This document shows, in pieces, positions 1-64,000 of a DNA stretch of 64,000 nucleotides. Each line of letters opens with the position of its first letter. The first letter of the stretch is position 1. The position numbers and the translations under genes are program-made. Source of the stretch: Bradyrhizobium sp. CCBAU 53340 (GTDB lineage Bacteria; Pseudomonadota; Alphaproteobacteria; Rhizobiales; Xanthobacteraceae); the NCBI RefSeq assembly GCF_015291645.1, contig NZ_CP030055.1, positions 5,084,001-5,148,000 on the forward strand, in the 5' to 3' direction. The notes below the pieces were generated by a model. It saw nothing but the letters and a program-made list of their open reading frames with translations. It searched no databases and had not been told where the DNA came from.

Positions 1-307
1 CTTGAAAACCCTGGTGCGGCTGCGGATCCCCGGCGCTTTGCCGTACTTCTTTGGCGGCCTGCGCATTTCCTCCGGGCTCGCTCTGATCGGCGCAGTGGTC
101 GCCGAGTTCGTCGCCGGCACCGGGGGCCGCTCGTCGGGACTCGCCTACGAAATTCTCGATGCCGGATTCCAGCTGGACATTCCCAGGATGTTCGCCGCAC
201 TCTTCCTGATCACCGTAACCGGGGTGTTGCTGTTCGGCGCGATGGTGGGACTGTCCAGGCTCGCGCTATCGAATTGGCACGAGAGCGAGATCGGAGCCGA
301 AGCATGA
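1..307 (+). CDS. ABC transporter permease, TauC/SsuC type (3' fragment)
   Basis: Only the last 101 or so codons lie in the window; the gene continues to the left, and the TTG at base 2 is not a real start. The residues resemble the C-terminal half of inner-membrane permeases of the nitrate/sulfonate/taurine uptake class: LPYFFGGLRISSGLALIGAVV, read here in two parts (LPYFFGGLR then ISSGLALIGAVVAEF), is the EAA-type loop followed by transmembrane segments, and a last hydrophobic segment lies near residues 65-90. The stop overlaps the start of the next gene (ATGA), so transport and the amidohydrolase are translationally coupled. The substrate is unknown; the neighbours suggest a nitrogen-containing ring compound. 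Confidence 0.8.
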   Translation, partial: LKTLVRLRIPGALPYFFGGLRISSGLALIGAVVAEFVAGTGGRSSGLAYEILDAGFQLDIPRMFAALFLITVTGVLLFGAMVGLSRLALSNWHESEIGAEA

Positions 308-1662
308 GCGCATTGCTGATCGAGAACGCCGAGGGGATTTTCACCGGCCTCGCAGGCGATGCGATGCGCGGCCGGGGATCGATCCGAATCCGCGACGGCG
401 TCATCACCGCGATCGGGGCGCTCACGCCGGAGACCGGCGAACGGAGGCTGGATGCCTCCGGTTGCGTGATCTATCCCGGATTGATCTCGACCCACCACCA
501 TCTATTCCAGAGCGTGTTGAAGGGGGTGCAGGCCGGCATCAATCAGCCACTCGCCGGCTGGCTGCGGTCCGTGCCCTATGCTTATTGGTCAAAGATCGAC
601 GAGGAGGCGTTGGCGGTCGCGGCTCGGATCGGCCTTACGGAGCTGCTGCTGTCCGGCACCACGACCGTGGCCGATCACCACTACCTGTTCAGCGATACCT
701 ATCGCTTCGATCCTGCTGCGGTGATCTTCGAAGTCGCTCGCGACCTCGGGCTACGGCTGGTGCTTTGCCGCGGCGGCGGCACCAGAACGAGCCACGTCAG
801 CGGCGGCGACGGAGCACCGACGCCGGTTGAACCGCTCGAGCGCATGCTGGCCTCGGTCGAAGCCTGCGCCCAGCGTTTCCATGATCCCTCGCCCTCAGGC
901 CTCACCAAGGTTGCGATGGCACCGACAACGCCGACCTGGTCGCTGGACGCGGGCGAGCTTCGCGAAGTGATTGCCGCCTCGCGGCGCATGAAGCTGCGGC
1001 TGCACAGCCACCTGTCGGAGACGTCGGACTATGTCGACTACTGCATGTCGGTGCACGGCAAACGCCCGGTGCACTGGCTCGCCGACCACGACTGGCTCGG
1101 CCCCGATATCTGGTACGCGCATATGGTGCATCTCGACGATGACGAGGTGAAGATTCTCGCCGACACCGGCACCGGCATGGCGCACTGCCCGCAGTCGAAC
1201 TGTCGGCTCGGGTCCGGTGTCGCGCCGGCCGACGCGCTCGCCGCTCTAGGCGGCGCGGTGTCGCTGGGCGTCGATGGTGCCGCCTCGAACGAGGCCGCCG
1301 ACATGATCTGCGAGATGCACAGCGCCTGGCACACCCATCGCGCGGTGAAGGGGGCGAATGCCGTCACCGCCGAAAAGGTCGTGCACTGGGCCACGGCCGG
1401 CGGCGCGCGGGTGTTGGGCCTGCCGCATATCGGGACGCTTGCGCCCGGCCAGCAGGCGGACGTCGCCGTGTTTGATCTCAACCAACCGCGTCACTTCGGC
1501 ATGCATGATCTCCTGGTCGCGCCGGTGACTTGCGGCGGCGCCAGGGTGCGTCATCTGCTGATTGGCGGGCGGACCGTCGTTGACGACGGTGCTATCCGCG
1601 GCGTCGACCTTGCTCGACTTCGATCGGACGCTGCGCGCGTCGTGACACGCATTGCCGCCTGA
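304..1662 (+). CDS. Amidohydrolase-superfamily deaminase (COG0402)
   Basis: A 452-residue cytosolic metal-dependent hydrolase of the group that includes 8-oxoguanine deaminase, hydroxyatrazine hydrolases and guanine deaminase. The N-terminal metal motif is THHH (His64-66). Further motifs are HSHLSET in the middle, HMVHL, and GVDGAASN, which holds the conserved metal-ligand Asp. A C-terminal composite beta-domain follows (GTLAPGQQADVAVFDL). The ATG at 304 overlaps the permease stop by four bases and is preferred over an in-frame start 30 bases upstream that lies inside the permease gene. With a transporter before it and a Rieske oxygenase after it, the likely role is deamination or dechlorination-type hydrolysis of an imported N-heterocycle. 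The exact substrate cannot be assigned. Confidence 0.85.
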   Translation: MSALLIENAEGIFTGLAGDAMRGRGSIRIRDGVITAIGALTPETGERRLDASGCVIYPGLISTHHHLFQSVLKGVQAGINQPLAGWLRSVPYAYWSKIDEEALAVAARIGLTELLLSGTTTVADHHYLFSDTYRFDPAAVIFEVARDLGLRLVLCRGGGTRTSHVSGGDGAPTPVEPLERMLASVEACAQRFHDPSPSGLTKVAMAPTTPTWSLDAGELREVIAASRRMKLRLHSHLSETSDYVDYCMSVHGKRPVHWLADHDWLGPDIWYAHMVHLDDDEVKILADTGTGMAHCPQSNCRLGSGVAPADALAALGGAVSLGVDGAASNEAADMICEMHSAWHTHRAVKGANAVTAEKVVHWATAGGARVLGLPHIGTLAPGQQADVAVFDLNQPRHFGMHDLLVAPVTCGGARVRHLLIGGRTVVDDGAIRGVDLARLRSDAARVVTRIAA

Positions 1663-1678
1663 ATTTTCGGGAGCCCAC

Positions 1679-2755
1679 ATGCTGGCCACCAAACAACCGG
1701 TGCTTCGCCGCTTCTGGTACGCGATTATGCGGATCGAACAACTCGATAGCGGACCACAGCCTTTCACGCTGCTCGGTGAGCCGATCGTGCTGTTTCTCGA
1801 TGCCAAGGGTGAACCCGCGGCGCTGGAGGATCGCTGTTGCCATCGCACCGCAAAACTCTCCAAGGGTTGGTGCCGCAATGGCAACATCGTGTGCGGCTAC
1901 CACGGCTGGGAGTACGATCGCGACGGCAAGCTGGTCATGATCCCGCAGTTTCCATTTGAGCAACCGATCCCCGACGCCAAGGCGCGCTCGTTCCGCGCGG
2001 AGACGCGCTACGGTTACGTCTGGGTTGCGCTGGACGAACCGCTCCGCGACATTCCCGACATTCCAGAGGACAGCGATCCTGCCTATCGCCGCATCTTCCA
2101 ATTCTACGATACATGGAACACAGCAGCATTGCGGCTGATGGAGAATTCGTTCGACAACGCGCACTTCGCGTTCGTGCACAAGAACACGTTCGGCGACATG
2201 GACCAGCCGCGACCGGAAAAATACGAGATCGTCGAAACAGATTACGGCTTCGAGGCGGAAACTATCGTCACCGTCAAGAACCCGCCGATCGCGGCGAAAA
2301 TCTCTGGCACAACGGAGCCCTATACCAAGCGGCACATGCGCAACAAATGGTTCATGCCGTTCTGCCGCCGGCTCGACATGGAATATCCCTCCGGCATCCG
2401 GCATATCATCTTCAATTGCGCGACGCCGATCGCCGACGGCAGGATTCAGGTGGTGCAGATCCTGTTCCGCAACGACACCGAAGCGGATTGCTCGACGCAG
2501 GAACTGATCGATTGGGATGCCGCCATTATCGCAGAAGATCGCGACATCCTGGAATCGACCGATCCGGATGCGATCGTCGACATGGGCCGCAAGATCGAGA
2601 AGCACATGCCATCCGATCGCCCCGGCATGTTGATGCGTAAGCGCCTGCTTGACCTGCTGCACGAGCATGACGAGGAAGAGGTCCCGAAATCGATGGTCGT
2701 GGACGCCGATGGCCTGGAGCGGAGTTATCGGGAGGTGTCGTCAGATGCTCGTTAG
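1679..2755 (+). CDS. Rieske non-heme iron oxygenase, alpha subunit
   Basis: A 358-residue aromatic-ring or demethylase-type oxygenase related to vanillate O-demethylase/phthalate oxygenase subunits. The Rieske [2Fe-2S] ligands are Cys53, His55, Cys72 and His75 (CCHR ... CGYH). The catalytic mononuclear iron site is N155-x2-D158-x2-H161-x4-H166 (NSFDNAHFAFVH). Length fits the family. The ATG at 1679 has CGGGAG about six bases upstream; an in-frame start at 1652 would overlap the preceding gene and has no ribosome site. No reductase gene is adjacent, so electrons must come from elsewhere. It probably acts in the same pathway as the amidohydrolase, 16 bases upstream. Confidence 0.85.
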   Translation: MLATKQPVLRRFWYAIMRIEQLDSGPQPFTLLGEPIVLFLDAKGEPAALEDRCCHRTAKLSKGWCRNGNIVCGYHGWEYDRDGKLVMIPQFPFEQPIPDAKARSFRAETRYGYVWVALDEPLRDIPDIPEDSDPAYRRIFQFYDTWNTAALRLMENSFDNAHFAFVHKNTFGDMDQPRPEKYEIVETDYGFEAETIVTVKNPPIAAKISGTTEPYTKRHMRNKWFMPFCRRLDMEYPSGIRHIIFNCATPIADGRIQVVQILFRNDTEADCSTQELIDWDAAIIAEDRDILESTDPDAIVDMGRKIEKHMPSDRPGMLMRKRLLDLLHEHDEEEVPKSMVVDADGLERSYREVSSDAR

Positions 2756-3151
2756 TACCCCGCTCGGCCCTGAGCGATCGTACTGCCGACCCCACGTCAC
2801 ACGGACGTGAGGCCGGCGTCAGAACCTCACGCATGCCACGCCGCGGATTTAGCCCCCTGAAGGACTGTATCCCGTATTGTTCGCCGAACGGGGTCGCCCA
2901 TTGCCTGCACAAGTCGCGATCTTGAGCCGCGAGCAACCGCCGCCTTAAGAGATCGTATCTAAACATCATTGCCAGCCGCGTGGCATCAGAGAATGCTGCA
3001 ATCCAAGAGGTATCTTTGCGCCTGACGAGGCCCTTTGCTGGCGCTGGTCGCCGGCAGGCGCACACGCATCACCTCGCAGAACGGGACGCGTATCGCTTCC
3101 GGCCAGCGCAGGGATGTTGACACGGCAACGCGAGTGCTATTGAACGCCGTC
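2756..3151. other. Gene-free stretch between the Rieske oxygenase and the first ArsR gene
   Basis: About 400 bases with no reading frame that looks like a protein; open frames here lack family resemblance and ribosome sites. Apart from the hairpin at 2806-2831 I see no repeat or RNA structure. It must contain the promoter of the ArsR gene, but no convincing hexamers or ATTC-N8-GAAT element stand out. Confidence 0.5.
2806..2831 (+). terminator. Hairpin downstream of the Rieske oxygenase
   Basis: CGTGAGG (2806-2812) and CCTCACG (2825-2831) form a perfect 7-bp stem with a 12-base loop, about 50 bases after the oxygenase stop. No T tract follows, so intrinsic termination is only plausible. Confidence 0.35.
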
Positions 3152-3469
3152 ATGGGTAAACCAAACACCCGCGCGCTGGAACGACAAGCCAGGGATGTGG
3201 CCGCATTGATGCGCATGTTCGCCAACGAACATCGCCTGCTCATCGTTTGCAAGCTGGTCGAATATGGCGAAGCCAATGCCGGGACGCTCGCCGAGGAGGT
3301 GGGCCTATCCGCCTCGGCACTGTCCCAACACTTGGCCAAGCTGAAAGCGGAGGGCGTCGTCGCCGTCCGCCGCGACAGTCAAACGATGTGGTACCGCATC
3401 GCCGACAGGCGGGTCGAAGAGCTGGTTTCGACCCTGCACCGCCTGTTCTGCGGCTCTCGCAAACAATGA
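3152..3469 (+). CDS. ArsR-family repressor with SqrR/BigR-like cysteine pair
   Basis: A 105-residue winged-helix dimeric repressor. The recognition helix is around residues 50-65 (GLSASALSQHLAKLKAEG), followed by the wing (VAVRRDSQTMWYRI). Cys33 (LLIVCKLVE) and Cys100 (LHRLFC) occupy the places of the two cysteines that form a tetrasulfide link in the persulfide sensors SqrR and BigR. I infer a reactive-sulfur-responsive repressor of the convergent YeeE-like pair and perhaps the sox genes. The ATG at 3152 is chosen because the upstream in-frame extension lacks family similarity; its ribosome site is weak. It is convergent with the 183-residue membrane protein, 24 bases away. Confidence 0.8.
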   Translation: MGKPNTRALERQARDVAALMRMFANEHRLLIVCKLVEYGEANAGTLAEEVGLSASALSQHLAKLKAEGVVAVRRDSQTMWYRIADRRVEELVSTLHRLFCGSRKQ

Positions 3470-3493
3470 GCTTCGGGCTTGCAGAAGCGCCAC

Positions 3494-4045
3494 CTAGCGG
3501 CGCTTCTGCTTGGCTTCCGCGGATTCGACCCACCAGAAGAACAGCACGGCACCGACAGCAAGTGCAGCGAACCAGGCGAGATCCGGGACGTTCGTCACAT
3601 CCGGAAGGCGGACCTTGCCCAGTGCCCAGATATTGAGGACGTGCGCCTTCAGCCAGTCGAAGCTCAGCGCGTAGAGGATGGCGCCGGCGACCATGCCGAG
3701 CGCGCCGACCAATGCGTGGACGCTGCCGGTCGCGATGGCGCCGAGCGCCGTTCCGGGGCAGTAACCGTAGACCACCATGCCGACGCCGAACAGAGCCGCG
3801 CCGAGGGCAACGGCCAGCATGTTGGCATCCTTCACGTAGTACTTGGTGTTGCCGGTGTCGACGAGCAGCAGCACGCCGAGCCCTCCGACCACGATCGCAG
3901 TGCCCATCACCTTCAGCACCGTGAAATCGCGCAAGCGAAATTGGTTCTCGATCACGTTGCAGTTCGTCACCTTGCCACGTTGCAGCAGGAAACCGAAGGC
4001 TGCGCCCATCAGCACCGGACCGAGGATCGTCATCATTGCGGTCAT
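3494..4045 (-). CDS. YeeE/YedE-like (DUF6691) membrane protein, second of a pair
   Basis: A 183-residue integral membrane protein with about five hydrophobic segments, including AAFGFLLQRGKVTNCNVIE at the N-terminus and GMVVYGYCPGTALGAIATG in the middle. Cysteines in these glycine-rich loops are characteristic of the YeeE/YedE sulfur-transport superfamily, in which split half-size proteins work in pairs (PmpA/PmpB-type in rhizobial bigR operons). Its start lies 13 bases after the stop of its partner, so the two are co-transcribed. Expected role: passage of thiosulfate or another reduced sulfur species across the inner membrane. Which half carries substrate cannot be told. Confidence 0.8.
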   Translation of the reverse strand: MTAMMTILGPVLMGAAFGFLLQRGKVTNCNVIENQFRLRDFTVLKVMGTAIVVGGLGVLLLVDTGNTKYYVKDANMLAVALGAALFGVGMVVYGYCPGTALGAIATGSVHALVGALGMVAGAILYALSFDWLKAHVLNIWALGKVRLPDVTNVPDLAWFAALAVGAVLFFWWVESAEAKQKRR

Positions 4046-4058
4046 CTCAATTCTCCCT

Positions 4059-4610
4059 TTAGCGCTTGCGGAACATCAGCGCGGAAATGCCGAGCCCGGT
4101 GCCGAACATCACGGCCAGAAACACCCAGCTCGATACCGCGAGCTGCAATCCGCCGGAGATGCCGTGTCCGCTGGTGCAGCCGCCGGCGAGCCGTGCGCCG
4201 TACATGATGACGATGCCGCCGAAGAACGCCCCAACGAAGCGCTTGGCGATCGACGGCCCGAACCGCTCCTTCCAGACGTCAGGCACAAGCTCGAGCCGCC
4301 AAGTGCCGGACATCACCGCCGCGATGAACGCGCCCGCGGGAATACCGACCAGAAACCAGACGCCGTAGTCCCATTTGAGCGGCATGCTCTTCCAGTAGGA
4401 GTTCTGCGCCACCGCCTCCGGGCCGATCATCGGGACGGCGAACAGCGAGGCGACGCGCGAATAGGCGGTGGTGACGCCGAGCGGGTCACCGAACACCGCA
4501 AAGGCGATCCAACTCAACAGCCCGATCCCGGCACCGACGAGATAAGGCGACCAGTCGATCCGCGCGGTACGCGGAGCTTCGCGAACGTAGCTTTCCGTGA
4601 TTGTGGTCAT
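4059..4610 (-). CDS. YeeE/YedE family membrane protein, first of a pair
   Basis: A 183-residue membrane protein beginning MTTITESYVREAP. It has hydrophobic segments near residues 25-45, 85-105, 130-155 and 158-178 and the family loop YGARLAGGCTSGHGISGG, whose Cys is the conserved sulfur-handling residue. The ATG at 4610 has a GGGGA site upstream and removes a 12-residue extension that looks non-coding. It heads a two-gene operon with the half-size partner at 3494-4045. An ATTC-N8-TAAT element lies about 50 bases upstream, suggesting control by one of the two ArsR proteins. Confidence 0.82.
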   Translation of the reverse strand: MTTITESYVREAPRTARIDWSPYLVGAGIGLLSWIAFAVFGDPLGVTTAYSRVASLFAVPMIGPEAVAQNSYWKSMPLKWDYGVWFLVGIPAGAFIAAVMSGTWRLELVPDVWKERFGPSIAKRFVGAFFGGIVIMYGARLAGGCTSGHGISGGLQLAVSSWVFLAVMFGTGLGISALMFRKR

Positions 4611-4659
4611 GTGTGTTTCCCCGACAGCGGCGCGACCGGCCCGCACTGAAGAAAATCAT

Positions 4660-4675
4660 ATTCAAGAACCATAAT
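4660..4675. promoter_or_regulatory. Imperfect ATTC-N8-GAAT operator (ATTC-N8-TAAT)
   Basis: An AT-rich inverted motif in an otherwise GC-rich gap, directly upstream of the paired YeeE-like genes. The left half is exact; the right half differs by one base from the ATTC-N8-GAAT pattern known for SqrR. The same motif is perfect at 14254-14269. It is a candidate binding site for the ArsR proteins at 3152 or 16221. Confidence 0.4.
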
Positions 4676-4693
4676 TTAGCAATGTCTAAAATA

Positions 4694-5779
4694 TCAGTTG
4701 CCCGGCGAACCCACCACTTGCTGCGGTTGCGGCATGCCGGCCCGGTCGACGAGCAGATCGGTGAGCCCCGCCCCCAACCACATGCCGCCGAGCACCAGCC
4801 AGGCCGTGAGTGCGAACACGGAGGCTCCTGTCACACCGGCGCCGACCGCGCAGCCGCCGGCGAGCATCGCGCCGAACCCCATCAACACCGCACCAAGCAG
4901 ATAGCGGCGCATGCCGAGCCCGTCCGAAAACCCCTCGAGCTTCAGCTCGCCTGCGGCCGCCGCCGCGATGAACGAGCCGAGGAACACGCCGGGAATGATG
5001 CCGAGATCGAAGCCGAGCCGGAGCTGCGAGCTGTTCAGGACCAGCATCAGCACCTCGGCCGACGGTCCGCTGAAGGTGAGGCTCTTCAGCGGCACCGGCG
5101 CGAAGGAGGCTTGCGACAGCTGGTAGGTGAAGAGCCAGCCCGCGACGACGGCTGCACCCGTCGCCAGCGCTGACAAGATCAGCCGACGCGGCAAATGGCT
5201 GCGAAAGGCGAAGGCGAGCCCGGCGATCAGCCACAGCCCGCCAAAGGCGAGCTTCTCGGGCACGCCTGCGCCGAACACCGCCATGATGTCGCGCGACGGC
5301 CCGCCGTCGACCAGCCACAGATTGGTGACCCATTCGCGTGCAGGCGATAGCAAGCCGCGATAGGAGGCCTGCGCTGTGACAGCAAATACCAGCCCCGACA
5401 GCAGCGCCCTGAGATTGCCGTTGGCCGAGAGCACGAGCAGCCGGCTGGCGCAGCCGCGCGCCAATATCATGCCACAGCCGAACATCACGCCGCCGACCAG
5501 CGCACCGGAGATGCTGCCCTGCTGCGCGAGCTGGCGCGCCTCGGAGACGTCGAGCCAGCGGAGAGCGACAAAGGCCTGCGTGCCTACCAGTGCGGCGGCG
5601 AAGGTCAGCAGCCACACCGCTAGGCGCGGTCCGCCGTCGCCGCGGGAGAATTCGACGGCCGCGGCACGCAGGCAGAAGCGGCTGCGCTGGGCAAAAAATC
5701 CAAAGAGGCCACCGACCAGAAGGCCACCGAGCCATGACAGCCGGTCTTCCCCCAGAAGATCGATGAGTGTCGTCAGCAC
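4694..5779 (-). CDS. YeeE/YedE sulfur transporter, TsuA-like
   Basis: A 361-residue polytopic membrane protein with the duplicated YeeE fold. Conserved cysteine loops are RSRFCLRAA near the N-terminus, GCGMILARGCASR around residue 105, and GAMLAGGCAVGAG near residue 310. In the thiosulfate transporter TsuA such central cysteines pass thiosulfate through the membrane. Here it is the last gene of the minus-strand run that begins with soxX, separated from the upstream DsrE gene by about 87 bases. The likely function is uptake or exchange of thiosulfate or of sulfur released by the Sox system. Confidence 0.82.
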   Translation of the reverse strand: MLTTLIDLLGEDRLSWLGGLLVGGLFGFFAQRSRFCLRAAAVEFSRGDGGPRLAVWLLTFAAALVGTQAFVALRWLDVSEARQLAQQGSISGALVGGVMFGCGMILARGCASRLLVLSANGNLRALLSGLVFAVTAQASYRGLLSPAREWVTNLWLVDGGPSRDIMAVFGAGVPEKLAFGGLWLIAGLAFAFRSHLPRRLILSALATGAAVVAGWLFTYQLSQASFAPVPLKSLTFSGPSAEVLMLVLNSSQLRLGFDLGIIPGVFLGSFIAAAAAGELKLEGFSDGLGMRRYLLGAVLMGFGAMLAGGCAVGAGVTGASVFALTAWLVLGGMWLGAGLTDLLVDRAGMPQPQQVVGSPGN

Positions 5780-5866
5780 GGCCGCCTCAGTATTCCCTCA
5801 AAATCCACCAATCTATCGCCCGCCACGGCCGCGGCGTATGAGCCAAATCAAGCTTCGCGATATCGG

Positions 5867-6310
5867 TTACGGCCGCAGATAGGCATATCCCTGCTGTTGC
5901 AACTCGGCGAGCCGCACCACGCCGCCCTTCTCGGCCACCACGAAACCCGGCGTGAGGTCGTCGAGCTTGACGCCCTGCGCCTTCATGGTGTTGGCGCAGG
6001 CGTCAAAGCCGACGCCGGCGTCGGTGAGTTTCTTCATCATGTCCACGGTGTGATCTTCGGCGGCGAGCGCATGGAAGGCACGCAACGCCGGCCCATGCAC
6101 GACCAGCCTGATATCGGCCTTGCCAGGCCCGCCGACGCCATCGACGTGGTTCTGGAGGTTGCCAAGCACGAAGACGACGCGGTCGGCATCGGCGAGGTGA
6201 TAGACGACGCGCTGCCGCGCAGGCGCTTCCGTCGCCGCCGCCGCTTCGCGCACGGCAAGGGCGCCAAAGAGTCCGGCAAGGCTCGCGCGAAGCATGGATC
6301 GACGCTGCAT
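5867..6310 (-). CDS. Exported DsrE-family protein
   Basis: A 147-residue protein with an N-terminal signal peptide (MQRRSMLRASLAGLFGALAV, cleavage expected after the Ala-rich stretch near residue 26) and a DsrE/DsrF-type fold (VVFVLGNLQNHVDG, DIRLVVHGPAL). A single cysteine in GVGFDACANTM sits at the family's sulfur-carrying position. It may accept or shuttle sulfane sulfur in the periplasm next to SoxYZ. It lies 8 bases after the hydrolase gene in the sox run. The acceptor is not evident. Confidence 0.78.
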   Translation of the reverse strand: MQRRSMLRASLAGLFGALAVREAAAATEAPARQRVVYHLADADRVVFVLGNLQNHVDGVGGPGKADIRLVVHGPALRAFHALAAEDHTVDMMKKLTDAGVGFDACANTMKAQGVKLDDLTPGFVVAEKGGVVRLAELQQQGYAYLRP

Positions 6311-6318
6311 GGTCCCTC

Positions 6319-7224
6319 CTATCGTGTCTGCTTGATGAATTCGGCGATACGGTCGGCGACGTCCTCCGCGAACAGATCGCGAAAGAAATGATCGGCGTCC
6401 TCAATCTTTTCGAGTTGCACCCTGCCGTCGCTCGAACCGGCCAGCGGCTTGAAGGACGCTACCACATCAGGCACAACCGTGTCCTTGGTTGCGGCGAACA
6501 CCAGCACCGGCAGCTTCATACGCGCCACGAGCGCCGCGGTGTCCTGGGCGGCATCGGCAGCATAGAAGGAGGAAAAGGCCCGCGAGGTGACCACGGCGTT
6601 GCGGCAATAAATAAAGCCGGGCACGTCCATCCATTCGCCGCCGCGCCCTGCAGCGATGGCTTTGGCCGCCTTCTCCAGGAGCGGCTCAAGCGGCTTGCCA
6701 TAGGTCTGGGCATAGGAAGCGCGCAGACCGGCTTCGGCTCCCGCGGTCGTCGGTGCCAGCAGCACCACACCCGCGACCGGTGCTGTTTCGTTTGCGACCA
6801 GATAGCGCACCAACTGGTTGCCGCCGCGCGAATGACCGAAGGAGAAGACGAACCGGGACATACTCTTCGCCCTGGCGATCCAGGCGCCGATCTCATCAAC
6901 CGCTTGGTCGGCCGTATAGTCGTGCCGTGTGGCGCAATCATACATGCCCTTGCGACGATCGAGCCCCAGCGACAGCGTATGGGCGAGCGAGGCGATGCCG
7001 CGCTGCTCGAGCGCCTTCGCGACGCCCTGGATGACCTCCATGTCCTTGTGCGCGAGCGTGCCGTGAGTCATCACGACGAGCGGCGTATCGGGCGTCATCA
7101 AGGCAGGAGTGCGCAAGGTCGCGAGTGCCGTGCGGCCGTCGACCGAGAGTTCCAGCTCCTGCTCGGCCGCGCCGGCCGGTCGCGCCAGGGCGAGCAAGAC
7201 AGCCAATCCGATCAACCATCGCAT
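6319..7224 (-). CDS. Exported alpha/beta hydrolase of the sox locus
   Basis: A 301-residue protein with a cleavable signal (MRWLIGLAVLLALARPAGA) and an alpha/beta-hydrolase core. The oxyanion region is VVMTHGT, the nucleophile elbow is GHSRGG, and the late acid/histidine region includes ATKDTVVPD and EDADHFFRD. It sits between the two DsrE genes with gaps of 8 and 12 bases, so it is in the same transcript as soxXYZABCD. The substrate is unknown; a role in thioester or sulfur-conjugate hydrolysis is only suggested by context. Confidence 0.75.
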   Translation of the reverse strand: MRWLIGLAVLLALARPAGAAEQELELSVDGRTALATLRTPALMTPDTPLVVMTHGTLAHKDMEVIQGVAKALEQRGIASLAHTLSLGLDRRKGMYDCATRHDYTADQAVDEIGAWIARAKSMSRFVFSFGHSRGGNQLVRYLVANETAPVAGVVLLAPTTAGAEAGLRASYAQTYGKPLEPLLEKAAKAIAAGRGGEWMDVPGFIYCRNAVVTSRAFSSFYAADAAQDTAALVARMKLPVLVFAATKDTVVPDVVASFKPLAGSSDGRVQLEKIEDADHFFRDLFAEDVADRIAEFIKQTR

Positions 7225-7236
7225 CTGCGGCTCTCC

Positions 7237-7701
7237 CTACGGCCGGACAATCGTCCAGTTCTTTTCCGCCAGATCCATCAGCGCGGCAACACCGACCTGG
7301 GTGACGCTGATGCCATCGATCAGTGGCGGCCGTCGGCCCTCCTTCACGGCCAGCGTCTCCAGCGTGTTGCCACAGGCAATGAAGCTCACATTGGGCATCG
7401 ATTTCAGGAAGTTCAACAGGCGCTCCTTCACCGGCGAACGATCCTCAAGCAGCATGTCGAGCCCGCCATTAAAGGCGACCACCACGATCTCGACATCCTC
7501 GCCCTGCCCGGAATAATGCCGCGAGACGTTGGCCGCAACATCGAGGACGGCGCGCATCTTGATCGGGTCATCGTCGCTGATCTGGAGCGCGAGCCGATGT
7601 GGCTCGGCCGCCCGGACCGGGGCGGCGAGACCTGACAGGACAAGGGCGGCAGCGACCAGCCCGCGAAGCAATCCGCGTCGGCTCGCCTGCCTGCGGCTCA
7701 T
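7237..7701 (-). CDS. Exported DsrE-family protein directly after soxD
   Basis: A 154-residue protein starting MSRRQASRRGLLRGL, a twin-arginine-like signal followed by a hydrophobic stretch ending at APVRAAE. The mature part has the DsrE pattern (DVEIVVVAFNGGLDMLL, PNVSFIACGNTLETLA) with one candidate sulfur-binding cysteine. The ATG at 7701 overlaps the soxD stop by four bases, which supports this start and indicates translational coupling to the sulfane dehydrogenase. Likely a periplasmic sulfur-relay protein. It is the second DsrE protein of the locus and is not a close duplicate of the one at 5867. Confidence 0.78.
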   Translation of the reverse strand: MSRRQASRRGLLRGLVAAALVLSGLAAPVRAAEPHRLALQISDDDPIKMRAVLDVAANVSRHYSGQGEDVEIVVVAFNGGLDMLLEDRSPVKERLLNFLKSMPNVSFIACGNTLETLAVKEGRRPPLIDGISVTQVGVAALMDLAEKNWTIVRP

Positions 7702-8390
7702 TCCACGCCCCGCGACTTCTTGTCCTTGCTGTCCTCGGGCGTCACATCGATCGCAGCCGCGCGGGCGGTGATCTTCACCGGTGCAATGCAATCCTTCATG
7801 CAGGGATCCTTCTGCCAGAACGATTTCTCGGTGGCAGCGCGATCGTCCATCACAAAGCCCTGCTCGTTCGGCATCTTGATGGTCGTGAAGTTCTTGTTGC
7901 TCAGCTCGAAGTTCTGGTCGGTGATGACGTCGTTCAAATAGAGGACGTAGGCGACCAGCGCATAATATTCGTCGACCGAGAATGACTCCGCGTTGCCGTA
8001 AGGCATGGCGTGACGGACATAGTCGAACACGGTCGAAGCATAAGGCCAGTACGATCCCACCGTCTTGACCGGATTGTCCGACGTCAGCGAGCCCTTGCCG
8101 CCGGCGAGCACCGGCCAGCGGCCGTTACCCTCGCCGAACTCGCCGTGACAAGTCGAGCAATTGTCCATGAATAGCTTCTCGCCCTGCGCGACCGAGCCCT
8201 TGCCCTCGGGCAGGCCCTGACCGTCCGGCCGCACGTCGATATCCCAGCCGCGGATTTCATCCGCGGTCGGCGCGCGTCCGATGTGATAACGTGGACCGGC
8301 TTTAACGTCGGTCTTCTGTTGCGCCAGCGATGGCGCGGCCAGCGCGCAGGCGACCAGCGCGCCAGCAATGAACTTAAGCGACTTCGACAT
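7698..8390 (-). CDS. soxD: SoxD, cytochrome c subunit of sulfane dehydrogenase
   Basis: A 230-residue periplasmic cytochrome c with a signal peptide (MSKSLKFIAGALVACALAAP) and one heme motif, Cys78-x2-Cys81-His82 (CSTCH). It partners SoxC and takes electrons from oxidation of the SoxY-bound sulfane sulfur. The ATG at 8390 lies 17 bases inside soxC. The protein is short: the Paracoccus SoxD is diheme and much longer, whereas here there is a single heme and a C-terminal tail with a Cys-x3-Cys pair (PCMKDC). Assignment rests on adjacency to soxC and on the conserved ProArg/TrpAsp segment before the heme. Confidence 0.9.
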   Translation of the reverse strand: MSKSLKFIAGALVACALAAPSLAQQKTDVKAGPRYHIGRAPTADEIRGWDIDVRPDGQGLPEGKGSVAQGEKLFMDNCSTCHGEFGEGNGRWPVLAGGKGSLTSDNPVKTVGSYWPYASTVFDYVRHAMPYGNAESFSVDEYYALVAYVLYLNDVITDQNFELSNKNFTTIKMPNEQGFVMDDRAATEKSFWQKDPCMKDCIAPVKITARAAAIDVTPEDSKDKKSRGVE

Positions 8391-9645
8391 TCTCGACCTC
8401 ACCATTGGCCTGCACATGCCAGGTCTGGATGCCATTGTTGTGATAGATGGAGTTGACGCCGCGGATCTTGCGTAGCTCGGCCTTGCTCGGCTGCACATAG
8501 CCGGTCTCGTCCTGCACGCGCGATTGCAGGAGCAGCGGCTCGCCGTTCCAGTCGAACTCGTAATAGAAACGCGTCAGCGCCTTGTCGAGAACGGGGCCGT
8601 CGATCCGCGCCGGCCACCAGTTGCGGCCACCGTCGAGCGACACGTCCACGCGCTTGACCTTGCCGTTACCGCTCCAGGCGAGCCCGGAGACGATGGTGAA
8701 ACCCTTGCCGTGCTTGATCGGCGCCTGCGGACTGGGACTCGTGATCACCGACTTGGCGTCCATCGACCAGGTGAAGCGCCGCGCTTTGCCGTTCGGCAGA
8801 AGATCCGTGTACTTCGACGTCTCCTCGCGCGTGTGCCAGGGCTGGTCGCCGACCTTGATGCGGCGCAGCCACTTGACCCAGAGGTTGCCCTGCCAGCCCG
8901 GAACGACGAGCCGCATCGGGTAGCCCTGCTCGGGATAGAGCGCCTCGCCGTTCATCTTGTAGGCGATGATGCAATCGTCGAGCGCCTTCTCGATCGGCAG
9001 GCTGCGGTCCATCGCCGCCGCATCGGCGCCCTCGACCAGCAGCCACTTGCCGTTGGTCTTGACGCCGGCTTCTTCCAGCAGCGTGCGCAGCGACACGCCG
9101 GTGTACTGCACGCAGTGGATCATGCCGTGGGTGAACTGGCAGCCATTGAGCTGCGCACCGCGCCATTCCATGCCGGAATTCGCCGCGCATTCCATGAAGT
9201 GGATGCGATTGACACGCGGATAACGCTTCAATTCCTCCAGCGTGAGGATCAGCGGACGCTCCACCAAGCCATGGATCATCAGGCGGTGATCGGCCGGGTC
9301 GATCTCGGCGATGCCGCCATGATGCCGCTCGAAGCAGAGGCCGTTCGGCGTAATGATGCCTTCGAGCTCGTGCAGCGGGGTGAAGCTGACCGAGGACTCG
9401 CGCGAGGCGGTCAGCCATTCGACGTCGCGCCGGACAACGTCCTTCTCGAACTTCGACGGCTTGCCATAGGGGCGCACGGCCACGCCCTCGCCGAGTGCCT
9501 TGCTCCATTCAGGAACATTGGGCGGCTGGTTGGCCGGATTGCCGCCGCCCGCAAGAGCGGGCTTGGCGAGCACCGATGCGGCAACACCGGCGCCGGCGGC
9601 CAGGAAGTTGCGTCGGGATTGCCGGGGACTGTCCATCTTCGACAT
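8374..9645 (-). CDS. soxC: SoxC, molybdopterin subunit of sulfane dehydrogenase
   Basis: A 423-residue periplasmic molybdoenzyme of the sulfite oxidase family. The Tat signal is SRRNFLAAGAGVAASVL near the N-terminus. The Moco-ligating cysteine is Cys153 in HFMECAANSG, followed by the oxidoreductase molybdopterin core and the Mo-co dimerisation domain (VDVSLDGGRNWWPARI). With SoxD it performs the six-electron oxidation of sulfane sulfur still bound to SoxYZ, allowing complete thiosulfate oxidation without sulfur globules. It lies 6 bases after soxB. Confidence 0.95.
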   Translation of the reverse strand: MSKMDSPRQSRRNFLAAGAGVAASVLAKPALAGGGNPANQPPNVPEWSKALGEGVAVRPYGKPSKFEKDVVRRDVEWLTASRESSVSFTPLHELEGIITPNGLCFERHHGGIAEIDPADHRLMIHGLVERPLILTLEELKRYPRVNRIHFMECAANSGMEWRGAQLNGCQFTHGMIHCVQYTGVSLRTLLEEAGVKTNGKWLLVEGADAAAMDRSLPIEKALDDCIIAYKMNGEALYPEQGYPMRLVVPGWQGNLWVKWLRRIKVGDQPWHTREETSKYTDLLPNGKARRFTWSMDAKSVITSPSPQAPIKHGKGFTIVSGLAWSGNGKVKRVDVSLDGGRNWWPARIDGPVLDKALTRFYYEFDWNGEPLLLQSRVQDETGYVQPSKAELRKIRGVNSIYHNNGIQTWHVQANGEVENVEVA

Positions 9646-9651
9646 CGCTAC

Positions 9652-11343
9652 TTACGCTCCGGTGACTTTGACGGCTCGGTTGGGTTCGAGGCGAACCGTC
9701 TTCTGTCGGGTCAGATAATTGCCGATGACCTCCCAGATGGGCGGTCCCTCGGTTCCTTCGTTCACGCTTGCCCAGCCGGCGACCTGATATTCCCTGTTAG
9801 GATCGATCGGTGCGCCGGTCTTGGCCAGTTGCATGTCCGAGATGCGGCTGCCCTGCGGCTTTGCGACGTCGATCGCGTAGGACAGCCCGCCGATGCGCAC
9901 CATGTCGCCGCCCTGCTGATAATAGGGATCGACGTTGAAGAGATTGTCGGCGACGTCCTCGATGATTTCCTTCAGCCGCGCGCCCGTCATGCCCATGCGG
10001 TAGACCGCAGGATAGGTAATCGCAGTCGCGTTCGTGACATCCTCGAAGGTGATGTCCTGCCCCGGCAGCACGCTGGTGCCCCAGCGGAAGCCGGGCGACA
10101 GCGCGATCTCGGCATCGCGCTCCTGCATCAGTGCCTGGCAGATCAGGTCATCGAACGTGCCGTTGAAATTGCCGCGCCGGTAGAGCAGCGAATCCGTCTT
10201 GCCGAGCACCTTCGACAGCTCGGACGCAAAGGGCTTGCGTACCTCGGCGATCTTCGCGGCCATCTCGGCGTCCGTCGCGATGACGTCGGAAAACAGCGGG
10301 ATGAGCTTGTAACGAAACGCCTTGACCTCGCCGTCGCGGACATCGAGATCGAGCCGCGAGACGAACTTGCCGGACGAGCCCGACGCGATCAGCAAGGTCT
10401 TGCCGACCTTCACCGCCTCAGGCAGCGCGTCATGGGTGTGCCCGGTCAGGATGACGTCGATGCCTTTGACCCGGCTCGCGAGCTTGCGGTCGACATCGAA
10501 GCCGTTGTGCGAGAGCAGCACGACGAGCTGCGCGCCGTCCTTGCGGGCCTTGTCGACTTGCGCCTGTACGTCTTCCTCGCGCACGCCGAACGACCAGTTC
10601 GGGATCATCCAGCGTGGATTGGCGACCGGCGTATACGGGAAGGCCTGGCCCAGCACCGCGATTTTGATCCCGCCGCGCTCGATCATGGTCGAGGCATCGA
10701 ACGCCGCTTCGTTCCATTCGGTATCGCGGATGTTTAGGCCGAGGAACGGGAAGCCGAGGCTGTCGATCGCCTGCTTGACGCGCTCAGTGCCGTAGGTGAA
10801 TTCCCAATGGCCGGTCATCGCGTCGGGCTTGAGCAGCGCCATGCAGTCGATCATGTCCTGGCCGCGCGTCTTCAGCGACGACCACGATCCCTGCCAGGTG
10901 TCGCCGCCGTCGAGCAACGCGACCTTGTCACCGCGCTCAGCGCGAATGGCCTTGATCACGGTGGCCGCGCGGTCGAGACCACCGATCCGACCGTAGCTCT
11001 TCGCCAAGGCCTCGAAATCCTCCGAAGTCAGGGCATAGGCCGCGGACGAGCCGGGCGCGATGCCGAAACGGGCGAGGAACTCCTTGCCAGTGACGTGCGG
11101 CGGAAGACCCTTGGCCTCACCCACCCCGAGATTGGTCGAGGGCTCGCGGAAATAGAGCGGCATGAGCTGACCATGAATGTCGGTCACATGCACCAGCGTG
11201 ACGTTGCCGAGCGGTTCGAACGCCAGCAACTCCTTCTGGGTCAGGCGCTGCTGGGCGACCGCCCGGGTCAGGCCGGAGCCTACACCGGTTGAAAGTGCCG
11301 CCGTTGCAGCAGCGACCTGAATAAATTCGCGGCGAGAGATCAT
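9652..11343 (-). CDS. soxB: SoxB, thiosulfohydrolase
   Basis: A 563-residue periplasmic di-manganese hydrolase that releases sulfate from SoxY-cysteine-S-sulfonate. The Tat signal starts MISRREFIQVAAATAAL. The 5'-nucleotidase-like metal motifs are all present: TDIHGQ, LLDGGDTWQGS, the SoxB-specific GHWEFTYG, LLSHNG and TGHTHD. The C-terminal domain carries YYQQGGDMVR. The ATG at 11343 has AGGAG at good distance; the TTG two codons upstream is too close to it. Length matches the family. Confidence 0.96.
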   Translation of the reverse strand: MISRREFIQVAAATAALSTGVGSGLTRAVAQQRLTQKELLAFEPLGNVTLVHVTDIHGQLMPLYFREPSTNLGVGEAKGLPPHVTGKEFLARFGIAPGSSAAYALTSEDFEALAKSYGRIGGLDRAATVIKAIRAERGDKVALLDGGDTWQGSWSSLKTRGQDMIDCMALLKPDAMTGHWEFTYGTERVKQAIDSLGFPFLGLNIRDTEWNEAAFDASTMIERGGIKIAVLGQAFPYTPVANPRWMIPNWSFGVREEDVQAQVDKARKDGAQLVVLLSHNGFDVDRKLASRVKGIDVILTGHTHDALPEAVKVGKTLLIASGSSGKFVSRLDLDVRDGEVKAFRYKLIPLFSDVIATDAEMAAKIAEVRKPFASELSKVLGKTDSLLYRRGNFNGTFDDLICQALMQERDAEIALSPGFRWGTSVLPGQDITFEDVTNATAITYPAVYRMGMTGARLKEIIEDVADNLFNVDPYYQQGGDMVRIGGLSYAIDVAKPQGSRISDMQLAKTGAPIDPNREYQVAGWASVNEGTEGPPIWEVIGNYLTRQKTVRLEPNRAVKVTGA

Positions 11344-11370
11344 GCGCAATGCTCCTGCATGCTCATCGTT

Positions 11371-12192
11371 TCAGTTGCGCACCGACGGCGTCTCGACCGG
11401 CAGTCCTATGCCGCGCCAGGCGACATAGAGCTCGAGCGCCAGGAACTCGTCCGACAGCGGCTTGAACGGCTCGGCGCGCACGTCGAACATGCAGCCTTCG
11501 AAGCGTTCATGCAGCGGCACCAGGCGCTGGTCGCGGAGCCGATAGGTCGGAAAGCCGTTGGTCTGGCCCTGACTCAGGAAGTCGGCCCGCATGAACTTGC
11601 CGTTGTTGCGCTCGTGGCAGGACTCGCAGGCGAGATCGAGCTGGCCATAGCGCGTGTAGTAGATCTGCTTGCCGCGCTCAAACCAGGGCGACATCGGGCC
11701 GTCGGTCTTTACCGTGACCGGCATGCCATGCGACTGGTACCGCACGAATGTGGTCATGTCGGTCAGTTCCTGGGACTTGAACTTCCAGGGCTCCGCCTTC
11801 ATGTGCTCGCTGCGGCAGATGTTGATACGCTGCTCGAGATTGACCGGCTTCTTCAGCTTGTCATCCCATTTCGGCATGGCGGCGCCGACGCCCTTCATGC
11901 TGGTCTCGGCCTCTCCGTGGCAACTCATGCAGGACTTGCCCTCGCTGCCCTCGACCTTCTTCCAGGCATCCGCTGCGCGCTCCACCGCGAGGAAGCCAGG
12001 ATTTTCGAGGTCGTCATCCTGCAGCGCCCGAGTCTCCTTGCTGCGAAACTCGTAGCCGGAGATGATGGTCTTGAAGACGTGGCCAGGCGGCGCCGCGATG
12101 CCTTTGCGCTCGGCATCCTGTGCGAAGGCGGTCGTCGCAATCGAGGCGGCGGCCACGATCGCAGCGGCTATCCCAGCATATCGTGGCGCCAT
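11371..12192 (-). CDS. soxA: SoxA, diheme L-cysteine S-thiosulfotransferase subunit
   Basis: A 273-residue periplasmic cytochrome c. After a signal peptide (MAPRYAGIAAAIVAAASIAT) it has two heme sites, Cys88-x2-Cys91-His92 (CMSCH) and Cys189-x2-Cys192-His193 (CESCH). Cys234 in RFEGCMFDVR is the active-site cysteine that carries persulfide and ligates heme. It is therefore the diheme form, as in Paracoccus. With SoxX it joins thiosulfate to SoxY. GGGAGG precedes the ATG at 12192, which is preferred over an upstream TTG. Confidence 0.95.
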   Translation of the reverse strand: MAPRYAGIAAAIVAAASIATTAFAQDAERKGIAAPPGHVFKTIISGYEFRSKETRALQDDDLENPGFLAVERAADAWKKVEGSEGKSCMSCHGEAETSMKGVGAAMPKWDDKLKKPVNLEQRINICRSEHMKAEPWKFKSQELTDMTTFVRYQSHGMPVTVKTDGPMSPWFERGKQIYYTRYGQLDLACESCHERNNGKFMRADFLSQGQTNGFPTYRLRDQRLVPLHERFEGCMFDVRAEPFKPLSDEFLALELYVAWRGIGLPVETPSVRN

Positions 12193-12220
12193 CCGAGCCT
12201 CCCTCAATACGGTACGCGCA

Positions 12221-12547
12221 TCACGCCTTGAGCGCGATCTTCTCTTCGGCGGTGATCACCGTGCCGTCGTCATCCGTCCAGGAGAATTTGAACGTACCGG
12301 CCTCGTCGATCCTGGCGTCAAACTGGATGTAGGGATTGGCCGAGATTGCGGGCTCCAGCGCGCAAGCGAATACCGGCTTGCCGTTGAACTCGCAGGCGAA
12401 CTTGTTGATGATCTTGCGCGGAATGGTCTTGCCCTGCGCGTCCTTGCGCTGGCCCGATTCCATGACGTGCGAGACCAGCGTCTTGATCTGGATGACCTCG
12501 CCCTTGGCCGCTTCCTTGGGAAGCTTGATGCGCGGTTTGTCTGCCAT
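12221..12547 (-). CDS. soxZ: SoxZ, sulfur carrier partner protein
   Basis: A 108-residue immunoglobulin-like protein (MADKPRIKLPKEAAKGEVIQ; KTLVSHVMESGQRKDAQG; NPYIQFDARIDEAGTFKFSW). It dimerises with SoxY and presents the SoxY carrier arm to the other Sox enzymes in the periplasm. It has no signal peptide of its own, as usual, and is thought to be exported with Tat-targeted SoxY. Located 18 bases after soxY. Confidence 0.95.
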   Translation of the reverse strand: MADKPRIKLPKEAAKGEVIQIKTLVSHVMESGQRKDAQGKTIPRKIINKFACEFNGKPVFACALEPAISANPYIQFDARIDEAGTFKFSWTDDDGTVITAEEKIALKA

Positions 12548-12565
12548 CTGTCCTCTCCTGAACCC

Positions 12566-13018
12566 TTAGCCGCCGCAGCCGCCGATGGTGACCTTGACGG
12601 TCTTCTGCTCCGTGAACAGCGACCCGTCGCTCATCTTCGCGATCGCAACCACGTTCTGGGTGGTCGCGAGCCGAATGCGGATCGAAGCTTCCGCCTTGCC
12701 CGACAGCGGCGTGAAGGACAACGTCGCAACGCCCGCATTCGGGTTGCCGTCCGCGATGATCATGACGTCCTTGACGTAGGAGTCCGCCGTCATCGGGCTC
12801 TCGATGCTGATCGAGAGCGGCACCGTGTTGCCGTTCTCCGCGATCTCCGGCAGGTCTAGCGAGATCTTGCCCTTGGCAGGCGTCTTGCCGCCGGTGAACT
12901 TCTCGATCCACTTGGCCGCGTCGTTCGTCACTTCGGCGTCGGCTGCCATGGGCATCAGGGTCAGCATGACGAAGCCGCCCCCGAGCGCAAAAGCCTGCCG
13001 TCGATTGATGGCCTTCAT
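12566..13018 (-). CDS. soxY: SoxY, covalent sulfur carrier
   Basis: A 150-residue periplasmic protein with a Tat-type signal (MKAINRRQAFALGGGFVML) and the diagnostic C-terminus GGCGG, whose cysteine holds the pathway intermediates. The body has the SoxY beta-sandwich (VPLSISIESPMTADSYVKDV). All thiosulfate-derived sulfur is processed on this arm by SoxXA, SoxB and SoxCD. Located 18 bases after soxX. Confidence 0.96.
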   Translation of the reverse strand: MKAINRRQAFALGGGFVMLTLMPMAADAEVTNDAAKWIEKFTGGKTPAKGKISLDLPEIAENGNTVPLSISIESPMTADSYVKDVMIIADGNPNAGVATLSFTPLSGKAEASIRIRLATTQNVVAIAKMSDGSLFTEQKTVKVTIGGCGG

Positions 13019-13036
13019 TCCTGGTCCTCCTCGCCG

Positions 13037-13492
13037 TCAGTTCAGCGTCTTGAGAAAAGCAACGACGTCCTCGATCTGTGAGGCTGTCAGAATGGATTTG
13101 CCGACGAATTCGGGGCGCACCCGGCTCAAGCCATCGTTCTTGAAGAACGCCGGCATGACCGTGTTGGTGAAAACGCGCTTGGGGTCGGCGACGATGAGGC
13201 GCAATTGCGCCTCGGTATAGCGGCCGGCCACCCCATCGAGCGACGGGCCAAACTCGCCATGGAATTCCTCGGATTTCAGGCTGGTGACCTGATGGCACGC
13301 CAGGCAGTTGCCGAGCGTGCGCGTCAAAAACACCTTCTTGCCGGCCTCGGCATTGCCGGGCGTGCCGGTCAGGGACTTCGGCAGAGAGTCACTGATGACA
13401 TCGAGCTTGATCGGCTCGGCGGCCGGCTGCTGGGCAAGACCGCCTCCGGCCGACAGACACAGTGCAAACGCAGCCACGAGCGAGCGCCGCAT
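13037..13492 (-). CDS. soxX: SoxX, monoheme cytochrome c
   Basis: A 151-residue periplasmic cytochrome c, first gene of the sox operon. Signal MRRSLVAAFALCLSAGGGLA; heme site Cys63-x2-Cys66-His67 (CLACH); late Met/FVGKSILTASQIEDVVAFL helix typical of SoxX. It accepts the electrons released when SoxA couples thiosulfate to SoxY. The ATG at 13492 gives a compact signal peptide; a longer in-frame start 63 bases upstream adds residues unlike the family and reaches the putative operator. Confidence 0.93.
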   Translation of the reverse strand: MRRSLVAAFALCLSAGGGLAQQPAAEPIKLDVISDSLPKSLTGTPGNAEAGKKVFLTRTLGNCLACHQVTSLKSEEFHGEFGPSLDGVAGRYTEAQLRLIVADPKRVFTNTVMPAFFKNDGLSRVRPEFVGKSILTASQIEDVVAFLKTLN

Positions 13493-13555
13493 GTTTCCTA
13501 CCCTTATAGCGGGGTGACGCCCGCTCTTGATCGCGATGGACTCACAGACCATCAA

Positions 13556-13571
13556 ATTCAGTTATCATGAT
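13556..13571. promoter_or_regulatory. sox operon promoter region, imperfect ATTC-N8-TGAT element
   Basis: AT-rich island (13555-13585) between soxX and soxW. ATTC at 13556-13559 is followed after eight bases by TGAT, a weak version of ATTC-N8-GAAT. Overlapping near-palindromes around ATCATGATAT and TTGATATAA suggest promoter and operator signals for the minus-strand sox operon. Confidence 0.35.
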
Positions 13572-13620
13572 ATGTTGATATAAACGGTGACGTCAAGCGA
13601 AATTCGCTGACGGCTCTCAG

Positions 13621-14247
13621 CTAGCCATTTGCGGCGAGGAAATCCCTGAACGAGCCGCGCTCATAGGCCCGCTCCCGCACGAAACGAAACATCGACAGGA
13701 AATGCGACGGCTTGAGATAGCCAGGCGCCCGCGCCACTTCCCGCGCCATCGCCTCCTTCGCCTCGATTCCATCGGACGAGGGCGGAAAGAACTGAAACGT
13801 CGGGGTGAACCTGATCCCGTATTTCTGGGCGAGCTCCTTCTCGGTCAATTCCTGACGGTCGAAGTCCGTAACCTTACGGGAGCCGAGCAGGTTGAGCTGC
13901 AGCACCTCGAAATTGTCGCGGATGTACCTGGTGATGTCGGCATCGGCAAAGTTCACCAGATGCGTCTCGCGGCAATAGGGACAGCCGCGCAGCTCCCACA
14001 TGATGGCGAGGCGCTTGCCGCCGGCAGCCGCGCCGTCGAGGTCCTCGCGCAGATCAAGGAAGCTCTGCAGGAACCAGGGCTCGTGATAGATCCCGTCTTC
14101 TCCAAGCGCCGGCTCAGTGGCCGCCGCGCCGCGGCTGGCGGCAACAGCCGCCCCCGATGCCAGGGCAAGAAAGCCGCGCCGCGTCGGCACGCGATGCGGC
14201 ATCAGGGATTTGTGCTTTGGAAGATCTTGCGCGTCGGTCATTTTCAT
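13621..14247 (-). CDS. soxW: SoxW-like exported thioredoxin
   Basis: A 208-residue thioredoxin-fold protein with the redox motif RGCPYCRE and the cis-Pro region RFTPTFQFF. A Tat-like signal is inside the N-terminus (VPTRRGFLALASGAAVAA). In Paracoccus SoxW takes electrons from SoxV and keeps the SoxY cysteine reduced. The start is uncertain: ATG at 14247 or 14241 gives a long n-region, ATG at 14202 gives a compact signal; none has a clear ribosome site. The perfect ATTC-N8-GAAT element at 14254-14269 abuts the first option, so this mRNA could have a very short leader. Confidence 0.8.
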   Translation of the reverse strand: MKMTDAQDLPKHKSLMPHRVPTRRGFLALASGAAVAASRGAAATEPALGEDGIYHEPWFLQSFLDLREDLDGAAAGGKRLAIMWELRGCPYCRETHLVNFADADITRYIRDNFEVLQLNLLGSRKVTDFDRQELTEKELAQKYGIRFTPTFQFFPPSSDGIEAKEAMAREVARAPGYLKPSHFLSMFRFVRERAYERGSFRDFLAANG

Positions 14248-14253
14248 TATGAT

Positions 14254-14269
14254 ATTCAAATACACGAAT
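14254..14269. promoter_or_regulatory. Perfect ATTC-N8-GAAT operator between soxW and the divergent gene
   Basis: ATTCAAATACACGAAT matches exactly the SqrR-type pattern ATTC-N8-GAAT. It lies in the 41-base gap between divergently transcribed soxW and the 239-residue exported protein, where one bound repressor dimer could block both promoters. Two ArsR proteins with SqrR-like cysteines are encoded nearby. Confidence 0.65.
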
Positions 14270-14288
14270 GTGACAAGGATTTCTGATT

Positions 14289-15008
14289 TTGCGCTGCATC
14301 ATCGCTCTCTTGGCATGGCTGGCTTCGACCGTGCTCGTACTCGGCGCTGAGGCCGGTAAATCTGCCGATTTCGCATCGGCGATGCCGACGATCATGGCCA
14401 ATCTGCGCAGCGCGGCCAGCTATGTGCGCACCGGAAACATTGCACTGGCCCAGATGGAGACCGACGAAGCGGTGGCCGCGTGGAAGCGGCTGGAGCCAAC
14501 CGGGTCCGGTGCCCTGCCCGCTTTCGCACCGGCCGCGATGTCGGATTATCTCGACCGCGGGCGCGGCCGGCTCGCGACGATAACGCGGGCGCTGGACAGC
14601 GGAGACAATATCGCCGCCGGCCGCGAGTTGCTTGCGCTTCGCCAGTCCTTTCATGACCTGAGGCGTCATGCGGGCCTCTACGAACTCGGTGACTGCATCT
14701 TCGAGATCGCGCCAGCCATGGAGAAGCTGCGTGTCGCCGCCACGCGATACGGCGAGCAACCCGCGGTGGCAAACGCCGAGGATACCGTCGCCACCGCAAG
14801 CGCATTCCGCGATCGTTTGCAGCGCTGCAACGAATGGGCAAGGCCCGAAATCGCCGAGAAAAGCGAGTTCCGCCGCCTGATCGACGGCGCGATCGCGAGC
14901 AGCGGCGAGGTCGCGCACGCGGCGATGGCCGGCGACGGGCCGCTCGTGCATCGCTATCTGATCGAACTGCAGTCCTATGCCCAGCTGCTCGATTTCCGCT
15001 ACGGCTAG
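14289..15008 (+). CDS. Exported helical protein of unknown function in the sox locus
   Basis: A 239-residue protein starting at TTG with AAGGA nine bases upstream. The first 20 residues (MRCIIALLAWLASTVLVLGA) are a signal peptide. The mature part is nearly all helical, with repeated ALAQMETDEAVAAWKRLE-like amphipathic stretches and two cysteines (GDCIFEI, LQRCNEW); there is no heme motif. It does not match a family I recognise. Placed between soxW and soxV under the shared operator, it probably acts in periplasmic sulfur or thiol handling. Its stop overlaps the convergent soxV stop in a CTAG palindrome. Confidence 0.65.
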   Translation: MRCIIALLAWLASTVLVLGAEAGKSADFASAMPTIMANLRSAASYVRTGNIALAQMETDEAVAAWKRLEPTGSGALPAFAPAAMSDYLDRGRGRLATITRALDSGDNIAAGRELLALRQSFHDLRRHAGLYELGDCIFEIAPAMEKLRVAATRYGEQPAVANAEDTVATASAFRDRLQRCNEWARPEIAEKSEFRRLIDGAIASSGEVAHAAMAGDGPLVHRYLIELQSYAQLLDFRYG

Positions 15009-15736
15009 CCGATACTGGTCAGCCCGGGGAATCGCTCCAGCAGCCATTCAGAGACCGCCGGCATCAGCCCGGTCAGGAACATCAGGCCCGTCGCGACCAG
15101 AAACACGCCCATGGTCTTCTCGACCAGGCCGAGATGCCGGCGCGCGCGGCCAAGCAGAGCCATGAAACGACCGGTGAAGGCGGCCGCGATCAGGAACGGA
15201 ATGCCGGTCCCGATCGAATAGGCGAACAGCAGGAGTGCGCCTCGTCCGGTCGTGTCCTCCGAGCCTGCCATCAGCAGGACCGCGGCGAGGATAGGGCCCG
15301 CGCAGGGCGTCCAGCCGAACGCGAAGGCCAGGCCCATGACAAAGGCCCCGGCCACGCCGGCCGGCCGGTTATCGACCTGCACGGTCGCGCTGCGATAGAG
15401 CAGCGGAATCCGGACTACGCCCAGAAAATGTAGGCCCATGGCGATGATCAGGCCGCCGGCAACCATGCCAAGGGTCGACAGATGCGCGGAGACGAAGCGT
15501 CCCGCGATCGACGCGGTCGAGCCGAGCGCGACGAAAACCAGCGAGAAGCCGGCGACAAAGGCCAACGCGGAAATCAGGATGCGCGGGCGCAGATCCTGCC
15601 TGCTACCGGACAGGTCCGTGACCGACACGCCGGCCATATAGCAAAGGAAGGGCGGCACCAGGGGCAGGATGCAGGGCGACAAAAACGACAACAGGCCCGC
15701 AACAAAGGCCGCGCCAAGCGTGACGTCCAAGGTCAT
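15005..15736 (-). CDS. soxV: SoxV/CcdA-type thiol-disulfide transmembrane transporter
   Basis: A 243-residue protein with six transmembrane segments and the two CcdA redox cysteines, in LSPCILPLVPPF and GWTPCAGPIL. It moves reducing equivalents from cytosolic thioredoxin to periplasmic SoxW, which reduces SoxYZ. Length and topology match CcdA/SoxV. It begins on the minus strand at an AT-rich gap shared with soxS that contains a half site (tacGAATtta, about 15759-15768) of the operator motif. Confidence 0.88.
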   Translation of the reverse strand: MTLDVTLGAAFVAGLLSFLSPCILPLVPPFLCYMAGVSVTDLSGSRQDLRPRILISALAFVAGFSLVFVALGSTASIAGRFVSAHLSTLGMVAGGLIIAMGLHFLGVVRIPLLYRSATVQVDNRPAGVAGAFVMGLAFAFGWTPCAGPILAAVLLMAGSEDTTGRGALLLFAYSIGTGIPFLIAAAFTGRFMALLGRARRHLGLVEKTMGVFLVATGLMFLTGLMPAVSEWLLERFPGLTSIG

Positions 15737-15787
15737 TGCGCCTCATCCCTAGCACATATACGAATTTAATGATATAAAGCGCCCAGG

Positions 15788-16183
15788 ATGTCCAGAGGCC
15801 CGTTACCCGGAATGAACCGAATCATCGCCCTGCTTGCCATCATCGTCGCGCTCGCGCTGCCCGCGATGGGCGCGCGCGCGGCCGAGCTCGTCATGTTCGA
15901 GCGCCCCGGCTGCGTGTGGTGCGCGCGCTTCAACGCCGAGATCGCTCCGATCTACGCCAACACCGAGGAAAGCCAGGCCGCGCCGCTACGCCGGGTCGAC
16001 CTGAACAGCCCCCTGCCCGCCGACCTCGCCGAAATCGACCCGGGCGCCTTCACGCCGACCTTCGTCGTGGTAAAAGAAGGCCGTGAGATCGGACGCATTC
16101 GCGGCTATCCGGGGGACGCCTTCTTCTTCGGCCTCCTGGATCGGATCCTGTCCAGCACAGGATCGGAATCGGCTGGGTCGTGA
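15788..16183 (+). CDS. soxS: SoxS-like periplasmic thioredoxin
   Basis: A small exported thioredoxin-like protein, 131 residues from ATG 15788 or 123 from ATG 15812; neither has a strong ribosome site. The signal is MNRIIALLAIIVALALPAMG, with cleavage near GARAAE. The redox motif is RPGCVWCARF. SoxS proteins reactivate SoxYZ by reducing its cysteine. The gene is divergent from soxV and is followed after 37 bases by the soxR-like repressor, giving the soxR/S/V/W set known from Paracoccus in rearranged order. Confidence 0.82.
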   Translation: MSRGPLPGMNRIIALLAIIVALALPAMGARAAELVMFERPGCVWCARFNAEIAPIYANTEESQAAPLRRVDLNSPLPADLAEIDPGAFTPTFVVVKEGREIGRIRGYPGDAFFFGLLDRILSSTGSESAGS

Positions 16184-16220
16184 CCGCTCTCGAAGATTTT
16201 GCTCAGGGGAATTTGACGCG

Positions 16221-16571
16221 ATGCCGTTGCCAAAGCTGAAGGAGATCGAAGGCTCCGCCGAGCTCGAGCAGATGATCGAGAAGGCCCGCGAGGCGAGCGA
16301 CATGCTCAAGGCGCTGTCGCACGAATCGCGGTTGCTGCTGCTCTGCATCCTCGCCGAGGGCGAGAAATCGGTGACCGAGCTCGAGCAATTCCTGGGCGAG
16401 CGGCAGTCGACCGTCTCGCAGCAGCTCGCGCGGCTGCGGCTCGATCGGCTGGTGACGACCCGCCGCGACGGCAAGGCGATCTACTACAGTCTCGCCAACG
16501 AGGACGTCCGCAAGATTCTCACCGCCGTCTACGACGTGTTCTGCGAGCCGGTGCGCCGGCGCCGCCGGTAA
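16221..16571 (+). CDS. soxR: SoxR/BigR-type ArsR repressor, persulfide sensor
   Basis: A 116-residue winged-helix repressor. Cys42 (LLLLCILAEGE) and Cys108 (YDVFCEP) sit at the positions of the sensing pair of SqrR/BigR proteins, where persulfides create a cross-link and release DNA. The recognition helix is within RQSTVSQQLARLRL, the wing is RRDGKAIYYSLAN. The ATG at 16221 has CAGGGGAA upstream. Likely controls soxS/soxV, soxW and the sox operon through the ATTC-N8-GAAT-like sites. It is distinct from the paralogue at 3152, with one residue less between the cysteines. Confidence 0.87.
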   Translation: MPLPKLKEIEGSAELEQMIEKAREASDMLKALSHESRLLLLCILAEGEKSVTELEQFLGERQSTVSQQLARLRLDRLVTTRRDGKAIYYSLANEDVRKILTAVYDVFCEPVRRRRR

Positions 16572-16645
16572 TTTTCCGCTCTGGATTTTCGTCTCCCTCA
16601 GGCGCAGACTGCCCCAAGAGGCAGAACGAACATCTCGCGGGAGGA

Positions 16646-17725
16646 ATGCTCAGTCCATCGACCATAGCCTTTGCATGCGGGCTTTTCGCCGGCGCCGTGC
16701 TCGGCGTTGCCGGCCGCGCAGGCCGCTTTTGTACGCTCGCGATGCTCGAGGATGCGTTCTTCGGATCGGACTTTCGCCGGCTGAAATCGTTTGTGCTCGC
16801 TGCGGCGGTCGCCCTGCTTGCCACGCAAGCGCTTGCTGAATTCGGCGTCGTGGATCTGTCACGATCGATCTACCTGACATCGTCGATTGGATTGGGCGGC
16901 GCAATCATCGGGGGGCTGATGTTCGGCGTCGGCATGGCGCTGGTGGGCACCTGCGGCTTCGGCACGCTGGTACGCGTCGGCGGCGGTGATCTGCGCGCCA
17001 TCGTGGTCTTTCTCGTGCTCGGCCTGTCGGCGCTCGCCACCATGCGCGGCATCACCGGCATGCTCCGCGTGGCGCTGATCGAGCCATTGTCGCTGCGGCT
17101 TCCCGAGGGAAGTACCCAGACGCTGACATCGCTGCTCGGCGCTGGCGGCACCTCACGCGCGATCCTCGTCGTGACAATCGCCGCCGCGCTTGCCGTCTGG
17201 GCGCTCGCGGATGGCAAGCTGATCCGGTCGCCGCGGCTGCTCGCCTCCGGCCTTGCCGTCGGCGCCACGATCGCATTCGGCTGGTTCGCAACCGGATGGC
17301 TTGCCGACGACGAGTTCGATCCGGTACGGGTCTCCTCGCTCAGCTTCGTGGCCCCGCTCGGCGACACCATCCTCTACATCGCAACCTTCTCCGGCGCGCG
17401 ACTAAACTTCGGCATCGGGTCGGTCGCAGGCGTCATCGCGGGCTCGTTTGCCGCCGCACTGCTGGCGCGCGGCTTCCGCTGGGAGGCCTGCGACGATGCT
17501 CGCGAATTGAAGCGTCACATGACCGGCGCACTTCTGATGGGTATCGGAGGGGTCATGTCAATGGGATGCACCATTGGCCAAGGGTTGACCGCGTTTTCGA
17601 CGCTCGCGGTCTCAGCGCCGATCACCATGCTGGCGATCGCCTGCGGAGCACGGCTCGGGATTGAGTTCACGATGACCGGCGAATGGTTGCCGGCCGTGCG
17701 CAAGTTATTCGGCGTCTCGACCTAG
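16646..17725 (+). CDS. YeeE/YedE family sulfur transporter
   Basis: A 359-residue polytopic protein with a GGGAGGA ribosome site directly before the ATG. It shows the duplicated YeeE architecture with cysteine loops GRFCTLAMLEDAFF, LVGTCGFGTLVRVGGG and MSMGCTIGQGLTAF. Probably transports thiosulfate or related sulfur species. It follows the soxR-like gene by 74 bases and may share its transcript. It is the fourth YeeE-type protein in the locus and differs from the 361-residue one at 4694. Confidence 0.82.
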   Translation: MLSPSTIAFACGLFAGAVLGVAGRAGRFCTLAMLEDAFFGSDFRRLKSFVLAAAVALLATQALAEFGVVDLSRSIYLTSSIGLGGAIIGGLMFGVGMALVGTCGFGTLVRVGGGDLRAIVVFLVLGLSALATMRGITGMLRVALIEPLSLRLPEGSTQTLTSLLGAGGTSRAILVVTIAAALAVWALADGKLIRSPRLLASGLAVGATIAFGWFATGWLADDEFDPVRVSSLSFVAPLGDTILYIATFSGARLNFGIGSVAGVIAGSFAAALLARGFRWEACDDARELKRHMTGALLMGIGGVMSMGCTIGQGLTAFSTLAVSAPITMLAIACGARLGIEFTMTGEWLPAVRKLFGVST

Positions 17726-17767
17726 TGGAGAAAACTGCCACTTCCGCGGAGGCGGAGGGGCTGCGCG

Positions 17768-17781
17768 TTGACCAAGATCAA
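17768..17781. promoter_or_regulatory. FixK/FNR-type box upstream of groEL
   Basis: TTGACCAAGATCAA fits TTGA-N6-TCAA and differs from TTGAT-N4-ATCAA by one base. Its centre is 78 bases before the groEL start; an activator at -41.5 would place the transcript start near 17816. A TACAGA hexamer at 17801-17806 could be the -10. Confidence 0.65.
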
Positions 17782-17852
17782 TTCCCGCCTGGCGCAGTCG
17801 TACAGACTGACCAGCAGAATATCGGCAATCGCGCCCCACCCGAGACATTCCA

Positions 17853-19475
17853 ATGGCACACAAACAAGTTCTGTTCCATTCAGCCGCCCGCGAGAAGGTC
17901 CTGCGCGGCGCCTCCCTCCTCGCGGACGCGGTGCGCGTTACGCTCGGCCCGAAATCGAAATCCGTTCTGATCCAGAAAGCATGGGGGACGCCGATCGTCT
18001 GCAACGATGGCGTCACCATCGCGAAGGAATTCGATCTCAAGGACCCTGAGGAGAATCTTGGCGCCCAGGTGCTTCGCCAGGCTGCCGAGAAGACGGGCGA
18101 CGTCGTCGGAGACGGCACCAGCACCTCGACCATCCTGGCGCACGCCATCCTGTCGGACGGCGTCCGCAACGTCGTTGCGGGCGCGAGTGCGATCGACCTG
18201 AAGCGTGGTCTGGATCGAGGGACGCAGGCCGCGATCGCGGCGCTGCGCGCGATGGCAAAGCCGGTCAAGACGAGAGCCGAGAAAGCTCAGGTCGCAACGA
18301 TTTCGGCCCATAACGATACGTCCATCGGTGAACTCGTCGCCGACGCGATTGAGAAAGTCGGCGGTGACGGTGTGATTTCGGTCGAGGAATCCAAGACGAC
18401 GGAGACGTTCCTGGATGTCGTCGAGGGAATGAAGTTCGATCGCGGGTTCCTATCCCCCTATTTCGTCACGGATGCCGACCGGATGGAAGCCGTGCTGCAG
18501 GATCCGTATGTCCTGCTCTGCGATCACAAGATCGGTGCATTGCGCGATCTCGTGCCCCTCCTCGAGCAGGTCGCCAAGAGCGGCCGCTCGCTCCTGATCA
18601 TCGCAGAAGACATCGAAGGCGAAGCTCTGGCGACGCTCATCGTCAATCAGCTACGCGGCGTGCTCAAGGCTTGCGCGGTCAAGGCACCCGGCTTCGGCGA
18701 CCGGCGCAAAGCCATGCTGGAAGACATCGCGATTTTGACCGGTGCGCAGGTCATCTCGGAAGAGATCGGCCTGAAGCTGGAAAGTGCCACCCTGCAGCAG
18801 CTCGGCCGCGCCGCACGCGTGGTCGCCGACAAGGAGAACACCACCCTGATCGGCAGCGGCGGAGACCGTTCGCGCATTGACGCCCGGCTGGCGCAGATCC
18901 GGGTGGAAATCGAGAAGAGCACCAGCGACTACGACCGGGAGAAACTCGAGGAGCGCCTCGCCAAGCTGTCCGGCGGCGTCGCCGTGATCCGGGTCGGGGC
19001 ACCGACCGAGGCCGAGATGAAGGCCAAGAAGGAAGCCCTCGATGATGCCATCAGCTCGACCAAAGCGGCCGTTGCAGAAGGCATCGTCGCCGGCGGCGGA
19101 CTTGCGCTGCTTCGAACGGTGGCAGCCGTGACCAAGGAGGAAGCGGCTTGCGAGGGTGATGAACGAACAGGCGTGCAGATCCTGAGGCGTGCACTCGAAG
19201 CGCCGGCCCGTCAGATCGCCGAGAATTCCGCGACCGACGGCGGCGTCGTGGTTGCGCGGATGCTCGGCAGCGAAGGAAATTTCGGCTTCGATGCCGCCCG
19301 CAAGGTCTATGTCGATCTCGTGGAGGCCGGCATTGTCGATCCCGTGAAGGTCGTGCGAACCGCACTTGAAAACGCCGTCTCGGTGGCGAGCGTCCTGCTT
19401 CTCACCGAGGCGACGATGACGGAAATTCCGGAGCCGAAGCGCGAGCGGCTGCCCGAGCACGACATGGCGATGTAG
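17853..19475 (+). CDS. groEL: Chaperonin GroEL (solitary, divergent)
   Basis: A 540-residue Hsp60 with the ATPase residues Asp52 (NDGVTIAKE) and Asp87 (GDGTSTST) at E. coli numbering, the hinge [12 protein letters not shown] and the equatorial Asp before it ([11 protein letters not shown]). It forms tetradecameric rings for protein folding. It differs from housekeeping GroEL in several ways: no groES is adjacent, the GDGTTTAT loop is altered, and the C-terminus ends LPEHDMAM without Gly-Gly-Met repeats. A FixK/FNR box upstream points to induction under low oxygen, as known for some rhizobial groESL copies. Likely one of several groEL paralogues. Confidence 0.92.
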
Positions 19476-19560
19476 CTGCGCCACGTCTCGCCGCGCCTCC
19501 GCCGTCAACCCGTCGGCGAGCGATCCGGGGCGGCGATGATGTGGCCCCAGGATGCGAACG

Positions 19561-19779
19561 ATGCCCTATCGCTCGAACAATGACCTTCCCGCTGGCGTGC
19601 GGCAACACTTGCCGCCTCATGCCATGGACATTTACCGAGAAGCGTTCAACCACTGCTTTGCCTCGCACGTCGGCGACCTCCGGCAGGAAGAGATCGCCCA
19701 TCGCACGGCCTGGTCCGCGGTAAAGCGCTGCTACGTCAAGCTTGGGGACCGATGGGTCCCGAGAAGACCGGCTTCATAG
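19561..19779 (+). CDS. ChaB family protein
   Basis: A 72-residue protein with the ChaB signature: MPYRSNNDLPAGVRQHLP, then HAMDIYREAFNHCF and the conserved helix EEIAHRTAWSAVKRCYVK. ChaB proteins were named as cation-transport regulators; their molecular role is poorly defined, and in many genomes they accompany stress genes. The ATG at 19561 has CAGGA eight bases upstream and begins the family's conserved PYRSN sequence; an ATG three codons earlier is less well placed. It lies between groEL and hsp20. Confidence 0.8.
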   Translation: MPYRSNNDLPAGVRQHLPPHAMDIYREAFNHCFASHVGDLRQEEIAHRTAWSAVKRCYVKLGDRWVPRRPAS

Positions 19780-19877
19780 GTTGCGCAATTGGGAAAGGTC
19801 CACCGACCTGTCCCATTTACTCGTTTCCAGAAGTACAAAAAGCGATCTTACCCGCATATCAGGCACAGCCCCCGAAT

Positions 19878-19891
19878 TTGAGAGAAATCAA
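19878..19891. promoter_or_regulatory. FixK/FNR-type box upstream of hsp20
   Basis: TTGAGAGAAATCAA (TTGA-N6-TCAA). A TATTCT hexamer lies at 19914-19919, so the transcript start would be near 19926 and the box centre at about -41.5, the class II activator position. The downstream gene starts at 19961. Confidence 0.68.
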
Positions 19892-19960
19892 TCAGCGCAC
19901 GATGCGCCATGGCTATTCTTTCCAGCGACCGAAATGGTCAACTCGAAGGAGACGATGATC

Positions 19961-20482
19961 ATGGCCACCGAAACCAAACTACCCGTCACCAAGACATCCA
20001 CCGCGCCTGCGGCCGCCGGTGAAGCATGGCAGCCGTTTCAGGCGCTGAGAAACGAAATCGATCAGATATTCGACGATTTTGGCAACGGCTTCTGGAAGCG
20101 GCCATTCCGGTCGCTGGCACGGCTAGAGCGCGACCTGTCCAAGAACTTCAATGCGCCAGCTGTCGATGTCGCCGAGAGCGACAAGGCTTACGAGATCACG
20201 GCGGAGTTGCCTGGCCTCGACGAGAAGAACATTGACGTCAAGCTCGTCAACGGCGGTCTCACCATCCGAGGCGAGAAGAAGGAGGAGACCGAAGAGAAGA
20301 AGAAGGACTACTACGTGTCCGAGCGCCGCTATGGCTCCTTCGAGCGCTACTTCGCGCTGCCGGACGGGGTCAATGCCGACAAGATCGAAGCGACGTTCAA
20401 GAACGGCGTGCTCAAGGTCGTCCTGCCGAAGACAGAAGAAGCACAGAAGCCAGCCAAAACGATCGACGTCAAGGCTACCTGA
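19961..20482 (+). CDS. Small heat shock protein, Hsp20/alpha-crystallin family
   Basis: A 173-residue ATP-independent holdase. The N-terminal arm contains FQALRNEIDQIFDDFGNG. The alpha-crystallin domain runs from about residue 65 to 160 (PAVDVAESDKAYEITAELPG, ADKIEATFKNGVLKVVLPK), with a short C-terminal tail. ATG 19961 has AAGGAGA eight bases upstream, better spaced than the ATG at 19955. The FixK-type box and -10 upstream indicate microaerobic induction. Confidence 0.92.
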   Translation: MATETKLPVTKTSTAPAAAGEAWQPFQALRNEIDQIFDDFGNGFWKRPFRSLARLERDLSKNFNAPAVDVAESDKAYEITAELPGLDEKNIDVKLVNGGLTIRGEKKEETEEKKKDYYVSERRYGSFERYFALPDGVNADKIEATFKNGVLKVVLPKTEEAQKPAKTIDVKAT

Positions 20483-20496
20483 GATGCTCCGCGAGC

Positions 20497-20521
20497 CGAG
20501 GCTGCGAACAGCGCAGCCTCG
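20497..20521 (+). terminator. Strong hairpin after hsp20
   Basis: CGAGGCTGCG (20497-20506) and CGCAGCCTCG (20512-20521) form a perfect 10-bp stem with a 5-base loop, 14 bases after the hsp20 stop. No T run follows. It may end or attenuate transcription before the CBS gene. Confidence 0.6.
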
Positions 20522-20562
20522 CCTCATTCACGATACTCACCCAGCGAAATTGAGGGCACCAC

Positions 20563-21285
20563 ATGCGCGCGCATCATATCATGACGAAAAACCTCGTGGC
20601 CGTAACGCCGCATACTACGATCGAGGAGGCGGCCAGAATCATGCTCCAGATGCACATCAGCGGCCTGCCCGTCATCGACGATGCGGGCAATCTCGTTGGT
20701 GTGGTCTCGGAAAGCGATTTCCTCCGCCGCAGTGAGATCGGCACTGGCCGCAGGCACGCCGCCTGGCTGAAATTCTTCATGGGGCCCGGGCGCGCGGCTG
20801 CCGAGTTCGTTCACGAGCGCGGTCGCAAGGTAGCCGACGTCATGACCAAGCAGGTCGTGGCGGTGCAGGAAGACGACGATCTGGCCAAGCTGGTCGACCT
20901 GATGGAGAAACACGACATCAAGCGTGTCCCTGTCATGCGGGGCAAGGCACCGGTCGGGATCGTCACCAGGACCAACGTGCTGCAAGCCGTGGCGAGCCTG
21001 GTACACGAAATCCCCGATCCGACGGCCGACGATGAGCACATTCGCGAGCGCATCACGCGCGCGGTGAACGCCACCGACTGGCGGCCGATCGGTTTTGAAG
21101 TGAGTGTCCGCAAAGGTGTCGTGCATCTGCACGGGCTTATTACGACCGACGAGGCCCGTCAGGCCGCGATCGTCGCCGCCGAGAACACCGCCGGCGTCAA
21201 GGAAGTTCACGACCATCTCTGCTTCGTCGATACCTACTCCGGATTCTATATCGAACCGCCCGAAGACGTGAAGGCCGCTGGCTGA
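20563..21285 (+). CDS. CBS-pair and BON domain protein
   Basis: A 240-residue soluble protein. Two CBS motifs (about residues 8-60 and 94-150: MTKNLVAVTPHTTIEEAARI, MTKQVVAVQEDDDLAKLVDL) form a Bateman module that usually binds adenine nucleotides. A C-terminal BON domain follows (VRKGVVHLHGLITTDEARQA). Such proteins couple energy status to a target that is not visible here. It lies 80 bases after hsp20 beyond a hairpin, so part of its expression may come from the hsp20 promoter. One of three CBS-BON paralogues in this island. Confidence 0.85.
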   Translation: MRAHHIMTKNLVAVTPHTTIEEAARIMLQMHISGLPVIDDAGNLVGVVSESDFLRRSEIGTGRRHAAWLKFFMGPGRAAAEFVHERGRKVADVMTKQVVAVQEDDDLAKLVDLMEKHDIKRVPVMRGKAPVGIVTRTNVLQAVASLVHEIPDPTADDEHIRERITRAVNATDWRPIGFEVSVRKGVVHLHGLITTDEARQAAIVAAENTAGVKEVHDHLCFVDTYSGFYIEPPEDVKAAG

Positions 21286-21308
21286 AGTCCCCTCGGAGCG
21301 AGGCGACC

Positions 21309-21485
21309 GTGCTTCGATGGCTCGTTCGGATTCTCTTTGCCCTGGCAGCGCCGATCACGGCGCTGTTCGTGGCGCGTGACGCGCTGAACTTCGGTCTGAT
21401 CCAGACCGTCGTGACCATGTTGCTCGTGACCGCCTTGGTCTGGCTGATCGCGCTGTACACTGGGCGGAACCGAGGGGCACAATGA
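21309..21485 (+). CDS. Small two-helix membrane protein, unknown
   Basis: A possible 58-residue protein starting at GTG, with GGAG ten bases upstream. It has two hydrophobic stretches (FALAAPITALFVA and VVTMLLVTALVWLIALY) separated by an Arg-Asp turn, and a basic tail. No family is recognised. It begins 23 bases after the CBS-BON gene in the same direction. Support comes from the clear membrane-protein composition and the ribosome site. Confidence 0.5.
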   Translation: MLRWLVRILFALAAPITALFVARDALNFGLIQTVVTMLLVTALVWLIALYTGRNRGAQ

Positions 21486-21715
21486 TCTGGGGCATTTCGC
21501 AACAGCTTGGTTGCTGGGATTGCGCCTGGAATCGAAGAGGTCTCAGGGCTCTTTTCTCTGCTTCCACCTGTTCACGAACCGATACTCCGTAATGAAAACG
21601 TTGCCGCCGCTTGCGCGCGGCTACGGAGTTTCCCTTAGGTGATGCCCCCAAATTTCGATCAAGGAATTCATGCCGTAGAAGGCATTTGGTAGCACGCGCC
21701 GACGAGGGGCCTGCC

Positions 21716-21916
21716 ATGAATCACTCGATCTACACCGCGGACAAGGCAACACATCTCAAGGTGGTCGTTACCGGGTTGGCTACCGGCATCGCGATCATGA
21801 CGACCGCGCTGACCGTCCACCTGACCCATTCTGAATTCAATGCGCAGACACCAAGGACTATCGCCATCGACCGTCCGCATCCGGGCCACGGCCTGACCAA
21901 GGTGGCACAACGCTAA
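21716..21916 (+). CDS. Small single-span protein, unknown
   Basis: A 66-residue protein starting MNHSIYTADKATHLKVVV with one transmembrane segment (VVTGLATGIAIMTTALTV) and a polar C-terminus. The pattern is one I associate with short conserved proteins of bradyrhizobia that have no known function. The ATG at 21716 is chosen over a longer in-frame start whose extra residues look random; a GGGGCC stretch rather than a good ribosome site lies upstream. Confidence 0.55.
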   Translation: MNHSIYTADKATHLKVVVTGLATGIAIMTTALTVHLTHSEFNAQTPRTIAIDRPHPGHGLTKVAQR

Positions 21917-21944
21917 TCGAGACCCAGTGTTGGAGGATATTCAG

Positions 21945-22109
21945 ATGACCAACGAAGCGATCAAGGCACTGATGGTTTTCGCAATGTTCGGCATCCTCGA
22001 ACTGGCGCTCTACTTTTCGCCGGCGGACAGGCCCGCCAGGCAGCCGATCCGCTCGGGAGCCGATCGTACCAGCAATCCCGATCTCGCCGGTGAAAGACTG
22101 GAAGATTAG
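21945..22109 (+). CDS. Small single-span protein, unknown
   Basis: A 54-residue protein (MTNEAIKALMVFAMFGILEL) with one hydrophobic segment near residues 7-25 and a hydrophilic, Asp/Arg-rich tail. GGAGG lies about ten bases upstream of the ATG. It follows the preceding small gene by 28 bases and is probably co-transcribed. No function can be assigned. Confidence 0.5.
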   Translation: MTNEAIKALMVFAMFGILELALYFSPADRPARQPIRSGADRTSNPDLAGERLED

Positions 22110-22146
22110 GTTTGTCTCCTGCGAAGACCTCCCTGCAAAGCAGGAG

Positions 22147-22905
22147 CTACAACGGTTCGTCATCCAACGTAGAGGGCTCGGCCTGCAGCGACACGAAATC
22201 ACCGCCGCCGTATTCGTCCTCCGGATCGGGCCATGTCGACTGAAGGCATAGGCGGTCGTCAACGAGTCGGACACCTGAAGCGTTCTCGCAAGCCACGATC
22301 GCCGCTTGGCGCGCGTTCTCGCCCTTCACGACGCCTCGGAGCGTTACCACGCCGTTCCTGACGCTCACGTTCAAGCCGACGGGCTGCCACGGCATGCCGG
22401 TCATTTGCGCAAGAACCGCTCGGCGGATCTGGTTGTCGTCTTCCGAATAGCCGGGTGCGCCTGTCAGCGGACCGGAAATTGCGGACAGGAAGTCGGACCG
22501 GGTAATGATGCCGACAATGCGATCATCGCGCATGACCGGGACGTGATTCAGGCTCCGGCGCTCCATCAGATCGGCAATCTCCGCGAGGGGCGTATCCTCC
22601 CTCACCGTCGTCGGATCACGCGTCATCACCTGCTCGACCTTACGGCCGTGCTCCTTCACGAACTCACGCGCAGCGCGATCCGCGCCAAGCATGACGGTCA
22701 GCAGCCGGTTGCGCGTGTGCTCCGTTTCCAGCTCCGCCCGCCTGAGGAAATCACTTTCGCACAGGATGCCAACCAGCTTTCCCGCCGCATTCGTCACCGG
22801 CAGGCCGCTGATGTGGTGGCTCAGCATGACCTTGATGGCATCGGCGATCGAGGCATCTGGGCGGATAGCTATCACCCGCCTGGACATTATCTGATGCGCG
22901 CGCAT
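22147..22905 (-). CDS. CBS-pair and BON domain protein
   Basis: A 252-residue paralogue of the proteins at 20563 and 25224. CBS1 is around MSRRVIAIRPDASIADAIKV, CBS2 around MTRDPTTVREDTPLAEIADL, and the BON domain around VRNGVVTLRGVVKGENARQA. The C-terminus is extended and acidic. ATG 22905 has GGAG eight bases upstream and is preferred over a GTG three codons earlier. A perfect FixK/FNR box centred 58 bases upstream, with TATCTG near -10, suggests oxygen-limited expression. Confidence 0.85.
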   Translation of the reverse strand: MRAHQIMSRRVIAIRPDASIADAIKVMLSHHISGLPVTNAAGKLVGILCESDFLRRAELETEHTRNRLLTVMLGADRAAREFVKEHGRKVEQVMTRDPTTVREDTPLAEIADLMERRSLNHVPVMRDDRIVGIITRSDFLSAISGPLTGAPGYSEDDNQIRRAVLAQMTGMPWQPVGLNVSVRNGVVTLRGVVKGENARQAAIVACENASGVRLVDDRLCLQSTWPDPEDEYGGGDFVSLQAEPSTLDDEPL

Positions 22906-22956
22906 GTCTTCCACTCCAGAGAGACTTCACAGATAGTCGGCGCTCGGCGCAGGGGT

Positions 22957-22970
22957 TTGATCAAGATCAA
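22957..22970. promoter_or_regulatory. Perfect FixK/FNR box between divergent CBS-BON and cytochrome genes
   Basis: TTGATCAAGATCAA matches TTGAT-N4-ATCAA exactly. The centre is 58 bases from either start codon (22905 minus, 23021 plus). At -41.5 both transcripts would have leaders of about 16 bases, so one site could activate both genes. On the minus strand TATCTG (22935-22930) fits a -10. Confidence 0.75.
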
Positions 22971-23020
22971 CCCCCCGGGAGGATCGGATGCGATGCTGGA
23001 ACAAGATCCGAGACATTGGC

Positions 23021-23743
23021 ATGCGCTTTCCGACATTCCTCATCCTGATTGTCTTTGCGATGGCGGCGGCATCGAGCGCCGAAACCCCGGCTGAGCCAGC
23101 GGCAGGTGCCGTCCCCGGCGCGCTCTCCGAGCTCATGACCCGGCTCCAGCTCCAGCATGCCAAGCTATGGTTTGCAGGCAAGCTCAGCAATTGGAGTCTT
23201 GCGAGCTACGAAGTCCAACAGATCGACCGAAATCTCGAAGCGGCAGGCGACCTCCTATCCGACCGATCACGGATCGCTGTTACCAAGGATCGACTGCAGG
23301 CGGTACACGAGGCGATACAGCAAAAAGATGTGCCAGCGTTCACCAAAGCCTATTCGGCTTTGACAAACGATTGCAATGGCTGCCATCGGACCAGTGGCTT
23401 TGCCTCTATCACGATCGAGGTACCGGTCCGTCCGCCGGTCGCCAACCAATTATTCGTCGATCAATTCACCGAAGGCCGGGTCCTGGCTCATGCGATCTGC
23501 GGAACGTGCCATGTTGTGGAGGATGCCGCCAAGGAATCCCCAACATCCCGTCCCCGGGCGCCCAGCTTCCTGGAGATTGCCGATCGCTCCTCGTTCTCCG
23601 CCGACGACATTCGGCAATTCCTGGCGTCGAGCCATCGCAGACTAGGTCCTGACCAGGCCATGCCCAACCCGCGACTGGCGGACTATCAGATCGAGGCCAT
23701 CGTGGCGTATCTCGAAACTTTGAAGGCCAAATCGCGACGGTAG
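23021..23743 (+). CDS. Exported diheme cytochrome c
   Basis: A 240-residue periplasmic protein: signal peptide MRFPTFLILIVFAMAAASSA, a helical region (residues 30-110), then heme sites Cys118-x2-Cys121-His122 (CNGCH) and Cys160-x2-Cys163-His164 (CGTCH). The second site begins a class I cytochrome c domain with a late methionine in DQAMPNPRLADYQIEAIVAY. The first, in NDCNGCH after a helical bundle, resembles cytochrome c' type. It probably carries electrons under low oxygen. Start 23021 is favoured over 22988 because it fits the FixK box spacing and gives a clean signal peptide. Confidence 0.82.
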   Translation: MRFPTFLILIVFAMAAASSAETPAEPAAGAVPGALSELMTRLQLQHAKLWFAGKLSNWSLASYEVQQIDRNLEAAGDLLSDRSRIAVTKDRLQAVHEAIQQKDVPAFTKAYSALTNDCNGCHRTSGFASITIEVPVRPPVANQLFVDQFTEGRVLAHAICGTCHVVEDAAKESPTSRPRAPSFLEIADRSSFSADDIRQFLASSHRRLGPDQAMPNPRLADYQIEAIVAYLETLKAKSRR

Positions 23744-23814
23744 GACACCATCGGCTCCGCTGCTTCCGGCCCAAGTTTCTCACCTAACTCGGGGAAAGGC
23801 GCCAGGCAGTAGGC

Positions 23815-24003
23815 TCAGAGCGAGGGGCGCCTGCCCTGGCCGTGCAGATTCAGCGCCTCACGCACCTCGTCGTCCTCCAAGGCATTCTTGAGTGCGCGGT
23901 CGAGCCGCCCGGCCTCGACCGCCGGCTTGCCCCGATCAGGAGCAAGCCTCTCCTCTTTTTGCTTCGTTGCCCTCTCTTGAGCCGCTTGACCATCCTTGTC
24001 CAT
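23815..24003 (-). CDS. Small charged protein, unknown
   Basis: A 62-residue highly charged protein (MDKDGQAAQERATKQKEERL, ending near NLHGQGRRPSL), probably largely helical or disordered. AGGAGAG sits six bases before the ATG. It lies 25 bases upstream of nothing in its own direction except after the universal stress protein gene, whose stop is at 24029, so the two are likely co-transcribed. No family is recognised. Confidence 0.5.
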   Translation of the reverse strand: MDKDGQAAQERATKQKEERLAPDRGKPAVEAGRLDRALKNALEDDEVREALNLHGQGRRPSL

Positions 24004-24028
24004 CGCGCACTCTCCTAACGCCAAGATT

Positions 24029-24850
24029 CTAATGCGACATCAGCAGGCAGACCGGAGCCTGTTGCAGCAACGTTTCGGTCATGCCGCCGAAAATCCATTC
24101 TCCCAACCGGCTATGTCCATAGCCACCGGCGACGATGAGGTCGGCGTCGAGCTCGGATGCCAACCGAATAAGATAGCCTCCATCCGGCTCCGCCGTATGG
24201 ACACGGATCTCATTCTGGCATTGCACCCCATGCCGCTGAAGATAGCCGGCCACGTCGCGAACCCGCTTGCGGGCTGCATCCTGCTCGTCCGACGTGCAGA
24301 TTTCGGCGATTGTGACCTGGGAAGCCCTGGTCAGGAACGGCATCGCGTCGCGCACGGCGAGGCGAGCTTCCCTTGTGTCCTTCCAACCGACCACGATGCG
24401 GTCACCGGACAACTTCGTCACGCGCTCCGGCACCGATAGCGTGGGGCGTCCCATCCGCAACATGGCTCCGGCCGGATCGAAGAAGCGGGAGTGGCTCGCC
24501 GTGTGCGTCCTGCGCTTGACAATCACAAGGTCGGCCGCCCGGGCTTGCTCGACCAGAAAGTCGGTCGGATATTGAAGTGCCCAGCGCCATTCGACCGTCT
24601 CGCTTGGCAGCCCGGTGACCCTCTTGAACCAAGCCTCTTTCGCCGAAAGCATTGCCTTGATGCGCTTGAGATCTTCCTCGGTGGTCTGCTCGATGATAAC
24701 GCCTTCGGCCACAAAGGGAGGCTCCACGGCCACCGCTGAAATACCCAGGACAGCCGCCCCGAACGTCTTTGCGATCCCCCCAGCGACAGCAACCTGCCCT
24801 GCTTCCTGCTGCTCGGAATCGACGTAGACCATGACGCTTGCGACAGACAT
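24029..24850 (-). CDS. Universal stress protein with tandem Usp domains
   Basis: A 273-residue cytosolic protein. The N-terminal Usp-like half begins MSVASVMVYVDSEQQEAGQV; the C-terminal half has the nucleotide-binding pattern GDRIVVGWKDTREARLAV and ends with the Usp motif VAGGYGHSRLGEWIFGGMTE. ATG 24850 gives the standard beginning. A FixK-type box is centred 64 bases upstream and a GATAAA -10 lies at the right distance, so induction under low oxygen is likely. Confidence 0.88.
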   Translation of the reverse strand: MSVASVMVYVDSEQQEAGQVAVAGGIAKTFGAAVLGISAVAVEPPFVAEGVIIEQTTEEDLKRIKAMLSAKEAWFKRVTGLPSETVEWRWALQYPTDFLVEQARAADLVIVKRRTHTASHSRFFDPAGAMLRMGRPTLSVPERVTKLSGDRIVVGWKDTREARLAVRDAMPFLTRASQVTIAEICTSDEQDAARKRVRDVAGYLQRHGVQCQNEIRVHTAEPDGGYLIRLASELDADLIVAGGYGHSRLGEWIFGGMTETLLQQAPVCLLMSH

Positions 24851-24907
24851 GATGATACCCCGGAAAAATGTTCGATCAGTCTTTATCGCTTTGCGATCGG
24901 CGAGACG

Positions 24908-24921
24908 TTTGACCGAAATCA
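24908..24921 (-). promoter_or_regulatory. FixK/FNR-type box upstream of the universal stress protein
   Basis: TTGACCGAAATCAA (TTGA-N6-TCAA). On the minus strand GATAAA at 24887-24882 is a good -10, which gives a transcript start near 24875 and puts the box centre at about -40, the class II position. Confidence 0.7.
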
Positions 24922-25148
24922 AACGATCCGGCATTTCCCGGTTAATGCGGTAGGCGAAGGGAGCCGCGGCGGCCTCCAGGCGATCTTCCCTTAGATCGCA
25001 TCCCGCAAATGCCGAGGCATCGCCCACAGGGGCCGGAGAGGTGTTTGTCGAGTTACTCGCGGTGCTGCGCCGCACGTCTCCATGAAAAGCCGAGCTAAGC
25101 CCCCAACGCGCGCGGCGACGCAACGACCAAGAGGGAGCTCGCGGGTGC

Positions 25149-25162
25149 TTGATTCCGATCAA
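25149..25162 (+). promoter_or_regulatory. Perfect FixK/FNR box upstream of the third CBS-BON gene
   Basis: TTGATTCCGATCAA matches TTGAT-N4-ATCAA. The centre is 68 bases before the ATG at 25224; activation at -41.5 would start the transcript near 25197, with AGGATT at 25185-25190 as a poor -10. Confidence 0.68.
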
Positions 25163-25223
25163 AATGGGCCACTCACGATCAGGCAGGATTGCCTTCCACC
25201 GAGACGCGGTATGGAGGCCGGTC

Positions 25224-25910
25224 ATGCAAGCACGAGACATAATGGTATCGCCAGTGGTCACGATTGGACCAACCGCGACCGTCCGGCAGTTGGCGCAGAT
25301 CCTGCTCGAACGTCGGATCAGCGCTGTGCCGGTCGTCGATGCCGACAACAAGATCCTTGGAATCGCGAGCGAAGGCGATCTGATGCACCGGACCGAGAGT
25401 GGAACCGAACGATCCCCCTCCTGGTGGCTGCAATTGCTGACCGGCGACGCTCAGCTTGCGACTGACTACGTCAAGTCGCACTCGATCAGAGTGCAGGACA
25501 TCATGACGCGGGAGGTCGCGACCGCCGCGCCCGAGACACCCTTGCACGAGATCGCGGTGCTTCTCGAAGAACGCCAGATCAAACGCGTTCCCATCGTCAA
25601 CAAGGAAGGCCAGCTCGTCGGGATCGTCAGCCGGGCCAACCTGCTCCAGGCTATCGCCAGCGCCAGGCCAAAGTTCGAGGTTTCGCTTCCCGATTCGGCC
25701 ATCAGGAAGCGGTTTTTAGAGGAACTCAGAAAACAGCCCTGGGCTCATACATACAATTTGAATGCGACCGTGCAGAACGGCGTGGTCGACATCTGGGGCT
25801 TTGCCCCGTCGCTCGCCGAACGCACGGCTATTCGCGTTGCCGCCGAGGCGATTCCCGGCGTGGTGGCGGTGAATGATCACCTCCTCGAAACTCCAACCTT
25901 CGTCTATTGA
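25224..25910 (+). CDS. CBS-pair and BON domain protein
   Basis: A 228-residue member of the CBS-BON set. CBS1 is MVSPVVTIGPTATVRQLAQI onwards, CBS2 begins MTREVATAAPETPLHEIAVL, and the BON domain is around VQNGVVDIWGFAPSLAERTA. ATG 25224 has GGAGG seven bases upstream. It is the most divergent of the three paralogues in its BON part. Likely an adenylate-responsive regulator made under low oxygen; the partner is unknown. Confidence 0.85.
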   Translation: MQARDIMVSPVVTIGPTATVRQLAQILLERRISAVPVVDADNKILGIASEGDLMHRTESGTERSPSWWLQLLTGDAQLATDYVKSHSIRVQDIMTREVATAAPETPLHEIAVLLEERQIKRVPIVNKEGQLVGIVSRANLLQAIASARPKFEVSLPDSAIRKRFLEELRKQPWAHTYNLNATVQNGVVDIWGFAPSLAERTAIRVAAEAIPGVVAVNDHLLETPTFVY

Positions 25911-25950
25911 GCCACTTAAGGGACACCGTCATCACGAATTGAGGGAAATG

Positions 25951-25964
25951 TTGACTTGGCTCAA
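25951..25964 (+). promoter_or_regulatory. FixK/FNR-type box upstream of ppsA
   Basis: TTGACTTGGCTCAA keeps the TTGA-N6-TCAA core. Its centre lies only 40.5 bases before the ppsA ATG, so class II activation would make a nearly leaderless transcript. TTGACT could instead be a -35 hexamer, although no good -10 follows. Confidence 0.5.
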
Positions 25965-25997
25965 CCGGGTAACGTCATGACATGATCTGCTGCCGCC

Positions 25998-28409
25998 ATG
26001 GGCGGATATATCAGATCGTTTCATGAAATTGGCTTGGCCGACGTCGGTCTGGTCGGTGGCAAGACCGCTTCCCTGGGCGAGCTGTATTCTGCCCTCTCCT
26101 CGCAAGGAATCGCCGTTCCCAACGGCTTCGCGATCACGGCAGATGCCTATCGCGAAGCGCTGTCGCGCGACAACGTAGCTGGCGAGTTGCACCAGCTTCT
26201 CGACAGGATCGACAAGAGCAACATCAAGCAGCTCGCCAGCAGAGCGACGAAGGCTCGCGCGATCATATACGACGCGATGGACACGGCCGCCCTGCGCAAT
26301 CAAGTCATGGAGGCGTATCGGCAGCTCGAACGCGAGGCCGGGGCTGGGGTTGCGGTCGCTGTGCGTAGCTCGGCGACCGCGGAGGACCTGCCGACAGCGA
26401 GCTTTGCGGGTCAACACGAAAGCTTTCTCAATGTGCGCGGACCGAAGGATCTGTTCGACGCCTGCAGGCGCTGCTTTGCCTCGATATTTACTGATCGCGC
26501 GATCTCTTACCGCATCGATAGCGGGTTCGATCACTTCAAGGTCGCGTTGTCTGTCGCCGTGATGAAAATGGTCCGATCCGATCTGGCGGCAAGCGGGGTC
26601 GTTTTCACACTCGATACCGAATCCGGCTTTCGTGACGTCGTCTTCGTCACAGCCTGCTACGGCCTCGGCGAGACCATCGTGCAAGGTCAGGTCGACCCGG
26701 ACGAATTCTACGTCCACAAGCCGACGCTGGGCCAAGGGTATCGCCACGTGCTGCGGCGCCGGCTCGGAGCGAAGCAGATACGCATGATCTACGGCAAACG
26801 CGGCGGCGATCATGCAACGCTGACCCGCAAGGTGCCCGAAGCCGAACGCCGGAAGTTCTGCATCTCAGACCAGGAGGTGCTGAAGCTTGCCGAGATCGCG
26901 GTCCAGATCGAGGCACACTATTCCGAACACGCGGGCGCTGCGATGCCCATGGATATCGAATGGGCCAAGGACGGCTCCGATGGAACGCTCTATATCATTC
27001 AGGCTCGACCCGAGACGGTCGCCTCACGGCGTTCGGCCGACGTCTACGAGACTCACAATCTGAAGGAACACGGCCCGGTCATCGTCAATGGTCGCGCGGT
27101 GGGCGAGAAGATCGCTTCGGGGCGGGCGCGCCGCGTCGTGTCTTCGCACGACCTTGCGGCCTTCAAACCTGGCGAGATCCTGGTGGCGCCAGCAACCAGT
27201 CCGGACTGGGAACCGGTTATGAAGATCGCGGCGGGCATCATCACCGACAAGGGCGGCCGCACCTGCCACGCCGCGATCATCGCGCGAGAGTTGGGCATCC
27301 CCGCCGTCGTGGGGACCGGGCTCGCGACCCAAAAGATCAAGACCGGGACCGAAGTCACGATCTGCTGCGCCGAGGGCGACGTCGGCAGCGTCTATCAGGG
27401 AAAGGCTGGCTTCGACGTAACCAGAACGCCGGTGAGCCAACTGCGGCAGCCGCGCACGGCCATTATGGTGAATGTCGGCACTCCCGAGATGGCGTTCCGT
27501 ACGGCGATGCAGCCGCAGGCCGGGGTTGGCCTCGCCCGGATGGAGTTCATCATCAGCGAGCATATCCGCATTCACCCGATGGCCTTGCTCAAGCCCGACA
27601 AGGTCAAGTCAGCCAAGGCGCGGGCCGAGATCGCTCACCTCGTCAGAGGCTTCGAGAGCCCGGCTGATTTCTTCGTCCAACGATTGGCGGAGGGTGTGGG
27701 CACTATCGCCGCGGCATTCTATCCGAAGCCTGTGATCGTACGGCTTTCCGACTTCAAGACCAACGAATATGCCAGCCTGATTGGCGGAGAAGGCTTTGAG
27801 CCCAGCGAGGAGAATCCGATGCTGGGATTTCGGGGCGCCTCCCGCTACAGCCATCCTGCTTACACCGAAGGATTTGCGCTGGAGTGCGCGGCGCTCCGCC
27901 TGGTGCGACAGGAGATGGGCCTCTCCAACTTGCGCGTAATGGTGCCGTTCTGCCGAACCATCGCGGAGGGCCGGCGCGTGATCGCGACGATGGCGGCCAA
28001 TGGTTTGAAGCGGGGCGAAGACGGGCTCGAAATCTACGTGATGTGCGAGATTCCCAACAACGTCATCCAGATCGATGCGTTCGCAGAATTGTTCGACGGC
28101 TTTTCGATCGGCTCAAATGATCTCACTCAGCTCACACTGGGGGTCGACCGGGATTCCGATATCGTCGCCTTCGACTTCGATGAACGCGATCCGGGAATGC
28201 TGGAGATGTTCCGGCAGGCGATCGCCGGCGCAAAGCGCAACGGTCGCCATATCGGCATCTGCGGCGAAGCCCCCGCGAACGATCCGGAGATCGCGCGGTA
28301 TTTGACGGGGCTGGGTATCGATTCGATCAGCGTCAATCCTTCGAGCGTCTTTCGCACCATGGCCGTGGTGGCCGACGCCGAGACTAATCCGCCGCGACCC
28401 AAGGCGTAA
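25998..28409 (+). CDS. ppsA: Phosphoenolpyruvate synthase
   Basis: An 803-residue enzyme that makes PEP, AMP and phosphate from pyruvate and ATP. The N-terminal ATP-grasp domain is shown by GLVGGKTASLGELYSAL, AVRSSATAEDLPTASFAGQH and MDIEWAKDG. The swivelling domain holds the phosphorylated His424 (GGRTCHAAIIARELGIP). The C-terminal PEP/pyruvate TIM barrel includes SIGSNDLTQLTLGVDRDS and the catalytic Cys755 (GICGEAPAND). Length and domain order are normal. It lacks an evident ribosome site, consistent with the odd spacing of the FixK-type box. The context suggests gluconeogenic or PEP-balancing use in microaerobic conditions. Confidence 0.93.
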   Translation: MGGYIRSFHEIGLADVGLVGGKTASLGELYSALSSQGIAVPNGFAITADAYREALSRDNVAGELHQLLDRIDKSNIKQLASRATKARAIIYDAMDTAALRNQVMEAYRQLEREAGAGVAVAVRSSATAEDLPTASFAGQHESFLNVRGPKDLFDACRRCFASIFTDRAISYRIDSGFDHFKVALSVAVMKMVRSDLAASGVVFTLDTESGFRDVVFVTACYGLGETIVQGQVDPDEFYVHKPTLGQGYRHVLRRRLGAKQIRMIYGKRGGDHATLTRKVPEAERRKFCISDQEVLKLAEIAVQIEAHYSEHAGAAMPMDIEWAKDGSDGTLYIIQARPETVASRRSADVYETHNLKEHGPVIVNGRAVGEKIASGRARRVVSSHDLAAFKPGEILVAPATSPDWEPVMKIAAGIITDKGGRTCHAAIIARELGIPAVVGTGLATQKIKTGTEVTICCAEGDVGSVYQGKAGFDVTRTPVSQLRQPRTAIMVNVGTPEMAFRTAMQPQAGVGLARMEFIISEHIRIHPMALLKPDKVKSAKARAEIAHLVRGFESPADFFVQRLAEGVGTIAAAFYPKPVIVRLSDFKTNEYASLIGGEGFEPSEENPMLGFRGASRYSHPAYTEGFALECAALRLVRQEMGLSNLRVMVPFCRTIAEGRRVIATMAANGLKRGEDGLEIYVMCEIPNNVIQIDAFAELFDGFSIGSNDLTQLTLGVDRDSDIVAFDFDERDPGMLEMFRQAIAGAKRNGRHIGICGEAPANDPEIARYLTGLGIDSISVNPSSVFRTMAVVADAETNPPRPKA

Positions 28410-28424
28410 CCTTCGCGGTCCAGC

Positions 28425-29807
28425 TCAGACCAGCACAGGGACGGCAGCGGCATGAATGCATTCTGCTGCGGCGTTGACCTTGGTCATCGTCTTTGTCAGC
28501 GCGTCATAGACCCGGTCGTCAATGGTCACGGTGCCGAAATTCGAATCTTCACCGTCAAATCGCCCCTGCGCCGGCTGATCGGCATGCTCGAACCAGTGAT
28601 ATCCGACCACATTCGGCTTGCTGAGGGCTGCCGCAACGTAGCCCTCGAAAGCCCGGGCCCGGTCGAGCTGAGTAGCCAGCCGTGGCCCCGCCCCTTTGCT
28701 GTTCGGCAATCCTGCGTCATCCCCTCGAAACGAGAATTCGGTGATCAGGCATGGCCTACCGGTGGCGGCATAAGCGTCAATGACCGGACCCGGATCGAAG
28801 TCGTAGCAATTGAAGGAGATCACATCGAGATGGCGACCAGCTGCTGCGATGACGCCTGCCGGCGGCTGATAGCCGAACCGCGATCCAAGGACGAGATGAT
28901 TGGGGTCTGCCGCCTTGATTGCCGAGACGCACAGCTCGAAATACTTGTCGGCTACGACGGCCACGAAAGCATCGCAATCTGCAGAGAACGCTTCGCGGAC
29001 GGGATCTGCCAAATTGGCCTTGGTCTCGAGCGCATCGTTCAAGACGCCGGGCCGACGTCTCACGAACGGTGCCACGACATGTTCGATCCTGCCGAGCTCC
29101 TCCCAGGAGCGCGCCTTGGTGCGCCATACCGCATTGAATTGAGCAAAATCCGGATAATGCGCCTGCAGAGCCGAGATTGCGGCGACCCTGCCTGGTCGAC
29201 GAGACGGCAGGTTCAAAAACAGCGTCAGAATCTCATCGGTACCGCGCCAGTCAGGCGACCAGTACAGTTCGTTGTCGATGAATGTGCCGAGCAAGCCGGG
29301 ATCATTGCGCCGATGCCTGCAGCGCAGATCGGCGCTTGCGCGGATATGGGCTGAAAACTCGGAATCGAACACGTCTGGAAAGATCTGATCGCGCCGATGC
29401 AGGCGGAAGGATGCGCCGAGCTCGGCCGTTGGCGTCGTGGCCAGCAATTGCGATCCCGCACTGGCAACAAGTTCGTCTGACCAGCAGGCGATCGTGTTGA
29501 ATTTCCAGCTTGCCAGCCGGTCAGAGACGGCGGCGCGCCAAGTCTGAAGGCCACCATATTTGGCCTGGCAGGCCTCCGCGTAGGGCACACGTTCGGTCCC
29601 GCCGATGCGATCCTGGTCGAAACGAACCGTATTGACTCCCTTTGAGAGAAATCTGCCACCATCGGGATCGACCAGCCAGAATACGCCATTGCGCTCGGCT
29701 ACGCGGAAGAAGCCGCTTCCGCTGAGGTCGTCGTCGACGATCCCTCCCCATTTCGTTCTTTGCAAGCGCAGCCCCGCCAACGTTCTATGGACGTCAATCC
29801 ATCGCAC
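28425..29807 (-). CDS. Clan GH-A-like glycoside hydrolase
   Basis: A 460-residue protein, apparently cytosolic, starting at GTG. The TIM-barrel has a likely acid/base Glu180 in GTFIDNELYWSPDW and a likely nucleophile Glu357 in CLITEFSFRGDD, the strand-4 and strand-7 arrangement of clan GH-A (agarase/cellulase-like enzymes). The N-terminal part (SGFFRVAERNGVFWLVDPDG) resembles agarase-like beta-sandwich or lead-in sequence. The substrate is unknown. It is convergent with ppsA (15 bases) and divergent from the beta-glucosidase. The FixK-type box at 29825 is only 24 bases from this start and suits the other gene better. Confidence 0.75.
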   Translation of the reverse strand: MRWIDVHRTLAGLRLQRTKWGGIVDDDLSGSGFFRVAERNGVFWLVDPDGGRFLSKGVNTVRFDQDRIGGTERVPYAEACQAKYGGLQTWRAAVSDRLASWKFNTIACWSDELVASAGSQLLATTPTAELGASFRLHRRDQIFPDVFDSEFSAHIRASADLRCRHRRNDPGLLGTFIDNELYWSPDWRGTDEILTLFLNLPSRRPGRVAAISALQAHYPDFAQFNAVWRTKARSWEELGRIEHVVAPFVRRRPGVLNDALETKANLADPVREAFSADCDAFVAVVADKYFELCVSAIKAADPNHLVLGSRFGYQPPAGVIAAAGRHLDVISFNCYDFDPGPVIDAYAATGRPCLITEFSFRGDDAGLPNSKGAGPRLATQLDRARAFEGYVAAALSKPNVVGYHWFEHADQPAQGRFDGEDSNFGTVTIDDRVYDALTKTMTKVNAAAECIHAAAVPVLV

Positions 29808-29824
29808 GGCCGGCTCGGCGCCTC

Positions 29825-29838
29825 TTGACCTATCTCAA
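29825..29838 (+). promoter_or_regulatory. FixK/FNR-type box upstream of the beta-glucosidase
   Basis: TTGACCTATCTCAA keeps the TTGA-N6-TCAA core. For the plus-strand gene at 29950 a class II start would lie near 29873, with TACCAA at 29861-29866 as the -10. It is too close to the minus-strand GTG for standard activation. Confidence 0.5.
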
Positions 29839-29949
29839 TACCAACCGGAACCGGCATGACTACCAATGCGCATAATGTGCCTGCGATCACCGGCTGACCG
29901 CGCGACAGCATAGCCGGTCGCTGATTGTCCAGGACAAAGCAGGTCGTCC

Positions 29950-31284
29950 ATGCCGACAACGCAACTGCCGAACACCGCCAGCCTGCGCCCCGACTTCATC
30001 TGGGGTGTTTCCACCTCCAGCTTCCAGATCGAAGGGGCCACGCAGGAGGATGGGCGCGGACCAAGCATCTGGGACATCTATTGTCGGCGCGGTGACATCA
30101 AGAATCACGATACCGGCGATGTCGCGTGCGACCATTATCATCGCTACCGCGAAGATGTCGGCCTGATGAAGGCGTTGGGCGTGCAGGCGTACCGGTTCTC
30201 GGTCGCCTGGCCGCGTGTCCTGCCGCAGGGGTGCGGATCCGCCAACGAGCCTGGCCTTTCATTTTATGACCGGCTGATCGACGAGCTACAGGCCAGCGGT
30301 ATCGAACCGTGGCTGTGCCTGTATCATTGGGACCTTCCGCAGGCCCTGGAAGAGCGCGGAGGCTGGCTCAATCGGGAATCGATCGCGTGGTTCGCCGACT
30401 ATGCGAGTTTGATCGCCGCGCGCTTCGGCGACCGGGTCAAGCGCTTTGCGACATTCAACGAGCCGTCGATGTTCAGCCTGTTCAGCCGCTCGCTCGGCAA
30501 GCGGGACGGCGGCAGCGAGGACAAGCTCCACCGCATGATCCACAATGTCAACCTTGCCCATGGGACAGCGGTCGATGTGCTCCGCGCTCACGTGATCAAC
30601 GCCTCGATCGGCTGTATCCATAATCGACAACCATGCCGGCCCTCCAGTGCGAGCGAGGCCGATGCAGCGGCCGCGGCGCGCCTGGATGTGTACTGGAATA
30701 CGGCCTTTCCGGATCCGCAATATCGCGGCGAATATCCGCCGTCGATGCGAGCGGCGATCGAGCCCTACATGCAACCCGGCGATCTTGCGCGCATTTGCCG
30801 TCCGCTCGACTGGTTCGGACTGAACCACTATAGCCCCGTCTACGTGAAGGCGCGGGCGGACTCGATGCTGGGCTACGACTTCGGCGACAAGCCGCCTGGC
30901 GTTCCCTTGACCCCGATCGGATGGCCGATCGAGCCCGATGCCTTCAGCGAGACGTTGCAGGCGGTCCACATGAATTATGGCCTGCCCATCTACGTGCTCG
31001 AGAACGGGTACGGAAGTTTCGATCGGCCCGATCAGACCGGCGCAGTAATCGACCCGGGCCGGATAGAGTTCCTAAAGGCCTACGTCAACGCGATGAACGG
31101 AGCCGCTTCCAGCGGCGTCGATGTCCGTGGCTACTTCGTTTGGTCACTGCTCGACAACTTCGAATGGGACTCTGGGTACAGCAACAGGTTCGGCCTGACC
31201 TATGTTGACTATGCTTCGCTGCGGCGAACCCCGAAATCGTCTTTCGATTGGTATGCCGGATTGATCAGGGGAATGCAGCGATGA
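29950..31284 (+). CDS. Beta-glucosidase, GH1 family
   Basis: A 444-residue retaining glycosidase of family GH1. N-terminal DFIWGVSTSSFQIEGA, general acid/base Glu171 in TFNEPSMF, nucleophile Glu351 in YVLENGYG, aglycone-side tryptophans in FVWSLLDNFEWDSGY. No signal peptide, so it cleaves imported beta-glucosides in the cytosol. The PfkB kinase gene begins 134 bases downstream in the same direction, which suggests that the released sugar is fed into glycolysis. Confidence 0.9.
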   Translation: MPTTQLPNTASLRPDFIWGVSTSSFQIEGATQEDGRGPSIWDIYCRRGDIKNHDTGDVACDHYHRYREDVGLMKALGVQAYRFSVAWPRVLPQGCGSANEPGLSFYDRLIDELQASGIEPWLCLYHWDLPQALEERGGWLNRESIAWFADYASLIAARFGDRVKRFATFNEPSMFSLFSRSLGKRDGGSEDKLHRMIHNVNLAHGTAVDVLRAHVINASIGCIHNRQPCRPSSASEADAAAAARLDVYWNTAFPDPQYRGEYPPSMRAAIEPYMQPGDLARICRPLDWFGLNHYSPVYVKARADSMLGYDFGDKPPGVPLTPIGWPIEPDAFSETLQAVHMNYGLPIYVLENGYGSFDRPDQTGAVIDPGRIEFLKAYVNAMNGAASSGVDVRGYFVWSLLDNFEWDSGYSNRFGLTYVDYASLRRTPKSSFDWYAGLIRGMQR

Positions 31285-31418
31285 AGGCCATTCCCTCAGG
31301 ACGAACAGCCCTGCTTGGAGATATCGGAAGGGGCGGCTCGAGAATTTCCTGGAACCGGCCTCTCTCATTCTGGACGACGACGCTGCATTCGTCGATCTCC
31401 GTAACCTGATGGAGGTCG

Positions 31419-32390
31419 ATGGCCTTGGCTAAGTTGCCGCAGCTCGACATCGTCACCCTGACCATCAACCCTGCTGTCGATATTTCGACCTCGGTCAGGA
31501 AAATGATGCCCTACACGAAAATGCGCTGCGCCGAGCCCCAGCGCGATCCCGGTGGCGGCGGGATCAACGTGGCCCGCGTGCTGAAACGGCTCGGCCTTGA
31601 AGCAACCGCAATCTATCCGGCCGGAGGTGCAACCGGACAGACTCTGACGACGCTGGTCGAACGCGAGGTCGTGCGCAGCATCGTCATCCCGACATCGAAC
31701 GCCACCCGCGAAGACATCACCATCTTCGACGAAACCAGCCGCGAGCAATTTCGGCTGGTTTTTCCAGGCGCCCAGCTCAGCCAGTTCGAATGGCAGCAGT
31801 GCCTCGACGCAATTTCGCGCCTCAGTCCGCAGGCTGCCTATGTCATTGCGAGCGGTAGCCTGCCCGCGGGGGTACCGGCTGATTTCTACGGCAGGGTGGT
31901 CCAGGCATCGAAAGGTGCGGCCAGGGTCATCGTCGACACGTCCGGCGCTTCGCTCAAAGCCGCGCTGGAAGCGGGCGTCTATCTCATCAAACCCAATCTT
32001 CGGGAGTTTCAGGAGCTGGCCGGGATCGGTGACGCTGACGAACCCTCGCTGCTGGAAGCGGGCCGCCGCCTGATGGGACGTTATCGCATCGAGGTCATTG
32101 CCCTCTCGATGGGCTCGGACGGGGCTCTGCTCCTGACACGCGACTTTGCCTTGCGTGCCAATGGCCTTGCTATGGAGCCTGTCAGCGTTTCCGGCGCAGG
32201 CGACAGCTTCCTGGGGGCCATGGTGTCACGGCTTGCAAATGGCGACCAGCTCGATAGCGCCCTGCGTTATGGCGTTGCCGGCGGCTCGGCGGCGCTGCTC
32301 AGCCCCGGAACCGGACTTTGCCTCAGTGCGGACGTTCATCGCCTCGCATCCCATGTGAATGTTTCGACCATTGCTGACTATCGTCCTTAG
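31419..32390 (+). CDS. pfkB: PfkB-family phosphofructokinase
   Basis: A 323-residue ribokinase-fold sugar kinase. It starts at ATG 31419 with GGAGG five bases upstream. Signatures are TLTINPAVDIS and GGGGINVARVLKRLG for substrate binding, ASGSLPAGVP, and the catalytic Asp262 in VSGAGDSFLGAMVSRL. The TINPAVD start is typical of 6-phosphofructokinase II and 1-phosphofructokinase/tagatose-6-phosphate kinase, so the exact sugar phosphate is uncertain. It probably works with the beta-glucosidase and PEP synthase to move carbon under low oxygen. Confidence 0.85.
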   Translation: MALAKLPQLDIVTLTINPAVDISTSVRKMMPYTKMRCAEPQRDPGGGGINVARVLKRLGLEATAIYPAGGATGQTLTTLVEREVVRSIVIPTSNATREDITIFDETSREQFRLVFPGAQLSQFEWQQCLDAISRLSPQAAYVIASGSLPAGVPADFYGRVVQASKGAARVIVDTSGASLKAALEAGVYLIKPNLREFQELAGIGDADEPSLLEAGRRLMGRYRIEVIALSMGSDGALLLTRDFALRANGLAMEPVSVSGAGDSFLGAMVSRLANGDQLDSALRYGVAGGSAALLSPGTGLCLSADVHRLASHVNVSTIADYRP

Positions 32391-32568
32391 CAACGAGACA
32401 TACCACGCCTCCCGGCGAACCGCAGCCGTTGCCGCGTTTTTATGAAGGAGCGCCACTGGCTTCTGGAAAGGTAAGTCGGCGGACTGGGGTTGGCTCCTCG
32501 CAGTCCTGCTCGTTGCGACGGTGCTTCTGCAATTGCAGACAAGCGGCGCATCTCCGACGAGTTCGACC

Positions 32569-33618
32569 TTACGGCAGATTGTCTCGCAGAAAGATGTCGA
32601 TGCGGATGCGCTCCTGGTCCGGACTGATGGGCTCGCCAGAGCAATGCGCGAGCAGGACGCGCGCCGCAGAGCGCGCCTCGTGGCCCGGATCCTGGTTGAT
32701 GATCGCATCGAGCGTGCCGCGGACCAGGAAGCGCCGCGTGTGCTGGGTCAGCTCATGGGTGATCCAGACCACCTCGCGCGCGCGGCCCGCGGCCTCGAGC
32801 GCATCGGCAATGCCGCGATTTCCGGCCCCACAGCAATAGATGCCGCGGATATCCGCATGGCGCGCGAGCAGCGCAGCCGTCAACTTTCGCGTGCGACCGC
32901 TGTCGTCGCGGCCCTCGAGAACCGGCAGCGCGCGCAGGTTCGGATACTCGCTGGACAGGATCTGATGAAAGCCGAACTGCCGCTCGGCGTGGTCGCGCAG
33001 CGACAACGATCCCGCGATCACCGCAACCGTCCCCTCGCCGCCGGCGAGGAAACGTCCCATCAGCGTTGCCGCAGTCCGGCCCGCGGCCGGATTGTCTATT
33101 CCAACGTAGTGGAGGCGTCGCGCGCTCGGCGCGTCCGACACAAGGGTCACCACAGCGACTCCGCGCGAGACGAGCTCGTCGATCGCGGCCCGCACCCTGG
33201 GATGGTCCAGCGCGATGACGGCCACTCCCTGATAGGCTGGCGATAGAGTCTCTAGCGCGCCTGCGAGCACATCCGGATCGAACACGTCGACATGGAGGAT
33301 GTCGATGAAACCGCGCTGGCTGGCAAGCCACTCCGCGGTGCGCTGGACCTGCTCGGTCAGGTTGGTCATGAAGCTGTTGCTGCCACTCGGCAGCACGAAG
33401 GCGAAGCGAAAACTCTGTCCGCGGGCGAGCCGCGCCGCCGCGACGTCGGCGCGATACCCCAGTTTCGCCACCGCAGCCTCGACGCGGGCGACCGTCTTGG
33501 CGCGCACGCCCTCGCGCCGGTTGACGACACGGTCCACGGTGGCGAGCGAAACGCCCGCTGCTCGCGCGACATCCTCGAGCGTAGCGCGAAAGACCGGCTG
33601 GACCGCGCCGGCTGTCAT
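32569..33618 (-). CDS. LacI-family transcriptional regulator
   Basis: A 349-residue repressor: HTH at residues 12-55 (TLEDVARAAGVSLATVDRVV), hinge, then a periplasmic-binding-protein-like sensor domain (FRFAFVLPSGSNSFMTNLTE onwards). The ATG at 33618 overlaps the stop of the ThuA gene by four bases (ATGA), so it is the last gene of the sugar operon and probably regulates it in response to the sugar or a derivative. Its operator is not clear to me. Confidence 0.88.
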   Translation of the reverse strand: MTAGAVQPVFRATLEDVARAAGVSLATVDRVVNRREGVRAKTVARVEAAVAKLGYRADVAAARLARGQSFRFAFVLPSGSNSFMTNLTEQVQRTAEWLASQRGFIDILHVDVFDPDVLAGALETLSPAYQGVAVIALDHPRVRAAIDELVSRGVAVVTLVSDAPSARRLHYVGIDNPAAGRTAATLMGRFLAGGEGTVAVIAGSLSLRDHAERQFGFHQILSSEYPNLRALPVLEGRDDSGRTRKLTAALLARHADIRGIYCCGAGNRGIADALEAAGRAREVVWITHELTQHTRRFLVRGTLDAIINQDPGHEARSAARVLLAHCSGEPISPDQERIRIDIFLRDNLP

Positions 33619-34259
33619 TCGCGCGCCGCCCACAACATGCCGCGGGTCATCAGCGTCCTGATCTCCGGCACGTCAAGCTCGTAGGCGCGATGACCGAGCG
33701 AGGAATAGAACACCCTGCCCGCGCCATAGCGCTTCTTCCACACCACCGGCATAACCACGCCTTCGATCCAGGGTGCGTGCTCGCCGGTAAAGGTTGTGGT
33801 CGCCAACACCTCGTTGGCGGGATCGACATGCATGTAGTACTGCTCGGAACGGTGTTCGAAACTCGTCAGCCCCTTCATGATGGGGTCATCCGGCCTCGTC
33901 AAGTCGACCTTGTAATCGATGATGTTTCCGGGATGGGCGACCCACTGTCCGCCACACAGGAACTGGTAATCGACGGAATCGCGGAACGCATCGCACATGC
34001 CGCCGTGATGGCCGGCGAGCCCAACGCCGCCACGCACAGCTGCACAGAGATTGAGCGCTTCCGCCTTCTCGATCTTCGACATGGTGTAGATCGGGATGAT
34101 CAGCGAGAGATCATGGATTTTGGGATCGCCGAATGCCTCGGTCGTCGTTTCGATCCGGACCTCGAAGCCTTCCGCCTTCAGCCAGCCGCGGATCATCGAG
34201 GCACAGAGATCGGGATCGTGTCCCGGCCAGCCGCCCCATACAATCAATGCCTTGCGCAT
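33615..34259 (-). CDS. ThuA-like protein
   Basis: A 214-residue protein of the ThuA (trehalose utilisation) family with a class I glutamine-amidotransferase-like fold: MRKALIVWGGWPGHDPDLC at the start, GGVGLAGHHGGMCDAF around residue 90, VVWKKRYGAGRVFYSSLGH near the end. ThuA proteins take part in 3-keto-sugar metabolism in rhizobia. ATG 34259 has GAGGACAGAG upstream and trims an 11-residue extension. It lies 10 bases after the oxidoreductase gene. Confidence 0.83.
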   Translation of the reverse strand: MRKALIVWGGWPGHDPDLCASMIRGWLKAEGFEVRIETTTEAFGDPKIHDLSLIIPIYTMSKIEKAEALNLCAAVRGGVGLAGHHGGMCDAFRDSVDYQFLCGGQWVAHPGNIIDYKVDLTRPDDPIMKGLTSFEHRSEQYYMHVDPANEVLATTTFTGEHAPWIEGVVMPVVWKKRYGAGRVFYSSLGHRAYELDVPEIRTLMTRGMLWAARE

Positions 34260-34269
34260 ATCTCTGTCC

Positions 34270-35367
34270 TCAGTCGATCTGTCCGGTTTCACGCCCGGCC
34301 GGCAGCATCGCCGGCCGCTCGACGCGGCTCTCGATCTTGACGCGCCGCCCCTCGTCGGCGGAGGTCTGGAACGCCTCCATCACCTCGAGCACGTGGAAGG
34401 CCAGCGCGCCGCTGGCGCGGTGCGGCCGGTCGTTCAGGATCGCGGATGCCATGTCGGCGACCCCGATCGAGCGGAACTCGCCTTCGACATGACCGTGCGT
34501 CAACGGCATCGTCTCAAATTCGCCGCCGGTCTTGGCCACCTGCACTTCGCCGCCGAAGCGGTTCGGGTCGGGGACCAGCATGCTGCCCTTGTCACCATAA
34601 ATCTCGATCGGCGCGTGGCGGTGCTTCGGCACATCGAAGCTCATCGTGATCGAGACGACGGCCCCGCTCTCGAATTCGAGCGTGCCCGCGACGTGGGTCG
34701 CCACCTCGACCGGAATCAGGGTCCCATTCATTGGCTGGCTGGTGACCAGACGCTCGGATCTCGGGCGCGCGGTCGAGCCCATCACGCTGGCGACAGGCCC
34801 GAGCAGCTGCACGAGATCGGTGATGTAATACGACCCCATGTCCAGCATCGGCCCGCCGCCCCGCAAATAGTAGAAGCCCGGCGAAGGATGCCAGCGCTCG
34901 TGGCCGGGGCAGCCGAAGAAGGCGCTGCCTGCCACGGGCGTGCCGATCGCGCCGTCGTCGATCAGCTTGCGGGCGGTCTGGTGCCCGCCGCCGAGGAACG
35001 TGTCGGGCGCGCAGCCGACGCGGAGATTCTTCTGTGCGGCGAGATCCATCACCTTGCGGGCTTCTGCGACGTTGATGCCGAGCGGCTTCTCGGAATGGAC
35101 GTGCTTGCCGGCATTGAGCACCGCGAGGCTGACATCGGTGTGGGCCAGCGGCACGGTGAGATTGATAATGATCTCGACGTCATCGCGCTTGAGCAACTGA
35201 TCGACCCGCATCGCCGGCAAGCTGAACGCCGCGCCCTGCCGCTCGGCGACATCGCTGCGCATATCCGCAAGCGCCTTGACCTCCATAACCGGGAATCGAT
35301 GAGCCGCCTTGAGATAGGCGGTGCTGATCACTCCGCAGCCGATGATTCCGATGCCGACTTTTCTCAT
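34270..35367 (-). CDS. Gfo/Idh/MocA-family oxidoreductase
   Basis: A 365-residue NAD(P)-dependent sugar or inositol dehydrogenase. The Rossmann motif is VGIGIIGCGVISTAYL, the catalytic-lysine motif is SEKPLG, and the C-terminal beta-sheet domain follows (GGGPMLDMGSYYITDLVQLL). ATG 35367 has GGAG eight bases upstream. With ThuA next to it, oxidation of an imported sugar at C3, or of a polyol, is a reasonable guess. Confidence 0.88.
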   Translation of the reverse strand: MRKVGIGIIGCGVISTAYLKAAHRFPVMEVKALADMRSDVAERQGAAFSLPAMRVDQLLKRDDVEIIINLTVPLAHTDVSLAVLNAGKHVHSEKPLGINVAEARKVMDLAAQKNLRVGCAPDTFLGGGHQTARKLIDDGAIGTPVAGSAFFGCPGHERWHPSPGFYYLRGGGPMLDMGSYYITDLVQLLGPVASVMGSTARPRSERLVTSQPMNGTLIPVEVATHVAGTLEFESGAVVSITMSFDVPKHRHAPIEIYGDKGSMLVPDPNRFGGEVQVAKTGGEFETMPLTHGHVEGEFRSIGVADMASAILNDRPHRASGALAFHVLEVMEAFQTSADEGRRVKIESRVERPAMLPAGRETGQID

Positions 35368-35389
35368 TGTAATCTCCGTGAAGTCTTGT

Positions 35390-36238
35390 TCATCCCTTGA
35401 CTGCACCTGCCGTGAGGCCGGCGACGATATGCTTCTGTGCCAGCAGGAACAGAATGATCGTCGGAAGGATGGTGAGCGTGATGAAGGCGAGGATCAGGTG
35501 CCACTCGGACGAATATTCGCCCTGGTAAACCATAATGCCGAGCGGCCAGGGATAGAGCGCATCGGTGTTGAGCATCACCAGCGGCAACAGATAGGCATTC
35601 CAGCTGTTGACGAAAGTGATGGTGCCGACGGTCGCCAGGATCGGCCGCGACAACGGCAGCGTCACGTAACGAAAGAACTTGATGTAGCTGCAGCCATCGA
35701 CCAGCGCGGCCTCCAGCAGTTCATAGGGAATGTCCTTGAAGAAGCGGCGCAGCAGCAGCACGCTCATGGCGAGGCTGAAAGCCACTTGCGGCAGCGCGAC
35801 GCCGAAATAGGTATCGAGCAGGCCGAGGTCGCGCACCTTGATGAACAGCGGCAGCACGGCGGTCGCTGCCGGAAACAACAGGCCGAGCGTCAAATAGCTC
35901 AGCAGCATCGACGAGCCGAAGAACCTGACGTGGGCGAAGGTGAACGCCGCCATCGAGGCGACGATCAGCGTCAATGTCACCGTGAGGGTCGAGATGATCA
36001 GCGAGTTGCGCAGGAGCTGCCAGTAGCGGGTGGAGAACAGGATGTCCGCATAGTTCTGCCACTCCCAATGACTGGGCAGGCCGAATGGATTGACGCGCAA
36101 TTCGCCGAGCGATTTGAAGCCGCCGAGCAAGGTTGCCAGCAGCGGCACCAGCACGAAGATGGCAACGATGCCGAGAAAGGCCGCCTTGAACAGCACGGCG
36201 GGGTCGAACGGGGCGCGGGCAGTCTCGGCACTATTCAT
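35390..36238 (-). CDS. Sugar ABC transporter permease, MalG type
   Basis: A 282-residue inner-membrane permease with six predicted segments and the EAA loop ELLEAALVDGCSYIKFFRYV near residue 190. The ATG at 36238 lies eight bases inside the preceding permease gene, giving translational coupling. It forms the heterodimeric channel with the MalF-type partner. No ATPase gene is present in the operon, so a shared MsmK/UgpC-like ATPase encoded elsewhere is expected. Confidence 0.9.
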   Translation of the reverse strand: MNSAETARAPFDPAVLFKAAFLGIVAIFVLVPLLATLLGGFKSLGELRVNPFGLPSHWEWQNYADILFSTRYWQLLRNSLIISTLTVTLTLIVASMAAFTFAHVRFFGSSMLLSYLTLGLLFPAATAVLPLFIKVRDLGLLDTYFGVALPQVAFSLAMSVLLLRRFFKDIPYELLEAALVDGCSYIKFFRYVTLPLSRPILATVGTITFVNSWNAYLLPLVMLNTDALYPWPLGIMVYQGEYSSEWHLILAFITLTILPTIILFLLAQKHIVAGLTAGAVKG

Positions 36239-37160
36239 CGCGCATGAACCATCGCTTGTAGGTGAAGGCAAAGGTCACGCAGATCGCGAACAAGATGACG
36301 CCGATGGCGCTGCCATAGCCGACCCGCATGCGCGAGATGCCATTGTTGTAGAGGAAACTCACCATGGTGTTCGAGGAATCCGCCGGTCCCCCGCGCGTCA
36401 GCGGCATGACGAGATCGAACAGCTGCAGCGAGCCGACGATGGCGAAGAACACCGAGAGCCGGATGGTCGGGTAGAGCAAGGGGATCACGACATGGCGCAA
36501 GGTTTGCGAACGCGTCGCGCCATCGATCCGCGCCGCCTCGACCAGGGTCTTGTCGAGGCTCTGCAGCGCAGCAATGAACAGCATCATGTGGAAGCCGAAA
36601 TATTTCCAGACGATCACGATCAGCACCGCCAGCATGGCTGTGTCGGTCGAGGCCAACAGATGCGGCGGCTCGGCGCTGAAAAGGCGCCAGATCGATGCGA
36701 CAAGGCCGTAGTCGCCGTCATAGACGAAGGAGAAGATCAACCCGGTCGCGATCTCCGCCAGGATATAGGGCATGAAGAACAGCATACGCAGCGCCACCGC
36801 GCCGCGAAACTTCTCGGCCAGCATCAAGGCCAGGGTCAGTGCGAGCGGCAGCTGGATCGCGAGCGAGACAGCGATGATCAGCCCGTTGTTGCGCAGCGCA
36901 AGCCAGAACGCGCGCGTTTCCAAGACGAAACGATAATTATCGACGCCGATCCAGTGAGTCGGCCTGCCGAACCCATTCCAGTTGAAGCCCGAATACCATG
37001 CCGCCTCGCCGATCGGTAGCACCACGAACAGCGTGAACAGCAGCAATGCCGGCGGCAGGAACAGGATCAGGACGGTGAAGCGACCGTCCCAGCCTGGGCC
37101 GCGAACCGTGGCCTGAGGAGCCGCCTCGCCGGCAACGCCGATCGGCGAGGTCATCGCCAT
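36231..37160 (-). CDS. Sugar ABC transporter permease, MalF type
   Basis: A 309-residue permease with six transmembrane segments and the EAA loop TLVEAARIDGATRSQTLRHV near residue 205. The N-terminal segment LILFLPPALLLFTLFVVLP is typical of the UgpA/MalF subgroup. Start choice is between GTG 37172, ATG 37160 and ATG 37154; none has a strong ribosome site, and 37160 is taken. It follows the binding-protein gene by only about 14 bases. Confidence 0.88.
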   Translation of the reverse strand: MAMTSPIGVAGEAAPQATVRGPGWDGRFTVLILFLPPALLLFTLFVVLPIGEAAWYSGFNWNGFGRPTHWIGVDNYRFVLETRAFWLALRNNGLIIAVSLAIQLPLALTLALMLAEKFRGAVALRMLFFMPYILAEIATGLIFSFVYDGDYGLVASIWRLFSAEPPHLLASTDTAMLAVLIVIVWKYFGFHMMLFIAALQSLDKTLVEAARIDGATRSQTLRHVVIPLLYPTIRLSVFFAIVGSLQLFDLVMPLTRGGPADSSNTMVSFLYNNGISRMRVGYGSAIGVILFAICVTFAFTYKRWFMRDE

Positions 37161-37174
37161 CCGCCGCGCCACCG

Positions 37175-38434
37175 TCAGTTGCCCTGCTTGAACGCCGCTT
37201 CGATCGCTTTCGCCGCATCCTGCGGGCTCATGCTGCCGCCGGCAATCTCCGCCGAGACGTCGTTGACGACGCGGCCGACCGAGGGACCGAGGCTCTGGTC
37301 ATAGAAGTTCTGGTGGTACTGCGACTTTGCGAGATTGGAAGCGATCAGCTTCATGAAGGAATTGTTGAGACCGGCGTCCGCGCCCTGCACCACGGGGATG
37401 ATGTAGCTGCCCGCGGCAAGCCGCGTCTGCACGTCGTTGGAGATGAAGTACTTGAGGAAATCGACCGCTTCCTTCGGCGAGTCCTTGGTGACCAGCCAGC
37501 CAGTGATGCCGCCGAGCGTATCCGTCGGCGCGCCCTTGCCACCGGGTACCACAGGGAAATCGAACCAGCAGATCTTGTCTTCGCTCAACCCGACCTTGTC
37601 GGCGGCCAGCGCGCGCTGCAAATTATAAACCGAACTGATCGCGAGCGACATCGCAGCCTTGCCGTCGCCGAAATAGCCGACGGCCTGAGGGTTCTTGAAG
37701 CCGAGGAAACCGTTCTGGAACGGCTGGAGATCAACGAGCTGCTTGAACAGCTCGCCGGATTTCTGGAACGTTTCGCCGGCGAAGCCGCCATTCTCGTCGC
37801 GCAATGCAGCATCGAACGCCGCCTTGCCGCCGATGCGCACGGCAAGATGGGTCCAGTAGAAGTGCAGCGGCCATTTGTCGGCACCGCCGACCACGATCGG
37901 CGTCACGCCTGCTACCTTGAGCGTCTTCACTGCGGTGAGCAAATCATCCCACGTCTTGATTGCAGCAGGATCGACCTTCGCTTTGGCCATCAGATCCTTG
38001 TTGCAGATGAAGCCGACCTGCGACAGCGAAATGGGCAGGCCATAGACGCGGCCGTTGCTCGTGAACGCAGCGAGCGCCGCGGGCGTGATGCTGTCGCTAT
38101 AGCCCTTCACCTGGTCGGTGATGTCTTCGAGCACGCCGGCATCGATCTGCGTCTTCAACACGCCGCCGGCCCAGCTGTAGATGATATTCGGCCGATCCTT
38201 TGATTGCAGGATGGTCGGCAGCTTGGCCTTGTAGGCCTCGTTCTCGAGGAACTGCATCTCGACCTTCACACCGGGATGCGAGGCCTCATAGCTGCGGGCG
38301 ACCTCCTCCCAGATCTTCACCTGGGCCGGATTGACCTCGATGTGGAGCCATTTCACGGTTGTGTCGGCTGCGGCCAGATTGGCCCCGAGCAGGCATGCGG
38401 CAGCGGCGAGTCCCAGCTTCCCGAGCAGCCTCAT
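37175..38434 (-). CDS. Sugar ABC transporter substrate-binding protein
   Basis: A 419-residue family 1 solute-binding protein: signal peptide MRLLGKLGLAAAACLLGANL, ligand-fold segments NIIYSWAGGVLKTQIDAG, TWDDLLTAVKTLKVAGVTPI and GITGWLVTKDSPKEAVDFLK. It delivers an oligosaccharide or sugar derivative to the two permeases that follow. It is the first gene of the six-gene minus-strand operon ending in the LacI regulator, and is divergent from the SDR gene across a 169-base gap. Confidence 0.92.
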   Translation of the reverse strand: MRLLGKLGLAAAACLLGANLAAADTTVKWLHIEVNPAQVKIWEEVARSYEASHPGVKVEMQFLENEAYKAKLPTILQSKDRPNIIYSWAGGVLKTQIDAGVLEDITDQVKGYSDSITPAALAAFTSNGRVYGLPISLSQVGFICNKDLMAKAKVDPAAIKTWDDLLTAVKTLKVAGVTPIVVGGADKWPLHFYWTHLAVRIGGKAAFDAALRDENGGFAGETFQKSGELFKQLVDLQPFQNGFLGFKNPQAVGYFGDGKAAMSLAISSVYNLQRALAADKVGLSEDKICWFDFPVVPGGKGAPTDTLGGITGWLVTKDSPKEAVDFLKYFISNDVQTRLAAGSYIIPVVQGADAGLNNSFMKLIASNLAKSQYHQNFYDQSLGPSVGRVVNDVSAEIAGGSMSPQDAAKAIEAAFKQGN

Positions 38435-38603
38435 CGCATTCCTCCCGACCGGTTGTCTTATTCTTTGGCTGCAATCCTGCCCTCGATTTTTGAGGTACGC
38501 AACTAAAATTCTGATCTATGAACCTCAGGCAGAAAATGACTAAGGTTTGCAAGGGGAAATGGACGGCGCTGTGTGTCGTCCGCAAGCAAGTCGAGAGGTG
38601 TTC

Positions 38604-39362
38604 ATGGCCGCCATTTATTCTGACCTTGCCGGAAAGGTCGTTCTCGTCACCGGTGGCGCATCGGGAATTGGCGCCGCGATCGTGCGGCGCTTCGCGCAGC
38701 AGAAGAGCAAAGTTGTGTTCTTCGACATCAAGGCCGATGAAGGCCAGCACCTTGCACGCGAATTGTCCGATCAAGGTCTGGATGCGCATTTCCAGCGCGT
38801 CGACCTGACCGATATCGCTGCGCTACGCGCCGGCGTTGCGGAGGCGCGCAACACGCAAGGCGCGATCAACATCCTCGTCAACAACGCCGCGCATGACGAG
38901 CGGCACAACACCGAAGAGATGACACCGGAATATTGGGATGACCGCATCGCGGTGAATCTGAAGCACCAGTTCTTTGCCGCGCAAGCCGTGTTGCCGGACA
39001 TGAAGGCGGCGAAGGGCGGCGCAATCATCAATTTCGGTTCGGTGTCCTGGATCGCCGGACAAGGCGGCATGGCCGCCTACACCGCCAGCAAATCAGGCGT
39101 GATCGGGCTGACTCGTTCGCTGGCGCGCGATTACGGCCCGTTCAACATCCGCGTCAACGCGATAGCCCCGGGCTGGATCATGACCGAACGCCAGCTCGAG
39201 AAATGGATGACGCCGGCCGGCGAGATCGAATTGCAGCAGCGCCAGTGCCTGAAGCGCCGGCTCGTGCCGGACGAGGTTGCAAAATTCACCCTCTTCCTCG
39301 CTTCCGACGAGGCCTCCGCCTGCACGGCGCAGCACTACATCGTCGATGGCGGCTGGGTGTGA
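38604..39362 (+). CDS. SDR-family dehydrogenase
   Basis: A 252-residue short-chain dehydrogenase: cofactor motif VVLVTGGASGIGAAI, structural NNAA, catalytic Ser (NFGSVSW) and the YTASK active-site pair, ending IVDGGWV. It resembles sugar dehydrogenases of the galactose/arabinose type. ATG 38604 has GAGAGG upstream; an earlier in-frame ATG lacks one. Divergent to the sugar ABC operon and probably part of the same pathway, controlled by the same LacI protein. Confidence 0.87.
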   Translation: MAAIYSDLAGKVVLVTGGASGIGAAIVRRFAQQKSKVVFFDIKADEGQHLARELSDQGLDAHFQRVDLTDIAALRAGVAEARNTQGAINILVNNAAHDERHNTEEMTPEYWDDRIAVNLKHQFFAAQAVLPDMKAAKGGAIINFGSVSWIAGQGGMAAYTASKSGVIGLTRSLARDYGPFNIRVNAIAPGWIMTERQLEKWMTPAGEIELQQRQCLKRRLVPDEVAKFTLFLASDEASACTAQHYIVDGGWV

Positions 39363-39625
39363 CATGCTGTGAGATGATCGCGACAACTGGCCGCGCCACG
39401 CCGCTGAATTCATCCCGCTGCATTGATCTTTCGCCTGCTGCACCGCGAAACCATCTGCGCCGCAACATTCAAAAATGAGACTGCCCGTCAAGCCGAACGA
39501 GGCGTCCACGCGTGCATCGCATTCGACTTCGGCTAGCTTCCCGGGAAAGCCGCGGGCCACTTGAGAGCCACGGGCGTCGCGCCGGTTCGGCGCGGCAACA
39601 GATCGACGACACAGGGAGGAGCACA

Positions 39626-40876
39626 ATGTCGAAATGCAGTATTGGACTGCTCGCGCTGAGCAGCCTGTTTCTTTCAGGCGCCGCGATCGCCCAGGAAAAG
39701 ATCAAGGTAGGCGTGACGGCGACGCTCGAGGGCACCTACACGGTGCTCGGCGAGGACGGCATGCGTGGCCACCAGACGGCACTCAACGTGCTGGGCAAGA
39801 AGATCGGCGACAAGGAACTCGAATTTATCGTCGCCTCGACCGACGCGACGCCGGACTCCGCGGTACGCGCGGTCCGGAAGCTGATCGAGCAGGACAAGGT
39901 GCAGATCCTGCTTTCGCCACTCTCCGGCGACGAAGGCATCGCGGTCAAGAACTTTGCCAAAACCCATCCTGAGCTGACCTTCATCAACGCGGCATCGGGC
40001 GCGCAGGAAACGACCTATGTTGACCCTGCCCCGAACTTCTTCCGCTACAACATGGACGGTGCACAGTGGCAGGTCGGCCTCGGAAAATATGCCTATGAGG
40101 AGAAGAAGTATCGCAAGATCGCAACCGTCGGCGAGGACTATTCCTTCATCTACACCCAGGTATTCGGGCTCGTGCTCGAGTTCTGCGGTGCCGGCGGACA
40201 GGTCACCAACCGGCAGTGGGTGCCGCTCGGCACGAAGGACTTCGCCTCCGTCATTGCCGCCCTGCCCGACGATGTCGATGCCATTTATCTCGGGCTCGGC
40301 GGCGCGGATGCCGTCAATTTCCTCAATCAGTATCAGCAGGCCGGCGGCAAGGCGCATCTGATGGGCGGTTCCATCATGATCGACCAGACCATCCTATCGT
40401 CGAAGGGGAATGCCAAGAATGCCCTCATCGGCACCATCGCGGCGAGCGGCCAGGCCGACACCTGGGAGGACCCGGGCTGGCAAAAGTTCGTGAAGGCCTA
40501 TCAGGACGCTTTCCCGCCCAACAAGCGCTTCCCGAGTCCCTCGCTGCTGGCCACCAACTACTACGGCTCGACGATGGCGTTGATCCTCGCACTGCGTGAG
40601 GTCAACGGCGATCTCAGCGACAATCAGTCGAAGTTCAAGGCCGCGCTGGCCAAGATCGAGCTCGACGCGCCGAACGGCAAGATCAAACTCGACTCCAATC
40701 GCCAGGCGATCGGCACCAACTTCGTCACTGAAGTTGTCGATGATGGCAAGGGCGCGCTGTTCAGCAAGGTCGTGAAGGTCATTCCGAACGTGAACCAGAC
40801 GCTCGGTTATGATCCGGCTGTGTTCTCCAAGATCGGACTGCCGAGCCGAACCGTTCCGGAATGTAAGAAGTATTGA
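39626..40876 (+). CDS. Branched-chain-type ABC substrate-binding protein (LivK/AmiC-like)
   Basis: A 416-residue periplasmic-binding protein of the type I Leu/Ile/Val fold. Signal peptide MSKCSIGLLALSSLFLSGAA, then KVGVTATLEGTYTVLGEDG and the lobe sequence SDxTPD-like DATPDSAVRAVRKLIEQD. GGGAGGA precedes the ATG at 39626. It is separated from the membrane and ATPase parts only by the AraC regulator, so it likely gives that importer its specificity. In rhizobia such proteins bind many aromatic or amide ligands besides amino acids. Confidence 0.9.
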   Translation: MSKCSIGLLALSSLFLSGAAIAQEKIKVGVTATLEGTYTVLGEDGMRGHQTALNVLGKKIGDKELEFIVASTDATPDSAVRAVRKLIEQDKVQILLSPLSGDEGIAVKNFAKTHPELTFINAASGAQETTYVDPAPNFFRYNMDGAQWQVGLGKYAYEEKKYRKIATVGEDYSFIYTQVFGLVLEFCGAGGQVTNRQWVPLGTKDFASVIAALPDDVDAIYLGLGGADAVNFLNQYQQAGGKAHLMGGSIMIDQTILSSKGNAKNALIGTIAASGQADTWEDPGWQKFVKAYQDAFPPNKRFPSPSLLATNYYGSTMALILALREVNGDLSDNQSKFKAALAKIELDAPNGKIKLDSNRQAIGTNFVTEVVDDGKGALFSKVVKVIPNVNQTLGYDPAVFSKIGLPSRTVPECKKY

Positions 40877-40902
40877 CGCATCAGAACGACGACGCAACCG
40901 GG

Positions 40903-40927
40903 GAGCGACTCGCTGGCGCGGTCGCTC
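40903..40927 (+). terminator. Hairpin after the substrate-binding protein gene
   Basis: GAGCGAC (40903-40909) pairs with GTCGCTC (40921-40927) over an 11-base loop, 26 bases after the stop codon. There is no T run. It may partly separate transcription of the binding protein from the AraC gene. Confidence 0.35.
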
Positions 40928-41000
40928 TCCGCTCTTGCAATCTCGCCGGCGATGTTGAACGCTGGCTAACAAGGACAAAGAACATTCGGGAGGGGAAGGC

Positions 41001-41828
41001 ATGAGCCGTGCGCTCGCCGTCTTCCATGGCCGGTTCGGCCGGGCGACGGTTTATCAATTGAACCGCCCTTTCAATATTCACGCGCATCGCGAAGGTCATT
41101 TGATCTTCCATGTCGGCGGCATGCCCGCATGCATCGATGTGTCCGACGGACACTACGATCTCATCGAGTCCTCTGTCGTCGCGGTCAATCCATGGGAACC
41201 GCACAACTTCCTGCCGACCGATCTCGATGGCGGCGCCATCTTCTTCGTGCTCTACGTCAATGCCGAATGGTTTGCGCCCGATACCTCGGGCGCCGACCGC
41301 CTGCGTTTCGGCCGCACCCAGTTCAAACGCACGCCTGCTCTCGACAAGCACATCAGGCGCACCGCAGCGCTCGTGTGCGGCGCACCGTCGCTGTCGAGCC
41401 TCGATTCCGAGCTCCGGACGCTGATCGACATCTGTTATGACGAGAGCTGGCAGCAGGCCAAGATCGCGCGCGATCCACGCGCAAACGGTTCCGTCACCGA
41501 TTTTCGCGTGCGCAAATGCATCAAAATGATGTCGGAAAGCCCCGGCGCTGAGATCGAGCTCGACACCATCGCCCGCGAATCCGGCCTGTCGCGGCCGCAC
41601 TTCTACCGGCTGTTCCGCGTGCAGACCGGAGTCACCCCGAACCTCTATCTCAACACGCTGATCATGGAACAAGCACTCGAAGCATTGGTGGCGAGCGAGA
41701 CGCCAATCGCCGACATCGGCTTCGATCTCGGCTTCTCCTCGCAGAGCGGCTTCACCCGGTTCTTCGCTGCCAATGTGGGGATGGCTCCGACCGATTATCG
41801 TCGCGCGGCCAAGGTTTTGCGCGCCTGA
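41001..41828 (+). CDS. AraC-family transcriptional regulator
   Basis: A 275-residue regulator. The N-terminal cupin-like domain (AHREGHLIFHVGGMPACIDV, VAVNPWEPHNFLP) probably binds the inducer. The C-terminal double HTH is about residues 165-272 (LDTIARESGLSRPHFYRLFR, TPIADIGFDLGFSSQSGFTR). GGGAGG precedes the ATG. Standing at the head of the long downstream run, it is the most likely activator of the whole import-and-degradation block. Confidence 0.9.
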   Translation: MSRALAVFHGRFGRATVYQLNRPFNIHAHREGHLIFHVGGMPACIDVSDGHYDLIESSVVAVNPWEPHNFLPTDLDGGAIFFVLYVNAEWFAPDTSGADRLRFGRTQFKRTPALDKHIRRTAALVCGAPSLSSLDSELRTLIDICYDESWQQAKIARDPRANGSVTDFRVRKCIKMMSESPGAEIELDTIARESGLSRPHFYRLFRVQTGVTPNLYLNTLIMEQALEALVASETPIADIGFDLGFSSQSGFTRFFAANVGMAPTDYRRAAKVLRA

Positions 41829-42019
41829 CTGCGGCACGAAAAGATACTCACGATCAAACGTCGTCCTCGCCGCCCGGCTAAGGTGGAGGCAACGCGATCC
41901 CAAGATGATCGCGACCGACGGGAGTGCGCGTTCATGGCGAGGCGAGCAGCCGGTGTAAGGCTGTCTGACCTGCATTCGATGGACCATTGGCATGCGGCTT
42001 GGCCGAGAAGGCGGCGTGC

Positions 42020-43030
42020 ATGAGCCGCTTTGTCGAACGTCATCCCGCCTGGGCGCTGATCGCCATCATTGCCATTGCCGCCGTGCTCTGGCTGATCTTC
42101 GCGATATGGCCGCCGGGCCTCGAGGAGGCGATCGGGCGCAAGCGCGTCTTCCTCAACGCCGTCTTCAACGGCATCACGCTCGGTGGCCTCTACTTCCTCG
42201 TCGCCAGCGGCTTCACGTTGATCTTCGGCCTGATGCGCAACGTCAATCTCGCGCACGGCTCCCTGTATCTGTTCGGCGGCTATGTCGGGTATGCTATCAG
42301 CACGTCGACCGGCTCCTGGGTCCTCAGCTTCATCGTCGCGTTCATCCTGTCGGCTCTGGTCGGCGTCCTGCTCCAGGTCATCGTGTTCCGGCGCATGGAG
42401 GGACAAGATCTCAGGCAGACCATGGTCACGATCGGACTTTCGATCGTGTTCGCGGATCTCATGCTGTGGGCCTGCGGCGGCGACTTCTACCAGATCCAGA
42501 CGCCAAACTGGTTGATCGGTCCGGTGGAGCTGCCGTTGATCACAGCAATCAAATCCTCGGGCGAGCCGGTCTATCTTGGATATCCGCTGGTGCGCCTCGT
42601 GATCTTTGCCGCCTCCGTGGTGATCGGCATCGCGATGTGGCTCGCGCTGAACCGCACTCGGATCGGCATGATCATCCGCGCCGGTGTGGACGACCGCGAC
42701 ATCCTTGCCGCGACCGGCGTGCGCATCCAGCTCGTCTTCGTGCTGGTGTTCGCCTTCGGCGCCGGGCTTGCGGGCATCGCCGGCGTCGTCGGCGGCACCT
42801 TCCAGTCATTGTCGCCGGGCGAGGATATCCGCTTCCTGCTGGCTTCGCTCGTCGTCGTGATCGTCGGCGGCATGGGCTCGATCCCCGGTGCGGCGCTCGG
42901 CGCGCTGATCATTGGCCTCGCCGAGCAGCTCGGCTCGGTCTACATCCCGACCTATGCCATCGTCGTGACCTTCCTGATCATGGTGCTTGTGCTGGCCATC
43001 CGGCCGCAAGGCCTGTTGGCGAGGCGCTGA
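42020..43030 (+). CDS. livH: Branched-chain-type ABC permease, LivH
   Basis: A 336-residue inner-membrane permease with at least eight hydrophobic segments. LivH features are NGITLGGLYFLVASGFTLIF, NLAHGSLYLFGGYVG and VVIVGGMGSIPGAALGALII. Start 42020 (MSRFVERHPAW) is chosen over an upstream in-frame TTG. It begins about 190 bases after the AraC gene and starts an 18-gene run in which almost every gap is under 31 bases. Confidence 0.9.
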   Translation: MSRFVERHPAWALIAIIAIAAVLWLIFAIWPPGLEEAIGRKRVFLNAVFNGITLGGLYFLVASGFTLIFGLMRNVNLAHGSLYLFGGYVGYAISTSTGSWVLSFIVAFILSALVGVLLQVIVFRRMEGQDLRQTMVTIGLSIVFADLMLWACGGDFYQIQTPNWLIGPVELPLITAIKSSGEPVYLGYPLVRLVIFAASVVIGIAMWLALNRTRIGMIIRAGVDDRDILAATGVRIQLVFVLVFAFGAGLAGIAGVVGGTFQSLSPGEDIRFLLASLVVVIVGGMGSIPGAALGALIIGLAEQLGSVYIPTYAIVVTFLIMVLVLAIRPQGLLARR

Positions 43031-43031
43031 G

Positions 43032-44114
43032 ATGTCGCTCGCCCCTGACGTCCGCCTTGCCGCTCGTCCCGCTGCATCGGCGCAGCGGCCCGTACGGACA
43101 TGGCCGGAGATCAACAATCCCGCCGCCTGGGTCGTCGCGGTCATTCTCCTGATCATGCCGCTGATCGCCAACGGCTTCTTCCTGATCGAGATCTTCGCGA
43201 CGACGCTGATCCTCGGCATCATGGCGCTGAGCCTGATGTTCCTCGCCGGCTATGGCGGCATGGTCAGCCTGATGCAGCTCACCATCGCGGGCTTTGCCGC
43301 CTATATGGTCGCGGTGTTTGGCGTCAGCGGCAACGCCAATATCAGCCTCGGCTGGCCGTGGTGGCTCGCGGTGCCGATGGCGCTGGCGCTGGCAACGGCA
43401 TTCGGCACGCTCGGCGGCGCGCTCGCGGTGCGCACCGAAGGTATTTACACCATCATGATCACGCTCGCGATTGGAGCTGCCTTCTACTATTTCACCAACC
43501 AGAACTGGGCGATCTTCAACGGCCACACCGGTATCAACACCGTGGCCACCCCTCACTTCTGGGGCGTGAACTGGCGCGCCGACATTCCCTTTTATTATGT
43601 CGTGCTCGCAGTCGCCGCGCTCTGCTATTTCGCCGTCGAATATCTCTCACGCGCGCCATTCGGGCTTGCGCTACAGGGCGTACGCGACAATCCGCGGCGC
43701 ATGGCAGCGCTCGGCTTCAACGTCAATGCGCACCGCGTCGCCGCCTACGCATTCGCCTCCTTCGTAGCCGCGCTCGCCGGCGTCCTCCAGGTCTGGAACT
43801 ATCGCCAGATCTCGCCGGGCTCGGTGAGCGTCGGGGCCTGCATCGACGTGCTGATCATCGCCGTTGTCGGCGGCATCACGCGCCCGATCGGCCCCTTCAT
43901 CGGCGCTTTGATCTTCGTGCTGCTGCGGACCTTTGCGCTCGATGTTCTGATCCGGCTGGGTCTCGACGGCAACCGCTTCCGGCTGCTGATCGGGCTCGGT
44001 TTCCTCGCCATCGTGTTCTGGTCCTCGGATGGTGTCATCGGCCTGTGGCAGCATTGGCGTCGAAGCCAGCGTCCCCGCGACGATCGATCAGGTGGAGGGC
44101 ACCGTCGTGGATAG
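43032..44114 (+). CDS. livM: Branched-chain-type ABC permease, LivM
   Basis: A 360-residue LivM-type permease: ALSLMFLAGYGGMVSLMQLT, VRTEGIYTIMITLAIGAAFY, RAPFGLALQGVRDNPRRMAA and GGITRPIGPFIGALIFVLL. It begins one base after livH with GAGG upstream, and its last eight bases overlap livG. The C-terminal tail is unusually basic. It pairs with LivH to form the channel. Confidence 0.9.
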   Translation: MSLAPDVRLAARPAASAQRPVRTWPEINNPAAWVVAVILLIMPLIANGFFLIEIFATTLILGIMALSLMFLAGYGGMVSLMQLTIAGFAAYMVAVFGVSGNANISLGWPWWLAVPMALALATAFGTLGGALAVRTEGIYTIMITLAIGAAFYYFTNQNWAIFNGHTGINTVATPHFWGVNWRADIPFYYVVLAVAALCYFAVEYLSRAPFGLALQGVRDNPRRMAALGFNVNAHRVAAYAFASFVAALAGVLQVWNYRQISPGSVSVGACIDVLIIAVVGGITRPIGPFIGALIFVLLRTFALDVLIRLGLDGNRFRLLIGLGFLAIVFWSSDGVIGLWQHWRRSQRPRDDRSGGGHRRG

Positions 44115-44889
44115 TGTTGCCCAACGACTTTCCGCCGTCGGCGCCGGCGCCGCGCTGGAACTACGCGGCGTGACACGGCTGTTCGGCGCGCTCGCCGCAC
44201 TGACCGACGTCACCATCACCGTCCGCCCGGGCGAGCGGCGCGCCGTGCTCGGCTCCAACGGCGCCGGCAAGACCACCCTGTTCAACTGCATCACCGGCGA
44301 CTTTCCGCCCTCCTCCGGGACCATCCGCTTCTTTGGCGAGGACGTCACTCACTTCCCGCCCTATGAGCGCATCCGCCGCGGACTGCGCCGGACCTACCAG
44401 ATCTCGGCGCTGTTCCCCGGCCTCACCGTGCAGGACAACGTCTACCTCGCCTGCCGCGGGGTCTCGCGCGGGCGCTTCTCGTTCCTTCGCCCGGGACAGA
44501 ACGATGCCCTGATGCACGCGGCCGACAACCTCGTGCAGGCCGTGCATCTGTCCGCCGTCAAGGACCAGCGCGTGGCCGAACTCGCGCACGGCCAACAACG
44601 TCAGCTCGAGATCGCCCTCGCGCTCGCCGGCGCACCGCGTTTCATCCTGTTCGACGAGCCGGCCGCGGGCCTGTCACCGACCGAACGGGCCGAGCTGATC
44701 GAGATTCTGACCTCGCTGCCGGCGCATATCGGCTACATCATCATCGAGCACGATATGGACGTCGCCTTGCGCGTCGTCGAAAGCGTCACGATGATGCACA
44801 ACGGCCGCGTCTTCAAGGAAGGCCTGCCGCAAGAGATCCAGTCCGATCCCGAGGTGCAGGAACTCTATCTCGGAGGCGGCCATGAATGA
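44107..44889 (+). CDS. livG: Branched-chain-type ABC ATPase, LivG
   Basis: A 260-residue ATPase starting at GTG with GGAGG about nine bases upstream. Walker A is GSNGAGKTT (49-57), the signature is a variant LAHGQQRQLE, Walker B is FILFDEPAAG, and the switch His is in IIEHDMDVAL. The C-terminal LivG helix is short. Overlaps both neighbours by eight bases, showing tight coupling with livM and the livF fusion. Confidence 0.9.
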   Translation: MDSVAQRLSAVGAGAALELRGVTRLFGALAALTDVTITVRPGERRAVLGSNGAGKTTLFNCITGDFPPSSGTIRFFGEDVTHFPPYERIRRGLRRTYQISALFPGLTVQDNVYLACRGVSRGRFSFLRPGQNDALMHAADNLVQAVHLSAVKDQRVAELAHGQQRQLEIALALAGAPRFILFDEPAAGLSPTERAELIEILTSLPAHIGYIIIEHDMDVALRVVESVTMMHNGRVFKEGLPQEIQSDPEVQELYLGGGHE

Positions 44890-47092
44890 GGTTCGCCGCT
44901 CCACTGCCACGCTCGAGGTCCGCGGCCTCGACGTCTATTACGGTCACTCGCACGCGCTGCAAGGCGTCGACCTCACGTTGGAGAGCGGCGTGTTCTCGGT
45001 CGTCGGCCGCAACGGCATGGGCAAGACCACGCTGTGCAAGGCGATCATGGGTCTCGTTGGTGTGAGCGGCGGCTCGATTCGCGTGCGCGGCGAGGACATC
45101 ACGCGGCGTCCGCCGGCCCAGATCGCGCGGCTCGGCGTCGGCTATGTGCCGCAAGGCCGCCGTCTCTGGCGCTCGCTCAGCGTCGATGAGCATCTGCAGC
45201 TTGCCGGCGGGATGCGCTCCGGCGCCTGGACCGTCGAACGCATCTACGACACCTTCCCCCGCCTCGCCGAACGCAAGGGCCACGGTGGCGGCCAGCTGTC
45301 CGGCGGTGAGCAGCAGATGCTGGCCATCTCGCGCGCGCTGCTCACCAATCCGCATCTGTTGATCATGGATGAGCCGACCGAAGGGCTCGCGCCCGTCATC
45401 GTCGCACAGGTCGAGGAGATGCTGCTGCAGCTCGGCGAGGACGGCGACATGTCCGTGCTCGTGATCGAGCAGAACATCGGCGTCGCCACCGCCATCTCGC
45501 GCAATGTCGCGATCATGGTCAACGGCCGCATCAACCGCATCATCGACTCCGGCCGCCTCGCCGCCGACCGCGACCTGCAGCAGCGCCTGCTCGGCGTCGG
45601 GCTTCACGCCGAGCTCGAGCCGGACATCGACCTCGCCGAGTCCGGCCCAGAGGTGAAGCCCGCGCCTGCGCCGCAGCGTGACGGGCCGATCCGCATCTAC
45701 ATCTCCAACCCCACGCTCCCGACACGATGGTCGCAACCGGTGCCGATCGCCCGCATCGAGGCGTCGGCCCGCACCGTCTCCACGCAGGTCACGCGGCCGG
45801 AGGAGACGACACAGCGCAGGCGCGAGCCCGCTGCGACGCAGACTGCAGGCCCGCCCGTAGTGCTGGTCGTCGGCACGCTTGACACCAAAGCCACCGAGCT
45901 GCGCTTCATCCGCGACATCATCGCGGCAGCCGGCCTTCGCACACGGCTGGTCGACGTGTCGACCGGCGGCCGGCATTGCAGCTGCGATGTCTCCGCGCAG
46001 GAGATCGCGCTGAACCACGCCCGCGGCGGATCCGCCGTGTTCGGCGCCGATCGCGGAGCCGCCGTGACCGCGATGGCTGACGCGTTCGCCAATTGGCTGC
46101 GACGCCAGGACAACATTGCCGGCGTGATCTCGGCCGGCGGTTCGGGCGCGGCGTCGCTGGTTGCGCCGGCCATGCGCGCCCTTCCCGTCGGCGTGCCCAA
46201 GCTGATTATCTCCTCTGTCGCCTCCGGCGACGTCGGGCCCTATGTCGGCCCTGCCGACATCACGATGATGTACTCGGTGACCGACGTGCAGGGGTTGAAC
46301 TCGATCTCGCGTGTCGTGCTGGCCAACGGCGCCAATGCGATCGCCGGCATGGTCAAGGCAAGGCTCGATCAACGCGTCGCGACGGCGCGCCAAGCTGGCA
46401 GCCTGCCCTCGGTCGGCATCACCATGTTCGGCGTCACCACGCCGGCGGTGCAGAAGATCGCAGCCGAGCTGCGCGATGATTTCGAGTGCCTGGTCTTCCA
46501 TGCTACCGGCGTCGGCGGCCGCTCCATGGAAAAACTCGTCGAGTCCGGTCAGCTCTCGGGCGTTATCGACCTCACCACGACCGAGATCTGTGATCTCCTC
46601 ATGGGAGGCGTGTTTCCCGCGACGGAGGATCGCCTAGGCGCGATCATTCGCAGCCGCTTGCCTTATGTCGGCTCGGTCGGTGCTCTCGACATGGTCAATT
46701 TCGGCGCTCCCGACACCATTCCCGACCGCTACCGTGGCCGCAAATTCCACGTCCACAATCCGCAGGTGACGTTGATGCGGACGACGGCCGAAGAGAACGA
46801 ACGCATGGGCCGCTGGATCGCCGACCGCATCAACCAGATGGACGGCCCCGTCCGTTTCTTCCTGCCCGAGGGCGGCGTCTCCGCGCTCGATGCGCGAGGC
46901 CAGCCATTCTGGGACCCGGAAGCCGACGCCGCGCTGTTCCGCGCGCTGGAGCGCAACGTCCGACAGACCGCCAATCGCCAGCTCATTCGCATGCCCAAGA
47001 ACATCAACGATCCCGACTTCGCCGCCGCCGTCGTCAGTGCGTTCCGAACGCTGTTCGGCCGCACCGGCGCGCGGCGGAGACTAGCGAGGTAA
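44882..47092 (+). CDS. Fusion of LivF ATPase with Tm-1-like (UPF0261) ATP-binding domain
   Basis: A 736-residue two-part protein. Residues 1-240 are a complete LivF: Walker A GRNGMGKTT (42-50), YVPQGRRLW Q-loop, signature LSGGEQQ (139-145), Walker B LLIMDEPTEG, switch HisGln region VLVIEQNIGV. A Pro/Arg-rich linker covers about 245-323. Residues 324 to about 730 form a UPF0261/Tm-1-like domain (VVLVVGTLDTKATELRFIRD; ISAGGSGAASLVAP; FHATGVGGRSMEKL). Tm-1-type domains occur in the tomato virus-resistance protein beside a TIM barrel; here that barrel is the next gene. The reaction of the domain is unknown. No frameshift separates the halves. Confidence 0.88.
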   Translation: MNEVRRSTATLEVRGLDVYYGHSHALQGVDLTLESGVFSVVGRNGMGKTTLCKAIMGLVGVSGGSIRVRGEDITRRPPAQIARLGVGYVPQGRRLWRSLSVDEHLQLAGGMRSGAWTVERIYDTFPRLAERKGHGGGQLSGGEQQMLAISRALLTNPHLLIMDEPTEGLAPVIVAQVEEMLLQLGEDGDMSVLVIEQNIGVATAISRNVAIMVNGRINRIIDSGRLAADRDLQQRLLGVGLHAELEPDIDLAESGPEVKPAPAPQRDGPIRIYISNPTLPTRWSQPVPIARIEASARTVSTQVTRPEETTQRRREPAATQTAGPPVVLVVGTLDTKATELRFIRDIIAAAGLRTRLVDVSTGGRHCSCDVSAQEIALNHARGGSAVFGADRGAAVTAMADAFANWLRRQDNIAGVISAGGSGAASLVAPAMRALPVGVPKLIISSVASGDVGPYVGPADITMMYSVTDVQGLNSISRVVLANGANAIAGMVKARLDQRVATARQAGSLPSVGITMFGVTTPAVQKIAAELRDDFECLVFHATGVGGRSMEKLVESGQLSGVIDLTTTEICDLLMGGVFPATEDRLGAIIRSRLPYVGSVGALDMVNFGAPDTIPDRYRGRKFHVHNPQVTLMRTTAEENERMGRWIADRINQMDGPVRFFLPEGGVSALDARGQPFWDPEADAALFRALERNVRQTANRQLIRMPKNINDPDFAAAVVSAFRTLFGRTGARRRLAR

Positions 47093-47095
47093 CCG

Positions 47096-47929
47096 ATGGC
47101 CAGGTTTGAACGCGCTGCCCTCCTGAAGAAGTTCCGCGACATGGCAAGGCGCGGTGAGCCGATCGTCGGCGGCGGCGCCGGTACCGGCCTGTCAGCCAAG
47201 TGCGAGGAGTCCGGCGGCGTCGATCTCATCGTGATCTACAATTCCGGCCGCTATCGCATGGCCGGCCGTGGCTCGCTCGCCGGCCTGATGGCTTACGGCG
47301 ATGCCAATGCCATCGTGCTCGAAATGGCCGGCGAGGTGCTGCCCGTGGTCACCCGGACGCCGGTGCTTGCCGGTGTCAATGGCACCGATCCATTCCGCGA
47401 CATGGATGTGTTTCTCGACCAGCTGAAGACGCTCGGATTTGCGGGTGTCCAGAACTTTCCGACCGTCGGCCTTATCGACGGCACTTTCCGCGCCAATCTC
47501 GAAGAGACCGGCATGTCCTATGCGCTCGAGATCGACATGATCGCCAAGGCCCACGACAAGGACATGCTGACGACGCCCTATGTGTTCAGCGAGAAGGAAG
47601 CCGCAGCGATGGCGATCGCCGGCGCGGATATCATCGTCTGCCACATGGGGTTGACGACCGGCGGCACGATCGGCGCGCAGACCGCGCCAAAGCTCAACGA
47701 CTGTCCAGAGCATATCGATACCTGGGCCACAGCGGCGCTCAGCGTCAATCCAGAGATCCTGGTGCTGGCCCATGGCGGCCCGATCGCCGATCCCGCCGAC
47801 GCCGATTTCATCATGAAGAACACCCGTTATTGCCACGGCTTCTACGGCGCGTCCTCGATGGAGCGACTGCCCGTGGAACGGGCGCTGACGGAGCAGGTGC
47901 GTCAATTCAAGGCGATCGGCGCGCGATAA
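47096..47929 (+). CDS. Tm-1-associated TIM-barrel protein (PEP-hydrolase/mutase-like)
   Basis: A 277-residue TIM-barrel protein of the family annotated as phosphoenolpyruvate hydrolase-like or TIM-barrel signal transduction protein. Landmarks are [56 protein letters not shown] and ICHMG-type [17 protein letters not shown]. It corresponds to the C-terminal half of plant Tm-1, while the N-terminal half is fused to LivF just upstream (3-base gap). The pair probably acts as one enzyme on the imported compound or its product. Confidence 0.83.
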
Positions 47930-47954
47930 CGCCGAAAGTTCGAGGGAGGGAAAG

Positions 47955-50852
47955 ATGTCAGGGATTCTGGTCGGTGAATTGATCCTCTGGCTGATCGTCG
48001 CGATCGTCGTGATCGTGGTCGGCGTCTACATCGTCAACTGGCTCTACCACCGCTCCTCCAAGGAGACCTCGTTCGTCCGGACCGGCTTCCTCGGCGAGCG
48101 CGTGGTGATCAATGGCGGCGCCTTCGTGCTGCCGTTCATCCACGATTACACGCCGGTCAACATGAACGTCTTGCCGATGGGCATCGTGCGCTCGAGGCAG
48201 GACGCCGTGATCACCCGCGACCGCATGCGCGTCGACATCGAGGCCGACTTCTATGTTCGCGTGCAGCCGACCCGCGAAGCTGTCTCCATCGCGGCTGCAA
48301 CCCTCGGCCGCCGCACCATGGAACCGGAACAGTTGCATGCGCTGCTGGCCGGCAAGTTCATCTCCGCGATCCGCTCGGTCGCCTCCGAAATGACGATGGA
48401 GGAGATGCACGAGCGGCGCGGCGACTATGTCGCACGCGTCAAGACCAATGCCGCCGAGGCCCTCGCCCAGAACGGCCTCGAGCTGGAATCGGTCGCGATC
48501 ACCGATCTCGATCAGACCGACCTCGAATTCTTCAACCCGTCGAACCGCTTTGACGCCGAAGGCCTGACGCGCCTGATGGAGGACATCGAGGCCAAGCGGA
48601 AGCTGCGCAACGACATCGAGCAGGACTCGATGATCAAGATCCGCTCGCGCAACCTGGAGGCCGAGCGGCAGGCGCTCGAAATCGAGCGCGAGAGCGAGAC
48701 CGCACGCCTTGAGCAGGAACGCGACATCGAGATGCGCCGCGCCCTCCAACGCACCGAAGTCGCCCGCGAGCGCGCGCTACGCGAGACCGAGGCCGAACAG
48801 GCACAGATCTCCGCGCGCGAGGCCATTGAGCGTGCCCGCATTGCCAACGACCAGGCGATCGCGGAGGCCCGCATCGCCTCGGAGCGCGAGACCCGCCAGA
48901 AGGAGATCGAGCGGACGCGCACCATCGAGGAGAAGGAGCTGCTGGCGCGCGAGGAAATCGAGAAGACCCGTATCGCCAACCAGCGCTCGATCGACACGAC
49001 CCGTATCGCGTCCGAGCGCGAAGTCCGCCAGCGCGAGATCGAGCGGATGCGCACGGTCGAGGAAGCCGAAATTTCCGCCCGCGAAGCCATCGAGAAGGCC
49101 CGGATCCAGCAGGATCGCGTCGTCACCGATGCGCGTATCGCCAACGAGGAGGAGACCCGTCGTCGCGAGATCGAGCGCAGCCGCGCCGTGGACGAAGCCG
49201 AGATCGCCGCGCGCGAGGCCACTGAAAAGGCGCGCATCGCCCAGACGCTGATTGTCAATGTCGAACGCATCTCCTCCGATGAGCGCACCCGCGCGCTGGA
49301 GATCCAGCAGGTACGGACCATCCAGGAGGCCGAGATCGAGGCGCAGCGCGCGGTCGAAGCCGCCCGCATCGCGCGCGAACGGACGCTGGCCGCCGAGCGG
49401 ATCGCCGCCGAGCAGAACACCCGTCAGCTCGAGATCGAGCGCAACCGGGCGCTCGACGTCGCCGGCATCGCCGCGCGCGAAACCACCGAGGCGACGCGCA
49501 TCGCTCAGGAGGAGCGCGTACGCTCGCTGGAGATCGCCCGCAATCGTGCCGTCGAGGAGGCCGATATTGCCTCGCGCGAGGCGATTGAGGCCGCCCGTAT
49601 CGCCCAGGAGAAGGCAGTTGCCGCCGAGCGCATCCAGGCCGAGCGCGACACCCGTTCCCTCGAGATCGAGCGGACGGGCGCTCTGGAGGCGGCCGAGTTG
49701 AAGCGGCGCGACGCCATCGAGCGTCAGCGCATCACGGTCGATCTGGCGCTCGAGGCCGAGCGCATCAATTCCTCCAAGAAGCGCGAGGTGCTCAATATCG
49801 AGCAGAAGAAGGCGGTCGAGATCGCAGACGAGGATCGTGTCATCGCCCTCTCCACCAAGCGCTCCGAACGCATCGACGCTGACCGCCAGGTCAAGCAGGC
49901 CGAGATCGTCGCGCGCAAGGAGATCGAGACCACCGACGTCTCGCGGGAGCAAGCGCTCGAGGCGGCTCGCCTCGAGCGACGGCGCGCCATCGAGCAGCTC
50001 GAGGTCGCTCGCGTCCAGTCGCTCCAGGAGGCCGAAATCGCCTCCCGCGAAGAGGTCGAACGCGCCCGCATCGCGTCCGATCGTGGGCTCGACGAAGCCC
50101 GCATCGGCCGCGAACGCGAGCTGCGCAAGCTCGAGGTTAACAGAGAGAAGGACGTCGAGACGGTCCTGATGGAGAAAGCCATCGCCATCCATCAGAAATC
50201 ACTTGAGGAGTCAGCGGCCCGTGCCGCCGCCGAAGAGGCCCGCATGCGCGCCACCGAGGCGGCCGAGCGCGTCGTCACCGCCCGCGAGAGCGAGATCGCA
50301 AAGCGTCGCAAGACGGTCGAGGTGCTGCTCGCCGAAAAGCAGGCTGAGGAAATCCGCATCGCCGCAGAGGCCGAGCGCGTGCGAGCCGCCGTCGAGGCCG
50401 AGGCGCAGCGCATGCTGAACGAGGCCGAAAACGTCCTTACCGACCAGGCGCGTTACTCGCTGTTCCGCAGAAAGCTGCTCGACCGCATCGAGGGCATCGT
50501 GCGCGAGAGCGTCAAGCCGATGGAGAAGATCGAAGGCATCCGCATCCTCCAGGTCGATGGCCTCAACGGCAACGGACATGGCGGCAATGGCGGCCGCAGC
50601 GCCACCGACGAGGTGATCGACTCCGCCCTGCGCTACCGCGTCCAGGCGCCACTGATCGATTCCATTCTGTCCGACATCGGCGTCGAGGGCGGCAGCCTCG
50701 CCAAGATGCCCGGCCTGATCCGCGAGGCCCGCGACATGCAAGGGATCAAGGATTCCGCACGCAAGGGTGGCGGCGACAAGCCTGCGGCCTCCCCACCCGC
50801 GGCTGAGGGTGGCGAAGCACCGGCCGAGCGCGGGCCGCGGAAGAAGAGCTGA
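47955..50852 (+). CDS. Very long flotillin/SPFH-family coiled-coil membrane protein
   Basis: A 965-residue protein. One N-terminal transmembrane segment (ILWLIVAIVVIVVGVYIVNW), an SPFH/band-7 domain over about residues 40-190 (FLGERVVINGGAFVLPFIHD; VDIEADFYVRVQPT), then a charged coiled coil from about 200 to 850, and a Gly/Pro-rich tail (GNGHGGNGG; KPAASPPAAEG). Known flotillins have about 400-700 residues, so the coil is greatly extended. Residues 285-581 are near-exact 44-residue repeats with hendecad (11-residue) periodicity. Flotillins scaffold membrane microdomains; here it may organise the importer and hydroxylase at the membrane. GGGAGGGA precedes the ATG. Confidence 0.87.
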   Translation: MSGILVGELILWLIVAIVVIVVGVYIVNWLYHRSSKETSFVRTGFLGERVVINGGAFVLPFIHDYTPVNMNVLPMGIVRSRQDAVITRDRMRVDIEADFYVRVQPTREAVSIAAATLGRRTMEPEQLHALLAGKFISAIRSVASEMTMEEMHERRGDYVARVKTNAAEALAQNGLELESVAITDLDQTDLEFFNPSNRFDAEGLTRLMEDIEAKRKLRNDIEQDSMIKIRSRNLEAERQALEIERESETARLEQERDIEMRRALQRTEVARERALRETEAEQAQISAREAIERARIANDQAIAEARIASERETRQKEIERTRTIEEKELLAREEIEKTRIANQRSIDTTRIASEREVRQREIERMRTVEEAEISAREAIEKARIQQDRVVTDARIANEEETRRREIERSRAVDEAEIAAREATEKARIAQTLIVNVERISSDERTRALEIQQVRTIQEAEIEAQRAVEAARIARERTLAAERIAAEQNTRQLEIERNRALDVAGIAARETTEATRIAQEERVRSLEIARNRAVEEADIASREAIEAARIAQEKAVAAERIQAERDTRSLEIERTGALEAAELKRRDAIERQRITVDLALEAERINSSKKREVLNIEQKKAVEIADEDRVIALSTKRSERIDADRQVKQAEIVARKEIETTDVSREQALEAARLERRRAIEQLEVARVQSLQEAEIASREEVERARIASDRGLDEARIGRERELRKLEVNREKDVETVLMEKAIAIHQKSLEESAARAAAEEARMRATEAAERVVTARESEIAKRRKTVEVLLAEKQAEEIRIAAEAERVRAAVEAEAQRMLNEAENVLTDQARYSLFRRKLLDRIEGIVRESVKPMEKIEGIRILQVDGLNGNGHGGNGGRSATDEVIDSALRYRVQAPLIDSILSDIGVEGGSLAKMPGLIREARDMQGIKDSARKGGGDKPAASPPAAEGGEAPAERGPRKKS
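48807..49697 (+). repeat. Tandem 132-bp coding repeats in the flotillin gene
   Basis: Seven consecutive units encode the pattern IxAREAIExARIAxx...ERxTRxxEIERxRxxEEAE (consensus, partly variable). Unit starts are at 48807, 48939, 49071, 49203, 49335, 49467 and 49566. All are 132 bases (44 residues, four hendecads) except the sixth, which is 99 bases (three hendecads). The loss of exactly one 11-residue turn keeps the coil in register. Degenerate units continue downstream. Confidence 0.85.
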
Positions 50853-50861
50853 GGTTGCGCC

Positions 50862-51299
50862 ATGGCCCGCGTCTATGTCTCCACCGTCGTCAATGCCCGT
50901 AATGACCGTGTCTGGGCGCGGGTGCGCGACTTCAACGGCCTGCCGAACTGGCACCCGGCCATCGCCGAAAGCCGCATCGAGGGTGGCGAGCCCGCCGACA
51001 AGATCGGTTGCGTGCGAGATTTTCGCCTGCGCAATGGCGATCGCATCCGTGAGAAGCTCTTGGGTCTGTCCGACTACGACATGTTCTGCACCTACTCGAT
51101 CCTGGAATCCCCGATGGGAGTTGAGAACTATGTTGCGACCCTGCGGTTGACGCCCGTCACTGACGGCGACCAGACTTTTGTGGAATGGACCGCCGAGTTC
51201 GATTGCGCGCCGGAGCGCGAGACCGAGCTCGTCAACAACATCGGTGGGGGCGTGTTCCAGGGCGGCTTTGATGCGCTCAAGCGCGTGTTTGGAGGCTGA
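50862..51299 (+). CDS. SRPBCC-family protein (polyketide cyclase/CoxG-like), copy 1
   Basis: A 145-residue START-fold protein (MARVYVSTVVNARNDRVWAR; DFNGLPNWHPAIAESRIEGG; IGCVRDFRLRNGDRIREKLL). Proteins of this fold bind hydrophobic ligands in a deep pocket. In CO dehydrogenase clusters the SRPBCC protein CoxG attaches the enzyme to the membrane and delivers quinone; with a molybdenum hydroxylase just downstream, a similar role is plausible. Nine bases after the flotillin gene. Confidence 0.83.
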   Translation: MARVYVSTVVNARNDRVWARVRDFNGLPNWHPAIAESRIEGGEPADKIGCVRDFRLRNGDRIREKLLGLSDYDMFCTYSILESPMGVENYVATLRLTPVTDGDQTFVEWTAEFDCAPERETELVNNIGGGVFQGGFDALKRVFGG

Positions 51300-51303
51300 G
51301 ATC

Positions 51304-51747
51304 GTGCCGCATATCGTCAAGAGCACGATCCTGAATGCGCCGACCGACACGGTGTGGAACGTGCTGCGCGATTTCAACGGGCATGATCGCTGGCATCCGG
51401 CGGTTGCGACCTCCACCATCGAGCGCGCGCAATCTTCGGACAAGATCGGCTGTGTCAGGCGGTTCAGGCTCCGCGATGGCGCGGAGTTGCGCGAGCAGCT
51501 CCTGGCGCTGTCCGACCTGGAACAGTCCTTCAGCTATTGCCTGCTCGATACGCCGGTGCCGATGTTCAACTACGTCGCCCATGTCCGGCTTCTGCCGGTC
51601 ACCGACGGTGACCGGACTTTCTGGCACTGGGAATCCCGCTTCACCACGAAGCCGGAAGATCGCGACCACATCACCCACATGGTCGCCGAAGACATCTATC
51701 AGGCTGGGTTCGAAGCAATCCGCCGACACCTGAAGGAGGCCGCTTAA
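51304..51747 (+). CDS. SRPBCC-family protein, copy 2
   Basis: A 147-residue START-fold protein starting at GTG with GGAGG upstream (PHIVKSTILNAPTDTVWNVL; DFNGHDRWHPAVATSTIERA; IGCVRRFRLRDGAELREQLL). It is clearly homologous to the preceding gene, with shared DFNG, WHPA and KIGCVR-FRLR-G motifs, so the pair comes from a duplication. The copies differ in their second halves, which suggests different ligands or heterodimer formation. Four bases separate them. Confidence 0.83.
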   Translation: MPHIVKSTILNAPTDTVWNVLRDFNGHDRWHPAVATSTIERAQSSDKIGCVRRFRLRDGAELREQLLALSDLEQSFSYCLLDTPVPMFNYVAHVRLLPVTDGDRTFWHWESRFTTKPEDRDHITHMVAEDIYQAGFEAIRRHLKEAA

Positions 51748-51750
51748 GCC

Positions 51751-52569
51751 ATGGCCGTGACAGTCAAGACCTTTGCGAATGTCAGCGAGGCGGCCGGGGC
51801 GCTGTCCTCGGACCGCAGCGCGCGCTATCTCGGCGGCGGAACGCTGGTGATGCGGGCGCTGAACGAGGGAGACGTTTCGATCTCGACCATTGTCCGCGCC
51901 CAGGACCTCGCTTTGACCCGGATCGACGCAGCGGGCCCGCGCGTGACGCTCGGGGCCGGCGTGACCTTCGCACGCGTGCTCGCCGAGCGCGACCTCGCCT
52001 TCCTGCACGCCCCGGCGCGCTCGATCGGCGGCCCCGCCGTGCGCAATATGGGGACCGTCGGCGGCAATCTGTTTGCGCCGAACCCCTACGGCGATTTCAC
52101 CGTGGCGCTGCTGGCGCTCGACGCCACCGTGGCCGTGCAAGGCAGCTTTGGTTCGCGCGACATCGGAATCGAGGAATTCTTGCAGGCACGCGACAGGCAG
52201 GCCGGCACATTGGTCCTGTCAATCTCCTGCACCCGGCCGGCAAGCACCGAGGCGTTCCGCTATCGCAAGATCGCGCGCATCAAGCCGAAGGGCGGCTCAG
52301 TCATCACGTTGGCCGCGCATATACCGATCAGCGGCGGCCGGATCGCAGGCGCTCGGATTGCGCTCGGCTCGATGGCGCCGACGCAGATCCGCGCCCGCGC
52401 CGCCGAGCGTGCGCTCGAGGGCCGCCTGCTGGATGCCGCGACCATCGCCGCCGCCGCATCCGCAGCCACCGAAGGAACATCGCCATCCGACAACGCGCTC
52501 GGAAGCGCCTGGTATCGCCGCGAGATCGTCGGCGTCCATCTGCGCCGCCTGCTGTCGGGACAGGAATAG
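51751..52569 (+). CDS. Molybdenum hydroxylase FAD subunit (CoxM-like)
   Basis: A 272-residue FAD-binding subunit of the xanthine oxidase/CO dehydrogenase medium-chain family. FAD loops are YLGGGTLVMRALNEG and GPAVRNMGTVGGNLFAPNPYGD; the C-terminal CO-dehydrogenase flavoprotein domain starts near residue 170. It passes electrons from the [2Fe-2S] subunit to the acceptor. The name CoxM reflects the family only; the enzyme is probably not a CO dehydrogenase. Confidence 0.88.
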   Translation: MAVTVKTFANVSEAAGALSSDRSARYLGGGTLVMRALNEGDVSISTIVRAQDLALTRIDAAGPRVTLGAGVTFARVLAERDLAFLHAPARSIGGPAVRNMGTVGGNLFAPNPYGDFTVALLALDATVAVQGSFGSRDIGIEEFLQARDRQAGTLVLSISCTRPASTEAFRYRKIARIKPKGGSVITLAAHIPISGGRIAGARIALGSMAPTQIRARAAERALEGRLLDAATIAAAASAATEGTSPSDNALGSAWYRREIVGVHLRRLLSGQE

Positions 52570-52574
52570 AGCCC

Positions 52575-53051
52575 ATGTCCAAGATTCCCCTCCAATTTCG
52601 TCACAACGGCCGCGACGTCGCGATCTTCGTCGACGGCGGCACCAATCTGCTGGTGGCCCTGCGCGAGTTGATCGGTGACATGACGCCAAAGTTCGGCTGC
52701 GGCCAGGGTGGCTGCGGCACCTGCAGTGTGCTGGTCGATGGCGAGCTCCACCTGTCCTGCTTGACCCTCGCTGAAACGGTCGCGGGCCGTTCGGTCGAGA
52801 CGCTCGACGGCATGAAGCAGGGCCCGAACCTGCACCCACTCCAGCGCGCCTTTGCCGACAACTTTGCGGCCCAGTGCGGCTATTGCACGCCGGGCATGCT
52901 GATGGCCGCAAAAGCCCTGCTCGACCGCAATCCCTCGCCAAACCGGGACGAGGTCATCGAGGCCATCTCGGGCAACATCTGCCGCTGCACCGGCTACGAG
53001 CCGATCATCAATGCCATCCTGGCGGTCGCGGGCGGCCGGGTCAGCGCGTGA
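52575..53051 (+). CDS. Molybdenum hydroxylase iron-sulfur subunit (CoxS-like)
   Basis: A 158-residue protein with two [2Fe-2S] clusters. The plant-ferredoxin site uses Cys42, Cys47, Cys50 and Cys62 (CGQGGCGTC). The second, near the Mo cofactor, uses Cys101, Cys104, Cys136 and Cys138 (CGYCTPGM; CRCTGYEP). All eight ligands are intact. It links the Mo subunit to the FAD subunit. Five bases after the FAD-subunit gene. Confidence 0.93.
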   Translation: MSKIPLQFRHNGRDVAIFVDGGTNLLVALRELIGDMTPKFGCGQGGCGTCSVLVDGELHLSCLTLAETVAGRSVETLDGMKQGPNLHPLQRAFADNFAAQCGYCTPGMLMAAKALLDRNPSPNRDEVIEAISGNICRCTGYEPIINAILAVAGGRVSA

Positions 53052-53063
53052 GGGGATGCGACC

Positions 53064-54644
53064 ATGCTGGAATTGCGCAAGGACATTTTCGCCGACGAGC
53101 GCGACGATAACTTAAAGGAAATCGGCAAGGGCACGCAGCGGCAAGACATGCTCGGACATGTCACGGGCACCTCGAGCTATTTCAACGACCACAAGCTTCA
53201 GGGCATGCTGCATCTGAAGGTCGTGCGCTCGACGCAGGCGCACGCAAGGCTACGCCGTATCGACACCACGGAAGCGGAGCGCTCGTCGGGCGTACGGCGC
53301 ATCATTCGCGGCGCCGACGTGCCGCACAATCTCAACACGTTGCTCAGCCTGATCAACTTCGGCAAGGACGACGAGCCTTCGCTTGCGGTTGACAAGGTGC
53401 GCTATAAGGGCGAGCCGATCGCCGCTGTTGTCGCCGACAGCGAGCGCGAGGCGTTCGAGGCTGTCGCAAAGGTCAAGGTCGACTATGAGCCTCTTCCGGC
53501 GGTGTTCGACGTCGAGGACGCGCTGAAGCCGGGCGCGCCCGTGGTCAACGAGACCTATCCCAAAAACGCCTTCACCTATCACGACGTCTACGATCATCAA
53601 AAGCTGCGCTTCGGCGACGCCGATGCCGCGCTCGCGACCGCCGACCATGTGCTCGAGCAGCGCTACCAGATGTCGCCGATCGAGCACGCGCCGACCGAGA
53701 CCAATGGTGCCATCGCCGCGCCCGACGCCAATGGCCGCTATGTCGTCTACACCTCGACGCAGGCGCTGTTCTTCTCGGTCGATACTTGCGCCAAGATTCT
53801 GGACGTGCCTTCCAACACCTTCCACTTCATCGGCGGCACGGTCGGCGGCGGCTTCGGCGGCAAGGTGGATACGCTGACCGAACCGCTCGCCATCTTGGGG
53901 GCGATGCTAACCGGGCGTCCGGTCCGCTACGTGTTTGGGCGCGAGGAGGAAATGCAGTACGGCCCGCCGCGCGGCGCCGAACGCATCTTCATCAAGGACG
54001 GCGTGATGCGCGATGGCCGTATCGTCGCGCGCAAGATCCGCGCCTATTTCGACAGCGGCGCCTATACGCGGCTGTCGAGCTACGCCGCGGTCAAATGCGC
54101 AGCTCACCTGCCGGGCCCATATACCATCCCGAACGTCTACGGCGACGTCTATTGCGTCTTCACCAATCGAACGCCGGCCACCGCCATGCGCGGCTTCGGC
54201 GTCACCGCGATGGATTTCGCCATCGAATGCCAGATGGACAAGCTCGCAAACCTCATCGGCATGGACCCAATGGAGTTTCGTATCCTCAACGCTTACCGCG
54301 ACGGCGACATGAAGGCGCACCGGCGCGAGGCCAAAAACACGGCGCTGATCGAATGCGTTCAGGTCGCCGCTGAAAAAGCCAAATGGCCGATCCGCGACGA
54401 ATTCAGGCGCGCCTCCTCCCGCAAGGACGGTGGCGGCATCCGTGCCGCAATTCCGCCGACGCCAACGGAACCGCGGGCGCAGTCCGCTGCACCCGCGCAG
54501 CAGCGCACGACCTATGACCGCGCGCCCGTGACCGCGACGCGTGAACCGCCGCACGAGCCGCCCCCGCCTCCTCCGCCGCGCCCGACAGCGCCATCCCATG
54601 GCGCCACCCGCTTCTCCTCTGTCTTTGGCACCAGGAGACGTTGA
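53064..54644 (+). CDS. Molybdenum hydroxylase large subunit, N-terminal half
   Basis: A 526-residue protein equal to the front part of XdhB/CoxL-type large subunits: the aldehyde oxidase a/b hammerhead domain (about 30-145) and the first Mo-cofactor-binding domain with GGTVGGGFGGKVDTLTEPLA and AMRGFG (374-379). The active-site loop AMRGFG resembles xanthine dehydrogenases (AFRGFG) and lacks the AYxCSFR cysteine of true CO dehydrogenase. After about residue 465 it ends in a low-complexity Pro-rich tail (EPPHEPPPPPPPRPTAP), not seen in normal large subunits. The C-terminal half is the next gene. Confidence 0.9.
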   Translation: MLELRKDIFADERDDNLKEIGKGTQRQDMLGHVTGTSSYFNDHKLQGMLHLKVVRSTQAHARLRRIDTTEAERSSGVRRIIRGADVPHNLNTLLSLINFGKDDEPSLAVDKVRYKGEPIAAVVADSEREAFEAVAKVKVDYEPLPAVFDVEDALKPGAPVVNETYPKNAFTYHDVYDHQKLRFGDADAALATADHVLEQRYQMSPIEHAPTETNGAIAAPDANGRYVVYTSTQALFFSVDTCAKILDVPSNTFHFIGGTVGGGFGGKVDTLTEPLAILGAMLTGRPVRYVFGREEEMQYGPPRGAERIFIKDGVMRDGRIVARKIRAYFDSGAYTRLSSYAAVKCAAHLPGPYTIPNVYGDVYCVFTNRTPATAMRGFGVTAMDFAIECQMDKLANLIGMDPMEFRILNAYRDGDMKAHRREAKNTALIECVQVAAEKAKWPIRDEFRRASSRKDGGGIRAAIPPTPTEPRAQSAAPAQQRTTYDRAPVTATREPPHEPPPPPPPRPTAPSHGATRFSSVFGTRRR

Positions 54645-54645
54645 G

Positions 54646-55668
54646 ATGACCAGGCATCGCGGACGCGGCATGGCGTCGATCAATTATCCCATCGGCATGA
54701 ACCTGGGCGGCGACCCGAGCCAGGCACTGGTCCACTCCAATCCCAGTGGCAAGTTCACGGTGGCGTTGTCGTCGATTGATCTCGGCCAGGGCATGAAATC
54801 GGTGACGCGGCAGATCTGCGCCGAAACGCTCGGCGTGCCCGTCGAAGACGTCTATGTCGATACTGCAGACTCCGACACGGGCCCGCACTGCATGGGCTCG
54901 TTCGCCTCGCGCGGCACCCACCGCGTCGGCAACGCCGTGATGGCCGCCGCCAGCGAAGCGCGCGGGGTAATGATGGAGGCGGCAGCCGAGGAGCTCGAGG
55001 TCAATGCCAACGATCTCGAAACCGATGGCCGCGGCAACATTCACGTCAAGGGCGCCCCGCATCGCTCGATCTCGACCAAGGATGTCGCGATCGCGGCGCA
55101 ATTCAAGCAGGGCAAGACCATCTCCGGGCGCGGCATCTTTCTCGTGCCGCTCTCCGACGTCGACCCCGAAACCGGCGAAATGTCACCGGCAACCTGTTAC
55201 GCCCACGCCTGCCTCGTCGCCGAAGTCGAGGTTGACGACGAGACCGGCGAGGTCGCGATGGTGCGGATGGACTCGGCCTACGAGCTCGGGCGCGCGCTCA
55301 ATCCGCGGCTCGTCGAGCAACAGCTGGTCGGCGGCGCCTGGATGGGCGTCAGTCATGCGCTCTACGAGACGCCCGAGCCGTACTATCCCGATCCCGTTCA
55401 TGGCCCGCGCGACTTCGTCGAATATCTGATGCCCGGCCCCGGCGACATCTGTCCGCACGACATCGCGGTGCTGGAGCGTCCTGCCCCTGATGGTCCGTTC
55501 GGCGCCAAGGGTCCCGGCGAGATGTGCGCCAACCCGGTGCTGCCGGCCGTTGCGAATGCGATCTTCAACGCGGTCGGCGTTCGGATCGACGAGCTGCCGA
55601 TCACGCCCGAGAAGGTGCTGCGCGCGATCAAGGCCCAGGGCGGTGCGCGGCCCCAGGCGCGACGCTAG
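54646..55668 (+). CDS. Molybdenum hydroxylase large subunit, C-terminal half
   Basis: A 340-residue protein equal to the rear Mo-cofactor domain: SIDLGQGMKSVTRQ with the Gln-Gly contact, HCMGSFASRGTHRVGNAVM, and the catalytic glutamate Glu292 in GAKGPGEMCANPVLPAVANA. It starts one base after the stop of the N-terminal half, in another frame. Together the halves have about 866 residues, a normal large-subunit size plus tail. All expected catalytic parts are present, so the split pair is probably functional as a heterodimer. Confidence 0.9.
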   Translation: MTRHRGRGMASINYPIGMNLGGDPSQALVHSNPSGKFTVALSSIDLGQGMKSVTRQICAETLGVPVEDVYVDTADSDTGPHCMGSFASRGTHRVGNAVMAAASEARGVMMEAAAEELEVNANDLETDGRGNIHVKGAPHRSISTKDVAIAAQFKQGKTISGRGIFLVPLSDVDPETGEMSPATCYAHACLVAEVEVDDETGEVAMVRMDSAYELGRALNPRLVEQQLVGGAWMGVSHALYETPEPYYPDPVHGPRDFVEYLMPGPGDICPHDIAVLERPAPDGPFGAKGPGEMCANPVLPAVANAIFNAVGVRIDELPITPEKVLRAIKAQGGARPQARR

Positions 55669-55678
55669 GGGATCAGTC

Positions 55679-56560
55679 GTGGCGGTTCGCAGCAACATCG
55701 TGGGGATCGACAGCCCGGAGGCGCTGGAGAAGGCGCTTCGCGCGGCCTATTACCTCGCCGATGAAGGCCTCGCGACTGCGGCCTATCTGGGTCTCGCGCT
55801 CGGCAAGCCACTGCTGCTAGAGGGCGCGCCGGGCGTCGGCAAGACGGAAGCAGCAAAGGCGATCGCCGCCGTGCTCGGCCGCCGCCTCATCCGCTTGCAA
55901 TGCTACGAGGGCATCGACGCATCTGCTGCGCTCTATGAGTGGAACTATCCGCGCCAGATGCTGGCGATCCGCCAGGCCGGCGACGAGAGCATCGACATCT
56001 ACGGCGAAACCTTCCTGATCGAGCGGCCGATGTTGGCCGCCCTCCGCGCGCCTGATTCCACAGTGCTGTTGATCGACGAAATCGACCGCGCCGACCAGGA
56101 ATTCGAGGCGTTCCTGCTCGAATTTCTCTCCGACTTCCAGATCTCCATTCCCGAGCGCGGCACGGTCCGCGCAGCTGAGCGTCCCGTGGTGGTGCTGACC
56201 TCGAACCGGACGCGCGACCTGCACGAAGCCTTGCGCCGCCGCTGCGTCTATCATTGGATCGACTATCCCACTGCCGAGCGGGAGGCGCGGATCATCATGA
56301 TGCGCGCATCCAGCGTCGCCGAAGCCACGGCCCGCGCTGTCGTCGCAGCCGTGGAGAAGCTGCGGCGCGAACCGCTCAGCAAGGCGCCGGGCATCGCCGA
56401 GGCTGTCGACTGGGCCGAGGCCGCGACGCTCCTCAACAGAGGCGGCGCGCGCTGGCCGGACGCATTCAAGCGCTCGATCGGCGTCGCGCTGAAGGACGAG
56501 GAGGATCTGCACTTCATCTCGCCGCGGCTCGACGCGATACTCGCGGAGGCGACCGCATGA
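55679..56560 (+). CDS. MoxR-family AAA+ ATPase (CoxD-like)
   Basis: A 293-residue AAA+ ATPase starting at GTG with AGGGGA upstream. Walker A is EGAPGVGKTE (48-57), Walker B VLLIDEIDRAD (around Asp133), sensor 1 VVLTSNRTRDLHEAL, and an arginine finger in LRRRCVYHW. CoxD-type ATPases mature the Mo/Cu or Mo active site of such hydroxylases together with a VWA protein. That partner follows with a four-base overlap. Confidence 0.9.
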   Translation: MAVRSNIVGIDSPEALEKALRAAYYLADEGLATAAYLGLALGKPLLLEGAPGVGKTEAAKAIAAVLGRRLIRLQCYEGIDASAALYEWNYPRQMLAIRQAGDESIDIYGETFLIERPMLAALRAPDSTVLLIDEIDRADQEFEAFLLEFLSDFQISIPERGTVRAAERPVVVLTSNRTRDLHEALRRRCVYHWIDYPTAEREARIIMMRASSVAEATARAVVAAVEKLRREPLSKAPGIAEAVDWAEAATLLNRGGARWPDAFKRSIGVALKDEEDLHFISPRLDAILAEATA

Positions 56561-57678
56561 GCACCGAACCGCAGATCCCGCGCGCCGCCCGCACCTTCAT
56601 TTCCTTTGTCGCGCTGCTGCGCGCCAACGGTTTCGCCGTTGCGCCGGAGCAGACCACCGCCTTTCTCGCCGCGATCGCGCTGCTGGGCCCGCGCGACCTC
56701 GACGACATCAGACAATGTGCTCTTGCCACCCTCGCCCCGCCGCCCGAGCGCCGCGCCACCTTCGACCGGCTGTTCGATCTGCATTTCCGCGGCAGCGAGG
56801 CCATTGTGCGCGACGACGAGAGCGAGGACGAGGAGACCGTCCGTCTCCAGGAGGAAGGCCGCGGCGACGAGGAACCCCTGCTCTCCGATGACGCCAATGA
56901 ATCCGGCCTCGCCGCGACGCGCACCGAGGCGCTGGTCGAGCGCCGCTTCGCGCAGCTCTCCACGATCGACGCGCTCCGGCGGCTGGCACGCGAGGCCCAA
57001 CGGCGCCTGCCACGGCGGCGCGGACACCGTCGCATGCGGGCGCGCCGCGGCCCCTTCGCCGATCTTCGCCGCACCCTGCGCGACAGTGTGCGCAGCGACG
57101 GCGAGATCTTGCGGCTCGGCCACATGAAGCGGCGCCAGCGCCCGCGCAAGATGCTGCTGCTGATCGACGTCTCCGGCTCGATGAAGAGCCGCACCGAGGA
57201 CAACATGAAGCTGGCGCATGCGCTGGTGCAGGCCACGGGCAACGTCGAGGTCTTCACCTTCGGCACACGGCTGACCCGCATCACGCGCGCGCTACGGCTG
57301 AAGCGGCGCGAGCAGGCGCTCAGTGCAGCGGCCCACCTCGTCAGCGACTGGGACGGTGGCACCCGCATCGGCGACGCGCTGCAAGCCTTTCTCGCAGTGC
57401 CACGATTCGGCGGATACGCCCGCGGCGCCGCCGTCATCGTCGTCTCCGACGGACTTGAGCGCGGCGAACCCGACGCTCTTCGCGATGCCGTCGCGACATT
57501 GTCGCGGCGTGCTTGGCGCCTGAGCTGGCTGACGCCGCTCGCCACCAGCCCGGGCTTCCGCCCGCAGACCGAGGCGCTCGTCGCGATCGAGCGCTTTGTT
57601 GACGATCTCGTCGACGGCGGATCGAGCGCCTCGATCGTCGCGCACATGCTGGCACTCGGACGAAGGAGAGCGGCGTGA
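56557..57678 (+). CDS. VWA-domain protein (CoxE-like)
   Basis: A 373-residue protein with an acidic segment at residues 85-115 (DDESEDEETVRLQEEGRGDE) and a VWA domain whose MIDAS starts at Asp204 (DVSGSMKS), followed by FTFGTRLTRITRAL, DGGTRIG and VVSDGLERG. CoxE works with the CoxD ATPase to insert or sulfurate the metal centre. It overlaps both neighbours by four bases. Confidence 0.9.
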   Translation: MSTEPQIPRAARTFISFVALLRANGFAVAPEQTTAFLAAIALLGPRDLDDIRQCALATLAPPPERRATFDRLFDLHFRGSEAIVRDDESEDEETVRLQEEGRGDEEPLLSDDANESGLAATRTEALVERRFAQLSTIDALRRLAREAQRRLPRRRGHRRMRARRGPFADLRRTLRDSVRSDGEILRLGHMKRRQRPRKMLLLIDVSGSMKSRTEDNMKLAHALVQATGNVEVFTFGTRLTRITRALRLKRREQALSAAAHLVSDWDGGTRIGDALQAFLAVPRFGGYARGAAVIVVSDGLERGEPDALRDAVATLSRRAWRLSWLTPLATSPGFRPQTEALVAIERFVDDLVDGGSSASIVAHMLALGRRRAA

Positions 57679-58559
57679 CCGAGATTGTCGATGGCCATCA
57701 CCACATCTGGCGGCAGGCCGATCTGCCCTGGCTGAGCGGCCCCATGCAGCCGCGCATCTTCGGACCCTATGAGCCGATCCGCCGCGATTATCCGATCCAG
57801 GAGTATCTCGACGATCTCAAGGGCACCGGCGTCTCCTGCTCGGTCTATGTGCAGACCAATTGGGCCAACGACCGTTTCGAGGACGAGGCAGCCTGGGTGC
57901 AGCGGACGGCCGATGAACACGGCTGGCCGCACGCCATCGTCGCCTATGCCAATTTCGCCGTCGATGACGTCCGCCCGCAGCTCGACCGCCTGAAGCGCTA
58001 TTCCCTCGTGCGCGGGGTGCGCATGCAGCTGCATTGGCACGAGAATCCGTTGTACCGCTTCGCGGCCCGTCAGGATCTCTGCACCGATCCCTTGATCCGC
58101 CGCAACATTGCGCGTCTGGCCGATTACGGCTGGAGCTTCGACCTGCAGGTCTTCACGCCGCAGATGCCCGATGCCGCGCGGCTGGCGGAATCCTCCCCCA
58201 ATGTGACGTTCATCCTGCAGCATGCCGGCATGCTGGAGGACCTCTCGCCTGCGGGACGCGCGGCCTGGCGCGCCGGGATGGCCCGGCTCGCGGCCCGCCC
58301 GAACGTGGTGTCGAAGCTGTCCGGGCTGGGAACCTTCATCCATCGCAACGATCCCGCGCATATCACCGCCGTGCTTACCGACACCGTCGCGATCTTCGGC
58401 GCCGAGCGATGCCTGTTCGGCTCCAACTTCCCGATCGAGAAATTGTGGACCAGCTATCGCGAACTCGTCAGTGCCTTTCGCGCAGCTGCCGCCCCATTCA
58501 ATGCGGCGCAGCAGGACGCGATCTTCAGGACGACGGCGATGCGCGTCTATCGGCTTTGA
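57675..58559 (+). CDS. Amidohydrolase family 2 (lactone/decarboxylase-like hydrolase)
   Basis: A 294-residue TIM-barrel hydrolase starting at GTG inside the coxE stop. Landmarks are the metal motif DGHHHIWR (His8-His10), LQLQ-type RGVRMQLHWHEN, FILQHAG and FGSNFPIEKLW. It resembles lactonases such as LigI or fuconolactone hydrolase (COG3618). It likely opens a lactone or hydrolyses a C-C/C-N bond formed after hydroxylation. The substrate is not known. Confidence 0.85.
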   Translation: MTEIVDGHHHIWRQADLPWLSGPMQPRIFGPYEPIRRDYPIQEYLDDLKGTGVSCSVYVQTNWANDRFEDEAAWVQRTADEHGWPHAIVAYANFAVDDVRPQLDRLKRYSLVRGVRMQLHWHENPLYRFAARQDLCTDPLIRRNIARLADYGWSFDLQVFTPQMPDAARLAESSPNVTFILQHAGMLEDLSPAGRAAWRAGMARLAARPNVVSKLSGLGTFIHRNDPAHITAVLTDTVAIFGAERCLFGSNFPIEKLWTSYRELVSAFRAAAAPFNAAQQDAIFRTTAMRVYRL

Positions 58560-58589
58560 CAGACAAGACACGAGACAGGAGGGCAACGA

Positions 58590-59438
58590 ATGGCGCTGGA
58601 GATCAAGATCCTGGACTATGGCGATATCGAGCTGGAATCGAGCTTTCTGGTGCTCGGCCGCGACTGCGGCCGCACCCGCCGCGTCCTCACGCTCGGCTTC
58701 CTGATCCTCGGCGGCAAATATCCTGTCGTGGTCGATACCGGCTACCGCTCCAACCAGATCATGGAGACGCTTGGCATGCGGGGGCTTCAATACCATGAGC
58801 ACATGATCGAGAACCAACTCGCCCGTCACGGCGTCCGCATGGGTGACGTGCGCTTCGTCTGCCACACCCATCTGCATATCGACCACGCCGGCAAGGATGA
58901 CCTGTTCCCGATGAATACGACCGTCGTCGTCAATCGCCGCGAGCTCGAATATTCGGTCTCCGGCCTGATGCATCCGCAATATCCGGCGCCCGACATCAAG
59001 CACCTGATCGACCGCCTGCACACCAAGAGCGCGCTGCGCTTTCTTGACCTCGAAATCACCGGCCCGATCGAGCTGATGCCCGGTGTTTATTGTGATGCCG
59101 CCAATGCCCATACCGAAGGCTCGATGAACGTCATTGTCGAGACTGCCGACGGCATCGCCACCATCTGCGGCGACGTGATCTACGACTTCAACGACCAGAT
59201 CGTCACGCCATTCAACGAAATCCACGACTGGGAGCCGCGCACGACGGGCAACCACGGCACCAGCAAGCGGGCGGAGAAGGCCTCGATCAAGAAGCTGCTC
59301 AGCAATTCCCGCTATCTGCTGCCGGTGCACGATCGCCCGGCCAAGATCGAAGGCGGCAACGTCGTCGGCCGGCTGCACGATCAGGTCCCCGGACCGATCG
59401 TGCAGTCCCTGCCCGCACGCAACTGGTTCCCGGCTTGA
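58590..59438 (+). CDS. Metallo-beta-lactamase-fold hydrolase, AHL-lactonase-like
   Basis: A 282-residue protein with the dinuclear-zinc motif HTHLHIDH (His92-His99, which includes HxHxDH), a downstream His in DAANAHTEGSMNV, Asp in ICGDVIYDFND, and His in YLLPVHDRP. It belongs to the group of N-acyl-homoserine-lactonase-like enzymes. In this operon its lactone is more likely a catabolic intermediate than a signal. Thirty bases after the amidohydrolase gene. Confidence 0.86.
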   Translation: MALEIKILDYGDIELESSFLVLGRDCGRTRRVLTLGFLILGGKYPVVVDTGYRSNQIMETLGMRGLQYHEHMIENQLARHGVRMGDVRFVCHTHLHIDHAGKDDLFPMNTTVVVNRRELEYSVSGLMHPQYPAPDIKHLIDRLHTKSALRFLDLEITGPIELMPGVYCDAANAHTEGSMNVIVETADGIATICGDVIYDFNDQIVTPFNEIHDWEPRTTGNHGTSKRAEKASIKKLLSNSRYLLPVHDRPAKIEGGNVVGRLHDQVPGPIVQSLPARNWFPA

Positions 59439-59461
59439 AGTATCCTTGAGGATATCGACCG

Positions 59462-61039
59462 ATGACGCACGTCACCTTGCGCTCCGAATTCGAGACCCTG
59501 ATCGACCCCTATGCGCCGGTCGCACAGATCGGAACGGGTTTTGATTTCACGGAAGGGCCGATCTGGCATCCGGTCGATCATTACCTCCTGTTCTCCGACA
59601 TGCCGGGCGACGTGCGCCGGCGCTGGGATGCGCGGCGCGGCGTCGCCGAGGTCAAACGTCCGTCGAACAAATGCAATGGCATGACCTATGATGCCGAGCT
59701 CAACCTGATCGTCTGCGAGCACGCGACCTCATCGCTCATCCGAGAGCGACCGGATGGACGACGCGAGGTCCTGGCCTCGCACTTCGGCGGACAGGAGCTC
59801 AACAGCCCCAACGACGTCTGCGTGCACTCGTCGGGCGCGATCTATTTCTCCGATCCCTGGTATGGCCGCATGCCGGTCTATGGCGTCGAGCGGCCGCGGC
59901 AGCTCGGCTTCCAGGGCGTCTACAGGGTGACACCCGGCAGTGAACCGAAGCTGGTGGTGGACCGCAATCTGTTCGACCAGCCGAATGGGCTCTGCTTCTC
60001 GCCCGACGAAAAGCTGCTCTATGTCAACGACACCGTGCAGGCGCTGATCCGCGTGTTCGACGTCAACGCCGACGGCACGCTGTCGAACGCACGGGTGTTC
60101 GCAAGTGGAATCCGCTCCGAGCTCGAGCCGGGCGTGCCCGATGGCATGAAGTGCGATCAGCACGGCAATATCTGGGTCACCGCGCCTGGCGGCGTCTGGG
60201 TTTATTCGCCGCGCGGCGAGCTGCTCGGAAAAGTCCGCGTACCCGAACTGGTTGCCAACCTCGCCTGGGGCGGACCGGATTTCCGCACGCTGTATCTGAC
60301 CTCGACGCACTCGGTCTATGCCATCCCGACCAAGACCGGACCGCGCCACGAGCCTTATATGAGCGGCAGGCGAGGCAGCAGCGGCGCTGCAAGCGCCCCC
60401 CCGATGGCCGCAGCCCCCATCCTGACCGACGGCGACATGCGGCTCGATCCCAGCCGCTGCGCGATGATCATCCAGGATCTCCAGAACGACGTCATCATGG
60501 ATGGCGGCGCGTTCGCCGAGTCCGGTGCCCCTGGCCATGCGAAGCAGCAACAGGTTGTGGAGAATGTCCGCCGTCTCGCCGAGATCGCACGAGCCCGCGG
60601 CGTCGTCATCATCCACGTCTGGTTCGTCGTCGAACCCGGCGCCCCTGGCGTTACGCTCAACGCCCCGCTGTTCGAGGGGCTGGTCGACAGCAAGGCGATG
60701 GTGCGGGGAAGCTGGGGCGCCGCCCCCGTCTCCGGCCTCGAGCCGCGGCCCGGCGATTTCGTCGTCGAGAAGATGCGGATGAGCGCATGGGAAGGCACGC
60801 GGTTGGAGACGATCCTCAAGGCCACGGGCCGCGACATGATCATCAATACCGGCGCATGGACCAACATGTCGGTCGAACACACGGCGCGGACCGGCGCCGA
60901 CAAGGGCTATTTCATGATCGTCCCCGAGGATTGCTGCTCGACGATGAATGCCGACTGGCACAGCGCCTCGATCAATTTTGGCATGCAGAACGTCGCCGTC
61001 GTGACCAAGGCCGATGCTGTCATCAGAGCGCTGGGATGA
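59462..61039 (+). CDS. Fusion of SMP-30/gluconolactonase with isochorismatase-like domain
   Basis: A 525-residue two-domain protein. Residues 1-300 are a beta-propeller lactonase (FTEGPIWHPVDHYLLFSDMP; QELNSPNDVCVHSSGAIYFS; VPDGMKCDQHGNIWV), with Glu, Asn and Asp metal-site residues in place. A Ser/Ala/Gly/Pro linker follows (about 303-320). Residues 325-525 are an isochorismatase-like cysteine hydrolase: Asp in IIQDLQND, Lys in VVEKMRMSAW, but the normal catalytic cysteine (TNVCVE) is serine, Ser470 in TNMSVEHTAR. That half may be inactive or have changed chemistry. Confidence 0.87.
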   Translation: MTHVTLRSEFETLIDPYAPVAQIGTGFDFTEGPIWHPVDHYLLFSDMPGDVRRRWDARRGVAEVKRPSNKCNGMTYDAELNLIVCEHATSSLIRERPDGRREVLASHFGGQELNSPNDVCVHSSGAIYFSDPWYGRMPVYGVERPRQLGFQGVYRVTPGSEPKLVVDRNLFDQPNGLCFSPDEKLLYVNDTVQALIRVFDVNADGTLSNARVFASGIRSELEPGVPDGMKCDQHGNIWVTAPGGVWVYSPRGELLGKVRVPELVANLAWGGPDFRTLYLTSTHSVYAIPTKTGPRHEPYMSGRRGSSGAASAPPMAAAPILTDGDMRLDPSRCAMIIQDLQNDVIMDGGAFAESGAPGHAKQQQVVENVRRLAEIARARGVVIIHVWFVVEPGAPGVTLNAPLFEGLVDSKAMVRGSWGAAPVSGLEPRPGDFVVEKMRMSAWEGTRLETILKATGRDMIINTGAWTNMSVEHTARTGADKGYFMIVPEDCCSTMNADWHSASINFGMQNVAVVTKADAVIRALG

Positions 61040-61042
61040 GCC

Positions 61043-61669
61043 GTGGCGAAGCTCCTGCATCTGTCCTGCTCGCCCCGCGCAGAGTCCGAGTCCAGTGCCG
61101 GAGCTGGCGTCTTTCTTGACAGCTTCCGTCAGACCCGGCCGGATTGGGACGTCGATGTCGTGGACATCTGGCGCGAATCGATGCCGGAATTCGCAGGCCC
61201 CATTGTCGAGGCCAAGTATGCGCGCATGAAGGAGCAGTCTTTCAACGAAGCGCAACGTCACGGCTTCGCCGAAGCCGAACGAATGGCGCTGCGCTTTTCG
61301 CTCGCCGATCGGGTTCTGATCTCGACCCCGATGTGGAACTTCGGCATCCCCTACAAGCTCAAGCAGTGGTTCGACATCATCGTCCAGCCGGGCCTCACCT
61401 TTCGCTTCGATCCGTTGCAGGGTTATTTGCCGCTGCTGAATGACCGGCCGACGCTGGTCATCCTTGCCAGCGGCAGCGACTTCGCCACCGGCATGAACCG
61501 TGGCCGCATCGACATGGCAACGCCTTATCTGCGGGAAATCCTGCGCTTTATCGGAATCAGCAATGTCCGCTTCGTGCTGATCGGTCCAACCATTGGACCG
61601 CAGCAGCCGATCCATGCTGCCCGCGAAAGGGCTTATCGACGCCTCGCTGCAATGGCCGCGACTTTCTAA
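61043..61669 (+). CDS. FMN-dependent NADH-azoreductase/quinone reductase
   Basis: A 208-residue flavodoxin-fold enzyme starting at GTG, three bases after the fusion gene. Motifs are HLSCSPRAESESS for FMN phosphate and STPMWNFGIPYKLKQWFD, typical of AzoR. It reduces quinones or azo bonds with NAD(P)H. As last gene of the run, it may deal with a quinone-like product or recycle an electron acceptor of the hydroxylase. Confidence 0.87.
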   Translation: MAKLLHLSCSPRAESESSAGAGVFLDSFRQTRPDWDVDVVDIWRESMPEFAGPIVEAKYARMKEQSFNEAQRHGFAEAERMALRFSLADRVLISTPMWNFGIPYKLKQWFDIIVQPGLTFRFDPLQGYLPLLNDRPTLVILASGSDFATGMNRGRIDMATPYLREILRFIGISNVRFVLIGPTIGPQQPIHAARERAYRRLAAMAATF

Positions 61670-61708
61670 AGCGCGATGCGATTAGGATGAATCGTCATCG
61701 CACTTTAG
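61667..61708. repeat. Palindromic intergenic element, left unit
   Basis: CTAAAG at the azoreductase stop pairs with CTTTAG at 61703-61708, and GCGATG/CATCGC and CGATT/AATCG continue the stem. The result is a long imperfect hairpin that may also end transcription of the catabolic operon. It looks like a dispersed intergenic palindrome I associate with bradyrhizobial genomes. Confidence 0.6.
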
Positions 61709-61720
61709 GTTGTTATTTGA

Positions 61721-61765
61721 GCATGATCTTTTCGGAAAACCGCTGCGCACTTTTCCGGATCATGC
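61721..61765. repeat. Palindromic intergenic element, right unit
   Basis: GCATGATC (61721-61728) and GATCATGC (61758-61765) are exact inverted repeats, with GGAAAA and TTTTCC inside them. This second hairpin is 12 bases after the first; together they form a compact two-hairpin element. Confidence 0.6.
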
Positions 61766-61801
61766 TCTAGAGCCGGATGGATGCGATCAGCTTGAGGCGC
61801 T

Positions 61802-62600
61802 TTAGACTCCTAAGCATGTGCTCCGATCGCCATGCGGGCCGGATTGAAGGTCAGCATGGGTGCTCAGCCTTCTTCCTTTGGGTCGGTCTGCAATGGGCCA
61901 GCGGGGATGTGCCGTTGCACGCGGACGCGCCTTTTCGCTCTCGCGGCTGATTCCACCCGAGCTTTGCTTCGTTGTTCCGCCCTCTAGACCCAAGAGGGCG
62001 CAGGGAAGACCGGGTGCCGACCTCGCACCCGCGGTCCGCTGCGCGAAGATGTAGCGCAGGAAGAACCGCACAGCAGCATACAGGTGTGGCCAAACACTCG
62101 GCCTTCCCTGCGCGATGGGTTGACGGCTTATGCCGCGCTCTCCCGGGAGCCGAATTCCTTCTGGCCTCCCTCGCCCCGCGAATTGGCGATGCGGTTGACC
62201 CGGTTGGGCGCTCCACACCTCCGCGAAAGCTTGACCGTAGCGACGACGGCCAGGACCACACGGTTTTGCCGTACGCTAGGGTTCGCTGGTTCGCCGCATG
62301 GATCGTCCGGCGCTGTCGACGTTGCCGGAAGCATGCTGGCGAGACGAACCTGACAGCGCCGCTCGTCGATGCGCGGTTTCGGGCTCACAGGGACTACCCG
62401 CCCTGCCCGCTCCTCTCGCATCCAACGCTGCCCGCGTCCACCGCAAGCCCGGCTCGCAATCAAGACGACACGAGATCGCCCCTCAAGGATGAGCCGGGAT
62501 GTCGCGACACATACGCTATTTCCGAATTTCGGTAAAGTGGAATATTTTTGCCGGAAGGGGTTGACGGGGCGGAAAGTGTTTTGCCCGACGGGCGATCGTC
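61802..62600. repeat. Gene-free GC-rich stretch, probable degenerate repetitive element
   Basis: About 800 bases without a reading frame that resembles a protein, despite several long open frames. The composition is uneven, with short AT-rich parts (62520-62550). The right end (AGATCGCCCCTC to GTTTTGCCCGACGGGC, about 62480-62600) resembles a filler sequence I recall repeated between genes in bradyrhizobia. This is recollection, not a search. No transposase or RNA gene is seen. The remainder up to 62758 should hold the promoter of the basic protein gene. Confidence 0.4.
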
Positions 62601-62758
62601 ATGCCGCCGCACGAGTGCAGCCAGGGCGGAAAGAGCGCTGGATCGGCGCTTCGCCAGCTTCGCCTCCGGTTTGCGGTTTCGCCGCGAACCAGCCGAGCTC
62701 GATCGTCAAAACGGAACCAACACGGTGATTTGTGCCTTGAAGATCAAGGAGGATCAAC

Positions 62759-63055
62759 ATGGCACGTACAGCATGGAAACGTCCCGGCTCGCCGATCGGC
62801 AAGAAGGGAGCGCGCAAGGCAAACCCCTCGTATAAGCGTCGTTCACGTCAGCCGTGGTCGAACGCTGACGTCAGGATGTTACGGCAGCTTGCGAAGGGAA
62901 ATACGCCCACGGGCGTCATGAGCATCAAGCTGCAGCGCCCGATCGCGGCGATCCGCAGCAAGGCCCATCGCGAAGGCATCTCCCTGAAGCCGATCAATCG
63001 TTCGCCCTATAACCGGCGCGCGACCAAGACGCGTACGGCGAAGCGGCGACGCTGA
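62759..63055 (+). CDS. Small basic HTH (SANT/Myb-like) protein
   Basis: A 98-residue very basic protein with AAGGAGG seven bases before the ATG. The middle (residues about 30-78: RQPWSNADVRMLRQLAKG; RPIAAIRSKAHREGISLK) looks like a SANT/Myb-type helix-turn-helix, of the kind that uses spaced W/L residues to bind DNA. Both ends are Lys/Arg-rich (GKKGARKANPSYKRR; TRTAKRRR). Probably a DNA-binding protein; its target is unknown. It stands alone, followed by a terminator. Confidence 0.7.
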   Translation: MARTAWKRPGSPIGKKGARKANPSYKRRSRQPWSNADVRMLRQLAKGNTPTGVMSIKLQRPIAAIRSKAHREGISLKPINRSPYNRRATKTRTAKRRR

Positions 63056-63063
63056 CCAGGCGA

Positions 63064-63088
63064 GCCCGGCCTCCACACGAGGCCGGGC
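63064..63088 (+). terminator. Strong hairpin after the basic HTH gene
   Basis: GCCCGGCCTC (63064-63073) and GAGGCCGGGC (63079-63088) form a perfect 10-bp stem with a 5-base loop, nine bases after the stop codon. Only a short mixed stretch with few T follows, but stem strength and position support a terminator. Confidence 0.75.
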
Positions 63089-63147
63089 CGTCCCCGCCAG
63101 CGACGACCGTTTTGGCATGACTTCCGTGTCATGACGGAGAACGGCAG

Positions 63148-63582
63148 ATGATCCACCATGTTTCAGTCGGCACAAACGACGTGGCCCGCGCCCAAGCCTT
63201 TTATGCCCCGCTGATGCAGCTGATCGGCTTCCGCCTCATCAAGGCGTCCCCTTCAGCGGTTCATTATGGCGCCTCCGACATCGTCTTCAGCCTCGAGACG
63301 CCCGTCGACGGCCGCCCGGCGTCTCCCGGCAACGGCGTACACATCGCCTTCCAGGCGCCCGACCGGGACGCTGTCAGGCGCTTCCATCAGCTCGCTCTCG
63401 AGAAGGGTGGAACCGACGAAGGCGCGCCAGGAGTACGGGCGAACTACAATGCGAATTATTTCGGGGCATTCGTCCGTGACCTCGATGGCAACAAGATCGA
63501 GGCAGTCACCTATACCGCGCGAGAGAGCTTCGATCTGTTGGCGGTCTCCAGGGACGAGCCGAAAAAGAATGCCGATCTCTAA
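63148..63582 (+). CDS. VOC/glyoxalase-family protein
   Basis: A 144-residue vicinal-oxygen-chelate protein: metal residues in MIHHVSVGTNDVARAQAFY (His near the start), VHIAFQAPDRDAV and the final Glu in DLDGNKIEAVTY. It is a single-domain size that dimerises to form the active site. Members include glyoxalase-type isomerases and resistance proteins; its substrate cannot be assigned. It starts about 60 bases after the terminator. Confidence 0.85.
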   Translation: MIHHVSVGTNDVARAQAFYAPLMQLIGFRLIKASPSAVHYGASDIVFSLETPVDGRPASPGNGVHIAFQAPDRDAVRRFHQLALEKGGTDEGAPGVRANYNANYFGAFVRDLDGNKIEAVTYTARESFDLLAVSRDEPKKNADL

Positions 63583-63642
63583 CAAATGATAAGACTCCAT
63601 TGCTCGTACTGCGTTCCACTGGTTTGCGTTCAGGGAGAGCCA

Positions 63643-63954
63643 ATGCCACAGTCGAAAGACGCGCAATCGGTGACATTCGAGAGTCCGCTTCCGGCCCAGA
63701 TGATGGCCATCGACGGAACGTGGAGGCGACCTTGTGCCGTCAAGACGATCTCGGAGAGCGGCGGAACGCTCTGGCTGGAGGCTTCGATCGAAGGGCTGTC
63801 GCTGACGGAATTCTTCCTGGTCCTGTCCTCGACCGGTCTTGCCTACCGCAGATGCGCGCTTGATAGCGTGAATGGCGCGGAAATCACCGTCAAATTCCTG
63901 CGCGCCAAGGACAAGCACAGGCAACCGCCGAAGTCGCGGGACGCGCTCGTCTGA
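63643..63954 (+). CDS. PilZ-like domain protein
   Basis: A 103-residue protein with a beta-barrel pattern (FESPLPAQMMAIDGTWRRPC; VKTISESGGTLWLEASIEGL; FLVLSSTGLAYRRCALDSVN). This resembles short PilZ-type domains of alphaproteobacteria, though the classic RxxxR and (D/N)xSxxG residues are only partly present, so c-di-GMP binding is uncertain. GGGAGA precedes the ATG at 63643. A longer in-frame start 57 bases earlier lacks family similarity. Confidence 0.65.
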   Translation: MPQSKDAQSVTFESPLPAQMMAIDGTWRRPCAVKTISESGGTLWLEASIEGLSLTEFFLVLSSTGLAYRRCALDSVNGAEITVKFLRAKDKHRQPPKSRDALV

Positions 63955-64000
63955 CGCAGCAATCGAGCACTATTCCGTAAAGGTTTTCGCGGACTCTTCG

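Follow-up and report, generated by a model that had tools for sequence, protein, structure and literature searches.

In the stretch of Bradyrhizobium sp. CCBAU 53340 DNA that we analysed (64,000 nucleotides; the window), a block of ~22 kb lies on the + strand, as do all features given below. It opens with genes for a periplasmic Liv-type (HAAT) substrate-binding protein (39626..40876; PF13458, 2e-48) and an AraC-family regulator (41001..41828; PF12833, 1e-21), which head 18 co-directional genes (42020-61669). The initial annotation described these 18 genes, from the LivH-type permease to a flavodoxin-fold reductase, as a tightly spaced run, and we confirmed this: no gap exceeds 30 bases, and there are several overlaps between genes. 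The domains it named were likewise recovered by Pfam scans. Two start codons, those of LivG and the second SRPBCC protein, were reset from the sequence to GTG at 44107 and 51304. Scans of the locus for sigma-70 promoters and terminators returned sites no more numerous than in shuffled sequences.

The first genes encode a Liv/HAAT-type ABC importer that is complete by Pfam, with the binding protein, two BPD_transp_2 permeases, LivH (42020..43030; PF02653, 5e-34) and LivM (43032..44114; PF02653, 4e-34), and two ATPases, LivG (44107..44889; PF00005, 2e-29; PF12399) and LivF. The best solved match of the binding protein, 4zpj, is named only as an extracellular ligand-binding receptor. LivF is fused to UPF0261, the Tm-1 N-terminal domain, in a protein of 736 aa (44882..47092; PF00005, PF06792 and PF23189 above cut-off), and the next gene encodes the Tm-1 C-half, a PEP-hydrolase-like TIM barrel (47096..47929; PF09370, 2e-129; 2p10, E 2e-119). 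Both Tm-1 halves are thus present as had been noted, with the UPF0261 N and C domains and the TIM barrel all above the Pfam cut-off, but the N-half has no gene of its own and sits behind the LivF ATPase. Over almost its full length, this fusion recurs in 26 of 35 further genomes of the genus and in 3 of 24 others; in the 25th-family genome G059 it lies in two contig pieces. The otherwise divergent LivF/UPF0261 linker carries a T-R-W-S motif (45722..45733), whose RW is present in 123/123 linker readings (118 distinct; 28 from outside near Bradyrhizobium, two of these from one genome). Genome G375 was left out of this count because its UPF0261 part was too divergent for the script; its linker reads LTRWSA.

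Downstream lies a giant flotillin of 965 aa (47955..50852), assigned to SPFH2 by its Band_7 and Flot domains (PF01145, PF15975), with an 11/44-residue repeat in its coil detected by autocorrelation. It is followed by two SRPBCC proteins (50862..51299, PF10604, 6e-30; 51304..51747, PF10604, 1.5e-18). These had been called CoxG-like, a label we do not retain, as both gave Polyketide_cyc2 (PF10604) as their sole Pfam family. No NfeD-type partner and no XdhC-type gene was matched in the scan of 20 genes at the locus.

The next four genes encode a molybdenum hydroxylase: an FAD subunit (51751..52569; PF00941, PF03450), a [2Fe-2S]x2 subunit (52575..53051; PF01799, PF00111) and the N- and C-terminal halves of the Mo subunit, hereafter MoN (53064..54644; PF01315, PF02738) and MoC (54646..55668; PF20256, 6e-59). 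The Ald_Xan_dh_C, MoCoBD_1 and MoCoBD_2 domains, two 2Fe-2S domains, the FAD domain and a GxGE motif place it in the xanthine-oxidase family, where the Glu of GxGE is the catalytic residue; the motif is present in 25/25 MoC sequences. The division of the Mo subunit is not the product of a frameshift, as each half has a gene of its own in all 20 relatives first examined and also in an archaeon. The locus had been put forward as a candidate undescribed system built on this split. The split was borne out but has a precedent: nicotinate dehydrogenase, to which both halves have their best solved match (3hrd_A for MoN, 3hrd_B for MoC), has two Mo chains cut at the same domain boundary.

A MoxR-type AAA+ ATPase (CoxD/MadB-like; 55679..56560; PF07728; NF047784, 270 of 475 bits) and a VWA protein (CoxE/MadC-like; 56557..57678; PF05762, 1e-46) come next, followed by three hydrolase genes. 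These encode a COG3618-like Amidohydro_2 lactonase/amidohydrolase (57675..58559; PF04909, 8e-49; NF052480, 104 of 400 bits), a lactonase-like hydrolase of the metallo-beta-lactamase (MBL) fold (58590..59438; PF00753), which has an intact HxHxDH motif (23/23) and AHL lactonases among its solved relatives, and, as one gene, an SGL (gluconolactonase-like) domain fused to an isochorismatase domain (59462..61039; PF08450, PF00857). Against curated NCBIfam models the hydrolases scored far below the cut-offs, and no substrate name was obtained. Opening of a lactone or an amide had been predicted. The lactonase-type hydrolases agree with the former, but the latter is doubtful, because the isochorismatase domain keeps the Asp and Lys of the Asp-Lys-Cys triad of cysteine-hydrolase amidases and has Ser at the Cys position in 24/24 sequences. 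We also considered AHL degradation, given the MBL fold and the occurrence of the other, non-Mo scaffold type (see below) in Variovorax paradoxus VAI-C, which uses AHL; this reading is not directly supported. The run ends with an accessory flavodoxin-fold NAD(P)H reductase (61043..61669; PF02525).

The gene set recurs in many Alphaproteobacteria, contrary to the confinement to this strain that the initial annotation had named as grounds for rejecting its reading. From the binding protein to the SGL-isochorismatase gene, the order and strand of 19 genes were identical in 66/66 loci with full 10-kb flanks, drawn from the best 80 of 360 relatives (65 titled Bradyrhizobium, one Frankia). The 20 relatives first examined (17 of the same genus, 3 of other families) share this order at 39-100% identity; one (G020) has no amidohydrolase match and another (G001) ends at a contig end. 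The terminal reductase is present in 14 of the 19 relatives able to show it. Genomes of other families have nearly the whole locus, as do plasmids of Shinella and Yoonia. The interpretation offered in the initial annotation was partly right: these results support a conserved locus for import and degradation in which a split Mo hydroxylase is joined by hydrolases of the lactonase type. Many loci outside Bradyrhizobium have an Fe-ADH-like gene between the binding protein and AraC genes (closest among NCBIfam models to 4-hydroxybutyrate dehydrogenase, with a score below cut-off), the Yoonia cluster ends with an FAA hydrolase and SDRs, and neighbours vary by lineage. Literature searches for the gene combination gave nothing on it among the matches listed.

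The locus is composed of two modules that occur apart elsewhere. The scaffold module (the Liv importer with LivF::UPF0261, the Tm-1 C-half, flotillin and SRPBCC proteins) is found in other genomes without a Mo enzyme, then accompanied by quinone-reductase and hydrolase genes. The enzyme module (FAD, FeS, MoN, MoC, MoxR, VWA and amidohydrolase) is also found with no flotillin in the fetched stretch. Flotillin length is 872-1166 aa in 22 Mo-type loci versus 558-734 aa in 14 non-Mo loci, a measure that leaves out L274, L276, L280, L281 and most Bradyrhizobium; the scaffold locus of G375 lacks a Mo enzyme, and its flotillin is nevertheless long (960 aa). Among 385 sampled Alphaproteobacteria, 20 genomes had a hit to the fusion model at E<=1e-180; 18 of these, and no others, also had the cluster-type flotillin (E<=1e-130), which by its coordinates lies <1 kb from the fusion in each. 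The loci fetched from this sample exclude that of genome G772. The two remaining matches are a stand-alone UPF0261 and a contig of 3.4 kb that breaks off after the fusion. Fisher's test gave 3e-31 (5e-30 if this contig is scored against the association), for genomes that are not independent.

Where the two modules meet, MoN ends in a tail: a variable Pro/Ala-rich tether (54396..54602; from composition and alignment) and a C-terminal peptide conserved among relatives (54603..54641), here ending RFSSVFGTRRR and generally RFSSxxGxRRR or a variant. We observed the tail in 69/70 readable loci among the best 80 of 360 relatives, the near relative L091 being without it. In a further set of flotillin-linked MoN proteins the RRR end is present in 15/15 and RF in 14/15 (not in L274). 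None of 12 split MoN proteins with no flotillin in the fetched stretch carries the tail (6/12 have MoxR-VWA); the undivided enzymes L195 and L230, also without a tail, were left out of these controls. In genome G112 the Mo module lies apart from the flotillin scaffold and has no tail, and in G558 an undivided, tail-less Mo enzyme (32% identity) adjoins the scaffold on the opposite strand. Tailed MoN proteins form a single clade (one change, 100/100), and the link between tail and flotillin is therefore probably a single event that was later retained and does not count as many separate tests; as judged from the tree, the tail probably arose once. The likeness of RFS in MoN to RWS in the LivF linker extends over three residues only. 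The modularity, the MoN tether with its terminal peptide and the linker motif go beyond the initial annotation.

From these data we consider it likely that import, Mo-dependent oxidation and hydrolysis work as one unit, and we lean slightly towards a catabolic unit to which the scaffold is tied in some form. In the pathway we propose, the importer would take up a small organic compound. Because the LivF ATPase carries the Tm-1 N-domain, it could hold the Tm-1 enzyme pair at the inner membrane face, beside a flotillin that, by reference to known flotillin structures, would act as a membrane scaffold. The MoxR-VWA pair, by its resemblance to CoxD and CoxE, is predicted to mature the two-piece Mo hydroxylase, which would form a lactam or lactone by oxidising a ring C-H or an aldehyde/lactol. 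Opening of that product may then fall to the amidohydrolase, MBL and SGL enzymes, a role suggested by their families and by the fact that clusters without flotillin still pair the amidohydrolase with the Mo enzyme. The SRPBCC proteins may carry substrate or link the enzyme to quinones. The Pro-rich tether and RFSSxxGxRRR peptide would hold the Mo hydroxylase at the scaffold, so that the conserved tail may link the enzyme to the importer at the membrane; we put forward docking of MoN to the flotillin as a tentative suggestion. More speculative still is a flotillin-based metabolon, in which a membrane-anchored cage would organise the importer and first enzymes, the related arginine-aromatic peptides of LivF::UPF0261 (T-R-W-S) and the Mo hydroxylase (R-F-S-S), borne on disordered stretches, would dock to the same scaffold, the coil would be lengthened for the large Mo cargo, and enzyme sets (the Mo hydroxylase, or an SRPBCC-quinone reductase and hydrolases) would be exchangeable.

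It is also possible, if doubtful, that this is an ordinary catabolic operon encoding one pathway, with the flotillin serving general membrane order and the MoN tail acting locally by binding MoC, membrane lipid (via RRR) or another subunit. The single origin of the tail and the basic C-terminus of MoN, which could bind lipid, are consistent with this, and as the enzyme module is found without flotillin, it has no need of one. However, fusion and flotillin occur in the same 18 of 385 genomes, and the tail is absent in 12/12 split enzymes that have MoC and no adjacent flotillin. Less probable is a role in detoxification, not growth, in which the locus would clear a reactive lactone, quinone or aldehyde of plant or microbial origin while the scaffold confined a reactive intermediate. 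Quinone-reductase-like genes in both flotillin types (Flavodoxin_2, as at the present locus, in 14/19 loci; Qor in 13/14 non-Mo loci), the three lactonase-type folds and the AHL lactonase relatives of the MBL protein would fit such a role, whereas the high-affinity-type importer argues for nutrient use. That the MoxR-VWA maturation pair recognises the tail as a tag is improbable: MoxR and VWA do come after the Mo genes in all Mo-type flotillin loci of sufficient extent, but six tail-less split enzymes (L242, L243, L264, L265, L266 and L268) adjoin MoxR and VWA in the same order. Finally, the FAD/FeS/Mo architecture and MoxR-VWA pair resemble cox clusters, but we reject a housekeeping CO or xanthine dehydrogenase operon as very improbable from the predicted proteins, since the Mo halves fall far below the cut-offs of the NCBIfam models TIGR02416 (CO dehydrogenase; 178 and 113 bits for the N- and C-half versus 991) and NF043082 (xanthine dehydrogenase; 287 and 155 versus 780, below even when summed, although the split lowers scores), and the loop where CoxL of CO dehydrogenase carries its active-site Cys reads AMRGFG in 25/25 sequences.

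If the metabolon reading is correct, a bacterial flotillin would be a docking platform joining a specific importer to exchangeable catabolic enzymes. This would give a concrete metabolic role to bacterial flotillins, whose exact functions have been described as mostly unclear, and would provide the widespread Tm-1-like pair with a setting in which importer, enzymes and substrate are readable together.

Parts of the locus have counterparts in known systems. Structure 3hrd, which we take to be NdhFSLM of Eubacterium barkeri, is of a type that uses nicotinate and has a selenido ligand; its large Mo chain, at 425 aa versus 526 aa for MoN, leaves no room for the tether and the terminal peptide. In encapsulin-like cargo systems a terminal peptide binds a shell or scaffold; the terminal peptide of MoN is a candidate for such docking. 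The cox cluster of Oligotropha carboxidovorans (CoxMSL-DEFG) shares the FAD, FeS and Mo subunits, MoxR (CoxD) and VWA (CoxE), whereas the present Mo subunit is split and lacks a CoxL-type Cys loop, and the SRPBCC proteins of the present locus are not reported as Pfam CoxG; CoxG is proposed to bring CO dehydrogenase to the membrane (PMC4240915). UPF0261 is present with the TIM barrel in 491 of 504 bacterial genomes (PMC5028733, in part), and we saw adjacent pairs in other genomes; at the present locus both halves are shared and the N-half is joined to an importer ATPase. Among the papers listed, in the portions available, we found no biochemical function for the bacterial pair; a Tm-1-like protein appears there in a mutation list (PMC12733950) and as a Brucella virulence-screen hit (PMC2364660). 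PMC2636767 describes giant SPFH2b flotillins of 800-1000 aa, like the present protein in size range and expanded coil, and names NfeD, not matched in the 20 genes scanned at this locus, as the usual SPFH2 operon partner, absent from 17 genomes; that paper contains none of the words ABC transporter, molybd and Bradyrhizobium. Human flotillin forms a cage on the membrane, for which the available portion of PMC11260169 gives no metabolic enzyme cargo; it shares the SPFH and flotillin domains with the present protein, which exceeds it in length and is encoded in a cluster with importer and enzyme genes.

Domain scans, gene order, strand and spacing confirmed the locus as described in the initial annotation, and the scans bore out the genes that it had named. 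The genome holding the window is 8.7 Mb in size, and its closest named relatives are Bradyrhizobium. A binding-protein gene (39626-40876) heads a run of 18 genes (42020-61669), also preceded by an AraC gene (41001-41828), that lie in one direction with intergenic gaps of 30 bases or less. Within this run, a LivF::UPF0261 fusion (44882-47092) joins the importer ATPase to the Tm-1 N-domain, with the Tm-1 C-half encoded by the next gene, and an SGL::isochorismatase fusion occupies 59462-61039. Upstream of the cluster is a separate minus-strand pair of ABC permease and SBP_bac_1 binding-protein genes (36231-38434), and downstream is a glyoxalase-family gene (63148-63582).

Using a profile built from a flotillin alignment, we searched genome contigs, found 360 relatives and retained the best 80. 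Among these best 80 of 360, the 19-gene order from the binding protein to SGL::isochorismatase was identical in all 66 fully flanked loci. The same order was found in 20 chosen relatives, three of them from other families, except that one (G020) is missing an amidohydrolase match, the cluster of another (G001) is cut by its contig, and the reductase gene is present in only 14 of 19. Plasmids of Shinella and Yoonia carry the cluster, the Shinella copy without an MBL match. In the tree, the cluster copy of one same-genus genome (G012) clusters with those from other families, suggesting transfer. Many non-Bradyrhizobium clusters (L059, L060, L061, L062, L192, L193, L202, L205, L226) have an iron-containing alcohol-dehydrogenase-like gene between the binding protein and AraC. 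The N-terminal half of the split Mo subunit (MoN) was matched in 36 of 199 genomes of an order sample (E ≤ 1e-140) and in 8 of 385 genomes of a class sample (E ≤ 1e-150).

The Liv importer, fusion, Tm-1 C-half, flotillin and SRPBCC genes form what we call the scaffold module. The cluster flotillin was found in 18 of the 385 class-sample genomes and the fusion in those same 18, by coordinates always less than 1 kb apart and in most genomes with the Tm-1 C-half between them (G564 has it at another place in the cluster). The fusion model had two extra matches: in G710 to a UPF0261 that stands alone, and in G756 to a fusion after which the 3.4-kb contig ends. At the class-sample threshold (E ≤ 1e-150), MoN was present in 6 of the 18 genomes and absent from 12. 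We assembled 14 flotillin loci without a Mo enzyme from 11 of these 12 genomes, G112, G179 and a Variovorax plasmid; in this set, which includes one cut locus (L238), a quinone-reductase domain follows the second SRPBCC in 13, an alpha/beta hydrolase and an amidohydrolase are each found in 13, and an FAA hydrolase in 11. In the two such loci checked by Pfam, the second SRPBCC and the reductase are one protein. Elsewhere, on rhizobial, Terrarubrum and Qingshengfaniella plasmids (L197, L198, L199), Tm-1-like pairs adjoin sugar-type ABC importers, cupins and Gfo/Idh/MocA oxidoreductases, neighbours that hint at a general catabolic role for the pair.

The enzyme module likewise occurs by itself. 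The order FAD-FeS-MoN-MoC-MoxR-VWA-amidohydrolase, where MoC is the C-terminal Mo half and MoxR-VWA the predicted maturation pair, is kept in Sinorhizobium sp. BG8, in Nonomuraea and in four genomes of the order sample (L264, L265, L266, L268), with no flotillin, fusion or Tm-1 C-half within the stretch examined around these six modules. The BG8 MoN gene (L242:14001-15367) is in two frames between intact neighbours, possibly through a frameshift or sequencing error. The haloarchaeon Salinigranum has a split Mo enzyme with SRPBCC and cyclase-family genes; on the S. rubrum plasmid (L241) the Mo halves are 51% and 61% identical to those of the window. In Thermomicrobium the importer adjoins UPF0261, here not fused, and the Tm-1 C-half; the Mo enzyme, encoded undivided, comes farther along, and no flotillin was matched in the stretch. 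Besides the Liv importer, the unfused UPF0261, the TIM barrel and the undivided Mo hydroxylase, this single stretch in T. roseum (L195:9866-27075) has genes for a cyclase, an FAA hydrolase and a pair of PEP-utilising proteins. Since the scaffold and enzyme modules also occur apart, they seem to have been merged in the window's cluster. The amidohydrolase gene keeps its place behind the Mo genes also where the scaffold is absent, which suggests that the amidohydrolase acts on the product of the Mo enzyme.

Two short motifs are retained in otherwise divergent regions. RW is kept, mostly as [TN]-R-W-[SNTG], in all 123 readable LivF/UPF0261 linkers (118 distinct sequences, some genomes being counted twice under two names; 28 rows from 27 loci come from outside near Bradyrhizobium). 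None of the 123 contains a stop codon, 96 read PTRWSQ, and the linker diverges outside the motif. In ten diverse sequences, MoN extends beyond its domain end (~residue 445) into a freely variable Pro/Ala-rich stretch of 67-156 residues that ends in RFSS[VIL][FS]GxRRR or in one of its variants (RFISGxRRR, for example). The linker motif resembles RFSS over a short length, perhaps by chance. Of the 70 readable loci among the best 80 of 360 flotillin relatives, 69 have the tail, and MoN of the other, L091, ends in unrelated letters; in a set of 15 flotillin-linked MoN, RRR ends all 15 and RF is present in 14 (not L274). All 12 split MoN with no flotillin in the surrounding stretch examined (L219, L221, L222, L241-L244, L264-L268) lack the tail; of these, L221 and L222 are at contig ends in a genome (G624) without cluster flotillin at the threshold of the class-sample flotillin search, L242 has its gene in two frames, and L244 is only 39% identical. 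Both MoxR and VWA accompany six of the 12, making these proteins unlikely partners of the tail. In the tree, all 30 tailed rows fall on one side of one branch (100/100, one change), adjoined by tail-less L242 and L264; the tail counts are therefore repeated observations of what is probably a single event and its retention.

In sets of 23-25 sequences per enzyme, mostly Bradyrhizobium, GGGFGGK and AMRGFG of MoN and GxGE of MoC are kept in 25/25, HxHxDH of MBL in 23/23 and the inspected SGL residues in 24/24. In the isochorismatase domain, Asp and Lys are retained and Ser takes the usual catalytic Cys position (24/24); SGL::isochorismatase possibly carries out a different reaction. The amidohydrolase reads SN[FY]P in 23/23, where relatives often have SDxP.

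The flotillin coil has a repeat of 11 and 44 residues. Flotillin length is 872-1166 aa in 22 measured loci with the Mo enzyme versus 558-734 aa in the 14 without, G375 (960 aa, no Mo enzyme) being a counter-example. In the G375 locus (L203/L204) the UPF0261 part fused to LivF is degenerate, and the long flotillin is accompanied by MBL, an aldehyde-dehydrogenase-like gene and two SRPBCC-like genes; neither the Tm-1 C-half nor the Mo enzyme was matched there.

The initial annotation had proposed a membrane-organised pathway that imports a compound, hydroxylates it and opens a lactone or amide; this interpretation holds in outline and is extended here, and the idea that the MoN tail docks to the flotillin scaffold is the part that deserves testing. 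We did not find the system described in the open-access subset of the literature searched. Earlier work notes giant flotillins (PMC2636767), a membrane cage built by human flotillins, and HflK/C cages able to hold proteases (PMC11260169); by analogy, the window's flotillin might form a cage. The large Mo chain of nicotinate dehydrogenase (PDB 3hrd), at 425 residues, is too short for the MoN tail. The parts of the system are known, and their combination is new within the literature searched.
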